DNA of 64,000 nucleotides from Asterias amurensis (lineage: Eukaryota; Echinodermata; Asteroidea; Forcipulatida; Asteriidae). A program made the position numbers and the translations under genes. This document shows positions 1-64,000 of the stretch, piece by piece; the first letter of the stretch is position 1; every line of letters begins with the position of its first letter. The notes under the pieces were generated by a model, which was not told the DNA's origin, did not search any database, and saw nothing but the letters and a program-made list of their open reading frames with translations. Location: the NCBI RefSeq assembly GCF_032118995.1, contig NC_092665.1:12876512-12940511 (forward strand), in the 5' to 3' direction.

Positions 1-60
1 TTACATCCCATCCGAAGGACGAAGCAATTGTTAAGTGTCTTGCTTAAAGCCATTTTACAC
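1..60 (-). repeat. SINE fragment
   Basis: The first 50 bases match the central domain of the SINEs at 33180-33230 and 35830-35880 (ATCCCATCCGAAGGACGAAG). It runs off the window edge. Confidence 0.6.
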
Positions 61-713
61 TTTCGGTAAACAGTATTGTCCAAGTCCCACACTTCGTGTA
101 TCACAAGTTATATAAAACAACAAACCTGTGAAAATTTAGGCTCAATCGGTCATCGGAGTCGGGAGAAAATAACGGGAAAAACCCACTCCTGTTTACGCGC
201 GTTTCGCTGTGTTATCGCGTTTCGCCGCACTCTATGTTCACTGTTCACCTACATGCACATAATATCCACACCCTCGCATGCACACAACAACCACAGTTCG
301 TAGTACATCAGATGGTGGACTGTACTTTTACGGAAGAAGAAGACTCTACCACCCCCAGTAGTCTATTATAGTCGCTGTGTTTATTTTAAAGGAATACCCC
401 CGACCATCCATAGGTTTATCAAAGCGTCGGAGACCCCATACGGTAAACCGTTACTCCTCGTCGCTAGTGCTGAAAGTGGGACAGTGAGTATGTACGAAGT
501 CATCGACAGTAATGACCAAGAAAGAACTACCGGCACCAGCGACGGCTACACGGGTAAGTCTGTTCATGGAGGTAGGCCTACCACTTTTGTTCGACAATCG
601 ACGAGAGCTCACTGTTTATTTTCAAACCTCATGTGCCGGACATACCATTAGAGTCACTACCAAGTATACACATTACACTTTCCACTATAAAACAAGCAAT
701 GCAAACCTATTCG

Positions 714-1101
714 TTAAAGGCAGTGGACACTATTGGTAATTGTCAAAGACTAGCCTTCACAGTTGGTGTATCTCAACATATGCACAAAATAACAAACCTG
801 TGAAAATTTGAGCTCAATCGGTCATCGAAGTTGCGAGATAATAATGAAAGAAAAATAACCCTTCTCACACGAAGTTGTGTGCGTTTAGATGGTTGATTTC
901 GAGACCTCAAGTTCTAAACTTGAGGTCTCGGAATCAAATTCGTGGAAAATTACTTCTTTCTCGAAAACTATATGGCACTTCAGAGGGAGCCGTTTCTCAC
1001 AATGTTTTATACTATCAACCTCTCCCCATTACTTGTAATCAAGACAGGTTTTATGATAATAATTATTTTCAGAAATTACCAATAGTGTCCACTGCCTTTA
1101 A
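714..1101 (+). mobile_element. R1 MITE (TTAA-type, GGCAGTGGACACTATTGG ends)
   Basis: Starts TTAAAGGCAGTGGACACTAT and ends with the inverse, AGTGTCCACTGCCTTTAA. It has an internal palindrome around TTTCGAGACCTCA / TGAGGTCTCG. The TTAA at both ends suggests a piggyBac-type target site. This is the commonest repeat in the window. Confidence 0.8.
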
Positions 1102-1496
1102 ACCAGGCACACTGTCCATGCAAATGACTAAAAAATATTCACATTTTCCTTCTTCTTTTGTTTATAGGTGACATTAGTGTACATGATCATTAAGATGTTA
1201 TAAGCATGACAACTGTACGCCACAACCAGCTGTTGGAAAGGATCTCCAATTAATAATTGCACCTGGGAATTTTGCTCACAAATCTTCCATACAAAACCTG
1301 GGCACCGTTCGTTAAAAATTATAGACAACAATTTTGGATCCTTTGACCTTGGCTAAAAATGTCTTTAGTTATTAAACTTGGGCGGGAAACTCGAATTCTA
1401 TATCAACTCCACGTGTCTAAATTAGCAAGCTTACTAATACGTGTGTCCGTCCAACTTATTATTTCCGTTGTGTCTCGCAGCACACCCTCTCACTGC

Positions 1497-1845
1497 CCAT
1501 TAATGTTATCCATGGTCCAGTGTAATTTGAACTGCTTTACATCAGCTGCTCTGTTACATTACGGAAAAGGGTCGAAGGTCATGTTAGGAATACATACTTA
1601 TATAATTGTTTAGTTTATTATGAACGGTGCAAAACAAAACCTACTTTACAAAATGGTATCGAACATTTTTCGTTTTATCGGGTGTAATGTTATCCACGGT
1701 GAAGTGCAAGTTGAATCGGCAAGGCTATAATGTCACACTACAGAGCGTCGGGCGAAGGTCATGGTAGGAATAAATACTTATTTAATATCTTGGTTTATTT
1801 GTAAATGAATAGTACAAAACAAAACCGACTTTTTAAAAATGGCAG
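1497..1845. repeat. Diverged direct duplication, about 170-bp unit
   Basis: Blocks beginning with ATGTTATCCA(T/C)GGT at about 1504 and 1688 share a following series of motifs (GTCGAAGGTCATG / GGCGAAGGTCATG, TAGGAATA, GTACAAAACAAAACC). No gene is seen between 1.1 and 2.4 kb. Confidence 0.55.
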
Positions 1846-2491
1846 CAAGTCCACTATACTCCCGAGGATTTTAATAGAAAAGCATATTTATATATTAAGC
1901 AGATACGTTGGCTTCGATTATTAGCTATTGCACATGTTTTATTTTATTTAACGAATACACTGCGTAACAATTTTATGATTCATAGAGTGATTGATGGATA
2001 GTAAACTTTGATTTGGCACTGCTCACTTTTTTCGTAATTATTATCAAAAATAAACACCCTTTGGTTGAAGGAAATGCCTCTGTGGTGTCGAAAAAGTTAT
2101 TTATCAAATGACTTATTCCAAAAATAAATAAATATTGAGAATACAATGTAGTAGCCTTTCAAATTAAAGTTATGTATAGACGTTGTACTAAAACAGGCTT
2201 ACTGTAGGTGTTTTCATTATAACAATCGGAATACTTTATCAAGCAATTTATTTTGTATTTTTGTGTACTAAATCAAAAGGCCCAATCAAATCTCAATTAG
2301 GCCTAACTGTTACATTTTCTTCTCTTTTTTCGTCAGTTTTTTTTTCTCTTCTGCCTCTCCATACCTCCAAAACACCCGATGGATGCTAATAAAGCCATTT
2401 TGAGATATGGTGGACACACTCGTATATGACATAATTTATAAAGAATCATATTGTGTTGTGATATTTTGCAACTGAAATGAATTGTTTACTC

Positions 2492-2820
2492 TTAAAGACA
2501 GTGGACACTATTGGTAATTGTCAAAGACAAGTCTTCTCACTTGGTGTATCTCAACATATGCATAATATAACAAACCTGTGCAAATTTGAACTCAATTGGT
2601 CGTCGAAGTTGCGAGATAATAATGAAAGACAAAACACCCTTGCCACTCGATGTTGTGTGCATTTAGATGGTTGATTTCGAGACCTCAAATTCTAAATCTG
2701 ATGTCTCGAAATCGAATTCGAGGAAAATTACTTCTTTCTCGAAAACTATGTCACTTCAGAGGGAGCCGTTTCATCACCAAGTTAGGTTTTATGCTAATAA
2801 TTATTTTGAGTAATTACTTT
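2492..2820 (+). mobile_element. R1 MITE, 3'-truncated
   Basis: TTAAAGACAGTGGACACTAT start, internal palindrome, then loss of the right end after GAGTAATTAC. Confidence 0.7.
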
Positions 2821-3130
2821 TACCGTTATTATCTACTTATTTGTAATTTGACAGCAGTCTTGGGTGCTCCACACAGAAGGCTTTGTCCTTCTCTCGGATG
2901 ACACCCCTATAGTCTATCGCTTTGTATATTATGGTAAATTGAAAAGATTTTTTGTATGAATGGGAAAAAAGGAGAAAAAACAACAACAAACAAACAACCA
3001 TTTTGCTGAATTTGTCTGTATACACCTAAACAAAAACAGTGCAATCATAATAGTGTCCCCCACAGCTCAAAAAGGCTAATAATTAGCCCTGTTTTGTTGC
3101 ATATGGTAGTGAAATGAAAACAAAAACCTA

Positions 3131-6100
3131 TTACCATCGGTGGGCGCGATATTCTCCAAAGTATGGCCACACGGTGACGCTTTTCAGGAGGTCTGTCTTG
3201 AGGGTTCTTTTGGCAGCTGAGGCTAATACCTGCATGGTTAGAATTTAAAACACTGCGTGAGTCCCATTGTAGATCCCTCCCCCCCAACAGAAAACTGTGT
3301 AAACAAACTTATAGCGCCCTCTGTTGAATCATCCTCCTTCAGTCCATGTTTAAAGACACTGGACACTATTGGTTATTGTCAAAGACCAGTCTTATGCATA
3401 AATTAATAACAAACCTGTGAAAATTTGAACTCAATCGATCGAAAGAAACCACACCCTTGTCACACGAAGTTGTGTGCGTTTAGATGGTTGATTTCGAGAC
3501 CTCACATTCTAAATCTGGGGTCTCGAAATCAAATTCGTGGAAAATTACTTCTTTCTCGAAAACTATGTCACTTCAGAGGGAGCCGTTTCTCACAATGTTT
3601 ATACCATCAACATCTCCCCAGTACTCGTCACCAAGTAAGGTTTCATGCTAATAATTGTTTTGAGTAATTTCCAATAGTGTCCACTGCCTTTAATTTCCAA
3701 TTGTAGTGTACAGAATCTCTGATGGACAGCTTTTCATATGACACTATAGACTAATGCCACCATACTATACTTAAAAACACACTGTTCGTGCATTTATTAG
3801 CCATTTATGACATTGGCTTACCTCTATTTTGTCCTCCTTGTACATGAAACAAACGTTGTTCGTCGGATTTGCCGGGTCCAAAACGATTGGGCTGTGGGGG
3901 GGGGGGGGGTACACGTCATAAGTTAAAGAGCATGATTGTAGTAAATAAAAACAGACTGTGCCAATTCTCATGAGCATTGTGCAAGTACTAAATTGCATTC
4001 ATGATCACTGAAGGTGGTACCCGAGGTCAAACGAATAAGCAGCAGAGTGCGTGTTCGGCGCCTTAATTCCATAGGATTCAAGCCTTGTGAGTGGTGTTTC
4101 TGGGTACTAGACTTACTCAGTCGTGCTGTTTTCATGTTAATGATGTTACTTAGTACTTAGCGAAACCAGCAAAGAACTCGTGAACCCATTATTAGGTTGA
4201 CAGGGTCCCTGAAACTTATTTCTTAATGTTAATTAAAATGTCCATATTCATGAGGAAAAGCGTGATGTTTTTGGCCAGGCAGAATCCCAATTCTTTTTTT
4301 AAAGGCACTGGACACCTTTTGTTATTGTCAAAGACCAGTATTTTCACTTGACATGTATCCCAAACATATGCAATTTACACTCTTAGTCATCGAAGTTGTA
4401 AGCGAGCAAAGAAAGAAACGAAAAGAACACCCTTGTTGCACAAAAATTGTGTGCTTTCAGATGCCTATAACAAAAAGGCTTCGGGCCTGAAGTCTTTTTA
4501 ATATTAATATCGAGTAAGAAAAAACCTCTTTCTCTAAAACGATGTTACTTTAGAGGGAGACGTTTCTCACAGTGTTTTATACTTTCAGCAGCTTCATTAC
4601 TCGTTACCAAGTAAGTGTTTGTGCTTATAATTATTTTGAGTAGTTGACAATAGTGTCCAGTGCCTTTAAAGCCACTGGACCCTTTCGGTTTAGAAAAAAA
4701 AATAAAAGTTCACAGATTTACAAATAACTTACAGGGTTTACAGAAGGCAATGGTGAAAGACTTCTCTTGAAATACTTTACTTTTTGAGAAAACAGCAAAA
4801 CAATATAAATTCTCGTTAACGAGAATTACGGATTTATTTTTAACACATGTCATGACACGGCGAAACGCGCGGAAACAAGGGTGGCGTTTCCGTTGTTTTC
4901 TCCCGACTCCGATGACCGATTGAGCCTAAATTTTCACAGGTTTGTTATTTGTTAAAGAAGTTGTGGTACACAAAGTGTGGGCCTTGGACAACACTGTTTA
5001 CCGAAAGGGCCCAATGGCTTTAACGCTCAATCAACTCAGTAAAGTTCACCTTGCCATTTTGAGTTTCCTGATAATAGTTTTTTCGAGTTGATCATCACTG
5101 TGCATGTATTTCCAAGAAACACGCAGCTCATCCAGAAAAAAAATGGGATCTTATTTTGACGCTCAACACTTTAGTTTACCTTTTCATGTCGAGTTTCCTG
5201 ATAATAATTTCGTTGAGCTGATAATCGACACCGGACATGTAGCTCCAATAAACACGCAGCCTGTCCAGCTTGGTCAGAACTTTCAAGACGCTCCTCAAAC
5301 CCTGGGCTTTATCAAGATAACTTGGCTTCCCTGCCTTCTCCCACCGGTAGATGGTGATCAACTCCAGAGGGTATGACTTCTGGAGATACTTTGGGAGGAA
5401 TCTAGACGCCCAATACTTCACCAGGCGTATTAACTCCTTCACGTAGCCGGGTTGTTCCTTAACAAACTGCTTTCGGTACTGAACGAATGATGCAGAATAA
5501 AGCTGTCTTGTTCCATTGCCGCAGTCTAGCATAGTCAGAAAGAGTTTGCGATACGCTGAAGGAAGAAGTAAGAATCAGAAAGAAACACGGTTGGACGCCT
5601 GTTTCTGAAGATGATAGCATTATTTAAACTAAAAAACATTGCATGGCCGATTAAGCTGATCGTGGCGTTGTTGGAATGCAGGGATTAGGGGACACATGTC
5701 TTCGGTTTGGGCGCTTTTGGTCCTATGAAATATTGTTGGAGTTTAAAAGAAGTTTTAAAAATAAGATAATTCAAATTATCTATATAAAAAAAACCTTGAA
5801 AGTATGTTGTTTTTCTTTTATTTCGTGAACACACACGGTCTGCCATTTTGCAAAGAACCACATTTTTGACTCCACAAAAAAAGAATTATCACCCAAAATC
5901 AGAAAGTTTTTCTTATTACTGTGTTCTCGTTTAACTTACACCTCTGAAATTTTGGAACGTTATCCGTTGTAGGAAGAAGATCGACGTCTATCCATCGACT
6001 GCCTACTTGTATCTTAAAATTCAGCAAGTATTCATCGGATCGTATGATTTGGACGTTCTGCACACCTCGCAAAGTTGATGTTAGATCGGCAATTATTCCA

Positions 6101-7756
6101 GACAAAGTTTCCTTATATTCTTCTTTTTCAATCTTTGAGATGGGTTCCAGATATGGTTGGCTGACGAATGCAACCAGATCCACGTCCGATAGATCTTTTA
6201 CCATAGTACCCTTTCCGAGCGATCCACCCTGCGAATGATAAAAAACATCTGATCACAGGAACTACAGACTATAGACCTACCCAAATTATACCCAATTACA
6301 TAGAGCTGCTTAAAGACAGTGTACACTATTGGTAATTGTCAAAGACCAGTCTTCTCACTTGGTGTATCTCAACATGTGCATAAAATAACAAACCTGTGAA
6401 AATTTGAGCTCAATTGGTCGTCGGAGTTGCGAGATAACTATGAAAGAAAAAACACCCTTGTCACACGAAGTTGTGTGCTTTCAGATGCTTGATTTCGAGA
6501 CCTCAAATTCTAAACATGAGGTCTCGAAATCAAACTCGTGGAAAATTACTTCTTTCTCGAAAACTACGTCACTTCAGAGGGAGCCGTTTCTCACAATGTT
6601 TTATACTATCAACATCTCCCCATTACTCGTTACCAAATGGAGATTTATGCTGATAATTGTTTTGAGTAATTACCAATAGTGTCCACTGCCTTTAAGCACA
6701 AAAAGTAGCTAAACGAAACAAAATGATAACAACGATAAACGCCTTACGCAGATCCTCAAAGCGCTTTACAAAAACAGTAAACATTACAATAAAGGGACAT
6801 GTTGCCTTGGACCGGGCGTGTTGGTCTATGAAACGCGTTTGAAAACAGTTTGTTATAAAATACAGATGCTTGGAAAGATGTTTTAAAAATATAATATAAT
6901 GATCCACACACAAAATGCCTCGAAATTGCACGGTTTTCCTTATAAATACGTCGTGAACTTACACGGCGCGCCATTTTGTTGAGTCAATTTTTTGGCCGAC
7001 CGTGTTAGTTCGCAAAATAAAAGGAAAACCACGCACTTTCGAGGCATATTTGTGTGGATCATTATATTCTACTTTTAAAACATCTTTCTAACCATATATG
7101 CATTTTCTAACAAACGGTTTCAAACACTTTGCAATGTATAGACCAACTCGACCGATCCAAGGCAACGTGTCTCTTTAAAAGTAGACCTGCAAAGAATAAA
7201 AACCATAATAAACTAATGATGCTTACTAGCACACGGTTACCACCCAAAATACCAACCAAAATCATCATGTATCATCTGTGGCTGGATCCTACTCATGTTT
7301 GCTTAGCAGAAATTAAGCTATATGAAATTGCGCCTGGGTGATAGCCAAAAAGAAACATACTGTGTGTACTTAATAATAATAATATTAAACAATAATAAAG
7401 CGCCTTATGCATGGGATGGCCTCAAAGCGCTTTACACAATATAATAAAAATCAGCGAAAGGACATCAACAAAAATGTTCTCACCTTGACAACTTTATAAA
7501 CATGAAAGGCGAGAATGTTTTCAGAGCAACGGCAGTAAATGTGTTGGACCACACTGTCAATTGCTGATTTGCAGTCCTTTGCGAAGGCGTTCGTCCCATG
7601 TTGTATATTCTCGCTAAACCAATTCCCTAGTTCATGCTGAGGCAAACACCAGGGCTCGTAATTCTCCTCACCCGGGTTGATATGGACAACCACCGACGAA
7701 CATTCAGGCGAATTCGAGGTTTCGCCATTGAAAATACGTGACAATATCCTGCCCAT
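3131..7756 (-). CDS. OAS: OAS copy 1: 2'-5'-oligoadenylate synthetase, 5 coding exons, 368 aa
   Basis: Predicted dsRNA-activated nucleotidyltransferase making 2'-5'-linked oligoadenylates. Coding exons in transcript order are 7484-7756, 5940-6228, 5180-5555, 3822-3891 and 3131-3229, with phases 0, 1, 2, 0 agreeing throughout. Residues 92-99 are the P-loop GGSLGKGT; SDVD supplies D106 and D108, and VDLLPTT supplies D174, so the catalytic triad is intact. Exon 3 carries the family segment ELIRLVKYW and LELITIYRWEKAG; exon 4 reads PIVLDPANPTNN, the OAS1_C signature. The C-terminus runs about ten residues past the other copies, ending AHRW. The start MGRILSRIF fits an N-myristoylation site (Gly2, Ser6, Arg7). 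A CACAG acceptor at 7771-7772 leaves 14 nt of 5' UTR before this ATG, so an upstream non-coding exon is expected. The acceptor of exon 4 is preceded by a run of about 14 C. Family assignment is sure; function in this animal is inferred. Confidence 0.9.
3350..3693 (+). mobile_element. R1 MITE
   Basis: Complete copy bounded by TTAA, 120 bp upstream of the final exon of OAS copy 1, in its intron 4. Confidence 0.75.
4299..4669 (+). mobile_element. R1-related MITE (GGCACTGGACACC variant)
   Basis: Ends TTAAAGGCACTGGACACC and GTGTCCAGTGCCTTTAA; the interior is more diverged and lacks the exact central palindrome. In intron 3 of OAS copy 1. Confidence 0.65.
4666..5023. mobile_element. TTAA-type MITE (GCCACTGGACCCTTTCGGT ends)
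   Basis: Inverted ends TTAAAGCCACTGGACCCTTT and AAAGGGCCCAATGGCTTTAA. It shares a TTAA with the preceding element. Its right half matches bases 60-200 of the window in inverted orientation, a fragment of the same family. Confidence 0.6.
6310..6695 (+). mobile_element. R1 MITE in intron 1 of OAS copy 1
   Basis: TTAAAGACAGTGTACACTAT at the left end and TAGTGTCCACTGCCTTTAA at the right end; full internal structure. Confidence 0.75.
6795..7180. mobile_element. Foldback MITE (CATGTTGCCTTGGA...TCCAAGGCAACGTG)
   Basis: Long inverted arms around a CGCGCCATTTTGT centre in intron 1 of OAS copy 1. Related elements are at 5700-5880, 15340-15560, 34040-34290, 42350-42540 and 48000-48216; several lie at the same intron of paralogous OAS genes and were probably copied with them. 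Confidence 0.55.
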
Positions 7757-7966
7757 ATTTTGTTTTCAATCTGTGCGGACGAAGTTTAAAAAAATAAAAC
7801 ATTGGGAATAATAATAGATGTTAAATTTGCATCGTGGATAAAGAATATTATTTTGGTTTTTACCTATAACACCGATGTGTGTCAGCACTGTATACTTATA
7901 ACCTGAGTCCTGTGAAAACAATATCATTACTACAAGCATTCTCGGTGGGATTTAACATATTTTATA

Positions 7967-8193
7967 GGGTGTGTCGTTTAGCTTCCCTTGGTCGACCCCG
8001 TTCTGACCCGGTACTTCGAATAGCTTTGACGGGGCTTAACCGGGTCAGCCCCCAGTGCCCTGCTTGTGGTGTGGGTCACTTGGGGGTGACCTGAGGTGCA
8101 TGCCGTCACCACGAGAGGGCGAGTGTGATCGTCCAATTAGCTCTTGTCAGGGGCTCACCCGGGGTCGACCCAGGGAAGCTTATCGAACGCACC
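7967..8193. mobile_element. MITE with GGTGCGTTCGATTAGC-type ends
   Basis: Inverted ends of about 30 bp, GGTGTGTCGTTTAGCTTCCC and GGGAAGCTTATCGAACGCACC. The GC-rich interior repeats GGGTCGACCC and GGGTCAGCCCC. Relatives are at 29760, 36005 and 46010. Confidence 0.65.
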
Positions 8194-8454
8194 AAAAGAT
8201 CGTTGTGGTACCCGCTGCCAAATTATTTATCTCGATACAAATGTAATGGTTATTATTGAAATCAACAATAATTTGTAAGCAAACGATTACGTTATTTTCA
8301 AATTGGTATAATCTGAATGAGATGTGTTTATAGCTTAACACAGGCTCACTCGAGTTCTTAAACATAGTTATTCGTCCACATTATTGTCAAGTCCAACAAT
8401 AATGAAGGAAGTTCTTCAAAGTGTTTAGTTTATAGGATTCGAACTGCCTCTAGC

Positions 8455-8545
8455 TACTGGCAATCTCGGTATTCTAGTTTATACGACACTGCTCTAGAAT
8501 TGCAAGGGTCGTTGGTTCGAATCCCACTCGAGTAATATGCATGTG
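8455..8545 (+). repeat. tRNA-derived SINE-like repeat
   Basis: Contains TTGGTTCGAATCCCACTCGAG, a Pol III B box, with an A-box-like sequence 50 bp upstream. The anticodon arm does not pair well, so this is not a functional tRNA. Its duplicate is at 20928-21005. Confidence 0.55.
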
Positions 8546-8997
8546 ATATGTTATTTTTTACAGGACTCGGGAATGGACTGAGTAAACAGTGCTAACACAT
8601 ATCTGTGTATGGGTTAAAGCTAGCCCTACATAGGACTCTTCCTCTGTACACTGTAGTAAAATACGAAAGTATAAGGCCGCCATGGTTAGGGTTAAACCCA
8701 GAGTTAACATTAAAACATTGGGATTTGTGACACATCTCAAGCAAGCCGGGCAAATGTTAAATTATTTCCCTTAGTACACCCACGATATACACCAGAGTTC
8801 AAAAATGCAACGAGACAAAAATAACAACTTAACTATTGTTAAAACACACACGCATCCCCTATCAGCGACAATAGCAAAGCATGCTAATTCACAAATCGAT
8901 CTCATTGGGGGGGGGGGGGGGGGAGCACAACATGTCGTTCTTTGTGTTTACAACATGGAGTTATAGAAATGTGTGCATACAGATTCAGGTACCACCT

Positions 8998-9190
8998 TTA
9001 AAGGCAGTAGACACTATTGGTAATTACTCAAAATAATTTATTAGCAACAAACCTTACTTGATAACGAGTAATGCAGAGCTATTTATAGTATAAAACATTG
9101 TGGGAAACAGCTCCCTCTGAGAAGTAACATAATTTTCAAAAACGAAGCAATTTCTCACTAAAATATTTGAATTTGATTTCGAGACCTCAG
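8998..9190 (-). mobile_element. R1 MITE fragment
   Basis: One TTAAAGGCAGTAGACACTAT end and about 190 bp of interior, truncated at the internal palindrome. The partner fragment is at 27993-28190. Confidence 0.65.
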
Positions 9191-9335
9191 TAGATTTTGT
9201 GGTCCCGAAATGAAGCACAAATCGAATGCACCCACAGACCTTTAAATCTGCATGAAACAGCTGCTTGCACCAATGGCTTTGTATCAGAGCCATACCTTCC
9301 TCCATTGTATAACAAAGCCAAATGGTCCAACGACA

Positions 9336-9935
9336 TTAAAAGCACTGAACACCTTTGGTTATTGTCGAAGACCAGGGCCCAATTTCATAGAGCTGCTTAA
9401 GTAAACAATTTTGCTTAAGCAAAAATTTCATTGCTTAGTAAAATCAGATTACCGGCCAAGACTCCACTCAATTGTAATGCTAAGTAAACAACAGCTTAAT
9501 ACTAGTCATAAGCAATGTATATGGCAGGACATTTTGGCCAGTAACATGTGTAAAATAAGCGAGCTATTTTCGTGCTTAAGCAAATTTTTTGCTTAAGCAG
9601 CTCTATGAAATTGGCCCCAGTATTTCCACTCTCTCGGTTTATCCCAACATACACACAACCTGTAACAATTCATTTGGGCTCAATTATTGGTCTTCGAAAA
9701 AGCAAACAAATAATGGAAGAAAAGACACCCTTGTTGCACAATGTGTGTGTGTGTGTGTTTTTGTATATGCCAGAAAAATGCGTCAGTTCAGGCCTAAAGT
9801 CTTTCTAAGATTCAAATATTTTAGTGAGAAAATTAACTCAAAAACAACTCCGTTACATGTACTTCCCAGAGGGAGTCGTTTCTCACAATGATGTATACGT
9901 TACCATGTTTGAGTACCAAACGTGTACAGTGCCTT
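9336..9935 (+). mobile_element. R1-related MITE with nested foldback MITE
   Basis: The outer element begins TTAAAAGCACTGAACACC and decays near 9935. A second palindromic element (9375-9618, ends GGGCCCAATTTCATAGAGCT and AGCTCTATGAAATTGGCCCC) is inserted within it. Confidence 0.55.
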
Positions 9936-10084
9936 CGATTTGCCATTTTGAGGTATGGTTGATAGTGGCACTAGGTTTGGGTAATAGAGAAAGGACCACA
10001 TTTCGCTATGGTTCGATGTGGTAAAAATGCCTACACGGACACAGGGGGGGGGGGGGGGATATCCACGAGTTCACAATAGTATGC

Positions 10085-10430
10085 AGTCGTGGAAGTGGAC
10101 CAACTTACCTGAAAGATCTACTCTAATCACTCCAAATACTCCTACTAGAAACCTCCGTTCTGCTAGCAAGGACGCCCTTATGTTACCCGTATGTTGTCAC
10201 CAACATTGCGTATGGTCAACGTGGTTTTCAGTTGCTGCACCTCATTTTATGGAACAATCTCCCTCTACATACCAAACAAGCCACCACTATCTCAAGTTCC
10301 AAGACTCTTCTCAAAACGTTTCTGTTCAATTCATCATACTTATTATTCTTCTGTTCCTCTGAGCGCATAGAGACTTTCTTTCTTTTGGAGGTGTTAGAGG
10401 CGCTGTAGAAATGTAGGTGTGATTTATTAT
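10085..10430 (+). mobile_element. LINE 3'-end fragment
   Basis: Matches the 3' end of the LINE at 17845-18150 (CTTACCTGAAAGATCTACT through GAGCGCATAGAGACTTTC). Frame-shifted and non-functional. Its duplicate is at 28290-28640; both are preceded by a G tract. Confidence 0.75.
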
Positions 10431-10542
10431 CGTCTACCCGGAAGTGAGAAAGTCAAGTAGGCTAATACGAGCTACGATTATTCAACTCTAACTGGTTACT
10501 TTCACAAATATTTACTAATACAATTTTAACTGTCAAACTTAC

Positions 10543-10830
10543 TCAAGTATTAGGAGACTGTAGAAACTCTTCTCTTTAACATCCTTCGGCGGCAACTGCA
10601 GCTAGTTTTTCTTCTAAAGGCGTAAGCTACTAATAAATTACCGAACCAAATAAGAGACACTCGTCGTCCTATGTGAACCTAAACACGTCGAACACGATGG
10701 TTTGTCCCTTGTGTTCGCTGCCGCTTTGTCATACGGCGTACCAGGCAAAGGAATTTAAAAGTGCCCGAATGAGCTAAAGGGAATTCCCCCTATGTGAAAT
10801 CGCGCACGGGAGCCCTTGACCTTCTCTTAA
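10543..10830 (-). promoter_or_regulatory. Promoter/5' UTR block of OAS copy 1 with NF-kB-type site
   Basis: On the minus strand this block ends in CTTGA|GTAAGTT (donor at 10537-10542), so it looks like a non-coding first exon about 2.8 kb upstream of the copy 1 coding exon, whose acceptor is at 7771-7772. It holds GGGAATTCCC at 10779-10788, a palindromic kB consensus, next to TATGTGAAATC at 10791-10801, a degenerate form of the GATGAGAAATC motif seen at the other copies. The block has relatives before copies 2, 3 and 4. Confidence 0.55.
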
Positions 10831-11044
10831 ACGTCAATAGCTTTCCGTGTACCAACTGGATCGGTGTGTGCGTGTGTGTGTGTAACGGGGTTTTTTACAC
10901 TCGTGGTAGACTTGTGTACAAGTCGTTATTAGACGTCCATGCAACAGTCACAGTGCGATTATACACTCATGCAACTTTGGGATTGAGGATGACTGTGTGT
11001 ACCCTTGGTGTACCGTCCCCGCAACTAGACCACACCACAATTAC

Positions 11045-11125
11045 CAGGCAATCTCGGCAGTCCAGTTGGTAAGACACTGCTCTAGAATTGCAAAGGTCGA
11101 GGGTTCGAATCCCACTCAAGGAATA
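11045..11125 (+). repeat. tRNA-derived SINE-like repeat
   Basis: AGTCCAGTTGGTAAGACACT resembles an A box and GAGGGTTCGAATCCC is a B box. The duplicate is at 29325-29403. Followed by a GT-rich microsatellite (11220-11236). Confidence 0.5.
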
Positions 11126-11661
11126 TGTCTGTGACATTGTTCACATGACTCGTCAGTGCTAACACACGAGAATGGAACTTGAATCAAGTCTAGGGCTGTG
11201 GGTGGTGGCTGACACTTGATGTGTGTGTGTGTGGGGGGGAGACATTTAAGTATCACGTGATAGCTATAATCGAACTCTCTCGTGTAGTTTTACTCACTCT
11301 CTCTGTAGTTTTACTCAATCGTGTAAGCCTAATCCAACACACCCAATGATGCGGGTTTTTCGCAACCCTGATGATTTTTATTTTATTTCCCATTTCATCA
11401 ATCAGGACCAAGATGTTCGTTCGACCATGGGGAATGGGTGGGGCGTGCTTTATGGGGAGGGGTTTGAATGTGGGTGGATCAAAAGTGCAATCAATTGTTT
11501 TCGAAAATGATTTAGAGGGGAAGACATTACTATTTCTAAGGAACGAAATACTGTTTTGAGGAAATAAAATGATTTTTTATTTTTGTGTATTGCCTTTCTG
11601 CTTAATGGCCCCATACTTCAAACAAATCCTCAGACGAAATCATTATTCATTTTAAGAAAGT

Positions 11662-12044
11662 TTAAAGGCACTGGACACTTATTGGTAATTCCTCAAAATA
11701 ATTATTAGCTTACAAAAGGAGTAATGGGGAGAAGTTAATAGTATAAAACACTGTGAGAAACGGCTCCCTCTGAGTAACGTAGTTTTCGAGAAAGAAGTAA
11801 TTTTCCACAAATTTGATTTCGAGACCTCATTAAGAGGTCTCGAAATCAAATTTGTGGAAAATTACTTCTTGAGGTCTCGAAATCAAGCATCTGAAAGCAC
11901 GTGTTTTTTTCTTTCATTATTATCTCGCAACTTCGATGACCGATTGAGCTCAAATTTTCACAGGTTTGTTATTTTATGCATGTTGTGATACAGCAAGTGA
12001 GAAGACTGGTCTTTGAAAATTAGCATTCGTGTCCGTGTCTTTAA
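11662..12044 (-). mobile_element. R1 MITE, inverted
   Basis: TTAA at both ends, interior in reverse orientation. The central palindrome carries an extra copy of GAGGTCTCGAAATCAA absent from the partner at 30769-31098. Confidence 0.7.
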
Positions 12045-12229
12045 ACTTGTTTAGGCCCTATCTATTTTTGTTTGTGGTTAAGTGTCACGACTCACGGACC
12101 CACACTCTGCTGAACAGATTCACCAGAGCCTGAGTTCGGTGTTCTTCACAGCACGGCCACGACTCCCTTAATCACGAAGATATACGCATAAACCTACGAC
12201 TAGATTATAATAATGAACATACACTCTAA

Positions 12230-12519
12230 AAATTAAAGAGTTGAATCCAACACTTGCAAGAGTTCGGTGAGTGACAACACTTTAAAAGCATTGTGAATCC
12301 AGCATTTTATATGTTAAATCCAGCATTTTAAAGTATTCAGTCAACAATTTAAGTGCCAGTTTTAATGTTCAAAAAGCTCATTTAACAATTCTATAAAAGA
12401 AAATTGAAACAACATTGTTGGATTAACAAACAAAACACTAGATCCAACACTTTCAAAATGTGGTCACTCACCGAACTATTCTAAGTGTTGGATTCAACTC
12501 TTCAGCTTGTAGAGTGTAA
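12230..12519. mobile_element. MITE with ACACTCTAAAAATTAAAGAG ends
   Basis: Inverted ends share AAGAGTTGAATCCAACACTT. It is absent from the partner duplicate at about 31258, where the flanks join as GAACATACACTTAAACC, so it inserted after the duplication. Imperfect AACATACA / AACTTACA flanks suggest an 8-bp hAT-type target duplication. Confidence 0.65.
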
Positions 12520-13100
12520 CTTACACTAAAACCTACAACTAACTTGTAAACAGTAATCCGTGCTTGACTTTCATGAACCTACATACTAACTTATAATCAT
12601 GAAACTGTGTATACTTTAGCTTACATGTCCCCACTACACCATACAATGAAAACTTACTGGTTAAATATAGCCATACTATGCGTGCGAAAATACAAGTTCT
12701 ATTTTTTTTTATAGTACTGAAAATATTATCATTATTAAACTTTCCAGAATATCTGAAAAAGCAAAAGTTTTTGTAAGTTTTTAATAACATTATATTAACC
12801 CCGCAGAGATGTAGCCTTTTCTAAATCCCAAAACAATAGGCATAATTGTTACATAATAACGGAGTCCAACATATAAACTCTTGAAGGGCAGTTGTGTAGA
12901 ACATGTTGCTGAATGAGGAAATCCCACAATATTCCTCTTTTATATTTTGTTATCTTCTATGTTTACGTGGGTATTTTTGTTTCTTCTCTCTTTCCGTGTT
13001 TACCTTCAAACCACCCAAATAAAACACGACAGCTTATGGTTGACCTGTGTAGTATTTGTTACTACGGAAAAACAATACATAAAAGTTGATCATTGCACTG

Positions 13101-13479
13101 TTAAAGGCAGTGTACTTGGTATTTACTATTGGTAATTACTCAAAATAATTATTAGCGTAAAACCTTTATTCATTACGAGTAATGGGGAGAGGTTCATAGC
13201 ATAAAACAATGTGAAAAACAGCTCCCTCTGAAGTGACGTAGTTTTCGAGAAAGAAGTAATTTTCCACGAATTTGATTTCGAGACCTCAAGTTTAGAATTT
13301 TGAGGTCTCGAAATCAAGCATCTGAAAGCACACAACTTCGTGTGACAAGGGTGTTTTTTTCTTTCATTATTATCTCGCAACTTCGACGACCTAATTGAGC
13401 TCAATATTTTACAGGTTTGAGATACACCAAGTGCGAACACTGGTCTTTGACAATTACCAATAGTGTCCACTGTCTTTAA
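13101..13479 (-). mobile_element. R1 MITE, inverted
   Basis: TTAA-bounded copy 400 bp downstream of the OAS copy 2 stop codon. It has no counterpart at the homologous position near 31780, so it is another post-duplication insertion. Confidence 0.65.
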
Positions 13480-13894
13480 AGGGTCTGTATACGTTTTGGC
13501 AATGAAAATTAATGGCAAAACAATTTACATGGTATAAGAAGTACAGCAGCTTTAGATAGTAAACTGCATTTTGAGAAACATTTCATTTCGAGGTACGCCA
13601 TTTTATGGAAAAATATATCACTTTATTATCCCCAAAAATTTGATTATAAAAGGCGTTACCGTGGTAACGCTTCTCAGATTGTGTATTCCTGTAGGGAATG
13701 TGCTTCATGTGCAGACATAATTCGCTCCGGATTTTCGGCAATAATTATCTCAATATACGCGATCACCAAATGAAATGTTCACATGTTAATTTTTATTGCT
13801 TACATTAAACTAGATTATTTAATAAAGGATTAAAGTTGGTACTGTGCGACGAATAACTGGTTGAACATGTCACTCCTTGCTTCTACTGAGGGCG

Positions 13895-16800
13895 TTATAT
13901 AGTTGGCCATTCACGGACGTTTCCGAGCAGGGCGGTCCTGCGGAGGGTCCTTTCGGCAGCATCCTTTATCACCTGTATGAGTTAGAATTGAAAACACGTA
14001 TGAGTAATGGTTAATGAGTTTTTACGTGCTAAAATAACTTTATTTTGTGACTTGTGTTACTCATTTCTCATAATTAAAGCACCTTAGCAAGTAATATTTG
14101 AAAGGAAGCTTTCTACTATCATTATCTTCAAACCGTGTAAAGTTTAATGTAAATCTTAAGACATTTTGAAAAAGTACCCGAATCCGAACATTGTTCGTTT
14201 ATATCAACCCTTGATAATTCATTCATTCATCCAACATAATGATGTCCGTACATTCAACATTTCAGAACAAAATGTTGTCAACAATAGGCATAGGTTCAAG
14301 TTTTACGTTATACACACTCAGTAACACACAGTGAATTAAGATATGAAAACATGATAACTCCAAGTGATTTGTTGATCAGTTATACAAAATAGTAATAAAA
14401 ATGCAGTAAGTATGACAGCAATGGTTTAGGTGATTGGATTTTGCTTACCTTCTTGTTGTTCCCCCGGTACAAGCCGCCAACGTTGTTCGTCGGATTTGCC
14501 GGGTCCAAAATGATTGGTCTGTAGATGAGAGGTAGAGTTAGTAACGAGCATGGCTTATTGTTATTTTCAATCAACTTTACAAGTCTCGTAGTGTGCAACG
14601 TACACGTACGAAATGTAATCCTTTGCATGCTCTGAGGTGTCTGTAAAATGCCGTGGTGACAAGGCCTTTTACATGTGTTTAGCTTCCTCTAAAAAAAGGG
14701 GGGGCTATTATTTTGACGCTCATCACTTTAGTTTACCTTTCCATGTTGAGTTTCGTGATAATAGTTTCGTTGAGCTGATCATCCACACCGGGCATGTAGC
14801 TCCAATAAGTAGGCGGCCTGTTCAGATTGGTTAGAACCTCCAAGACGCTCTTCAAACCTTGGGCTTTGTTCAGTCGTCGTCGTCGTAGTCGTCGTCCGGG
14901 CTGCTCTGCCTTCTCCGCCTTCTCCCACCGGTCGATGGTGATCAACTCCAGAGGGTAGGACTTCTGGAGTTTTTCAGGGAGGAATCTAGACGCCCAATAC
15001 TTCACCAGGCATATCAACTCCTTCACGTCTTTGGGTTGATTACCGACAAACCGCACTTGGTGCTCAACAAAAGATGCAGACAAAAACGCTCGTGTTTCAT
15101 GCCCGACGTCTAGCATAGACAGGAACGTGTTACGGTCCGCTAGAAAGAAATAAACCAGAATCAAGCACTGATTATTTAGCGACTGGCCGTTTCTGAAGAT
15201 GACAGCATTATTTAAAGTTACTCAAATTATGTGCACAAATAAATTAAACAGTGTTTGCACTTTGGGCTATTACAAAAAAGCGTTAGTCATTAAATTCATA
15301 ATGATTCTTGACACTGTGTGGTTTTCCTTGTGCTTTGAGAACTTAAAAAACAAGGTGCGCCATTTTGTTAAACGAATTTGTTTTACTTAAAAAAAAGTGC
15401 GGACCTTGTTAGTTCACGAAGTAAAAGGAAAACCTGACGATTTCTAAGGATGATTGTGAGAATCATGTTCTTCTTTTAAAACATCTTTCCAAACCATATC
15501 CATTTCATAACGAACACATGGTTTCTATAAAGATACCCCCAAATAATTCAAAGGCAACGTGTCCCTAGTTAAAGTCACCTGGAAACGGTATTTTTTCAAA
15601 ATAAAGCCTTTGTCACTAATATGTGTGTTTTCATGAGTGGAATGTGAATAAACAGTTAACTAAGGTTTTAAGAATTTAGTTCTTATGTTGTTTACAAATT
15701 TAGGTCCGAACAGCCAATACGAGCTGCACGTTTCATTGACCTCATCGGATCAACAAACTTCATTCAAAACGTTACTGTTCCAACTCGAGAGGCTCATATC
15801 CTTGATCTCATTTCATCTCGTTCTACCAATAATTTTGTCGAAGACGTCAATGTGACAAATTATCTTCCTTCTGATCATGCAGCTATTGAATGTTCCTTGA
15901 GAATCACCAAACCTGATCCAGTTAGGATGGAAATAAAAATGCGCAAAGTCAGTGACATAGACATTGACTTATTTCGTCAGGAAATTCTTGAATCTGAACT
16001 GTATACCTCCCCCTCACCGAATCCTGACGTGATGATACAATATGAATCATTTCTGTCCAGTCTCTTGGACAAACACGCTCCAGTTATTACTCGTACAATC
16101 ACCTGTCGACCGCATTCGCCATGGTACGACGACAAGCTACGCAAAGCGAAGCAACATCTACGTCGGTTAGAAAGGAAATGGTGCGCTTCCAAACTTGAAA
16201 TTGATCGTCAGATATTCAAGGAATCCTGTTTTCAATACAAAAGCATGATTCTTGCAGCCAAAAGAATTCACCACCAAAATCAACTTCACAACGTATGTAA
16301 CTCACGTGACTTCTTCAAGAAAATAAACAAACTGTGTCAGCCTCAATCCCCACAACTCCTCCCATCAGCCGATGACCTGCAAACTCCATTGACTGAATGT
16401 TTTCAACATTTTTTCACTAGTAAAGTGAAAACCATCTCGGACTCATTGGCCATCTCTGCCCAAGGTTTAGGGAGAAACTTCCGAGAACATCACCACATAG
16501 TCACTTCATTCAACAGCTTCAAACCAGTTACAAAGGACGCGGTTGAAAAACTGATGAAGAAATCGTCCTCAACAACATGCTGCCTTGACCCCATTCCCAC
16601 CTCCTTGGTGAAACAATGCTCAAATGAACTCCTGCCCATCATTACCCGCATCATCAACGCTTCCTTTCTGAGTGGCCAATTCCCCGAAGGTCTAAAATTT
16701 GCCAACATATCACCTCGCATAAAGGATCCCAAAAAGGATACGGATGATCTGAAAAACTACCGACCAATTGCCAACCTCAAGTTTTTGTCTAAACTGACCG

Positions 16801-19800
16801 AGAAAGCTGCCGTAGCCCAGATACAAGGCTATATCTTGGAAAATCACACAGAACTACAACCAAAAATGCAATCTGCTTATCGACCATTTCACAGCTGTGA
16901 AACAGCACTTCTTCGGGTCTCCAATGATGTTCTGATATCTCTTGACAGGGGGCTGGAGGTTATTCTAGTCCTCTTGGATTTTTCAGCAGCATTCGATACC
17001 ATTAGCCATGACATCACCTTAAACCGTCTATCGCTTAGGTTCGGGATCAAGGATCAAGCATTAGAGTGGCTTCGGACCTATCTAACAAATCGTCGTCAAG
17101 CAGTTATGATTAATGGGCAACAATCTACGGTTCATACTCCAACCCAGGGAGTTCCACAAGGATCGGTATTGGGACCCCTATTGTTTACCCTGTACACCTC
17201 GCCTCTGGAAGAGATCATTCATGCTCATGGTATTAAAAGCATGTTTTACGCCGATGACACACAAGTCTACATTTCATTTAAACATTCTCAGCTTCAGGAA
17301 ACCGTTCTCAGCATACAGAGTTGCATAATGGACATCAAGCAGTGGTCATGTAGCAATGGTCTCAAGTTAAATGAGAATAAAACAGAACTCCTTCACATCA
17401 CATCTCGTTTTCGCAACAGAATCCCATTATCTTCTATTCAAATTGATGGTATACCAGTTCATTCTGTCGACAAAGCAAGAAACCTTGGTGTGACATTTGA
17501 CAAATCTTTTGCCATGGATAAGTTTGTCAATACAAAATGCCGTTCCGCCTCGTTTGCCCTACACAAGATCGGACAAATTCGCCAGTTCATAAATAAAACA
17601 ACAGCAGAAAAGCTCATCCATGCTTTTGTAATTTGTCATCTCGATTACTGCAATAGTCTCATCTATGGATTGCCCGACTCACAGCTCAGAAAACTCCAAC
17701 TCATTCAAAACTCAGCGGCTCGTCTCATCACCCGGTTAAGAAAACGCGATTCAATTACTCCTGCTTTGCAATCTCTCCATTGGCTTCCTATTCATTCTCG
17801 CATCATCTTCAAAATTCTCCTTCAAACATTTCAATGCAGTCTTGGAAGTGGACCAACTTACCTGAAAGATCTACTAACTCCATACACTCCTACTAGAAAC
17901 CTCCGTTCTGCTAACAAAGACACCCTCGTTATCCCTAAAGTTACCACCAAAGCATATGGTCAACGTAGTTTTCAGTTTGCTGCACCTCACTTATGGAACA
18001 ATCTCCATCTACACATCAAACAAGCCACTGCGATCTCAAGTTTCAAGACTCTTCTCAAAACACATCTATTCAAATTATCTTATACTTAATTATTCTTTTG
18101 GTTCCTCTGAGCGCTTAGAGACTTTCTTTTGGAGGTGTTAGGCGCTATAGAAATGCGGTTGTTATTATTATTATTATTATTTTCCTGGGGCCTACAAACG
18201 CCTGCAGCTCTCCTGCCTCTATTGAATATCATAAATATTTATAGCGTTTAACAAAGACAACGGGCCGAGTAGGGTGGGAGCCTTCAGTCTCGAGCTTGTG
18301 ATTGGACAATGGCAAGATCTGAACGTGCAACGGTGCTTTGAACGTGCAAAACGAATGATCACTACTTACTGTCCCGAAAATGTTCAACGTTCTGCTCCGT
18401 TGTGGGAAGAAGGTTGAATTCAACCAATCGATCTCTGACATATGTCTTGAAATTCACCAAGTGTTTTTCGAGTCGTAAGTCTGGTTGCAAGCCCCGCGGG
18501 CCTCCCACATTTGACCCCAGATGAGAAATGATATTGGGCAGAGCTCTCTTGTACTCTTTTAAGTTCCCAGTCTCTGTAATGGGTTGTAGTGGTGGATTGT
18601 TGACAAACAAAACCAGATCCACGTCCGATAGATTTTTTACCATAGTGCCTTTTCCGAACGATCCACCCTGCGAACGACAGAAAAAAAATCTTATCACAGG
18701 AAACCGGATACCCAAACTACAAGTAAGGGAATAGCTAAAATAAGTAACATACTCAAACAAGATACCCAAATAGTGTTACCGTAAATCTCTCTCAGAAGAA
18801 ACATACTAGTAGAAGTCTATACTCTATCATACCATAGAGCAAGGATACTAGTAGAAGTCTACTCTGTTATACCATAGAGCAAGGAAATAAAAGTTTAAGT
18901 TGACTTACCTGAACGACTGTATTAGTGAAGCCAAGAGTGTCACTATGACGGGTGGAATCGCGAATCCCTTTGAGCAAAGATTTGATTAATGATATGCAGT
19001 CATGTGCGAATAGCTCCGTTCCATGTTGCATGTTCTTATTGCCAGCATGGTACCAAGTCTCTAGTTCATCCGGAGATAAACACCACGGTTCTTCTTCCAC
19101 TTCTATCTCAAAGTCTAATCCATTTCCACGGGCAGACGGTTTTTTCCCTACCGGTCCTTCATGCGGTAGAAATTGAAAAATAATACATGTATAAACATAC
19201 TTGCCCACATTGAAACCTAAAGCCCGGTTCGTACTTCCCGTGAATGCGAATGCGAAGCGAAATTTTGACAACACATCAGGGCAACCCCTCGCTGCTAATG
19301 ATTCACAGGAGACGCACACAAGTCAACTGGTGCGAATTGTTCGTTGCAAATTTGTGATGGCCGGGACATATAACGGGACAATTATAGGGACAATTATAGC
19401 CAATCAAAGTTTCTATTTAAAAAAACAACTGATGGTTATGAACCGAAGATCGTTCAGTACGGTAGGCACAGGCGTTATAATACGAAATTTGCTTTGAACC
19501 AAAAGGAGTATGGGGACATGGTCAGTATGGATGCATTAATAAGGGAATAAAAGGTTAGCGACGAGTTCTTATTAAACGGCCGTTTAAAACAGGCAGTTTG
19601 CAGTGTGTGTCCATCGCCCGTGCAAAGCTTCATACAATATTGTATAAATGTTGGTGCAAAATTTATTATTTGTAAATAAAATTAACATTATGGATGAATA
19701 ATGAATGTTGTGTTGTATAAAGAATTATATGTAAATACTGCGTTAAAATGTTTTGACATGTGGCGCCTCATAGAGTCGCGATTCCAAAACTATGGTTTTG

Positions 19801-19984
19801 ACGTCGCTTGGGAAAACCACAACCGTGGTCGACGTGAACGAGGTCCACGTTCACCCGAATCTAAACCCCTTAAAGTAACAAACGTGCCCGCAGTGTGTTA
19901 TGGTTTCACGAACTCCCTCTTACCTGCAAATAACCTTGAGCCTCTCATAGGCTCCTCCTCCTCCTGGTTGCCCCATGACGCCAT
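13895..19984 (-). CDS. OAS: OAS copy 2: catalytically degenerate OAS-like protein, 6 coding exons, 385 aa
   Basis: Exons: 19924-19984, 18909-19156, 18370-18667, 14737-15139, 14449-14518, 13895-13972, phases 1, 0, 1, 2, 0. The start MASWGNQEEEEP is chosen because only this frame joins exon 2 in phase; it follows a good acceptor at 20014-20015. The P-loop is GGSFGKGT (104-111) and SDVD gives D118 and D120, but the third catalytic Asp is Asn (FNLLPTT, N188). The conserved Arg of RLVK is Cys (ELICLVKYW). Exon 4 has an extra Arg-rich stretch (GRRLRRRRL) produced by a GTC/GTA-type triplet expansion at about 14873-14908. Human OAS needs the third Asp for catalysis, so this is probably a non-catalytic dsRNA-binding paralogue, as OASL is in mammals, or a decaying gene. 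The intron at 15140-18369 holds an antisense LINE. All frames are open, so it may still be expressed. Confidence 0.82.
15704..18089 (+). CDS. Non-LTR retrotransposon ORF2: endonuclease C-terminus plus reverse transcriptase
   Basis: An uninterrupted frame runs from the 5' truncation point to TAA at 18087-18089; the internal GTG at 15852 is not a real start. The first 60 or so residues are the tail of an AP-type endonuclease, with AHILDLISSR and the catalytic-type NYLPSDHAAIE (SDH). Reverse transcriptase motifs follow: KNYRPIANLKFLSK, motif A LLDFSAAFDTISHD, motif B TQGVPQGSVLGPLLF and motif C FYADDTQVY, all intact. The C-terminal part (LHWLPIHSRIIFKILL, then YLKDLLTPYTPTRNLRS) is typical of CR1/L2/Rex1-group LINEs. 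It belongs to a mobile element, not to the host gene. The intact RT frame suggests a fairly recent insertion, but the 5' truncation makes the copy non-autonomous. Confidence 0.88.
15704..18181 (+). mobile_element. 5'-truncated CR1/L2-type LINE inserted antisense in OAS copy 2 intron
   Basis: The element begins inside the endonuclease region, runs through the RT frame, and ends with a short 3' UTR (GAGCGCTTAGAGACTTTC, then GCGCTATAGAAATG) and a TTA/ATT microsatellite tail at about 18163-18181. At its 5' side it abuts a partial TTAA-type MITE (15560-15703). The paralogous intron of copy 3 (33831-34331) has neither, so both arrived after the duplication or lie just outside it. Confidence 0.85.
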
Positions 19985-20511
19985 TTTTACTCAAGTCACT
20001 TGCACGGTCTATTCTGAAAAAAACGAGAGAATGTTGTGGAAACAGCGCTTAATATGAAAAAAGGGGAATTAAAGAAAGGATGGCGAGGTCTTTTAACAGG
20101 CCGTTTTAAACCGGCAGGAGCTCGTGGTAGAGTAGAAAAGGACTGTATACAATAGAAGTCTTATGGATTAGGACTCATATGTTTCACATCTTTTTGACTT
20201 TATGTGTTTCCTTCACAACTTGATGATTAATTGTAAAAAATATTCGGTTCGCATTGTTGTTTTGAAGTGTAGACGTGTATTAGAGTAGACATGTTAGTAG
20301 TTTGTTTAGACTTATAAATGATATCTAATTAATCTATAGCTGGAGTTTTTACTTTAGTGTAAAGGGAAAACAAGTGGCTTTATATGCCACTGTGTTTTTT
20401 ATGGTCCCGGAATTTCAAATAAATGCGCGAGACTTGCGCGAGACTTGCACAGTCTATTGTTAAAGTGTCTATAACTGCATTTTTTAGCGTTTTTTTTTTT
20501 TTTTTTTTAAC

Positions 20512-20693
20512 AAAAGGGCATTTATGAATGGGAATAAATAAAGAGTAGTGACTCGTTCGTAAACGTCCGTTAAAAACCTTGCTGTGCGATAAAGGCCCTT
20601 GGCTTCGGCTCGGGCCTTTATCACACGGCTGCCGATCCTGCCGGCTGTAAACGGCCGTTGAAGAACTCGTCGCTTCCCTTGTATTCCCTTATT
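20512..20693. repeat. Foldback element
   Basis: Inverted arms from GGGCATTTATGAATGGGAAT and CCTTGTATTCCCTT; the hairpin centre is GGCCCTTGGCTTCGGCTCGGGCC. The half-elements with TTTAAACGGCCGTTT-like cores at 19550-19600 and 20085-20130, and the foldback at 44232, are related. Together they fill most of 19.5-20.7 kb. Confidence 0.5.
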
Positions 20694-21029
20694 ATATAGA
20701 TCGTTGTGGTACCTGCTGCCAAATGATATATATCGATACAATGGTTATTATTGTAATCAGACTCAGTGAACAAACCATTACGTTATTTTCAAACTAGTAT
20801 TCAATCTGAATGAGATGTGTTTATAGCTTAACACAGGCTCAATTCGTCCACATGTCAAGTCCAACAACAATGAAGGAAGCTCTTCAAAGTGTTTAGTTTA
20901 TAGGATTCGAACTGCCTCTAGCTACTGGCAATCTCGGTAGTCTAGTTTATACGACACTGCTCTAGAATTGCAAGGATCGTTGGTTCGAATCCCACTCGAG
21001 TAATAAGCGTGTGATATGTTTTGTTTACA

Positions 21030-24000
21030 CACTGTAAAAAATTTGTGTGAATTCACAGTAGCTTTTTTGTTGGAAAGAATCAAAAATGAACAGCAGAAGT
21101 TGCCGTTTTCCTATTTCTCTGTGAATATACAAAACATATGCAGTCTCTAAACAGTGTGCTCCTATTCTCTGTAAATTTAAAGTAAGTCTGCTGTTGTAGG
21201 AACATTTTGTGACGGTACAGTGAACCCTTGAGGATTTGACACATTCTGCTGTTTCTGAACAGCCGGGTTGTCCTCTAACAGAACTAACTGCACTCTGATA
21301 TAGCAGCTAATTGCCTTCCATTCTTAGCCACTATAATAAACTGCGGATTTAGGCTTTAATATCAGTGCTGGAAAGGGAAAACTACGGCCCTCATCATCGG
21401 TGTGGCGCGGGCGGGCATGTGTGGTGTAGGCTACTCAGTAAAGTAAAAATTGGAATGAAGACTCGTAGGCCCTAGTAGCCTACAGCTAATTTTCGTCCGA
21501 AGATTACAGGATATGCCCCTACTCATGTAAAAAAGCATTGCATTTACTATCATAGGAACATTGTGGTGTCGGACTAGAAAGCTCTGAACTTTCCTTGGTT
21601 CATTGATAAAAAATTCATTTAACAGAGATCGTCCCCCCTAGCGTATCACACTACAGTGATTTTTCCCTGGTGGCCCTCAAATTTTTGCATTAAACAAAGA
21701 GAAGACGGGTACCATTACGAAGTTCTTGTCGTCTTCTGTGTGTGTGCGCGGCAAAAAGGGGAAAAAGTGATCAGCAGGAACTGGTTCAGACCGGCTGGAT
21801 CTTCCGCCGTCGTTTGTGCGCGTGCGCTCTCTCCACCATCACGTCACATTGTGCGCTCACTTAACTTTTGGAAGAGTTTGTACTTGACCTTTGCTGATCA
21901 GTTTCCACGACAAAAAAATTACAGGTAAGATTAAGAACACTATTCTGTGTTATTAATATGATTATTATTACTATTATTGTAAGTCACATGGTTAACATAA
22001 GCCTAACGCTCGTTAGGCTTGAACATAAAATATGACAATTGGAAAATTTATCATGTTTAGCGACAGACGATCGTCAGATCGATGATAGACGTGATAGATG
22101 ACAGATTGTGTGTGTTTGTGTGTGTGCATGCATAACGTCAACACAATACACAGACAGGCTGCATGTGGATTTGGGATGATTTGTTGTTTGCCATGGATGG
22201 TCCATGGACATGAATTATAAAGTTGTTTTTCTGGTTCTGGAAATGTCTTGTCTTTTGCTTTACTAGCTTTCCAATTTCAGTTAATTAAAATTAGCCTACC
22301 CTCTGGCTCTAGTTTACTAGTAAAATAGTAGTATTTTACAACATGTCTAGTCGATCATCTGACTGACAATACATAGATGTATTACTCTTAGTAACATTAC
22401 ATTACAACTAAAAATCAGCAAATTAATTCAGTAAAATGAAAATGAATGTGATTATTTCAGTCACAATTTTTTATACTAACAATTCCTACACTAGGCCTAG
22501 GCCTACCTATTAACCTTACTACTGTTTTTTACTTGGTTGGCAAGCTGATTTATACTAAACTCACTGTGGTGAACATATGAGCAGATGAGGATGCATTAAA
22601 ACACATTTTTTAGCCTGGCATGCCAGGGGCCGATTTCACAAAGCAATAAAATTCATCGCATGACAAATTTTCAGTATCACCATAGAAATTTGTATTGTGA
22701 CATCACACTTTACTTAGCAACTACGATTGATTTGAAGTTACGATCAATTTGAGATCTTTGTGAAATCGGCCTCTGGTCTGGTAATGGTATAGTAAGTGAC
22801 GATCCATTTTGTTTGTACCTTTTTGTCGATTGAGTGCTACTGCTAGTAGTAGTACTGTGTAGTACTGTTCTGTAGTAGTAGGTTTGTTCACAACCGCTAG
22901 AGGGCGCTGCGCGCGCTGGACCAATTTCCTGTTAATGAAAACTGTGCCGCGATCTCAAGTAGTGCGCCAATTATTTAATAACTAATGGATCAGTTGAAAG
23001 TTTTCTTTAAATACTTTTCAAGTGGGAACATCTTCCAGTTCTGACTTAACCAGATATATTCGGCATTTGTTTATAGACAAAAGGTACAAGTACAACATCA
23101 ATATTAAACCCTTACTTTTCAATATCATGAAATAACCAGTGAAAAATTCATCGCGTTTTGTATGCTCTTGTTATGAGAAATGCTGACAACAGCTTAAAGG
23201 GACACAAAGTATAGCAGTGTCATGGTAATTACCAATGTTGTAAATGGCCTCTGGTATTTATATATTTTGAACGTTATACATGTTTGTGATTTGTTTTCTT
23301 TTTCTTTCTGTATAAAGGAAACTGCAAGAAGCTCTGACTTTGACTGTGACACGGATAGCCCTGTACTGGCCTATGCAGGTAAAAAATACCTTCGAAAATA
23401 ACTGACATTTTAGTTCCCCAATTTAATTTCACCATTAATAATAACTTGAACATTGAATGATAATTTTCTCACCTGAAGTACATTTGAGTTGAAAATCAAT
23501 CATACTTAAATTTTTGTGCATATGCTTACAAGGATAAGTATAGTATTACTGATGGAACTATGGTGTTTCCCATACTTAATAAAATCAATCTTTAATCAGA
23601 TGGTTTATTGTTTCCAATAAGACATTTTGTCTACAGCTTTGTGCTCATATTTGAAATTGTAAAGTGAACTTGCCAACATTTTTCTTAAAAACTTAAACTC
23701 CCACACCCTGGATCATCTGAAAAATACTGCAATATTTTGTGGTCAACAAAAAATGTCACCGATTCAACATTTTAAGCCCACAGATTTCCTATGCTCATTA
23801 GACTTACCCCGTGTGTCTTAAAAATATTAACTGTGGGTAGATGTAAATAAAGATTTGGTAAAAAAAAAATACCTCATTTTATAACCTAAACTGGTCCTTT
23901 TGTTATTTGCATTTGCAAATAAATTGATGTTTGTTTAAATGCTTGTTTCTGCTGCAGGTGACAACCCCTTCCTGAGCGCAAAATGTGCAGTCTGCATCGA

Positions 24001-27000
24001 AAGGAATCCACTACTCCATTGCAGTGATCTTCTCAAGGGTCTTCAGATGTGGTTCGTGGTGTTCTATGTTTTCAATCTACAATACCCACCTAATATTGCA
24101 GCTACTCCTGAGTTCATGCAAAGGTAATTATTTTGAAGCACTTGTATTATTCTTCATTTTGGCCAAGTGGAAACAACTGCAGTTCAACTGCACTTAAAGA
24201 GCGGCTTTAATGTGACATACTCATTTTCCAATAGATATAGTCCTCATGTGAGTGGTGAAAAAATTACAAGTCTCTTACCTCATGTTAAAGTGGTGTAATT
24301 GCCATTCTATTCGATACCCTCCAGTGCAAAATTTGTCAACGTTCAAAACATCCTACATGACATCATTCAAGAGAAAAATGGGTTCATTTTTGTACCGGTT
24401 GTTTTGGTTCATTCGTGACTTCAATTTGAAACATGACGTCATTGGATTATCAACAACTAATGAGTCTTTTCCATCCAAGGAGGCATTTTTTGGAAAATAA
24501 GTATATCTCAAAATTGAATTTGACATTAAAGACCCTCTTTAACTGTGTGATTAAGTCTACAGTGCACAATCCAATAAATTCAGTAAAACTGTTGGAATAA
24601 ATCAACCACAATTATTTTGTTCATAAATGCCAACAAAGATACAACCGCTTTTGTTCCAGTTAGTTTACCTGCCAAACTTGTGTGACTTAAGACATGCAAG
24701 TGTAAACCGAAATGAATACTTATTTTACACGGTACTGCAGCAAACAGTGCAATAGTGTAATGGAGCATAAAAGTTGGATTTTTGCAAAAATTAGTTGTTG
24801 TTTTTTTTTCTGAGTGTGCTTACCCCCCCATGAACATTTTGTTTGCATTTTTTTTCTTCTGTTCTGTGGATTCAGTGAACGTTTTTGAGTCTAATGGTAC
24901 CATGTTAGAAGAGTTTGTGAGCAGCCAAATTAGTTTTACACGCAATTTCACACCGTACTGCAGCTGACTGTACGATGGGGGGGGGGGGGGGGATAGACGC
25001 TTTTGACTGGCATGGTGCAGCGCAGGGTTAAGAGCAATAGTCAAAAAAGAAAACAAACATTTTTTAACAAACATTTTCCCTCAAGAGTATTTACTACTGT
25101 TAACTTCCTTTAAGACTACAATCTGTTTAGAACAATGCCCATCAACGAGTATGACAAATAAGCATAATCATACAAATCAACTTTAATATGGATACTGGCA
25201 TACAGAATTAGATTGATGTGTATAATGTACAGTTTTGTATCTTTTTTATGTGCAGACTGCTGTTCAAGATTAGACCGGAAAGAGGCAGCAAGAGGTCCTC
25301 CAACACCAAAGGAGGGCCCAATAACAAAGTTGTACAACTTTGTACCAAGCTGAAAGACTTTGAAGAAATGTGGGTGGTGTAGAAGTAAAACAGTTCAGAT
25401 AGCACTAAAGTTGAATGTTTTTTTTTTAAACAGCACTACATGGTGTATGTAACAAAATTCCTGAGTGTTTTAGCTAGTTTTCTTGTTAAAGTGAACGCTT
25501 TAACTGTTTTTAACTGTTTCACTCTTGAATTAACAAGCAATAAAGTAGGATAGGTTTGTCTCAGTTCATGACCCCCCCCCCCAAAAAAAAAAAAATAATA
25601 ACACTAACTGGGGGAATTTTTTTTTTACAGATGTTCGCTGTTACCCTGTTGGGCTTAATATCTGTGTTTTTCTCCATGCACTGATGTGTTCAGCACTGCA
25701 TACTCAGTACTGGGTATACAGTGCTTATAATCTACATCAGTGTATGGATAAAAACACACAATTATAATTCTTTATCACCGATGCAAAATTAACATGAACA
25801 TTTTCTCTTGGAACCAGTTAAAGTATATACTGTATTTAATGTTTTTATAAGTATTATTGCTGCAATGCTTATAATAGACAGATTGAAATTGTATAATCAT
25901 TAAAGACTGAAAAAATCTTCCCTTTTAAGTAATTTTAAACAATGTGAAAAACACAATTTTATTCAAAAACATCACCTTCAGTACACATTTGCACACTGGC
26001 AGAAATTTAGACAAAAGGCCTATACTTATGAAGTTGGAAATACTGAGCCAGTGTTTCCATTGTCCGATCATTTGAAACTGTATGTAAGTTGCCTCAAGCC
26101 GAACTTTGGGGGTTCAAATTGTTGGCAAACTTTGATTGATTTTCGATAAAGGGGCACTTCAGACCAAAACATTTCCCAGGATGCTTACAACCATGATCAT
26201 CTTTGTAACAGTAGTCTTTAGGTTGAAAATGTTACACCATTTGTTATCAAGGTCATCACCAGTGTATGAACCTACCCCTAATTAATAGTTTCTCTTGAAA
26301 CAATTTCCATTATGAATTGAACACAAACGTAGTACGAATCGTGTTTTTGTTATTGATGCAATATTTATGGACAATAGAGACTGGTTGAAGTCGGTAATGT
26401 GTAATAGTTAAAACATGCAGAGTTGTTCACTTATTTAAAGAGGAAGGGAAATGAGCAATTCATTTTTGTGATGTACTCCTTCTTAGAGTCCTTATGTGAT
26501 CAGTGGGGAAAAATATCTCTAACCTCACTTTAAAATGATGTAAATGGCCCTTGTATTCGATAACTTTCCGGGGCAATGGTTATCGAATACAATGGCAATT
26601 TACACCATTTTACAAGAGTAGAGACTTGTAACTTTCCCCCAATCACACGGGGACTCTACCAAAATTGAATTTGTCATTTCCCTTCCTTTAAGTCATTTTA
26701 AACAATAAATTATAATGTAAAAAAAAAACATGCTGCTATCAATTTTTTTTAAAAGTATTACTCCTTGTGTATGACGACAGTTGCATTATTTTGAGTGAAT
26801 TTCAATTAAAGTTGAAAAAACTGTTAATGTTTTGTGAAACTGAGATAAAACGTGTGTGATATGTCTTTTATTTTCTTGTTTGAATTATATTAATGAGAGG
26901 GTGGTCAAGGTAGCAAAACAAAGCATTGTGTATACACAGAAGATTGGTCATCCTATGTGACATAACAGAGATTCAACGTAAACGCGCAGAAAGCAGTGTA

Positions 27001-27274
27001 TGTTCTGTCACAGAGAGTTGTTCGTGTACAAAACACTATGTTGATGAACAAAATCCTTCAAATAAATCTACTGTTGTGCCACAGAGCTTCTACATTTTAG
27101 CCAACATCAATTACAGTGGATTGTGCTGTGAAGGTACAGTACACATCACAGGAGATTCTGATGTTGATGCACAGTGGAAAATCACAGTTGAATCTTCTGT
27201 AGACAAAAGTAGCCTCCGTAATGCCAATTGACAAAACAAACTACTGTAAATTAACAACATTTTTTTTAACAGTG
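21030..27274 (+). mobile_element. CACTG-ended DNA transposon (EnSpm/CACTA-like), 6.2 kb
   Basis: The left end is CACTGTAAAAAATTTGTGTG; the right end, reverse complemented, is CACTGTTAAAAAAAATGTTG. Both arms continue into AATT(C/T)ACAGTAG, forming imperfect terminal inverted repeats of roughly 35 bp. The paralogous segment at 8455-8600 shows the empty site: TTTTTACAGGACTCGG at about 8556-8571 is split here into TTTACA / CAGGACTCGG, giving a 2-bp CA target duplication (21028-21029 and 27275-27276). CACTG ends and a 2-3 bp duplication are features of EnSpm/CACTA elements. No long transposase frame is visible; short spliced exons on the plus strand are listed separately. Superfamily is inferred from the ends alone. 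Confidence 0.72.
23318..25382 (+). CDS. Spliced gene fragment carried in the CACTG transposon (C-terminal exons), unknown product
   Basis: Three exons fit together in phase: 23318-23378 (ETARSSDFDCDTDSPVLAYA), 23958-24123 (from GDNPFLSAKCAVCIERNPL to PEFMQR) and 25256-25382, ending FEEMWVV and TAG. Acceptors are TAAAG, CTGCAG and GTGCAG; donors are GTAAAA and GTAATT. The segment LQMWFVVFYVFNLQYPP followed by a Lys/Arg-rich tail resembles, from memory, the C-terminal region of a large group of uncharacterised animal proteins often found with transposons, but I cannot name the family. No in-frame start or upstream coding exon was found. A possible 5' exon ends at 21924 (donor GTAAGA), but its frame does not join productively, so it may be non-coding. 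This could be an element-encoded protein or captured host sequence. Confidence 0.4.
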
Positions 27275-27394
27275 CAGGACTCGGGAATGGACTGAGTATA
27301 CAGTGCTTACACACATCGGTGTATGGGTTAAAGCCAAAGTTAACATTGAAACATTGGGCGTTGTGACACACATCTCAAGCAAGCCAGACGCATG

Positions 27395-27930
27395 TTAAAG
27401 TCACCTGGAAATAGATTTGTTTTCCTTTCAAACATAAGAGTATATGATTATGAACAATAAAACAATTTTTTTTTAGTAATTGTTTGTCACGATTTACATG
27501 TTTAAACATATATAGAGTCGTTTTGGGGGCTGACTCCGCCTACCGCTTTTGTGACGTCAATCGAGGCAGACTTTGCCTGCAATGCGGAGTAACCACACAC
27601 GCAAATTTCATGTACGGTCCAGGTCGTGAGTTTGTACGTTTCAAAAAAAGTGTTTTTTGATTCAGCAGCAATACACCTTGTACAGAGGAAGAGTCCTATA
27701 TAGGGCTAGACTGCACATGTACTTTGCAAGTGTGTTTACTCTATGCATTGCAGGCAAAGTCTGCCTCGATTGACGTCATGAACAGCGCCCTCTCGGGTCG
27801 GGGCCTACTCTTAAATTTGTAAATAACATAAGAAATAATTTTTTTAAACCTTAGTTAACTGTTTATTCACATTCCACTCATCAAAACACATAATATTAGT
27901 GACAAAAGCTTTATTTTGAAAAAATACCAC
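27395..27930. mobile_element. TTAA-type MITE (AGTCACCTGGAA ends), right end lost
   Basis: Begins TTAAAGTCACCTGGAAATAG. It has inner inverted blocks AGGCAGACTTTGCCTGCA / GCAGGCAAAGTCTGCC with TGACGTCA. The partner segment has an unoccupied TTAA at 8757. Full-length relative at 39891-40472. Confidence 0.7.
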
Positions 27931-27992
27931 TTTCCCTTAGTACACCCATGGTACACTAGAGTTCCAAAAATGCAACGAGACAAAAAAACAAT

Positions 27993-28190
27993 TTAAAGGC
28001 ACTGGACACTATTGGTAATTACTCAAAATAATTATAAGCAAAACAAACTTTCTTGGTAACGAGTGGGGAGAGGTTGATAGTATAAAACATTGTGAGAAAC
28101 GGCTCCCTCTGAAGTAATGTAGTTTTAAAAAAAGAAGTGTTTCCATTAGAATATTTGAATTTGATTTTCGAGACCTAATAATTAGGGTGT
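27993..28190 (-). mobile_element. R1 MITE fragment (duplicate of 8998-9190)
   Basis: One TTAAAGGCACTGGACACTAT end and partial interior, truncated like its partner. Confidence 0.6.
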
Positions 28191-28289
28191 GTTCAACAAT
28201 AGAGAAAGGACCACATTCCTCTATGGTTCGATGTGGTTAAAATGCCTACACGGACACGGGGGGGGGGATATCTACGAGTTCACAATATA

Positions 28290-28640
28290 TGCAGTCGTGG
28301 AAGTGGACTAACTTACCTGAAAGATCTACTCACTACATACACTCTTTAAAATACTAGTAACCTCCGCTCTGCTAGCAAAAAGACACCCTTGTTTTTTACC
28401 CGTGTTGCCACCAACATTGCTATGTAAACGTGGTTTTCAGTTTGCTGTACCTCATTTATGGAACAATCTCCCTCTACATATCAAACAAGCTACCACTATC
28501 TCAAGTCTCAAGACTCTTCTCAAAACATTTCTGTTCAATTCATCGTCACACATATTTATTCTTCTGTTCCTCTGAGCGCATAGAGACTTTCTTTCTTTTG
28601 GAGGTGGTAGAGGCGCTGTAGAAATGTAGTTATGATTTAT
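28290..28640 (+). mobile_element. LINE 3'-end fragment (duplicate of 10085-10430)
   Basis: Same truncation point and 3' UTR as its partner; not coding. Confidence 0.7.
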
Positions 28641-28765
28641 TATCGTCTACCCGGAAGTGAGAAAGTCAAGTAGGCTATACGATTACGAGCTACGACTAAT
28701 GAACTCTTACTGGTTACTTTCACAAATATTTACTAATCCAATTCAATTTTAACTGTCAAACTTAC

Positions 28766-29060
28766 TCAAGTATTAAGAGACTGTAGAAACCCTTCTCTTT
28801 AAAATCGTTCGTCAGCAATTGCAGCTAGTTTTTCTTCTAAAGGCGTAAGCTACTGTCCTAAAATAAAATCGAACAAAAATAAGAGACACTCACCGTCGTA
28901 TGTGAAGGTAACACGCCGAACACGATGGTTTGTCCCTTGTGTTCGCTGCCGCTTTGTCATACGGCGTACCAACCAAAGGAATTTAAAAGTTCCCGGATGA
29001 GCTAATAAAGGGAATTTCCCGACGAGAAATCGCGCACGCTTCTGCCCTTGACCTTCTCTA
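28766..29060 (-). promoter_or_regulatory. Promoter/5' UTR block of OAS copy 2 with NF-kB-type site
   Basis: Segmental-duplication partner of the block at 10.5-10.8 kb. The minus-strand donor is at 28760-28765. The kB-type site is GGGAATTTCC at 29010-29019, with GACGAGAAATC at 29021-29031. It lies about 9 kb upstream of the first copy 2 coding exon because the 6.2-kb transposon sits between. Whether copy 2 still uses it is unknown. Confidence 0.45.
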
Positions 29061-29324
29061 AAACGTCAATAGCCTCCCCGCCGTGTGTACCAACTGGATC
29101 AGTGTGTGTGTGTGTGTACCGGGTTTTTACACTCGTGGTAGACTTGTGTACAAGTCGTTTAAAGTCGGTGTATGTCTGCCAGCGCTTCCTACTACAAACA
29201 CGCATTCAGCCGTCCATGCAACCGTCACAGTCCGATTATACACTCATGCAACTTTGGGATTCAGGATGACTGTGTGTACCCTTGGTGTACCGTCCCCCGC
29301 AAATAGACCACACCACAATTACCA

Positions 29325-29403
29325 GGCAATATCGGCAGTCTAGTTGCTAAGACACTGCTCTAGAATTGCAAAGGTCGAGGGTTCGAATCCCACCCAAGGA
29401 ATA
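29325..29403 (+). repeat. tRNA-derived SINE-like repeat (duplicate of 11045)
   Basis: B box GAGGGTTCGAATCCC retained; A-box region slightly diverged. Confidence 0.5.
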
Positions 29404-29759
29404 TAAGTCTGTGATATTTTTCAAATGACTCGGAGAGTATACAGTGCTATTACACACATCGGTGTATGTTTAAAAAACTAAAATTAATATACGTCATGGT
29501 CGAACTCAACTTGTCCCCCGCCATCTAATTGTTATGATACGCCTGCGCAGACGGCAACTACGTCATTACACCCGGGCATCAACCAGTGACACGCTCGCTA
29601 ACCTGAACATCTGACGTCACACTTCGAGGCTGGTGAATAACGCCAGAAACCGGCCTCCAGCTGGCGTGTACATGCACCTTTGACCTACATTCATTTCAAT
29701 AGTGATACGCAGTCAAATTCTATGGCTGACGTAGGAGTGTACTGTGTTTGGGCATCTAT

Positions 29760-29999
29760 GGGTGCGTTCGTTTAGCCCCCTGGGTCGACCCAGGTCTGCC
29801 CCGGTGCGTTCGAATAGCATTCGAGGGGCTCAACCGGGTCAGCCCCCACTGCTTTGCTTGTGGGGGTGACCCACTCCACAAGCAGGGAGTGGCATGAAAA
29901 CACCACGAGAGGGCGAGGTGGTCGTTCGTTAAGCTCTTGTCAGGGGCTCACCCGAGTGAGCACCGCAGGGTCGACCCAGGGAAGCTAATCGAACGCACC
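29760..29999. mobile_element. MITE with GGTGCGTTCGTTTAGC-type ends
   Basis: Ends GGGTGCGTTCGTTTAGCCCC and AAGCTAATCGAACGCACC. The rest of 29.4-30.7 kb has no gene; it holds the CRE module (about 29520-29740) and duplicated unique sequence. Confidence 0.65.
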
Positions 30000-30768
30000 T
30001 TATGGAAAGCTCACTGGGCACGTTTATTCAATGATATCATATTGTATCCAATGAAATCACTGGATCTGAGTAGCAGGTAAACCTGTATGTATCCTTGCGG
30101 ATAAAGACAGGGGCAGGACCAAAGTCAACCCGCTCGTGAGCTGGGGCTGTAGTAGACTTGACTCAAGTCCCAATCCCGTGCCATCCCCAGGAAACTACTG
30201 TTTTGTGATGCTCTGCATTCCAAAACCTCGCGTCCACATTTTGACGGCGAGCGCGCACTGTATTGTGTATGCTACATGTTGTTTTATAGTAAGTAGAGCT
30301 AAATGCTTAGGGACCTATCACACGAGAATGAGACTTGAATCAAGTCTAGGGCTGTGAGGGGGTGGGGAGACACTTAAGTTTCACGTGATAGCTATAATCG
30401 AACTCTCTCGTGTAGTTTTACTCACTCGTGTAACCCTAATCGAACACACCCAATAATGCAGGTTTTTCGCAACCCTGATGATTTTTATTTTATTTCCCAT
30501 TTCATCTATCAGGACCAAGCTGTTCGTTCGACCTAGGGAAATGGGTGGGGCATGCTTTATGGGGAGGGGTTTAAATGTGGGTGGATCAAAAGTGCAATCA
30601 ATTGTTTTCGAAAATGATTTAGAGGGGAAGACATTACTATTTCTAAGGAACGAAATACTGTTTTGAGGAAATAAAATGATTCTTTATTTTTGTGTATTGC
30701 CTTTCTGCTTAATGGCCCCATACTTCAAACAAATCTTCAGACGAAATCATTACTAATTTTAAGAACGT

Positions 30769-31098
30769 TTAAAGGCAGTGGACACTTATTGGTAATTCCT
30801 CAAAATAATTATTAGCTTACAAAACGAGTAATGGGGAGAAGTTAATAGTATAAAACACTGTGAGAAACGGCTCCCTCTGAGTAACGTAGTTTTCGAGAAA
30901 GAAGTAATTTTCCACGAATTTGATTTCGAGACCTCAGATTTAAAATTTTGAGGTCTCGAAATCAAGCATCTGAAAGCACGTGTTTTTTCTTTCATTGTTA
31001 TCTCGCAACTTCGATGACCGATTGAGCTCAAATTTTCACAGGTTTGTTATTTTATGCATGTTGAGATACAGCAAGTGAGAAGACTGGTCTTTGAAAAT
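30769..31098 (-). mobile_element. R1 MITE, inverted (duplicate of 11662-12044)
   Basis: TTAA left end, shorter internal palindrome; right end eroded. Confidence 0.65.
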
Positions 31099-32201
31099 TA
31101 GGCCCTATCTATTTTTGTTTGTGGTTAAGTGTCACGACTCACAGACCCACACTTTGCTGAACAGAATCACCAGAGCTCGAGGTCGGTGCTCGGCCACGAC
31201 TCCCTTAATCACGAAGATATATGCATAAACCTACGACTAGATTATAATAATGAACATACACTTAAACCTACAACTAACTTGTAAACAGTAATCCGTGCAT
31301 GACTTAGTCGTAAACCTACAAACTAACTTATAATCATGAAACTGTGAATACTTTAGCTTACATGTCCCCACTATAGACCAAACAATGTAAACTTCCTGGT
31401 TAAATATAGCCATACTATGCGTGCTAATTAATAAGTTCTATTTCTTTTTATAGTACTGAAAATATTATCATTATTAAACTTTCCAGAATATCTGAATAAG
31501 CAAAAGTTTGTAAGTTTGTAGTAACATTATATTAACCACGCAGAGATGTATCTTTTTCTAAATCCAAAAACAATAGGCATAATTTGTTACATAATAACGG
31601 AGTCCAACATTTAAACACTTGAAATCCCACAATATTTCTGTTTATATTTAGATTTCTTTTATGTTTACGTGGGTATTTTTGTTTCTTCTCTCTTTCCGTT
31701 TTTACCTTCAAACCACCCGAACAAAACACGCCAGCTCGGTTGGGCTGTGTTACCCTATGAAACACATTTACCACCGCAGTGAAAGGTGTGATACGTTTGG
31801 TAAATGACTCTAAATATTAATGGAAATACAAACTTACATGGTAAGAAGTACAGCAGCTTTGGATAGTAAATTTCATTTTGAGAAACATTTCATTTCGAGG
31901 TACGACTTCTTTTTATGAAAAAAATAAATAACTTTTTATCCCCAAAAATTCTCAGGTTGTGTATTTCTGTATGGATTATTCTTCATGCGCAGTCATTAAT
32001 AGTATAGATTATTGTTATTATTCGCTCCGAATTTTCGGCAATATCATCTCAAATATACGCGACCACGAAATGTTCACATGTTAATTGTATTGCTAACATT
32101 TCAACTCGATTATTTATTATAGGGTTAAAGTTCATTACTGTGCGACGAAGAACTGTTTGAAAATGTCACTCCTTGCTTCTACTGAGGGCGCCCTACACGT
32201 T

Positions 32202-34945
32202 TTACCACGCACTGACGTCACTGAGCAGGGTGGTCCGGAGGGTCTTTTCTGCAGCTGCCTTTATCACCTGTATGAGTTAGAATTGAAAACACTGTATGAG
32301 TAATGGTAAATGAGTTTTTACATGCTAAAATAATTTTATTTTGTGACTTGTTTTACTAATTTCTCAAAAACTAAAGCACCTTAATAAGTAATATTTGAAG
32401 TATAAAGGGAAGCTTTCTACTATCATTATCTTCAAATCGTGTAAAGTTGAATATAAATCTGAAGACATTTTGAAAAAGTACCCGAATCCGAACATTGTTC
32501 GTTTATATCAACCCTTGATAATTCATTCATTCATCCAGCATAATGATGTCCTTACATTCAACATTTCAGAACAAAATGTTGTCAATAATATGCCTTAGGT
32601 TCAAATTGTACGTTATACACACTCAGTAACACACAGTGAATTAAGATATGAAAACATTGATAATTCCAAGTGATTTATTGATCAGTTACACAAGATAGTT
32701 ATAAAAATGCAGTAAGTGTAGGACAACAATGGTTTAGGTGATTGCATTTTGCTAACCTCCTTGTTGTCGTACTCCTGGTACAAGCCGCCAACGTTGTTCG
32801 TCGGATTTGCCGGGTCCAAAATGATTGGCCTGTAGATGGGAGGTAGAGAAACGAGCATGGTTATGGTAATTTAAGACAAATTGTGTAAGTCTCGTAGAGC
32901 GCAATGTATACGTAAATAATATAATGATATTATCGAAGTCTTTAGATAGCGCACGAGGTACTCAAGGCACCGAGTATAAACTTTCAGAAAGATAGGTTAT
33001 TGTAGTGATGAATTTTTAGACCCAATTATTAGCACCTTATATAGGGTTTACAAGGTGCTACGGTGCATGCATACAGCAGCTTTAGCGAGGAACACCGGGC
33101 GAACCCCTGCTCTTTTCGAAAAGTGCACTGGGTTATTTTACATGCGTTACACAACACATGGGACCAACGGCTTTACGTCCCATCCGAAGGACGAAGCAAT
33201 GGTTAAGTGTCTTGCTTAAGGACAAAAGTGTCACGGCTGGGGATTAGAACCCATACTCTGCTGATCAGAAAAACCAGAGTTTGAATTCGGTGCTCTTAAC
33301 CGCTCGGCCACGACACTTCGACACATACGAAATGTAATCCTTTGCATGCTCTGAGGTGTCTGTAAAATGCCGTGGTGACAAGGCCCTTTTCGTGTGTTTA
33401 GTTTTCTCTGAAAAAAAATGGGATCGTATATTGACGCTCAGCTCTTTAGTTTACCTTTTCATGTCGAGTTTCCTGATAATAGTTTCGTTAAGCTGATCAT
33501 CGACACCGGACATGTAGTTCCAATAAACACGCAGGCTGTCCAGATTGGTTAGAACCTCCAAGACGCTCCTCAAACCTTGGGCTTTGCTCAGTGCACTGGG
33601 CTTCCCTGCCTTCTCCCACAGGTAGATGGTGATCAACTCCAGAGGGTAAGACTTCTTGAGTTTAGCGGGGAGGTATTTAGACGCCCAAAACTTCACCAGG
33701 CGTATCAGTGCCTTTAAGTAGCCGGGTCGTTCACCAACAAACCGCTTTTGGTGCTGAACAAATGCTGCCGAATAAAACCCTCGTGTTCCATGCCCGACGT
33801 CTAGCATAGACAGGAACATGTTACGGTACGCTAGAAGAAGAAAAAAACACAGAACCGAGCACTGATTATTTAGTGACTGTCCGTTTCTGAAGATGACAGC
33901 ATTATTTACCGTCACGGTAAATAATGCTGTCATCTTCAGAAACCTTACTGTGCACAAGTAAACTAAACAGTGTTTGCGCTTTGGGCTTTTACAAAAAAAG
34001 CGTTAGTTATAAAAAATAATAATAACGATTCTTGACACTGTGTGGTTTTCCTTGTGCTTTGTGAACTTTAAAAACAAGGTGCGCCATTTTGTTAAACGAA
34101 TTGTTTTACTTTTAAAAAATGCGGACCTTGTTATAAGTTCACGAAGTAAAAGGAAAACCTGACGATTTCTAGGTATGATTGTGGGAATCATTATTTTCTT
34201 CTTTTAAAACATCTTTCCAACCATATCCATTTCATATTATACAAACACGTGATTTCTAAAAGACACCCCAAATAATCAGAAGGCAACGTGTGCGTTTATA
34301 ATTGACATTACTATGTTCTCGTTTTACTTACACGACTGATATGGAACGTTCTCCGTTGTGGGAAGAAGATCGACGTCAATCCATCGACTTTTGACTTGTA
34401 TCTTGAATTTCACCAAGTATTCATCGTATCGTATGTTTTGGATGTTCGCCACACCTCGCAAAGTCGACGCTATCTCGGAAATGATTTTGGACAGAGCTCT
34501 CTTATACTCTTCTTTTCCAATCTCTGCGATGGGTTTTAAATATGGTTTGTTGACAAATGCAACCAGATCCACGTCCGATAGATCTTTTACCATAGTGCCT
34601 TTTCCGAGCGATCCACCCTGCGAATGAAACAAAACATCTGGAACTCGGATACCCAAACTACAACCTCAGGTGGGTATAGATTACAGGAAACATACTAGTT
34701 GTCTACAAGAATTCAATTTTAAATGTACTTACCTTGACAACTTTATCAACATCGAAGTCAAGAATATTAGAGGAGCAATTCCTGTGAATATGCCCGACCA
34801 CACTGAGGATTGCTGATCGGCAGTCAGATGCAAACTTCTCCGTTCCATGTTGTATGTTGCCATTGTACCAAGTCTCCAGATTACCCGGAGATAAGCACCA
34901 GGGCTGTTGTACCTGCTCTCCGCTTGTATCATATAGAGAGGCCAT
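32202..34945 (-). CDS. OAS: OAS copy 3: 2'-5'-oligoadenylate synthetase, 5 coding exons, 337 aa
   Basis: Exons: 34733-34945, 34332-34617, 33455-33830, 32757-32829, 32202-32267, with consistent phases 0, 1, 2, 0. The chosen ATG (MASLYDTSGEQ) has a good context, ACAAAATGGCC, and lies just before the conserved QPWCLSP motif. The P-loop is at 72-79; SDVD gives D86 and D88, and DVDLLPTT gives D154. Exon 3 contains ALIRLVKFW and the aromatic core of the OAS C-lobe; exon 4 reads PIILDPANPTNN; exon 5 reads VIKAAAEKTLRTTLLSD and ends in Trp. All residues expected for an active 2-5A synthetase are present. The donor of exon 4 is GTTAGC, weaker than the GTAAGC used in copies 1 and 2. The 3' half lies in the 7-kb segmental duplication shared with copy 2. 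A SINE (about 32925-33320) and a 61-bp palindrome (33883-33943) lie in its introns. Confidence 0.9.
32925..33320 (-). mobile_element. tRNA-derived SINE with conserved central domain, in intron of OAS copy 3
   Basis: On the minus strand it starts GTGTCGTGGCCGAGCGGTTA, a Leu/Ser-type tRNA head with A box, then GGGTTCTAATCCCC (B box). A central domain with CTTCGTCCTTCGGATGGGAC and AAGCCGTTGGTCCCATG, and a 3' tail, follow. Domains of this kind are known from widely shared metazoan SINEs (Deu, Nin-DC and related); I cannot fix the family by eye. Absent from the paralogous OAS copy 2 intron at about 14600. Confidence 0.7.
33883..33943. repeat. 61-bp perfect palindrome in intron 2 of OAS copy 3
   Basis: Arms GTTTCTGAAGATGACAGCAT and ATGCTGTCATCTTCAGAAAC around ACCGTCACGGT. 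A single arm is present at the same intron position in copies 1, 2 and 4. Confidence 0.85.
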
Positions 34946-35559
34946 TTTGTTTCCACGCACCTTCGGACGAAGATTAAAAACAAACAATGAATTTAGTATT
35001 AGTCAAGACAAGATTTAAAAAACAAAATCGAGCGGCATTTTTGAGTACAATTTGGTACACATATCTAATTTACGGTGCTGATTCCGAAAATGATGGATAT
35101 CAAGGCTAATTTTGAGTCGTTGTCCCTAAAAATTCACATTTAAAATAGCACAGAAAACCTAGCAGACGACAGTACTTTACTTTCAAAAATAGTCATGATA
35201 AAACTAAAAAGAACAATAAAACCAAAATACAAGTTACGACGAGTAACTAACGAAATAGAAACCAAGACAAATCCCATCTTCTAAAGATAAAAGACTGATA
35301 CAAACTAACAAATACCAAACGATTGAGGGCGGTCCTCAAAAGTTAAAGACGGGAAGCGAGAACTCTCAATGTTTTGCACGAAAAAGTGAGAAGAAAATTC
35401 GGGCAGTCTGGAAAGTTGAGGTCGATGGTGAAAGCGGAGCATGAGCGGGGCAACCGAAGTGCATCCAAACATAGTCCACAAATTCATGCCTTGTGAAGGA
35501 ACAACTTTAGATAGAGTCTGGCTTTAGACCAAGTAAAAAGTATTGCAGTGGGTGGGCGC

Positions 35560-35912
35560 GTATACTTCTGAAAGTAAAAAAATACATATTATAATAATAA
35601 CAACATCGAAGTCTTATATTATTAAGGCGCTGAGTATAATTATACAAACTCTCAAAAAGGTAGGTTATTGCAGTGATGGACTCCGAGACGCAATTATGTA
35701 GCACCATTATAAGGGTTTACATGGTGCTACGGCGCATTTAGCAGCCACAGCCAGGAACACCGGGGCGAACTTTTCGATAAGTGCACTGGGTTCTTTTATA
35801 TGCGTTACACAACACATGACCAATGGCTTTACGTCCCATCCGAAGGACGAAGCAATGGTTAAGTGTCTTGCTTAAGGACAAAAAGTTTGAATCCAGTGCT
35901 CTTAACCGCTAT
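35560..35912 (-). mobile_element. SINE, tRNA head truncated
   Basis: Same central domain and tail as the SINE at 32925. It is truncated within the tRNA-like head after CAGTGCTCTTAACCGC. Confidence 0.65.
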
Positions 35913-36004
35913 TACATATTATAGTCTGCGTTTGTCAACGTTTGTTTTGCCTTTGTAGTATTAAAGAGCAGGCCCCTAAGCCTGGCAGTGGCATTGGTGT
36001 TTAT

Positions 36005-36253
36005 GGTGTGTTCGATTAGCTTCCCCGGGTCGACCCCGCGGTGTTCATTCGGGTGAGCCCCTGACAAGACCTAATCGAACGATCACTCGCCCTCTCGTGG
36101 TGACGTCATGCATCTAGGGTTAGCCCCAAGTGACCCATTCTACAAGCAGGGCACTGGGGCTGACCCGGGTGAACCCCCTGGAATGACGTAAAATCTATTC
36201 GAACGTACCGGGGGCAGTCCGGGGTCGACCCGGGGAAGCTAATCGAACGCACC
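36005..36253. mobile_element. MITE with GGTGTGTTCGATTAGC-type ends
   Basis: Ends GGTGTGTTCGATTAGCTTCC and GGAAGCTAATCGAACGCACC; GC-rich interior like 7967-8193. Confidence 0.65.
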
Positions 36254-36740
36254 CATAATAAAGGCACGTCATTACTAAAAACAAAAAAGCCATCTGCAAA
36301 ATTGATCATTCCATGCAAAGACCATCATTCACCATGGAGGAAGGAAACAAACTTCCTCCATGCATAGACTATAAACTAGGGCAAGAACATGGTCCATGTT
36401 TGGTCGATTGTCGAATTACCATCATTCAGATTTACTTTTGTTCTCAATGGTTATAAATTATAATTGATTGAATAAAATCATTGATAGCTTCTGGGTGGCG
36501 GTGCTATAATTTGACTGAAGGGAACATCGACAAGATGTATAACATCGGTAGCATGGCCCGTGTTATTGGACTAGAAATATTATTAAAACAACACACCAGA
36601 CTCGAAATGAGAAAAATACAGTATAAAATGAATGTAAATTATGTGTGTACGATTTTTAGAAAATGTTTACTCCTACTCTGCTACACTGAAAATTGTAAAT
36701 AGTAGAAGTTTTAAACAAAACACATGCATATTCATAAAAG

Positions 36741-36858
36741 TGACGGCGGGGGTCCATGGCATTTTGTACACCCGAGGGGGAAAACGGCACCCGCGAGGCG
36801 AAGCCGAGGGTGCCATTTCCCCTCGAGGGTGTACAAAACCCATGGACCCCAGTCACAG
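36741..36858. repeat. Foldback element, near-perfect hairpin
   Basis: Arms GTCCATGGCATTTTGTACAC and GTGTACAAAACCCATGGACC; it also contains GGCACCCGCGAGGCGAAGCC near the loop. The interval 35.9-37.37 kb has no other recognisable feature. Confidence 0.6.
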
Positions 36859-37375
36859 CGTGCAACAATGGTTTTGTTATACCTTTGTTTAATTGTTATT
36901 CCTCTTCTCGAAGTTCTGCGGTCTATTCATTGTTTAATAAGCAGACGAACAAGAAACAATTCCCTCGAACCCGCGGTTGTTTCGTACACAGCGCTGGAAA
37001 TCGACCAACGGTGGGAACGATCAAGGTGATGTACACAGGCAGAGATGGACTGGTGGAAAAATGTCAATGAAAGGGTTTGGGTGATTTAATTACCAACCAT
37101 GAATTACCCAAGTAGGATTTGAAACTTTGCATGGTGGAAATAAGATATGGGAGGTTTGCAGTAACACCATGTAATGACTATCTCTAATGAGTTGGGGGTT
37201 CTGAAAAGAACCGTTGGTTTAACTCTCGAGGAATTACCTAGACCGAGGTAAAGATGATACAGTGATAAATCATACATGAGTTCACACAGTATGTACGGAA
37301 CACAGGCCTTGATCTGGTTTACCACAAAATGAATCACTAAAAAACATCTAATATGATCTTAAATTTCCAACTTAC

Positions 37376-37640
37376 TCAAGATACGAGATTGATGAATCCT
37401 CTCTTAAAAATACTGCAACAAAATTGCAGCTGTAGGTGTTCTTCAAAAGGCACAGTTGAGAACACTGCAGTCTAGTCTTATGTCCTGCCACGTCAAACCT
37501 CATTCGTTTTACACTGGTGTTCGCTGCATTTTTACATACGGCTTACCAACCAAAGGGAAAGTATTGCTCAGCCGGATGAGCTCATAGGGAATTCCCCGAT
37601 GAGAAATCGTACAATCTGCCCTTTGACCTTCTCTAAAACG
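37376..37640 (-). promoter_or_regulatory. Promoter/5' UTR block of OAS copy 3 with NF-kB-type site
   Basis: Diverged homologue of the copy 1 block. The donor CTTGA|GTAAGTTGG is at 37370-37375, 2.4 kb upstream of the copy 3 ATG. GGGAATTCCC is at 37587-37596, followed by GATGAGAAATC at 37598-37608. Most of the surrounding sequence differs from the 10.5-kb and 28.8-kb blocks, yet both motifs and the donor are retained, which suggests constraint. Confidence 0.58.
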
Positions 37641-38610
37641 ACATGGATGCGAGTTTCTCGCATACTCCATTGATTTTTATCCAAGTCCTCCTTTCACCCA
37701 ACAAGATTTGGCTTTTTGTTCAATCTAAGGGGACTGTGGGTGTGACATGGAGAAGGGGTTTGGGTGTAGGAGGATCAACAGTGCACTAGTTCGTATTTGA
37801 AATAGATTTTGAGGACATGAATATTTCCAGTGAACGAAATACTGTTTTGAGTAAATTAAATCCTTTTTTATTTGTCTATTGCCCGTCTCTTCAGTGGAAC
37901 ATACTACCCCCATACGAAGCTCTTCAGGGGTAAAACTAATTCTGATCGTAAATCATTAATAATAGATCTATAGTACTAATTTAACTACTCATGCCCTTAA
38001 CATTTTTCTACCAACCATGCGAATTATTTTATCGTATTGTTTCATTTTGAAAGGCGATGTGGCAGGAGATTCTGTATCCAGATACAGTGACATTATAGAC
38101 CTTATCGCAAATACTCGGTCCACGCAAATTTTCGAACTGATCCCCGATGAAAGGTGGTGTGTGATCTTGTCCCGATGATTTAATACATGTTCAGGTGGGC
38201 TTATACAAAGTATTCGTTAGCTTGGCGCATGATTGACACACTATCACTAAAAGTGTAATGCAACCACGAGGGTTAGCCTGAACATCGTGACGTCACACTT
38301 CGAGGCTCGTGATGTTACACTGCACCAGAGAGCTGCAATTAGCCTAAATCATCCCCATTAATAATCACCTTTCATCTACATTGATTTCACATGGAGATAC
38401 GCATGCAGTCATGCTATACATAGTGCACGCCGCTTGCGCAAACTACCGAAGTGCAGCTGTCAAACATCACATCGGACCAATCAAAACGCAGATATGGAAA
38501 GCTTACGTCACTGCACATTTTATCCAATGACAAAATTGTATCCAATGAAATCACAGGTTCTGTAAAACCAATACCTTTCTTATTATCCTTGCGGATAAAG
38601 ACAAGGGACC

Positions 38611-38803
38611 AGGGCCCAATTTCATCAAGCTGTTATTAAAAGCAGAAAATACTGCTTGACAAATTTCTTTGCGAAGCAAACGTTAAGGAGGGCACCAGTC
38701 ACTACCATGCAAGCCAAATGTAATTTGGGCTAGTAACCTATAAGCAAAACTATTCTGTGCTTAGCAAGTTTGTGTTCTTACAGGCTTTATGAAATTGGGC
38801 TCA
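38611..38803. mobile_element. Foldback MITE with GGGCCCAATTTCAT ends
   Basis: Ends AGGGCCCAATTTCATCAAGC and GCTTTATGAAATTGGGCTC, just downstream of the OAS copy 4 stop codon. Same end family as 9375-9618, 43036-43277 and 57813-58026. Confidence 0.55.
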
Positions 38804-38875
38804 GCCTAGAGGTCAGATGTTACTGAACATGGCGATCATTGCTTCGATTGAGGCGCTCTGTTCTCTCTCAGTTAA

Positions 38876-41800
38876 TTATGGCCACGCAGTGACATCACTG
38901 AGCAGGGTGGTCTTGAGAGTTCTTTCTGCAGCTGCGGCTAATACCTGCATGGTTAGAATAAAAAAAACACTGCGTGATTTTCACTCAATAAGCTGTGCCC
39001 AAACTCCGTCAGTCCTTAAGTGTATCTTTAATAATAATAATAATACGGACATGTATACTGCGCAGTGACCTATATAAATATACTCTACTGCGCATTACAA
39101 GGAATAAGCCACTTCGGAATGTCAGCGGCGCACGTCTGTTACTACTGCTGACAACGGGGTTTGTCTATCTCCCGTAACCTTTTGACAATACCCGCTGGTA
39201 TTGTCAAAAGGTTATTGGAGATAGACAACATGCGTTGTCAGCAGTAACAGACATGCGTAGCTGGAACTCCGAAGTGGCTTATACACAAATTGCAGGGAAA
39301 AATGAAAAAACAAACACACAAACAGAGCAAGAATTAATGTCATGGGTGAAGCTATAAAGTTATGTACATTTCATACATATTATGTAATTTTAACAACCTG
39401 TCTAAGTTTTAATCAATTTTCTTGAGCTTAAAGCCTGCTTTTTGGCGTTACAGTCAACGGTTCTTTCCGAGTTCTCGGGACATCCACACGTCCACATAGG
39501 ATCAAACAACACAACTGCAGTAGAATATCTGCAACACTCTGGGGGTACTGATACTTACTCCCCTTGTTGAATGATTTAACCAAGAAAATCTGGCAATGGT
39601 GTATGACCCGTAATATTTTGGTTGTCAAGTTTACACTTACATGTACATAGGCATGCAGCAAAAGCACTATTGCTGACTTCATTTCCAGGAATTTTCACGA
39701 AGATATGGAATGGAAACTGGATCCAAATATTTTTGGGAACAATTACCGAGTCTTTTCTCAAACCAGAGGTCGATCTCTTTGCCTCTCGGTTGAATGTTCA
39801 ACTAAAACAATTATGTTTCTTGGCATCCCGCAGAGCCGGGTGCATCCCACGTAGATGCATTCACGTCACGCTTAAAATTGTTTTTAATCATTAAAGTCAC
39901 CTGGAAATAGACTTTTTATCCTTTCAAACATAAGAGTATATGCTTACGAACAATAAAACAATTTTTTTAGTAATTGTTTGTCACGATTTATATGTTTAAA
40001 AAATATATAAAGTTGTTTGGGGGGCTGACTCCGCCTACCCCTTTTGTGACGTCAATCGAGGCAGACTTTGCCTGCAATGCGTATAGTAAACACACGTGCA
40101 AAGTACATGTACGTCCAAGTCTTGAGTTGGTACATTTCAAAAAGTGTTTTTCTGCATTCAGCAGCAATACACCTGGTCGGCATTGCCGGAAAAAACAATT
40201 TTTTTTTTTTTTTAAACTTACAAACTCACGACTTGGTCCGTACATGTACTTTGCAATTGTGTTTACTCTACGCATAACAGGCAAAGTCTGCCTCGATTGA
40301 CGTCACGAACAGCGCCCTCTCGGGTCGGGGTCTACTCTTAAATTTGTAAATAACATAAGAACTGATTTTTTTAAAACCTTAGTTAACTGTTTATTCACAT
40401 TCCACTCATCAAAACACATATATTAGTGACAAAAGCTTTATTTTGAAAAATACCACTTCCAGGTGACTTTAATATGATCTCATACACCTCTTACCTGCTT
40501 ATTGTTACTCCATTGATACATGTAGCAAACGTTGTTCGTCGGATTTGCCGGGTCCAAAACGATTGGTCTGTACAGAGGTTGGGGGCACAGGTAAACTTAG
40601 TAAATAACATTTATTTAAATTTATGTAAATACATTTTAAATAGTATTGTGTGCAGTGTACTTTAAAGTACGAGATTGTGTTCATATAAAAAAATTATTAT
40701 GAGCAACGAAGGCGGAAAAGCACGGAGTTTTTATGCCAGATGCCAGCGTTGCAAGCGTTTTGATTCTGGGTACTAGACTTTATCAATCGAGCTATTTTCC
40801 TGTGTCGGCTTCGTGACCTTGCCTTCTGAGATTCGTGACACAAGGACTAAACAAAAAAATAATGTTTTGTGCATGTCTGTTTGTTTGTTTGTTTGTTTGT
40901 TTGTTTGTTTGTTTGTTTGTTTTGTTTATTAAGTGTTTTTTCAAATTTATAAAATTAACAGTAGGCATGTAGGTCTAAATATTTGCATGTTGATAAACTG
41001 TGATATGTCAACTACAAGATTTCAAAAAGGGACTAAAATGGTAAACTGTTTAAACGCACTTCAATGGAGGAATGTAAATGTGTCTAAGGACTGTAAGATA
41101 CGGGTTGACAATATTTTCTTTGGTGATACAAATGAACTCCTTTTTTTATACAGTTGAGTTTGTAGCCTCTGAGTTGCCTGTAAAAGATGCCGTGCTGGCA
41201 AAACTCTTTACTTGTTTTACCTTTTTGCATGCAAAACATGGGATATTTTTGTCTTAAAAATCACCTTTTCATGTCGAGTCTCCTTATAATAGTTTCTGCA
41301 AAATTATCATCCTGCCAATAAACACGCAGCCAGTCCAGATTGGTCAGAACTTCCAAGACGCTCTTCAGGCCCTGAGCTTTACTCAGTGCTCTTGTTGGCT
41401 GCCCTGCCTTCTCCCACAGGTAGATGGTGATCAACTCCAGAGGGTAGGACTTCTGGAGATACTCAGGGAGGAATCTAGACGCCCAATACTTCACCATGCG
41501 TATCAACTCCTTCACATAGCCGGGTTGTCCCCTAACAAACTGCACTTGGTGCTGAACAAGTGATGCCGAATAAAACTCTCGTGTTTCATGCCCGACGTCT
41601 AGCATAGACTGGAAAAGTTTGCGATGCGCTGGAAGAAATAAGAATCCAGAATCAAGCGCTCGTTTATAGTGGACGTCTGTTTTCTGAAGATGACAGCATT
41701 TCATGTTTTACCGTTACTCAAACTGTGCACAAACAACATAAACAGTTTTGGCTGGTGGGTTAAAGGATTTGGGTACTTTTTGTAACACAAAACACAATGT

Positions 41801-44800
41801 CCACATATTTACGTTAACCTTGTACCGTTTGAACATAATGATAGTAGAAAGCTTACCTTACAATATTACTAGCTGAGGTGCTGTAGTTTTTGAGAAATGA
41901 GCAAAACAGTGGCACGAAAAATACGTTTTACTTGCTAAAATAATTTTCGTCTTTAAAGACGAAAATTATTGTCGTGACTTGTTTTACTCATTTCTCAAAA
42001 ACTACAGTACCTCAGCTAGTAATATTTTCAGGAAAGCTTTCTACTATCATCTTTTTCAAACTGTGTGAGTTTCATGGCCTTTTATGGAACGCATCGTGGT
42101 ATTGTCGGGATGCAGGTTTTAAAAGGGACAGATGATGTCTTCGGATTGGGCGCTTTATGCTATTAACAAGCGTTTATTATGAAATTTAATATAATTTAGA
42201 ATTGAACAGAGAAAATTAACTAGAGAGGGACTCGAACCAACGACCTCCGGATTAACCCGGTGGTCGTTGGTTCGAGTCCCACTCTAGTCAATCTTCTTTG
42301 TTCAACCCCAAATCGTTTACAAATTTACCCAGTCAGTTTCCCTTGTGGTTTATAAAAATTGAAAATAATATGGTTCCAAAGATGTTTTAAAGTAGAATAT
42401 TGTTATCCACACAAAATATACCCCAACAATATTCCTTTTACTTCGTCGTACTAATAGAGTCAGACTTTTTGTAGAACCACAATGTTTGACTCCACAAAAT
42501 AGCCCAAAAGCGCCCAATACGATGGGAAACATGTCCCCTTAAACTTGACATTACTGTGTTCTCGTTTTACTTACACGACTGAACATTCTCCGTTGTGGGA
42601 AGAAGATCGACGTCTATCCATCGACTTCCGACTTGTATCTTGAAATTCACCAAGTATTCATCGTATCGTATGATTTGGACGTTCGGCACACCTCGCAAAG
42701 TTGACGCTATGTTAGAAATGATTCTTGACAGAGTTCTCTTATACTCTTCTTTTCCAATCTCCGCGATGGGTTTTAGGTATGGTCTGTTAACAAACGCAAC
42801 CAGATCCACGTCCGATAGATCTTTTACCATAGTGCCTTTTCCGAGCGATCCACCCTGCCAATGAAACAAAAACATCTGATCACAGGAACTCGGATACCCA
42901 AACTACAAACTCCGGTGGTAGCTATAATAAACACGAATTTTGTCTTAGACTTGCGGACAAGTCGTTAATGGTTTGTCGCGGTGATAGCCGAGTCGTGGTG
43001 GTGGCGTAACGATTCAGGTCACCTGCTCTCTCCAGGGCCCAATTTCATAGAGCTGCTAAGCAGTGAAAAATTGCTTAGCATGAAATTTCTTCCTTGATAA
43101 AAACAGGATTACCAACCAAATTTTCATTTGTTGCATATTGCTTGTTACTGGTATTTAGCTGTTGTTTGCTTTTCCTGAAAATCATGTGGAAATTTGGTTG
43201 GTAATCATGTTTTTATCTAGGCAAAAATTTCATGCTAAGCAAATTTTTGTGCTAAGCAGCTCTATGAAATTGGGCCCAGATTACTGCACTCGCGCGAAGC
43301 TGCTGGCTGCCGACTACTTCTCCGTGAGATTGATGCACAATGCGAAAGCAGTAGTCTCGCGGGGGCAGCAGTCTCGTAAAAATATCCCCAGTGTCGCAGG
43401 AATCGCGGAGAGAGTCGGGACGCTATCACCGCGACAGACATTTAACGACTTGTCCACAAGTCTAATATAAATATACAAGATTCAATTTTAAGTTTACTTA
43501 CCTTGACCACTTTATCAACATCGAACTCAAGAATACCAGAGGAGCAATTCCTGTGAATATGCCTGACCACACTGTCGATTGCTGATCGGCAGTCAGATGC
43601 GAACTCCTCCGTCCCAAGTTGTACGTTGTTATTGTACCAAGTCTCCAGTTCATCCGGAGATAAACACCAGGGTTCTTCTTCTAAGACAGAAATAAAAAAA
43701 ATGTAGTTAGACAATGAGGCTTTCCTATTTGCTATAACCATGTAGCTCCATGGTATAACTAAGACATCGTGGGTGCTCTTAATATATTCCTTCTTTTGTG
43801 TCGTCTCCATAAAACGAAGAAGAATGACAACATACCATCCCTTGCACTTATATTGAAAATGGATTCATAAATACCTCAGACAGTTTCGCTTTACCTATTG
43901 GTGGAGAGCGCGTCACGTGGGTGTGTATAAACCTTTGTTTATGACCAGTAAAAAGTGTTGAAACATGAGCGTGACACGCGAGCTTGCACCTGTTCTTATA
44001 AGACAGTTTCTTCATCCCTATTGATCGAGAACAACGGCTGAAACAGTTGTGCCACATCACGCGATACGCGCGACGCGCACAGCATTTCCTTATAAGGAGT
44101 TGTTTACCCGAGGGCGGCGGAGGTCTTTACCATTTCATAGCTGGAGGGGTGTTGTGTTGAAAGAAATCATTGAACAATTATAATTTATTTTACTTTTCGA
44201 CCAAAAAGTGTTGAAGTTCTTTTACCGAAAAGGTATTTATGAATGGGAATCAAAGTGTGTTGAATCGGTTTTCAACTAGTGGTTTAAACCCGCCGAGGCC
44301 TGGTTCTTGATAATTTACCTCGACTTCGTCTCGGTAAAATTATCAAGAACCAGGCCTCGTTGGGGTTAAACCACTAGTTGAAAACCTCTTCAACACACAT
44401 TGATTCCCTTATTTAAAACGTTATTATTTCTTGGAAAAGTATCTCTATTACTAATGATTCTACTGTGGAATACCACAGAAAATGGGACTCCTTTAAATTA
44501 TTGTGTCACGGTTAACGTTGATTTTGTAAAGTGTTTTGTCGGTCAACTTTATTATGTTGTTTTCTGTCAAGGCTTTCAGCACGTTTATAAAGTGAGCAGT
44601 TGTTCTCAGTTAGAATAGAAAAAAAATTAAAACAGCAACGAAAGTGTTTAGGCGTAAATCCATGCCAAATGCACACCGTCTGGTTTGTACTACAAGTATA
44701 CAACAAATACATTAGAACAATTACAATGCCACAACTTTAACTGTAAAGGAAAAGGCAGTTCCGTCAATGGGAGACTTGTGGGACGCATGGTGGCAGCAGA

Positions 44801-45329
44801 CTTACCAGGTGAAATCCATTGTTCTCGACAACCAGCAGTTCGCGCGAGAGCAGTGATCTCTCGCGCGAGAGCACCGCAACAATATCTCACCGCGGCAGAC
44901 CAATAACGACTTGTCTACAAGTCTAGGCACTGCCTCGTGTCCTCACTAAAGTTTCGAGCTGCGTTATTCTTGCTCCTAGTTTGAGGAACACAAAGATAAG
45001 TATAATTTGTCTTTACCTTCTATTTTCTGTGATACATTGTTATAAGCACAGGCGCCTACGACAACCGCACCAACTTTTGCAAAAGTCTCTAAGTCCGGGG
45101 AAAGCTCTTTCTTCGCCGCTATTTCCTGGGTTAACTTAACAGCAGCATATCCGCCTATGCCAGCTGCACCAACTTTTGCAAAATTCGTTAAGTGAGCTGA
45201 AAGGTCTCCCTTCTGTGTTATTTTCTGTGCTGTCTTGAAAGCAGTACAGATGCCTAGGGCAACTGCACAAACTTCTTCAATATCCACATCAACGTTGGTC
45301 GAACGACGTGAGCTGTTTACCTGCCCCAT
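38876..45329 (-). CDS. OAS: OAS copy 4: OAS with N-terminal myristoylation-type start and 33-residue repeat domain, 6 coding exons, 425 aa
   Basis: Exons: 45017-45329, 43502-43680, 42575-42854, 41265-41628, 40495-40567, 38876-38944, phases 1, 0, 1, 2, 0. Exon 1 starts MGQVNSSRRS, a close match to the N-myristoylation pattern (Gly2, Ser6). It then encodes three copies of a 33-residue unit at 17-49, 50-82 and 83-104. Each has a small-residue hydrophobic stretch (such as FAKVGAAGIGGYAA) followed by TQ(K/E)I and a short polar linker. I do not recognise this domain; it could be membrane-associated. Exon 1 ends phase 1 and joins the TTAG acceptor of exon 2 to give QKIEEEEPWCLSPDELETWY. The OAS core follows: P-loop from 165, D179, D181 and D247 all present, RMVKYW, and PIVLDPANPTNN. 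The last exon reads VLAAAAERTLKTTLLSD and ends TAWP. Acceptor TATAG at about 45357 precedes the ATG by 26-30 nt. The core is certain; exon 1 rests on phase and splice sites. Confidence 0.86.
39105..39282. repeat. Foldback element in last intron of OAS copy 4
   Basis: Arms AAGCCACTTCGGAATGTCAG and GAACTCCGAAGTGGCTT; the inner hairpin is CCTTTTGACAATACC / GGTATTGTCAAAAGG. Confidence 0.6.
39891..40472. mobile_element. TTAA-type MITE (AGTCACCTGG ends), full length
   Basis: TTAAAGTCACCTGG at the left and CCAGGTGACTTTAA at the right. Inner inverted GACGTCAATCGAGGCAGACT block. It ends only 22 bp from the donor of OAS copy 4 exon 5. Confidence 0.75.
40876..40922. repeat. (TTTG)n microsatellite
   Basis: About eleven TTTG/GTTT units, in an intron of OAS copy 4. 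Confidence 0.85.
42213..42292. repeat. Inverted pair of tRNA-like B-box sequences
   Basis: GACTCGAACCAACGACC and GGTCGTTGGTTCGAGTC face each other across about 17 bp, forming a 30-bp-arm hairpin in an OAS copy 4 intron. Confidence 0.6.
42945..43468. mobile_element. Nested foldback elements in OAS copy 4 intron 2
   Basis: Outer arms are TTAGACTTGCGGACAAGTCG and CGACTTGTCCACAAGTCTAA. Within them sits a second palindromic MITE (43036-43277) with GGGCCCAATTTCATAGAGCT ends. A one-sided relative of the outer element lies at 44820-44930, and others at 52137 and 63460. Confidence 0.6.
44232..44412. repeat. Foldback element in OAS copy 4 intron 1
   Basis: Arms GTTTTCAACTAGTGGTTTAA and TTAAACCACTAGTTGAAAAC; second arm pair GGCCTGGTTCTTGATAATTT / AATTATCAAGAACCAGGCC. 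Confidence 0.65.
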
Positions 45330-45336
45330 GACGTCA
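45329..45336 (-). promoter_or_regulatory. CRE-type TGACGTCA overlapping the start of OAS copy 4
   Basis: A perfect ATF/CREB octamer overlaps the ATG of copy 4 by one base. Because a splice acceptor (TATAG) lies 20 bp further upstream, this is inside the mRNA and may be coincidental. The homologous sequence before copy 2 has lost the octamer. Confidence 0.25.
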
Positions 45337-45427
45337 CTGTTCCTCGGTCACTTCCTATACGGTGGTAAAGAATGAGAGCAAAATAAATGTTTTTAATTAT
45401 TTGTTCCCCCAAAAACCTAGTTGTAGG

Positions 45428-45680
45428 GCTAAAGACACTGGACACTATTGATAATTGTCAAAGACCGGTCTTCTCACTTGGTGTATTTCAACATATGCAT
45501 AAAGAAACAAACCTGTGAAAATTTGAGCTCAATTGGTCGTTGAAGTTGCGAGCTAGTAAACGATGCAAGAAAAAACACCCTTTGTCACACGAAGTTGTGT
45601 GCTTTCAGATGCTTGATTTCGAGACCCCAAAATCTAAATTATGATGTCTCGAAATCAAATTCGTGAAAAATTACTATATA
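45428..45680 (+). mobile_element. R1 MITE, 3'-truncated
   Basis: Starts in AAAGACACTGGACACTATTG and is lost after the central palindrome, within 100 bp upstream of OAS copy 4 exon 1. Confidence 0.6.
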
Positions 45681-46009
45681 CACTGTCACAAGCCGTCCTA
45701 AACGCGCAGCAACAATACAATTATCGGGCTGCTTGCCTACCCAAAGTGACGACAGAAAAACTAACACAGTAGAATTGTAAGTACAATTAAATAAATTTAA
45801 TAAATAAACAATGCAAAATAATAAACATACATGATCAATTCTGTTTCATCCCTCACAACCCCATATATCAAGGCTACATTACTGATGTTGGAACCTGTAG
45901 TATTTGTTACGGCCAAGTATATTAATAACACAACGCTTTAACCAAACAATTGGTCTCACAATAAAAAGGAAATACACTTGTCTTCTTGTTGTTGTAACCC
46001 AAACACAAT

Positions 46010-46161
46010 GGGTGCGTTCGTTTAGCTTCCCCGGGTCGACCCCGGTGTGTGGCGGGTTTTTTTCCCTGGACGAACGTGTGCAGATAATTACCCACGTTCG
46101 TCATGGAAAACAAACCCGCCACACACCGGGGTCGACCCAGGGAAGCTAAACGAGCGCACCC
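46010..46161. mobile_element. MITE with GGGTGCGTTCGTTTAGC ends, short form
   Basis: Near-perfect hairpin: ends GGGTGCGTTCGTTTAGCTTC and GAAGCTAAACGAGCGCACCC, inner arms GTGTGTGGCGGGTTTTTTTC / GAAAACAAACCCGCCACAC. Confidence 0.7.
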
Positions 46162-46924
46162 AATAATGAAAGTATTGGCTCAGTAGACCCGCTATTGTTT
46201 GTTACACCAAGCATATTAAGGATACGAGGCTTAACCCCCCAAACATCGATCCAACAACAAATATTTAAGCACAATAATATGTTATAAGTTAATTAAATAC
46301 CATCACCACAGTATCCTCGGAATAGTTCATTTTTGGTATTTAGTTCATCTCCATCCAAAATATACTTGCGAGGTTCGCTGTCTGTTATCAACCAACACTC
46401 GCCGACTCTGTTCTCAAATCACAAAACACATGCAGCACACAGCCACAATTCACAAGGTGGTTCACAGGGTGGTGTGGTAGCCCGACTACTCGACCGCATC
46501 TAGCGCCCTCAACGGTAGTGGCTTCAAGGGGTGTCCTCTGTCTCAGGCAACCCGTTTACCAATCCCCGCTTAAAAGCCGTGGTTTCTCATCCGGAGATGA
46601 TCGCAGAAGCAAAACCGGCACAACACTTGGGCAAAATCAAACCCACATCACGAAGCAATACAAAATGCTGACCGGCTTCTCAGTCGACAGTCACAAGGCT
46701 TCTGTCCCCTTGCAAAACACACATTCCCACACTCCACTCTTACACCCTACTAGTACCCCCATATTACATAATACAAGAAAAGGGTGGTTAATGACCTGAA
46801 GTACCAAATAAAGCAACAGATTACAAGTAGTGAACAATCTATCCACTAGTGTAGACACTCTGATCTAAGAGAGGGGTATAAGAAACTCTATCGATAATTA
46901 GTATACAAATAGGACGTCATTGTC

Positions 46925-47054
46925 ACATACACTTCAGAGGGAGCCGTTTCTCATAATGTTTATACTATCAACCTCTCCCCATTACTCGTTACCGAGTAAG
47001 GTTTTATGCTAATAATTATTTGAGGAATTACCAATAGTGTCCACTGCCTTTTAA
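46925..47054 (+). mobile_element. R1 MITE, right-end fragment
   Basis: CTTCAGAGGGAGCCGTTTCTC to AGTGTCCACTGCCTTTTAA. Nothing gene-like is seen between 46.2 and 46.9 kb. Confidence 0.6.
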
Positions 47055-47443
47055 AAGTGTGGTGTAAAGTCACAGAAATGTGTCGCATCAAAATCCACTG
47101 ATAAATTATTCAGAAGTAATAATAATATTATGAACAGAAGTATGTTATGAAACTTTTATTTTTACTATTCATATTTATATGAGAAATTTGGGCATGAGTT
47201 TAATAGGGTAATGGGGCCTAATGAATGATTATGAATCTTTGTGAAATACAGCCTAGTTGTGCAGTGGGACAATAATTAAACCATCGGTCCATATACATTG
47301 ATCACTGTTGTTCAGACCATGAGCAGATAACAGTAGGTCTATGCATGCCCGGGTGCCCACAGTAACCGCTGTGGTGCCCCTACGACCTTCAACAAGGTTA
47401 TAGGATTAGGTACAAGTACACTTATCAAAACGGTCCTACTTAC

Positions 47444-47960
47444 ACAAGTCAAAGAGGTAATTCTGTTGAACAACTTTCTTCAAAATCCTGCAACAAAACA
47501 TCAGCTATGTCATGTTGATCATATTATCATGGCGAACTTGACAAATCATTATCTAGCAAAAGCCAACGCCCCATAAAAAAACATCAAAATGTAAATAATT
47601 TGGTTTTCCTAACTGGTTTCCCGCTGGCCCTAATGAAGTTAAAACACGGCGTACCAGGCAAAAGCGTTGAAAGTCCCCGGATGCATTTGTTTTCTGTTTA
47701 CACCACAGCGAGGGGTTTTGTACGGTAACACTGCCAATTCCTGTCTTGGGCTGAGTCCAAATTCCATTTAATATTATTACGCCGTTATTCGCCAGTGAAG
47801 GATTATTTAAAAAAAAAAACCGTTGAAACGTAGTCTCTTATTCGAGACAGGAATTGCAAGTTTTCGGTTGCGGGTGTAAACAAAAAGTACGTTGCCCGCA
47901 CGAGCTGCGGGGAATTCCCCAGATGAGAAATCGACCACACACTCTGCTCTTTGGCATTTA
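47444..47960 (-). promoter_or_regulatory. Promoter/5' UTR block of OAS copy 4 with NF-kB-type site
   Basis: Homologous block with donor GTAAGTAGG (47438-47443), about 2.1 kb upstream of the copy 4 ATG. The kB site is GGGGAATTCCCC (decamer 47910-47919), with GATGAGAAATC at 47922-47932. About 20 bp on the gene side of the kB site the block is interrupted by a foldback insertion (47684-47900) absent from the other blocks. Confidence 0.55.
47684..47900. mobile_element. Foldback insertion in the OAS copy 4 promoter block
   Basis: Arms TTTGTTTTCTGTTTACACC and GGGTGTAAACAAAAAG, inner AATTCCTGTCTTGG / CGAGACAGGAATT. It splits CCGGATG...GAGCT sequence that is continuous in the copy 3 block. Confidence 0.5.
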
Positions 47961-48496
47961 TCTCAAAGAGCGTCATTGATGATCAACAATCAATCATTAA
48001 AGGAACACGTTGCCTTGGATCGGTCGAGTTGGTCTTTGAAAAGCGTTTGAAACCGTTTGTTATAAAATGCATATGGTTAGAAAGATATTTAAAAAGTAGA
48101 ATTCAATGATCCACATAAATTTGCCTCGAAATTGCGTGGTTTTCCTTTTTCTTTGCGAACTAACACGGTCGGCCATTTACCAACTCGACCGATCCTAGGC
48201 AACGTGTGTTCCTTAAACTCGTCTACTCAGAACTAAAGGTCACCTAAAGCATAGTTTGTACGAGTTTCAAAAAATTGCTTTTACATGTTCGGGAGCTCCT
48301 TGTTACTGGAGTGTATTGATCAAGGGTGGTGGTTTTCGGGTTATTGTTTGGCAAAAAGAGTCCTCGCTAATGCAAAACGTACAGTTCTTTTCAAAACGGG
48401 AAAACAGTTTTATTTATTTCTCATCGAAATTTAATAATTATGACAATTCAGACAGAAATCTTTCAAGGGATTTTTCTACTATCATCAAATATCATA

Positions 48497-49164
48497 TATT
48501 AACTAATTTATCATTGCATACTATAACTAATTTATCATTGCTTACTATAACTTATTTATCATTGCTTACTATAACTAAATTATCATTGCTTACTATAACT
48601 AATTTATCATTGCTTACTATAACTAATTTATCATTGCATACTATAACTAATTTATCATTGCTTACTATAACTAATTTATCATTGCTTACTATAACTAATT
48701 TATCATTGCATACTATAACTAATTTATCATTGCTTACTATAACTAATTTATCATTGCTTACTATAACTAATTTATCATTGCTTACTATAACTAATTTATC
48801 ATTGCATACTATAACTAATTTATCATTGCTTACTATAACTAATTTATCATTGCTTACTATAACTAATTTATCATTGCATACTATAACTAATTTATCATTG
48901 CTTACTATAACTTATTTATTATTGCTTACTATAACTAATTTATCATTGCTTACTATAACTAATTTATCATTGCTTACTATAACTAATTTATCATTGCTTA
49001 CTATAACTAATTTATCATTGCTTACAATAACTATTTTATCATTGCTTACTATAACTAATTTATCATTGCTTACTATAACTAAATTATCATTACTTACTAT
49101 AACTAATTTATCATTGCTTACTATAACTAATTTATCATTGCTTACTATAACTAATTTATCATTA
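48497..49164 (+). repeat. 24-bp minisatellite, about 28 copies
   Basis: Unit TTACTATAACTAATTTATCATTGC, written here as two parts: TTACTATAACTA and ATTTATCATTGC. Because 24 is a multiple of three, both strands stay open and a 364-codon frame results; that frame is not considered a gene. A TTGCATACT variant recurs every third or fourth unit. The array ends at a hairpin AGGTGTTCGGGC / GCCCGAAACACCT (49164-49193). Confidence 0.92.
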
Positions 49165-49194
49165 GGTGTTCGGGCCAACAGCCCGAAACACCTC

Positions 49195-51440
49195 TTATTT
49201 TTGTTCGTTTTTTTTTTTTTTTTCTTCATACTTCTTCTTCTTCTTCTTCTCCACGTCCCTTGTCCGCTAACAAAAGCGCCTTTCCCAAATTTGTATGAAC
49301 TTGAAACTTCACACATAGTTAGCGATTTATTAGGAGAAGAAACCGTGTGAGTTACGTCATGATGACGTCATCACTTCTTGAGTTATGAATATTCAAAGTT
49401 TATTAATTCAAAAAATCATAACTTTTGATCTACATGAGGGATTCTTACAATCGAAACATCATCGGAATCGTCATTGTAAACTCCGTAAACGCCTCACAAA
49501 CATGACCCCATTTTGATGTTGTCTTCCGGCTCAAAAGAGAGGTTGAAAATTTCAAAATTCACGTCTAAAGAACAACGTAAATCCCCATTGGTATGTGCAT
49601 AAACATTGCACGTAGGCATACACACAACGTGTAGTGTATTAGCGGTGCAGCAGAGCACGCTCCAGTGATCATCCATTCTGCTTATTAGCGGCGATTGTCC
49701 GCTAAAAAAATCACACTTCCCAAGCACATATAAAATTGAAACTTTACACATAGTTAGATATGTATAAGGAGAAGAAACCGTTTGAGTTATGTCACAATGA
49801 CGTCATCAATTCTTGAGTTATGAATTTTCAAAGTTTATTATTTCAAAAAATCATAACTTTTGATCTACATGATGGGTTGTTACAATCGACACATCATCGG
49901 AAAGTTCGTTAAAAACTCCGTAAATGCCTCGCAGACGTGATCCCATTTTGATCTCGTCTTCTGGTTCAAAATCGAGTTTGAAAATTCACAATTTCTTGTA
50001 TAAAGAACTACGAAATTTCCCCATTGGTTGTGCGTAACACTTGTGACGTACACGTGTACTGTATTAGGCATAACTTATTTGGTGGCATGCTGTCAAGTTT
50101 GTTGTACTATGTACCATAGCGTGATATGCATAGAGCTATATAGCTATGCAGAACGCTGCGAAAACGATTTCATTTCAATCTTCAGCGTCAAATTGTTCAA
50201 ATGTTACCCTTCTGATGGCTTAGTGGTCAATGTGGAATTGAAGACGAAGTTTCGCTGAAATGGCCACCTACTTCAGTGATTCATGGGACTTTTAATTATG
50301 TGAGAAAACAACAGTACAAAATGACGAACATTGGTCATGTTTTGGTTAAACACCGAGAAGAATAGAGACGTTACATCGATCGACCACTCCCCCCGGGTGA
50401 AGGGCGTTTTGGGCCCACGGAATTCACGTCAGTATTACGATATCTATTACTTCTTGAACTTAGCATAATCATCAATTGTTTTGATTATTTGTTAAAACAA
50501 CTATCCAAGTTATTTTGAGTTAAATATTTTGAAGAAAGAAAATCTCTGGAATAACATAAGCCCTTTTAAACTTTCTCTAGTAGGAAAGGACGTTACGTAA
50601 ACTAATCTATTTCTACCTTTATGCACAGACATGGATGTTACAATACAAAACATTCAAAGAAAACAGAATGGTTAAAGCATAAGGCCCAAGCAATTAGGAG
50701 TGGTCTTGCTAAAATAAACTGCCGGATTAAACAAAACTTTAGTACAAACAAATCAATAAAACAATCCAGATTTTCATCTTCTTCTCTTCGCCCTCGAACA
50801 AAAGCACACTTCCCAAACTCGTATGAACTTGAAACTTAGCACATAGTTAGATATGCAATAGGAGTGGAATAATGTGTTAGTTAGGTCATGATGACGTCAT
50901 CCATTCTTAAATAATTTTTACTTTTTTTAAATATTATCAATAAAGCGGTTAAAACATACATACCCCTTACAGTCTTTTCTTCAGTCGTCAGTCAATATTT
51001 CCTAAGTTCATATTTCCTAAACTACATAAGCTATTTTGACAATTTGTACATCATATGAAAGGGCTTTACGTACTTTACAGAAATGGATATGTTGGTGAAC
51101 ATTCGTTGACCTTTTGACCTGTTTAAACGGGAAGTGACTGTGAAATGATTTGAAAGGGCGTGGTTTATTGTCTTTTAGGTCGAAATAAACATCCTTTGAT
51201 GCTTTACCATCACACCATACAAGTCTGGCAAAGGTCTGGTTTAAAACAAATATTACCGATGACATCACCAAACATACACTTTTACTAGATGACGTAATCA
51301 TGTGGTTTTGACAGTTTTTGTAATTTGAATCATTTATTACAAATCTTGAGACCAAAGCCAGGTGTAATATTTGTTTTTTAATCCAGGCTTTTACTCCCGG
51401 AAACCGAACACCTTGAGTTTGTTCACAAACTCTCAATCTC
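49195..51440. repeat. Core between the minisatellite arrays, with three diverged copies of a roughly 350-bp block
   Basis: Blocks around 49240-49560, 49690-50010 and 50780-50920 share AAAGC(G/A)C(C/A)TTTCCCAA-like sequence, (T)GAAACTT(C/T)ACACATAGTTAG and TGATGACGTCATC. A hairpin GAGTTTGTTCACAAACTC (51415-51432) precedes the second array. This may be the inside of one mobile element. No recognisable protein is encoded; the 139-codon minus frame at 51017-51436 has no known features. Confidence 0.5.
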
Positions 51441-51442
51441 TA

Positions 51443-51745
51443 GTTGCTTACTATAACTAATTTATCATTGCTTACTATAGCTAATTTATCATTGCTTACT
51501 ATAACTAATTTATCATTGCTTACTATAACTAATTTATCATTGCTTACTATAACTTATTTATCATTGCTTACTATAACTAATTTATCATTGCTTACTATAA
51601 CTAATTTATCATTGCTTACTATAACTAATTTATCATTGCTTACTATAACTTATTTATCATTGCTTACTATAACTAATTTATCATTGCTTACTATAACTAA
51701 TTTGTCTTTGCTTACTATAACTAATTTATCACTGCTTACTAACTT
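51443..51745 (+). repeat. 24-bp minisatellite, second array, about 12-13 copies
   Basis: Same unit as at 48497, without the GCATACT variant. It is followed by ordinary AT-rich sequence. Confidence 0.9.
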
Positions 51746-52591
51746 GCGTGTACTATAGTTGGTCTATAAAGCAAACATTCTGATGAGAATTATTAACTAA
51801 CACCACATTGTAATTTGCACATGTAAATAGAGCGATTTTGCACGAACGGATGGAGTGCCAGTTTCAGATTTTTGGAAAACCATATAAACATACTACGAAA
51901 AGCATCCACACAGGAAAACAACCCCACCACTTTTATTGTCAAGAACCTCCAATTATTGCCAATAACAATTTGACATGGTCCAAATATTAACAGAGGGTTT
52001 TTTTTCAAGAAGAAAACATAAAGATCTGGGCAAAACATTTCTTAGCGGGTTTTCCTCCCACATCTAAACTGAAACATGTCCATGGATCTCCTACCCAGTT
52101 AGCCTTGTTCACCCAAAAAAGACGCCGCTGTAAACCTAGACTTGATGACAAGTCGTTAGGCGCTGCCTATTTGTCTGCCGTTCATGCAACAGTCACAGTG
52201 CGATTATACACATGCAACGGTCTTAATTGCGACTGATTCATACACACATACTGGGATCGAGGGTGTGTGTACCGTCCCCGTAACTGCAACGCGCTCCAAC
52301 TGCACCGCGCTTAATAATTACCGTCTTGACTTCAAGACTACTGTAAACCCACCCGTATACACTGTGCTTACTGTGTGTATTAACACCACCGCACGACATG
52401 ACAGCCCCCGTACGCTATCCGCACGGCCTCCGCATGCGGGTTAGTGGTACGAGTGCGGATGACTTGTGCACAGTAGTCGTACGGTGACAGTTGAGTCGTG
52501 CGGTGTGAAGCAGTAAGCACAGCGGCATCTTTCGGAGTGAATAATGCAACTGCATTGAGCAAGGCTACTACCCATTCTTGGCTAGCACCGT

Positions 52592-52625
52592 GATTAATTC
52601 AATTCAATTCAATTCAATTTATTTA
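52592..52625. repeat. (ATTCA)n microsatellite
   Basis: Pure AATTC repeats followed by TTTATTTATTTC. The surrounding 52.0-52.8 kb holds a fragment whose inverted relative is at 63230-63460, and no gene. Confidence 0.8.
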
Positions 52626-52805
52626 TTTCATCACAGATTACAAGTAAAAAGTGAAAATTGTTTTCCCTGTGTGCACTAAAAAGATTCAAATTTGATATTT
52701 ATAGAAAAACAAATAACATTAGTTTTTTAGACTGTGATGTTTTTGAGTTTTTCTATAATTAATATCAAATTTACAAAAATTAACAGAATTAATTACAAAC
52801 ATTTG

Positions 52806-53198
52806 TTAAAGACAGTGGACGCTATTGGTAATTGTCAAAGACCAGTCTTCTCACTTGGTGTATCTCAACATATGAATGAAATAAAAAATTAAAAACCTGT
52901 GAAAATTTGAGCTCAATTGGTCGTCGATATTGCGAGATAATAATGAAAGAAAAAACACGATTGTCACACGAAGTTGTGTGCGTTTAGATGGTTGATTTTG
53001 AGACCTCAAGTTCTAAACTTGAGGTCTCGAAGTCAAATTCGTGGAAAACTACTTCTTTCTCGAAAACTACTCTACTTCAGAGGGAGCCGTTTCTCACAAT
53101 GTTTTATACTACCATCCTCTCCCCATTACTCGTTACCATATAAGGTTTCGTGCTAATAATTGTTTTGAGTAATTACCGATAGTGTCCACTGCCTTTAA
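52806..53198 (+). mobile_element. R1 MITE
   Basis: Complete copy, TTAA at both ends, 530 bp downstream of the OAS copy 5 stop codon. Confidence 0.75.
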
Positions 53199-53724
53199 GC
53201 AATGAATAGACTAGTTCAAATTTTAAAAAGAGAAACGTTATCAAAATCTCACCATCACTGAGTAAAATAGAAAAAGTTCACTTGTGAGAGTCCTGATAGG
53301 CTTCACAACCAGAACCAATGAATGAAACTTAGTTTATAGTTTAGTATGTTTTGTGCATTCGGGATAGAATGTTTGATGTTTTGTAAAGAAGGTCTACAAT
53401 ATAGCTAACAGTGCACTAATGGACTTTGGGAAAAACTGGTGTTATAATCAACGTCGTTAGACTGGTCCCAGTGGATACAATTGGATAAACGTGAAGTGAC
53501 GTAAGCATTCTGTATCTGTGTTTTGATTGGTCTGAGGTGACGTTTGGCAGCTGCACTTGTGGTCGTCTGCATATGAATCTAGGTGAAAGGTGAAGATGGA
53601 CGGTGATTGACCCACGCCAGAGGCCATTCTCTGGCGTTACTCACGAGCCTCGACCCGTGACGTCAGATATTCAGGCTACAAGGAAGTGTGACCTGTCAAG
53701 CATCAACCTCTTGAGGTCGCCCTA

Positions 53725-55707
53725 CTATTTCCACCCTTGACGGACCGTGACGTTCTTCAGGAGTTGAGTCTGGAGGGTCTGCCCGGCGGCTGAGGCAATT
53801 TCTCTCCCGTTGGTCCCTTGCTGGTAGAGCTGGCACACATTGTCCGTCGGCTCGATGGGATCTAACACGATAGGACTGATGGGGGAAACATATATAACAG
53901 TAATGAAAGTTTAATTGAACAAATTATTTTAAGGAAATTTCTATCTGAAGAAACTAAACCCTCAAAATTAAACAAACTGCCACGCCCTCTTTCTTGATTC
54001 AAAAGTCAGTGACAGAAAAACACTGTGTTTTTGTAACTAACTATACTGTATAGGTCATCCGCCGACCTTTTATCAACAGCCAGGCCAAGTGTCGCACCTA
54101 TTTGATTTGAGAACTGGCAGCCAGGTTATTCCACGGACTTATGGAGATCAGCTATGAAGCCTTCCATAGTCTGGTTTCGCTTCCCGGTATTTTAAATTTG
54201 TGCAACATATCTAATCTAATCATTTATTGTTTAAAGTGCACCGCATACAATTATCCCAGCACACCGTACATAGTGACAATAAAAGTTAATGTTAAAAAGT
54301 TGAACAAGAAGAGTAAAAACTTTATATAGTAAACAACGACTACCATAATGCAACAACCATAAAGAGACAAATTCAAAATAAACCCAATGGCTGGGCACTT
54401 ATAAATTTTACTTCACTTACTTTTGCATTCCAAAGCGTGTAATTGCTTTTTGTGCCATTTCAGTGTAGATTTGATTGGATCCTGGCCAGCTAGTAACACG
54501 CAGTGCAGTCAACTTCGTCAAGACCTCAAGGACGTTCTTCAACCCCTGGGCTTTGCTGAAATAAACGGGTTTTCCAGCTTTCTCCCAAAGGTGAATGGTG
54601 ATCAGCTCCAGCAGGTAAGATTTCTTGAGATTCTTGGGGAGGTAGTCATTCGCCCAGTACTTCACGAGACGTACTAGCTCCTTCACGTACCCAGGCTGGC
54701 TACCGACGAAGTTGAGCTGATGTTCGGCAAGGGAACCAGAGTAGAAAACCCTGTCTTTGATGTCGTTAAGATGCAGCATGGCAAGGAACATATCTGAATG
54801 ATGAGCAGGTGAAGAAAGAGGAAAGTATGCTGTTAAAAATAATATAAGAATATTGCTACATCGGTGCACCGATACAACTTAATTAAGAAATAAGGCCTCA
54901 TCAAAAGTAACAATAGTATATACCACTTTAAAATAAAGAAAAATATCAATATAATATTTTTTTTTTTTTTTTTCAAAATCATTTACCCTATTCTCAATTT
55001 CCCCGTGACCATTATGAAATAAATAATCATAGATTCAAAATATTTATTGACACGTAATTTAGCCGACTTACCTCGACCGGGGCCAGCACACTTGCTTGAA
55101 GTTGGTAGAAAATCGATGCTTATACACCTTGAGCCCACTCTGATGTTGAAAATAACCAAGAACTCGTGCTTGCTTACTTCAGATACAGATGCGTACGGCA
55201 GCCTCTCCAGCCTGTTCAACGCCGTGTAAAGATCTTCGATGACGGCAGCCAGCTTGCGCTTGTATTCGCTCAGTCCGACTGTTAAGATGGAGTCCATGTC
55301 TGGTGGATTGATGAAGGCGATCAGATCGACATCAGAAAGGTCCTTCACCATGGTCCCTTTACCAAGAGATCCACCCTGCAGAAGAAAAGAAACATTGGAC
55401 CCATTAAATACTCCCACTTAAACAATTTCCCGTGGAATTGTCGGGGTGAATCTTGTCTGTTATATTGAATATAATATTATGGATTGTATATTATTTTTAA
55501 CGTACACACCTTAACAATTCTATCAACGTTGAAACGTAGACCGCCAGATTTACAAATGCTCTGCACCGATCGGACCACTTCATCGATAGCTCTTCTGCAG
55601 TCCCTGTCGAAATCGTCCGTCCCACGTTGAATATTCTCGTTATACCATGTCTCGAGACTGCTTGAATCCATGCACCAAAGCTGTGAAAATCTTCCAGATC
55701 CAGCCAT
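53725..55707 (-). CDS. OAS: OAS copy 5: 2'-5'-oligoadenylate synthetase, 4 exons, 341 aa
   Basis: Exons: 55510-55707, 55072-55375, 54421-54793, 53725-53875, phases 0, 1, 2. It starts MAGSGRFSQLWCMDSSSLET; there is no N-terminal extension. The P-loop GGSLGKGT is at 67-74, SDVD gives D81 and D83, and SIDFLPTS gives D154, so the triad is intact. Exon 3 has ELVRLVKYWANDYLP and ELITIHLWEKAG. The final exon encodes PIVLDPIEPTDN and continues without an intron into the C-terminus, ending RQGWK, which matches the tryptophan-ended tail of vertebrate OAS1. Copies 1-4 have an intron at that point. The tail stops one codon before copy 6 because of a TAG. PTNN is changed to PTDN. The gene is a recent tandem duplicate of copy 6 about 7.2 kb away; flanks and introns are recognisably shared. 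Confidence 0.92.
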
Positions 55708-55830
55708 TGCGAGTTGGTTAAGTTTATGAATCCTTCCAAGTTCAAATGCAGCTCTTGTCTGCTGAAATTCCAGGCAAATATTGGGGGTTTTTTAAAACTC
55801 CGATTTCACAATTGTGAGCGATTGTATCAT

Positions 55831-55865
55831 GTGATTCCCCGTATTTCTGATGATGGTGAGAAATC
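55831..55865 (-). promoter_or_regulatory. Proximal promoter motifs of OAS copy 5, kB site degraded
   Basis: GTGATTCCCC (55831-55840) corresponds to the intact kB decamer of copy 6 but has one mismatch in the G triplet. GGTGAGAAATC follows at 55855-55865, and the TATA-like sequence next to it reads TATACAC instead of TATAAAG. It lies about 125 bp upstream of the ATG. Inducibility may differ from copy 6. Confidence 0.45.
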
Positions 55866-56329
55866 GTGTATAGAAATATGTTAATCTGGACATCAGTAAA
55901 CAGTCAAATTAATTATTCATACCACCCTGCGTCTCGAAAGCAATCTGATTGGACAATAACAATAAGCAGCTGCGTGGTGCCGTTAATATTAACGTAGGTT
56001 GTGTATGTGGCCGTGGTCTTCGTGAGATGTTGGGGTTTCTGAACTGGAAAAAAAACCGCTAGACTGGTACCCTGTCTTTATCGTTAAAGATGTTATGTCA
56101 GAATTTTGGCCGATTTGACTCCAAAATTTTGATTTAAAATGGTATTTTGATGGGGGTCGAGAAAGTTACAAGCTTTCATTTGAGTCATTGCTCGAAAAAG
56201 TCCGCCAATTATTAGGAGCAGTGAAATAAAGTGCTCAAAATTAGTTTTTGTCGGGATCCCGACAATATCACGTGACCAATTCTTATTGGTCACGTGTATT
56301 GTCTCATATGTATAGACGATGTGACCTCT

Positions 56330-56675
56330 GACGTCATTCGAAAACCATAACATGATTCGCGCGCATGCAATCGTACCATAACTACGCATCTTTTTGCCCG
56401 GCGAAACATAACGTGTACAGTGTTTTTTTCAACAGAGGGTGTTTAAATGTAAACATAGGTCACATCATCTATACACATGTACGTCAGAATTAACTGCGAA
56501 TATCCAGAACCAAACAGACAATGTGTCTGAATGGGAGGTCAAAGGTGATTCACAGACGTGTGCTCAAATGCAGATCTCTGGCGTAATTCACGGGCCTCGA
56601 AGTGTGACGTCAGATGTTCAGACTAATGCAGTGGTGCACTTGTGCCAACCATAACTCAACAAACAGTTGACGTCA
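56330..56675. promoter_or_regulatory. Three TGACGTCA (CRE) octamers upstream of OAS copy 5
   Basis: Perfect palindromic octamers at 56330-56337, 56605-56612 and 56668-56675, the last two within a dispersed module also containing CCAATGAAATCA. The same three are kept upstream of copy 6. Confidence 0.4.
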
Positions 56676-57341
56676 GTGCCTCAATATCTGTCCAATGAAA
56701 TCATCGGGTTTGCATCACATGTTCTTCTCTGTATAAAGATGCGCCCCTCTAAATAAACGCCCATAGCATAGGCTATACAGTGAACAATGCTAAATATTCA
56801 AAAGTATACATGACAACGCTACACTTAGAAGTCTAACAGCTTTTAATAGTAAAGGGACAATTATAACATTTATTCTTGAACTTTAATCCTCTGCTCAATT
56901 GAATAACAATGGGGAGTCCTTGTCCCATTGAGTTATTCCTTTTCCAAGCCTTGTGCCAGCCGATATTCTACCTTCCGCCCAGGTAGCAGTTAAAAAGTAC
57001 AGTTCTTTTCAAAATTGAGAAGTCTACCGAAAATCCGAAAATCTACCCCGCGGTAGTAGAATATAACAATACAGCAAAACAGTTTTCTCAAGCACAAAAC
57101 CTACCCGGCAAATAAATACACACTTGGTGTTACCGCAAACCAAATAGTTATATAATAAGTCTAGTCTGAATGTACTTGTTTGTTTACTAAGATTTTTGCT
57201 CTTTGCCCTCTGATATAGAACTGCATGATCACTGTGTATTTGTGTCCCTGGCCGGGTATCAGGTTCGGTAAATACAGTGACTCACTGTAGCGTGAACGTT
57301 CACCACTTTGATATTTTTACAAATACATCGGAAGTGTAAAA

Positions 57342-57484
57342 ATGGCGTTCATGAAAAACGCACTGTTAGTGTGTATAACAGCAGTGTTGGTTGTGTACGT
57401 ACCGTCCCTATGGACCAAGACGCCTCCTACACTTACGGCGGGAACTGTTCAGCCAGGATTCGAACCAGTGCTCAAGGTTTTCAG
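57342..57484 (+). CDS. Orphan first exon of a beta-lactamase-domain serine hydrolase (LACT-2/EstB-like)
   Basis: The ATG lies in AAAAATGGCG. The exon encodes MAFMKNALLVCITAVLVVYV, a strong N-terminal signal or membrane anchor, then GTVQPGFEPVLKVFR, which matches the opening of animal beta-lactamase domain-containing serine hydrolases (G-x-V-x-PGFE-x-V...F). After VF the sequence continues as AG|GTCTGT, a weak phase-2 donor. No following exon with the expected N-terminal hydrolase block is seen before the next minus-strand OAS exon at 59789. It is either the first exon of a gene with very long introns, or a duplicated fragment left among the OAS duplicates. Identification is by recall of family sequence and is moderate. 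Confidence 0.5.
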
Positions 57485-57812
57485 GTCTGTTGTTTTACCA
57501 TTACCGATTCTCTTAAGAGCCTCAAAGGTTCCCCCGCTATTATTCAATCTCAAAATGCTACTCATGTTTGGGGAGATTTTGCTTGGGTTTTCTCGTTTGT
57601 TTGATTACCTCCATTATTTGACAGTAACTGGTGATTTCAGTTGATCCGCTCACTTTAAATTCTACTGCAATTGATTGCAGAGAGACACACGTACATGGCC
57701 ACAAAATTACACGCTCAAATGCACAATTCAAAACAAAAACTAAAGGAAAAACGAAAACAAAAGAACACAAATCACTAATCACTGAAGTCAATTCATTCGA
57801 TTGAAAGAGACC

Positions 57813-58026
57813 ATGGGCCAATTTTCAGAGCTGCTTAAGCAAAAAAATGGCTTAAGCACGAAAATAGCTCGCTTTATTTTACACATGTTACTGGCAAAAA
57901 AATCATGCCATATAAATTGCTTGTGACTGGTATTTAGCTGTTGTTTACTTAGCATAACAAATTAGCCGGTAATCTGATTTTACTAAGCAACATTTTGTGC
58001 TTAAGCAGCTCTGTAAATATGGCCCA
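57813..58026. mobile_element. Foldback MITE with GGGCCAATTTTCAGAGCTGC ends
   Basis: Ends GGGCCAATTTTCAGAGCTGC and GCAGCTCTGTAAATATGGCCC with TTAAGC subterminal repeats. The interval 58.1-59.4 kb has no recognisable gene. Confidence 0.55.
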
Positions 58027-59465
58027 GGTGATGGCGGCGACTTCAGGAGGCGCCCCCATTACAATTTGAGGACGAGTGGGCCACGAACTCAAGTGTATGC
58101 CGAATGATGATGATGATTCGATTCAACTGAATCAGTATTATCAATCACACCCATTGATAAATCAATAGGAAGACAAATCATACATGGAGTCAATAATGAC
58201 ACTATATAATCAATATGACATAGACCAATAGGTTGATCAGTTAAATCAACTGCCTCAAATAAATGCAAAGATTCAGATCTATCGAATGAATCCGTTTGTC
58301 TAAAACACAAACTAGCAATGAAAATAAATGTCCCATAAAACATAGGTTTAAAGTCTGAAAACGACCGTCGTTGGGTGCCCATTCAACAGTGATGACTAAA
58401 TAACACAATAATTCATAAAAATGAACATTACATAATTGGTAGTAAAACAGTTGCTGACAGTGTAGGGCCTAAGTACTTTATTTAATCCTTCATACATAAA
58501 CTGAAGAAAAAACCTGTAGAAGTTTGAGATCGATCGACCTACATTTAGGTACATGTTTGGGGCTACATTTAGGTCAGGCTACATTTAGGGCTCGGGCTAC
58601 ATTAAAGTGCCGCACAATCGGCAAATCCATGTGGGTCACGAGGAAATAATGCAAAACCGATTAAATATTTTGCATTAAATCGATGCAAAGATATTCACTG
58701 AGCGATGAACTCAAAACGGGGAACTAGTTTGATTAATTTCTTATCAATAATGACACCTTTATAGGCAATGATAATTCATCGGGTGTTTTCTACACTCATC
58801 GTCATCATCGTCACCAGTCCGTGTCAGTTTTTATGTAATTCTGTGATCTTCAAAAAAAAAAATTCTTACCAATTCTGTAACGTTCCTTTAAACAATGATC
58901 ACTATCATATAATCCTCATCCATACGCAATATACAAACTTACTAATACCAACTAACTAAACCATGTATGACTATATAATTTACTAATACCAACTCACTAA
59001 ACCATGTATGACTATATAATTAAACGATGCACACTTACTTACTAGTATAACTATAACCATCTTACTAACTGCATGCACTCTACTTGGACCATATAGAAAA
59101 TCAATCATTCTTATGAGAATTAACTTACACCACATTACAATTTGCATTTTGGACTTTAAATATAGTGATTTTGAACGAAAAGCTGGCTGCCAGTGTTTGG
59201 GAAACAACATAAACACACTACGAAAATCATCCACAGGAAAACAAGAACACCACTTTTCTTATCTTATGAACCTCTATAATTTCAATAAGCATTTGTTGCT
59301 AATACCATTGTAAACTTTTAACTTGACATGGTCTAAATATTAAATCAGTCTCTGGGGTTTTCCTCCCACATTTAAAACTGAAACATCTTCATGGTCTCCT
59401 CCCTATTGGGTTCTTAGTTGGTACATAGTAATTGTTCGTTTTTTTTAGAGTTCTTTGTTCAACCA

Positions 59466-59606
59466 GGGTTCGATTTCACAAAGAGTTAGGACTAGTCCTA
59501 ACTTAGGATTAGTCCTAGGAGATATACATGGATAGTCCTAAGTTAGGACGAGTAACTGGTCCTAACTCGAGATAAGACTAGTCCTAACTCTGTGTGAAAC
59601 CCACCC
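59466..59606. repeat. Foldback element with GGACTAGTCCTAACT repeats
   Basis: Ends AGGGTTCGATTTCACAAAGA and TCTGTGTGAAACCC, filled with inverted TTAGGACTAGTCCTAA units, 180 bp downstream of the OAS copy 6 stop codon. Confidence 0.6.
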
Positions 59607-59788
59607 CAGAACCCCAAAATTAAACTTAGTTTAGTTTAGTATGTTTTGTGCAAGAGGGATAGGATGTTTGATGTTTTGTAAAGAAGGTCTACAATAACTA
59701 ACAATAGGCCGTTATACCATTAGACTGTTGTTCGGAATCAACGTCAACAGAAGTGTGACCTGTCAGGCATGAAACTCTTGAGGTCGCC

Positions 59789-62700
59789 CTACCCTTTCCA
59801 CCCTTGACGGACCGTGACGTTCTTCAGGAGGGGAGTCTGAAGGGTCTGCTCTGCGGCTGAGGCGATTTCTCTCCCGTTGGTCCCTTGCTGGTAGAGCTGA
59901 CAGACATTGTTCGTCGGATTGGCTGGGTCCAACACGATCGGACTGAAAATAACAAAGAAATGAAAAGTTTCAGGGTTTCAAGGTTTGTTGTTTCCACAGT
60001 AACAAAATTGTACCACAGGCAATGTACATGTTCCAAATAATACAGTCAAGCCTGGAGGACAACACAAGAAAGATAAGAAGTTATAACATTTTTTATTTTA
60101 CAAAATACTACCTGAAGGAACCTTCAACATCAAGCTACACTTAGGTCTCAACTTATACGAACTTCTTGCTTCAAAAGTCAGTGATCGGAAACAAAACTCT
60201 GACAGAGAATAACAAACCAACACTGTGTTTCCGTCACAAAATAGTTGCATTGGACCTTATAATGTGAGTGACGTCATCCGCTGAAATCTTTATCAACAGC
60301 CAGGGTAAGTGTCGCGGCGTATTTTGACAAGTTTGGGGAACTTTTGGTTTTCATGTAGGCCTATTATTTTAAAAAGTGATGGAAACCGAATTGCCACAAT
60401 GGTAGCGAGAAAGTGTTCAACGGCCGCGCTGCTGATACGCAGCTTACATGTAGTCTTTCCAGTGCTTCTCGGTGTGGCAGGAGTATCTGCCTCGCATTGC
60501 GAACTGCGTACACATTTCTTGTGATAGCGCCCTCTTTTGAATCATCCTCCTTCAGCCCATATTTTTTTCCATTATGGCGGGACAGAATCTCAGATACACC
60601 TATGACACTAGACTTTTTAATCTCGTGCACATAGCGCGTGCGCACTAATATTTTGGTTGGCAAAAAAATAATAAGGAAACATCAGACGCGTTTGCGCGTC
60701 TGTTTAGTGCACAATTTGGTCTGTACGCATGAATGTAATGAGCATAATTTCATGGGAGGGGTCCATTGCTGGGCAGTAAGTTCACCTACTTTATCATTCT
60801 AAGCTGTGTAATCGCAGTTTGTGCCAGTGTAGCGTCGTACAGACGGGAGCCAGACCAGCTAGTGACACGCAGTGCCGTCAACCTCGTCAAGACCAGTAGG
60901 ACGTTCTTCAACCCCTGAGCTTTGCTGAATTGAACGGGTTTCCCAGCCTGCTCCCAAAGGTGAATGGTGATCAGCTCCAATCGGTAGGATTTCTGGAGAT
61001 ACCCAGGGAGGTAGTCATTCGCCCAGTACTTTACGAGACGGACTAGCTCCTTCACGTACCCAGGCTGGTTACCGACGAAGCTGAGCTGATGTTCGGCAAG
61101 GGAAGCGGAGTAGAACTCCCTGTCCTTATCGTTGTGAAGCTGCAGCATGGCACGGAACATATCTGAGTGAGCTGGCGGTATTAAAGAAAACAAGGAAAAG
61201 TTGATTTACTTATGATTAATATCGGTGCACCCTCACCCATCCGATCTAATGGTATTTAAAGGTACAAAGGACAACAGAGTTGTCACAATACTCTTAATTA
61301 CGCCTACATGAAAAGTTACAATAATTTAAACAATTTGTTTACATATTATTAAATAAGTAAAAAGATATAAAAATGCAGCATCAAATTGCTACGTAATTAA
61401 TTCCAAAAATAGTAACTCTCCTTATTATACCTTTTTTAGACTTAATTGTTGAATTATAACCTCAAAATGTTTCTTGATGAATGACTTGGCTTTCAAACCG
61501 ACTAACCTCGACCGTGGCCGGCACAGTTGTCTGAAGTGGGAAGAAAATCGACATTCAGACACCTTCTGCCCACTCTGATGTTGAAGTTAACCATGAACTC
61601 ATTCTTGCTGACATTAGACACAAACGACAGACCCGTCATAGCTGTGTAAAGATCCCGGATGACGACGGCCAGCTTGCGCTTGTATTCGGCTGGTCCGAGT
61701 CTGACGATGGGGGCCAGGTTTGGTGGATTAATGAAGGCGATCAGATCGACATCAGAAAGGTCCTTCACCATGGTCCCTTTACCAAGAGATCCACCCTTCA
61801 ATCAATCAATAAATCAATCAATCAGTCAATCAATCGATCAATCAATCAATCATGCCATGCTAATGTATTTGTTTAAGTGTTAATTTTGGGTATTGTTTCA
61901 AATCCAAGCTACTGACCTATTTTTGTTGTAAAAGTTTTTCAATTCAATTCAATTTAATTCAATTCAATTCAATTCAAAAACTGTAATCATCCTTTGCAGG
62001 CAATAACAATAGCAGACCAGCTCCATATAAAAAGTAAATTTGGTCTCATGAGACCAAAATTATTTTAGCATGTAAAATCCCCTTAACCAGTTATGATATT
62101 ATACCTAAACCATAAACGAAAATTATTAATTTTACTCATTTCTCAAAAAACTACAGCACCTCAGTAAGTAAACTTTCAAGGGAAGCTTTCTTCTATCATA
62201 ATCTTTAAACTGTGTATAAGTTTAATGTAAATCTGTGGACACTGTGTTTTTTGTTAGGAAAAAGTACATATACCCTTTAAGCTAAAGATGAAGGGAATGA
62301 CAAAATCCAGTTTTGTAATGTAGGCCTAACTATTTTCCAAAAACAGAGTGAATAAAGAAAAGATTATAATTTTATGTGAGTGAGGAAAAACTAAAAAAAC
62401 GTCCAACAACGTTTCTATTACCCGTCCAAGACAAAATGAATTAATGTTTTAACATCTAAAATATCTGACGAGAAAAAATGGGTCTTCTTCAATTTTGTTG
62501 GTTCGACTGACTTTTTCAGAGCAAAAATTGAAACATGTTTTCAGAGCAAAATTTGAAACATGTTTCAAATTTTGCTCTGAAAAAAATCAGTCGAACCAAC
62601 AAAATTGAAGAGGACCCATTTTTTCTCGTCAGATATTATGGATTTCAAAAACTATCAATCTCATTTCAATGAGGAATTGTTTCGAGAAAATATCTCACGC

Positions 62701-62927
62701 CTAATAAGATAATGATGAGGCATACGCACCTTCAAAATTCTGTCAACATTGAAATGGAGACCGCCCGATGAACAAATCGTCTGCACCGATCGGACCACTT
62801 CATCGATAGCTCTTTTGCAGTCCCTGTCGAAATCCTCCGTCCCACGTTGAATATTCTCGTTATACCATGTCTCAAGACTGCTTGAATCCATGCACCAAGG
62901 CTGTGAAAATCTCCCAGATCCAGCCAT
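59789..62927 (-). CDS. OAS: OAS copy 6: 2'-5'-oligoadenylate synthetase, 4 exons, 337 aa
   Basis: Exons: 62730-62927, 61507-61795, 60790-61162, 59789-59942, phases 0, 1, 2. N-terminus MAGSGRFSQPWCMDSSSLET; P-loop 67-74; D81 and D83 in SDVD; D149 in NVDFLPTS. Exon 3 has ELVRLVKYWANDYLPGYLQ and LELITIHLWEQAG; the last exon has PIVLDPANPTNN and ends RQGWKG. About 337 aa compares with about 364 for human OAS1 p42. Two points need care. The acceptor of exon 2 is TTGAAG and its upstream tract is an ATTG tetranucleotide array rather than a pyrimidine run, so splicing may be weak. The exon 3 donor is GTAGGT. A TATAAAGG sequence (63087-63094) and a kB-type site (63053-63062) lie 126-167 bp upstream of the ATG. 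Intron 1 contains a long foldback (62475-62634). Confidence 0.92.
61799..61855. repeat. (AATC)n microsatellite at a splice acceptor
   Basis: About 13 AATC units (ATTG on the gene strand) run directly into the acceptor of OAS copy 6 exon 2. Confidence 0.85.
61938..61977. repeat. (AATTC)n microsatellite
   Basis: Eight units, one interrupted, in intron 1 of OAS copy 6. Confidence 0.8.
62475..62634. repeat. Long foldback in intron 1 of OAS copy 6
   Basis: Arms of roughly 75 bp: GAGAAAAAATGGGTCTTCTT and AGAGGACCCATTTTTTCTCG, continuing through GTTGGTTCGACTGA / TCAGTCGAACCAAC to TTTGAAACATGTTTCAAA. Absent from intron 1 of copy 5. Confidence 0.75.
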
Positions 62928-63052
62928 TGCGAGTTGGTTTAGTTTATGAATCCTTCCAAGTTCAAAATGCAGCTCTGGTCTGCTGAAATTCCAGGCAAAT
63001 ATTTGGGGGGTTTTTTAAACTCTGATTTCACAATTGTGAGCGATTGCATCAT

Positions 63053-63094
63053 GGGATTCCCCGTATTTCTGACGATGATGAGAAATCCTTTATA
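63053..63094 (-). promoter_or_regulatory. Proximal promoter of OAS copy 6: NF-kB-type site, GATGAGAAATC, TATA box
   Basis: GGGATTCCCC at 63053-63062 matches GGGRNNYYCC. GATGAGAAATC is at 63077-63087, the same partner motif as in copies 3 and 4 but 14 bp further away. TATAAAGG on the minus strand is at 63087-63094, 160 bp upstream of the ATG. The transcription start is not determined. Confidence 0.55.
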
Positions 63095-63595
63095 GAAATT
63101 ATGTTAATCTGGACATCAGTTAAGAGTCAAATTAATTATTCAAACCACCCTGCATCACGGAAGCAATCTGGTAGGACAATAGCAATGTAAGCAGCTGCGT
63201 GATGCCGTTAAAAGGGACACACCGGCTAACGTAGGTTGTGTACAAGTTTGTGGCCGTCGTCTTCGTGAGATGTTTAGTCTTGAAGTCAAGACGGTAATTG
63301 TTAAGCGCGGTGTAGCTACGGGGACGATACACACACCCTCGATCCCATTATGTGTGTGTGTGTTAGAGCTGCCTCGCGCTACCTACGACTGTTGCATGTA
63401 TAACATCGCACTGTGACTGTTGCATGAAAGGCAGAAGAATAGGTAGCGCCATACGACTTGTCATCAAGTTTATGAGATGTTGGGTTTTTTGAACTGAAAA
63501 AAAAAACACGCTAGACTGGTACCCCGTCTTTTTTTTATATCTTTGAGGATACGCACGGGTATTGTCTTTATGTACTGCATAGACGATGTGACCTC

Positions 63596-63832
63596 TGACG
63601 TCACTCTGACGAAAAACCATAACATGATTCGCGCGCATACCGCCGGGCAAAACCTTTGTGGTTTGGCAGCCAGCTATAGTGTATGCAATCGTACCATAAC
63701 TACGCATTTTTTTGCGTAGGTAAAAGTTAATTCATAGACGTGGGCTCAACTGCAGATCTGTGACGTCAGATGTTCAGACTAACCCAGTGGTGCAATTTGG
63801 CCCAACCATAACTCAACAAACAGTTGACGTCA
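63596..63832. promoter_or_regulatory. Three TGACGTCA (CRE) octamers upstream of OAS copy 6
   Basis: Octamers at 63596-63603, 63761-63768 and 63825-63832, corresponding to the set before copy 5. They lie 0.67-0.9 kb upstream of the ATG. Function is inferred from sequence only. Confidence 0.4.
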
Positions 63833-64000
63833 GTGCCTCAATATCTGTCCAATGAAATCATATCGGGTTTGCATCACATGTTCTTCTCTGTAAAGGTTCG
63901 CCTCTAAATAAACGCCCATAGCTTAGGCTGTACAGTGAACAATGCTAAATATTCATAAGTATACATGACAACACTATGCTTAGAAGTCTAACAGCTTTTA

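Follow-up and report, generated by a model that had tools for sequence, protein, structure and literature searches.

Six OAS genes lie on the minus strand of a 64-kb stretch of the Asterias amurensis genome (the window), and the sequence upstream of each raises the question of whether a shared two-part signal controls them and whether it belongs to this array alone. Read in gene sense, the composite is GATTTCTCATC-n-GGGAATTCCC, an element of 22–24 bp in which a partner with the core ATTTC(T/A)CAT stands beside a palindromic kB site. The original prediction placed a kB-type decamer upstream of all six genes, followed on the plus strand by the partner at 1–3 bp in copies 1–4 and 14 bp in copies 5 and 6. 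All six decamers were found where predicted (GGGAATTCCC at 10779, 37587, and 47910; GGGAATTTCC at 29010; GGGATTCCCC at 63053; GTGATTCCCC at 55831), each upstream of its OAS gene, and the spacers measured 2, 1, 1, and 2 bp in copies 1–4 and 14 bp in the remaining pair. The plus-strand partner GATGAGAAATC is exact in copies 3, 4, and 6, with one mismatch in copies 2 and 5 and two in copy 1.

10779..10801, minus strand: composite of OAS copy 1; kB GGGAATTCCC at 10779-10788, partner GATTTCACATA (gene sense) at 10791-10801, spacer 2 bp
29010..29031, minus strand: composite of OAS copy 2; kB GGGAATTTCC at 29010-29019, partner GATTTCTCGTC at 29021-29031, spacer 1 bp
37587..37608, minus strand: composite of OAS copy 3; kB GGGAATTCCC, partner GATTTCTCATC at 37598-37608, spacer 1 bp, exact
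37609..37630, minus strand: third conserved block of OAS copy 3, AAGGTCAAAGGGCAGATTGTAC, 5′ of the partner; related blocks are also present in further OAS promoters of class I
47910..47932, minus strand: composite of OAS copy 4; kB GGGAATTCCC, partner GATTTCTCATC at 47922-47932, spacer 2 bp, exact
55831..55865, minus strand: composite of OAS copy 5; kB GTGATTCCCC (one mismatch), partner GATTTCTCACC at 55855-55865, spacer 14 bp; motif start 158 bp upstream of the ATG at 55707
63053..63087, minus strand: composite of OAS copy 6; kB GGGATTCCCC, partner GATTTCTCATC at 63077-63087, spacer 14 bp; motif start 160 bp upstream of the ATG at 62927

By eye, we take the AAGGTCAAAGGGCAGATTGTAC block to be DR1 nuclear-receptor-like. 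Copies 3 and 4 had been described as keeping the motifs and a GTAAGT donor within strongly diverged surroundings. Motifs and donor are indeed kept (the latter at +233 and +489 from the motif). The diverged look of copy 4 stems mainly from about 216 bp, extra relative to copies 1–3, that separate the element from the shared block that follows.

The genes themselves were assigned as OAS by a nucleotidyltransferase core together with OAS1_C. The latter was found in exon 3 of each of the three copies examined (E between 9e-17 and 2.9e-25), with NTP_transf_2 above the cut-off in one of them and just under it in another, and a genome search for OAS1_C recovered all six window copies.

5179..7756, minus strand: coding exons of OAS copy 1 (7454-7756, 5902-6204, 5179-5532); OAS1_C E 5.2e-24
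14736..19151, minus strand: coding exons of OAS copy 2 (18891-19151, 18395-18715, 14736-15221); genome search for OAS1_C
33454..34987, minus strand: coding exons of OAS copy 3 (34706-34987, 34327-34656, 33454-33957); OAS1_C E 2.9e-25, NTP_transf_2 E 3e-05
41264..43810, minus strand: coding exons of OAS copy 4 (43445-43810, 42570-42875, 41264-41704); genome search for OAS1_C
54420..55707, minus strand: coding region of OAS copy 5, ATG at 55707; OAS1_C E 9e-17
60789..62927, minus strand: coding region of OAS copy 6, ATG at 62927; genome search for OAS1_C

In copies 1–4, a distance of 2.6–9.9 kb separates the element from the first coding exon identified. The array also includes, left of the window, a seventh OAS gene, with its composite at C18:12874821.

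Within the window, GGGRNWYYCC matches seven times on both strands combined; five of these matches are composite sites and the others lie at 391 and 59354. The sixth composite kB site, at 55831 in copy 5, departs from the consensus by one mismatch. Across 104 kb around the window, a partner with at most one mismatch and a perfect kB site within 25 bp occur together five times, always in gene sense, and never in 30 order-2 Markov resamples. Searching all 491.5 Mb for the exact composite with any spacer of 1–20 bp returned six places, every one at 1–3 bp, of which three are by OAS genes and three stand in tandem between two divergent ZNFX1 genes. Mismatch-tolerant searches of the whole genome covered spacers of 1, 2, 3, and 8 bp; with up to two mismatches, the first three gave 11, 13, and 13 places and the 8-bp control gave one, against a chance expectation of about 0.36 places calculated from the window base composition. 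Swapping the order of kB and partner yielded one place genome-wide, and reversed patterns yielded none in any exact or mismatch search. Order and spacing are therefore constrained beyond chance, as expected of a composite element, with OAS copies 5 and 6 (14 bp) and one gene of array C (6 bp) as exceptions. The Markov resamples and the genome-wide spacing, order, and reversed controls together reject a chance origin.

The genome-wide view also altered the scope of the prediction, which had treated the composite as a feature of the OAS array. The sense composite is present at 11 of 18 OAS loci and was not found at the other seven; among these, the kB site of locus B1 is flanked by a half-site on the opposite side, and at a locus in array C the kB sites are in tandem but lack the partner. 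Two loose matches are left out of the tally, one at C21:12703105 and one at C18:13577838, 5′ of the first gene in array B, because pairs with two partner mismatches and one kB mismatch also arise by chance in the resamples. Outside the OAS arrays, the 37 aligned composite rows, less nine from OAS arrays, five duplicates, and two overlapping readings, left 21 independent rows. The surroundings of 16 were read (the DNA around C3:1238413, C4, C5, C7:2655012, and C15 was left out); two stand beside established antiviral families, and no recognized gene was seen beside nine.

The first of these families is ZNFX1. One member of the divergent pair on C3 matches the human ZNFX1 structure over residues 54–1224 (E 4.5e-262) and contains a ZNFX1 domain (E 1e-28), AAA helicase domains, and NFX1-type fingers recognized by eye in the reading frame; the second is 79% identical. 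The composite nearest each gene is oriented opposite to that gene. On C8, the composite starts about 130 bp upstream of the ATG that probably opens a RIG-I-like receptor (RLR) gene, whose predicted exon set on one strand comprises a CARD_2 domain (E 8.2e-11), an MDA5-like helicase exon (E 2e-10, with MDA5 giving the best structure matches), and, 18 kb farther, a RIG-I_C-RD at C8:13992543. This is the one RLR locus of four in the genome with a composite listed nearby. A TIR domain suspected by eye at the end of a TPR protein on C6 was not confirmed by searches.

These neighbors bear on whether the motifs of the OAS array could reflect nothing more than the shared ancestry of tandem duplicates, without selection, an explanation we regard as very unlikely. 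Several hundred base pairs of the OAS promoters can be aligned, and other blocks (AGCTCATCCGG, TTTGCCTGGTACGCCGT) are also kept, but the same composite stands beside ZNFX1 and RLR genes, which are not homologous to OAS, and the genome-wide enrichment is restricted to one order and to 1–3 bp. Within an alignment of eight OAS promoters, mean pairwise identity is 0.87 for the partner and 0.78 for the kB site, with flanks mostly at 0.34–0.62 and two adjacent blocks at 0.83 and 0.72. It is still harder to credit that the composite is a transposable-element fragment lying near these genes by coincidence. The C21 pair does sit inside an inverted repeat, the only such case among the 16 sites, and the C17 and C3 sites are present as duplicated copies; the flanks of the other sites nevertheless appear unrelated by eye, and a 271-bp OAS promoter query, in a search that skips very common words, matched only six places including itself, all in OAS arrays. 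A dispersed repeat as the source of the OAS block is accordingly unsupported.

Partner positions 2–4, 6, 9, and 10 are invariant across the 21 independent non-OAS rows, and 11 of 13 altered non-OAS kB halves still match GGGRNWYYCC on one strand, where 26% would be expected for one substitution (P ~2e-5, treating each altered site as one substitution). This retention, together with the spacing, order, and reversed controls and the recurrence at ZNFX1 and RLR genes, upholds the predicted Rel/NF-kB composite. We consider it quite probable, from sequence comparisons, that the element is a rigidly built NF-kB composite, an enhancer or promoter unit that antiviral genes have in common.

As to the factor family that would read the partner, the motif slightly favors an IRF-type factor over bZIP or POU. 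An IRF site is AANNGAAA, and an ISRE consists of two GAAA half-sites arranged as GAAANNGAAA. The partner, ATG(A/T)GAAAT, may be a relaxed AANNGAAA, a reading to which we give somewhat less than even odds; the element would then be an inverted relative of the kB–IRF pairing of the vertebrate interferon-beta enhancer. The GAAA core is intact in 19 of the 21 independent rows, and an additional half-site, ATTTC(A/T)C or G(A/T)GAAAT, occurs within 45 bp 3′ of kB at five of the 19 independent sites, or six when all 29 are counted, against a 3.2% background (P 2.6e-4, post hoc); 5′ of kB, none of the 29 has one. OAS copies 5 and 6 carry an extra GTGAAAT 3′ of the kB site. The genome also has two IRF loci, alongside two Rel-homology loci that may be NFAT. 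Yet the core element fits neither the IRF nor the ISRE form: it has a single half-site, one GAAA preceded by ATG(A/T), with AT in place of AA in all 21 rows, and C12a and C12b read GCAA (GATTGCTCATC), which breaks the core. Nor was a composite found within 3 kb upstream of either IRF locus; L048:1472, upstream of one of them, has GATTTCTCACC without an adjacent consensus kB site.

A less likely reading places a bZIP site (of C/EBP or ATF type) or a POU site beside kB, as in vertebrate inflammatory promoters, with the 11-mer forming a spaced ATT(T/G)C-N-CATC dimer site. The C12 sites contain ATTGC, which we take to be a C/EBP half-site, and GAT...ATC lends the 11-mer partial dyad symmetry, but we know of no C/EBP or CARE site with a spacer of this kind.

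Two further motifs were tallied within 70 bp upstream of 22 listed sites. CRE-like hexamers, by a pattern that did not include the TGACGTT of the OAS promoters, occur at three against a 4.4% background, which does not support a CRE-like site as a constant companion. AGGTCA-type sites occur at five against a 2.8% background, an excess we treat as exploratory because the list includes related copies.

Returning to the NF-kB composite, the nearest vertebrate parallel is the human interferon-beta enhanceosome (ATF-2/c-Jun, IRF3/7, NF-kB), in which, according to excerpted accounts, kB is packed tightly with other factor sites at rigid spacing and orientation (PMC4743414, PMC6543449). The two are alike in pairing kB with a tightly packed partner at an antiviral gene. 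They differ in that the Asterias element has a single ATG(A/T)GAAAT half-site, inverted relative to kB, and is repeated at effector and sensor genes, whereas the human element serves one cytokine gene. In Nematostella vectensis, the excerpted report describes STAT, IRF, NF-kB, and ETS motif matches at poly(I:C)-induced genes and detects OAS1 in the response (PMC8476169). To that extent the two systems resemble each other; the matches described in those excerpts are separate ones to vertebrate matrices, with no composite of fixed order and spacing. The same excerpts report that RLRb knock-down left OAS1 without significant change, which counts against the composite reading (PMC8476169). Insect immune promoters read by Relish or Dorsal also combine an NF-kB site with a second site, GATA, and Manduca moricin reportedly requires NF-kB and GATA-1. 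The Asterias partner, in contrast, is by eye not a GATA consensus, and its targets are antiviral sensors and effectors rather than antimicrobial peptides. Our literature search found no paper combining an invertebrate OAS promoter with NF-kB and IRF binding; the titles and abstract openings retrieved do not name the composite, although this does not show that it has never been published.

That the same two-part signal precedes OAS genes and two further classes of antiviral gene suggests that they share a switch responding to viruses. In the most likely scenario, the composite would be occupied cooperatively by a Rel/NF-kB dimer with another factor next to it; both this binding and induction by virus we infer from the motifs. 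Upon sensing of viral RNA, the pair would turn on the OAS genes, the divergent ZNFX1 pair, and one RIG-I-like receptor; with sensor and effectors under one element, a feed-forward loop would form. More tentatively, the rigid unit of kB plus ATG(A/T)GAAAT, read jointly by Rel and its partner, might serve as the master cis-code for an antiviral regulon that operates independently of interferon, marking RNA sensor, ZNFX1, and OAS; it would be either an ancestor of the vertebrate kB–IRF enhanceosome and ISRE logic or an independent answer to it.

For the OAS genes found in lower Metazoa, one study, in the part available, reached the conclusion that they were not interferon-induced antiviral genes (PMC6307210), a view set against the sea anemone OAS1 in the dsRNA response (PMC8476169). 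With the shared 22–24-bp element in hand, it can be tested directly whether antiviral genes are coordinated by a single Rel-dependent switch in an animal from which vertebrate-style interferon is probably missing. The composite can also serve as a query for other genes of this response, both in the present genome and in those of relatives.

The original prediction, made from the DNA alone, placed a conserved Rel/NF-kB composite upstream of the six minus-strand OAS genes in the window, with an IRF-type GAAA half-site in its partner motif, and we confirmed the positions of all six decamers and partner motifs. The copies are OAS coding genes, as established by OAS1_C profile matches and an exon map. 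Read in gene sense, the predicted element carries the 11-bp partner 5′ and the NF-kB-type (kB) decamer 3′, as GATTTCTCATC-n-GGGAATTCCC. GGGRNWYYCC occurs on either strand at seven places across the 64-kb window, five of them at these OAS promoters, and composites of the quality seen five times in the 104 kb around the window appeared in none of 30 order-2 Markov resamples. The same array holds a seventh gene with its own composite:

C18:12851391-12858515, seventh OAS gene, left of the window
C18:12874821, composite of the seventh OAS gene, 16 kb ahead of its first identified coding exon

The six promoters show two arrangements. In class I (copies 1-4), 1-2 bp separate partner and kB site, and 2.6-9.9 kb lies between the element and the first identified coding exon; a GTAAGT located 233-489 bp beyond the element suggests a non-coding first exon. 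In class II (copies 5-6), the spacer is 14 bp, the element starts ~160 bp before the ATG, and an additional GTGAAAT follows the kB site. The block around copy 4, predicted to have diverged strongly, does look so, although the difference is mainly ~216 bp of extra sequence behind the element. Among eight aligned class I promoters from two arrays, pairwise identity averages 0.87 in the partner and 0.78 in the kB site. The neighboring AAGGTCAAAGGG block reaches 0.83 and the stretch directly after the kB site 0.72 (0.34-0.62 elsewhere), so conservation extends past the two motifs, and this alignment by itself cannot separate selection from shared descent. By eye, this companion block, noticed post hoc, is nuclear-receptor DR1-like; TGACCT or TGACCC also lies ahead of some sites at ZNFX1 and on contigs C7 and C19. 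The block and other features of the window are as follows:

37609-37630, minus strand, conserved block just 5′ of the partner, with counterparts at other OAS promoters of class I
15852-18089, plus strand, long open frame for a reverse transcriptase (RVT_1, E 1.6e-32), by eye probably non-LTR, between OAS copy 2 exons
48500-49163 and 51444-51741, two 24-bp tandem arrays of similar unit (27.7 and 12.4 copies), coinciding with repetitive, probably spurious ORFs
44976-45329, minus strand, 117-aa ORF (MGQVNSS...) between copy 4 exon 1 and the copy 4 composite, with no match in Pfam or NCBIfam

The genome search listed 18 OAS1_C loci, of which 11 carry a sense composite: 7/7 in array A (which includes the window copies), 3/5 in array B, 1/5 in array C, and 0/1 for the single gene on contig C21. 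This tally allowed at most two mismatches in the partner and one in the kB site, not both at the limit, with a spacer of up to 25 bp; the tight 1-3-bp form is found at 8 of the 18. At the first array B gene, the kB site has TATGAGAAATC on its opposite side. In array C, one gene carries a tandem pair of GGGGAATTCCCC sites (C18:2174669 and C18:2174786) with no partner motif, ~1.2 kb ahead of its first identified coding exon.

Across 491.5 Mb, the exact composite with any spacer of 1-20 bp occurs at least six times, all six spaced by 1-3 bp, and its reversed control gave no match over the same 491.5 Mb. Mismatch-tolerant searches covered spacers of 1, 2, 3, and 8 bp and the swapped order. With two mismatches allowed, at least 11, 13, and 13 places were found genome-wide at 1-, 2-, and 3-bp spacers, respectively, with none for each reversed pattern and at least one each for the 8-bp spacer and swapped order; the chance expectation from the base composition of the window is 0.36 places. 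After nine OAS-array rows, five duplicates, and two overlapping readings were removed from 37 rows, 21 were kept. Partner positions 2-4, 6, 9, and 10 are invariant in these non-OAS rows, whereas position 1 varies in 8/21 and position 11 in 7/21, which leaves ATTTC(T/A)CAT as the core. The kB query was a single fixed string, for which a consensus fit of 26% is expected after one substitution, and 11 of the 13 sites with a differing kB half still lie within the kB consensus (P ~2e-5). That the two motifs keep one order and sit so close together points to two proteins that would bind side by side at the composite.

Rel/NF-kB is the fitting candidate for the kB half; two Rel-homology loci were found in the genome, with NFAT possible among them. 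The partner, ATG(A/T)GAAAT, resembles an IRF half-site, and two IRF loci are present. Of 19 independent sites, 5 have another half-site beyond the kB site (against a 3.2% background), a pattern noticed post hoc and clearest at one site on contig C1:

C1:15218537-15218560 (3638-3661 of locus L032), minus strand, near-symmetric, partner motifs flanking one kB site

However, all 21 rows have AT in place of AA, and GATTGCTCATC stands in two of them, which keeps a bZIP or POU factor a live alternative to IRF as the partner.

The composite is strongly associated with antiviral genes in the case of OAS, ZNFX1, and one RIG-I-like receptor (RLR) gene; elsewhere the association is tentative. Surroundings were read at 16 of the 21 independent non-OAS sites. 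The span covered 2.5-7 kb at most of them, chiefly 3′ of the site, and reached 13 kb on contig C8 and ~40 kb at ZNFX1; 2 of the 16 lie beside members of established antiviral gene families, and nine have no recognized gene in that span. Two divergent ZNFX1 genes enclose three exact and two weaker composites in ~11 kb. The exact ones were counted as one since their immediate flanks are identical, and the composite closest to each gene is oriented opposite to that at OAS genes. The C8 site starts ~130 bp before a probable ATG, with CARD_2, a helicase exon closest to MDA5, and, 18 kb on, a RIG-I C-terminal domain downstream on the same strand; the other three of four RLR loci are missing from the genome-wide matches listed. 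Further sites precede a zf-MYND/DUF4470 protein (contig C14) and a TPR protein (contig C6), and two on C1, one per direction, lie upstream of a minus-strand 601-codon open frame, two scanned parts of which had no Pfam match. A composite is absent within ~3 kb of both IRF loci.

Vertebrate antiviral genes are well known to combine NF-kB with IRF sites. In the interferon-beta enhanceosome, spacing and orientation are rigid (PMC4743414, PMC6543449). A ZNFX1 promoter is reported to have STAT1/2, IRF1, and IRF9 motifs (PMC11959080). For Nematostella, PMC8476169 describes IRF, NF-kB, STAT, and ETS motif matches in promoters of dsRNA-induced genes, with OAS1 among the genes detected and not significantly changed upon knock-down of the RLRb receptor. 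What sets the present case apart is one composite whose order is fixed and whose spacing is tight, and which recurs at several unlinked antiviral genes; we found no description of such a composite in the literature searched, which covered few subscription journals. The DNA side is the sole part of the proposed sensing-to-induction chain demonstrated by this work. Most likely, a virus would be sensed, Rel would be activated, and the sensor and effectors would then be induced jointly.
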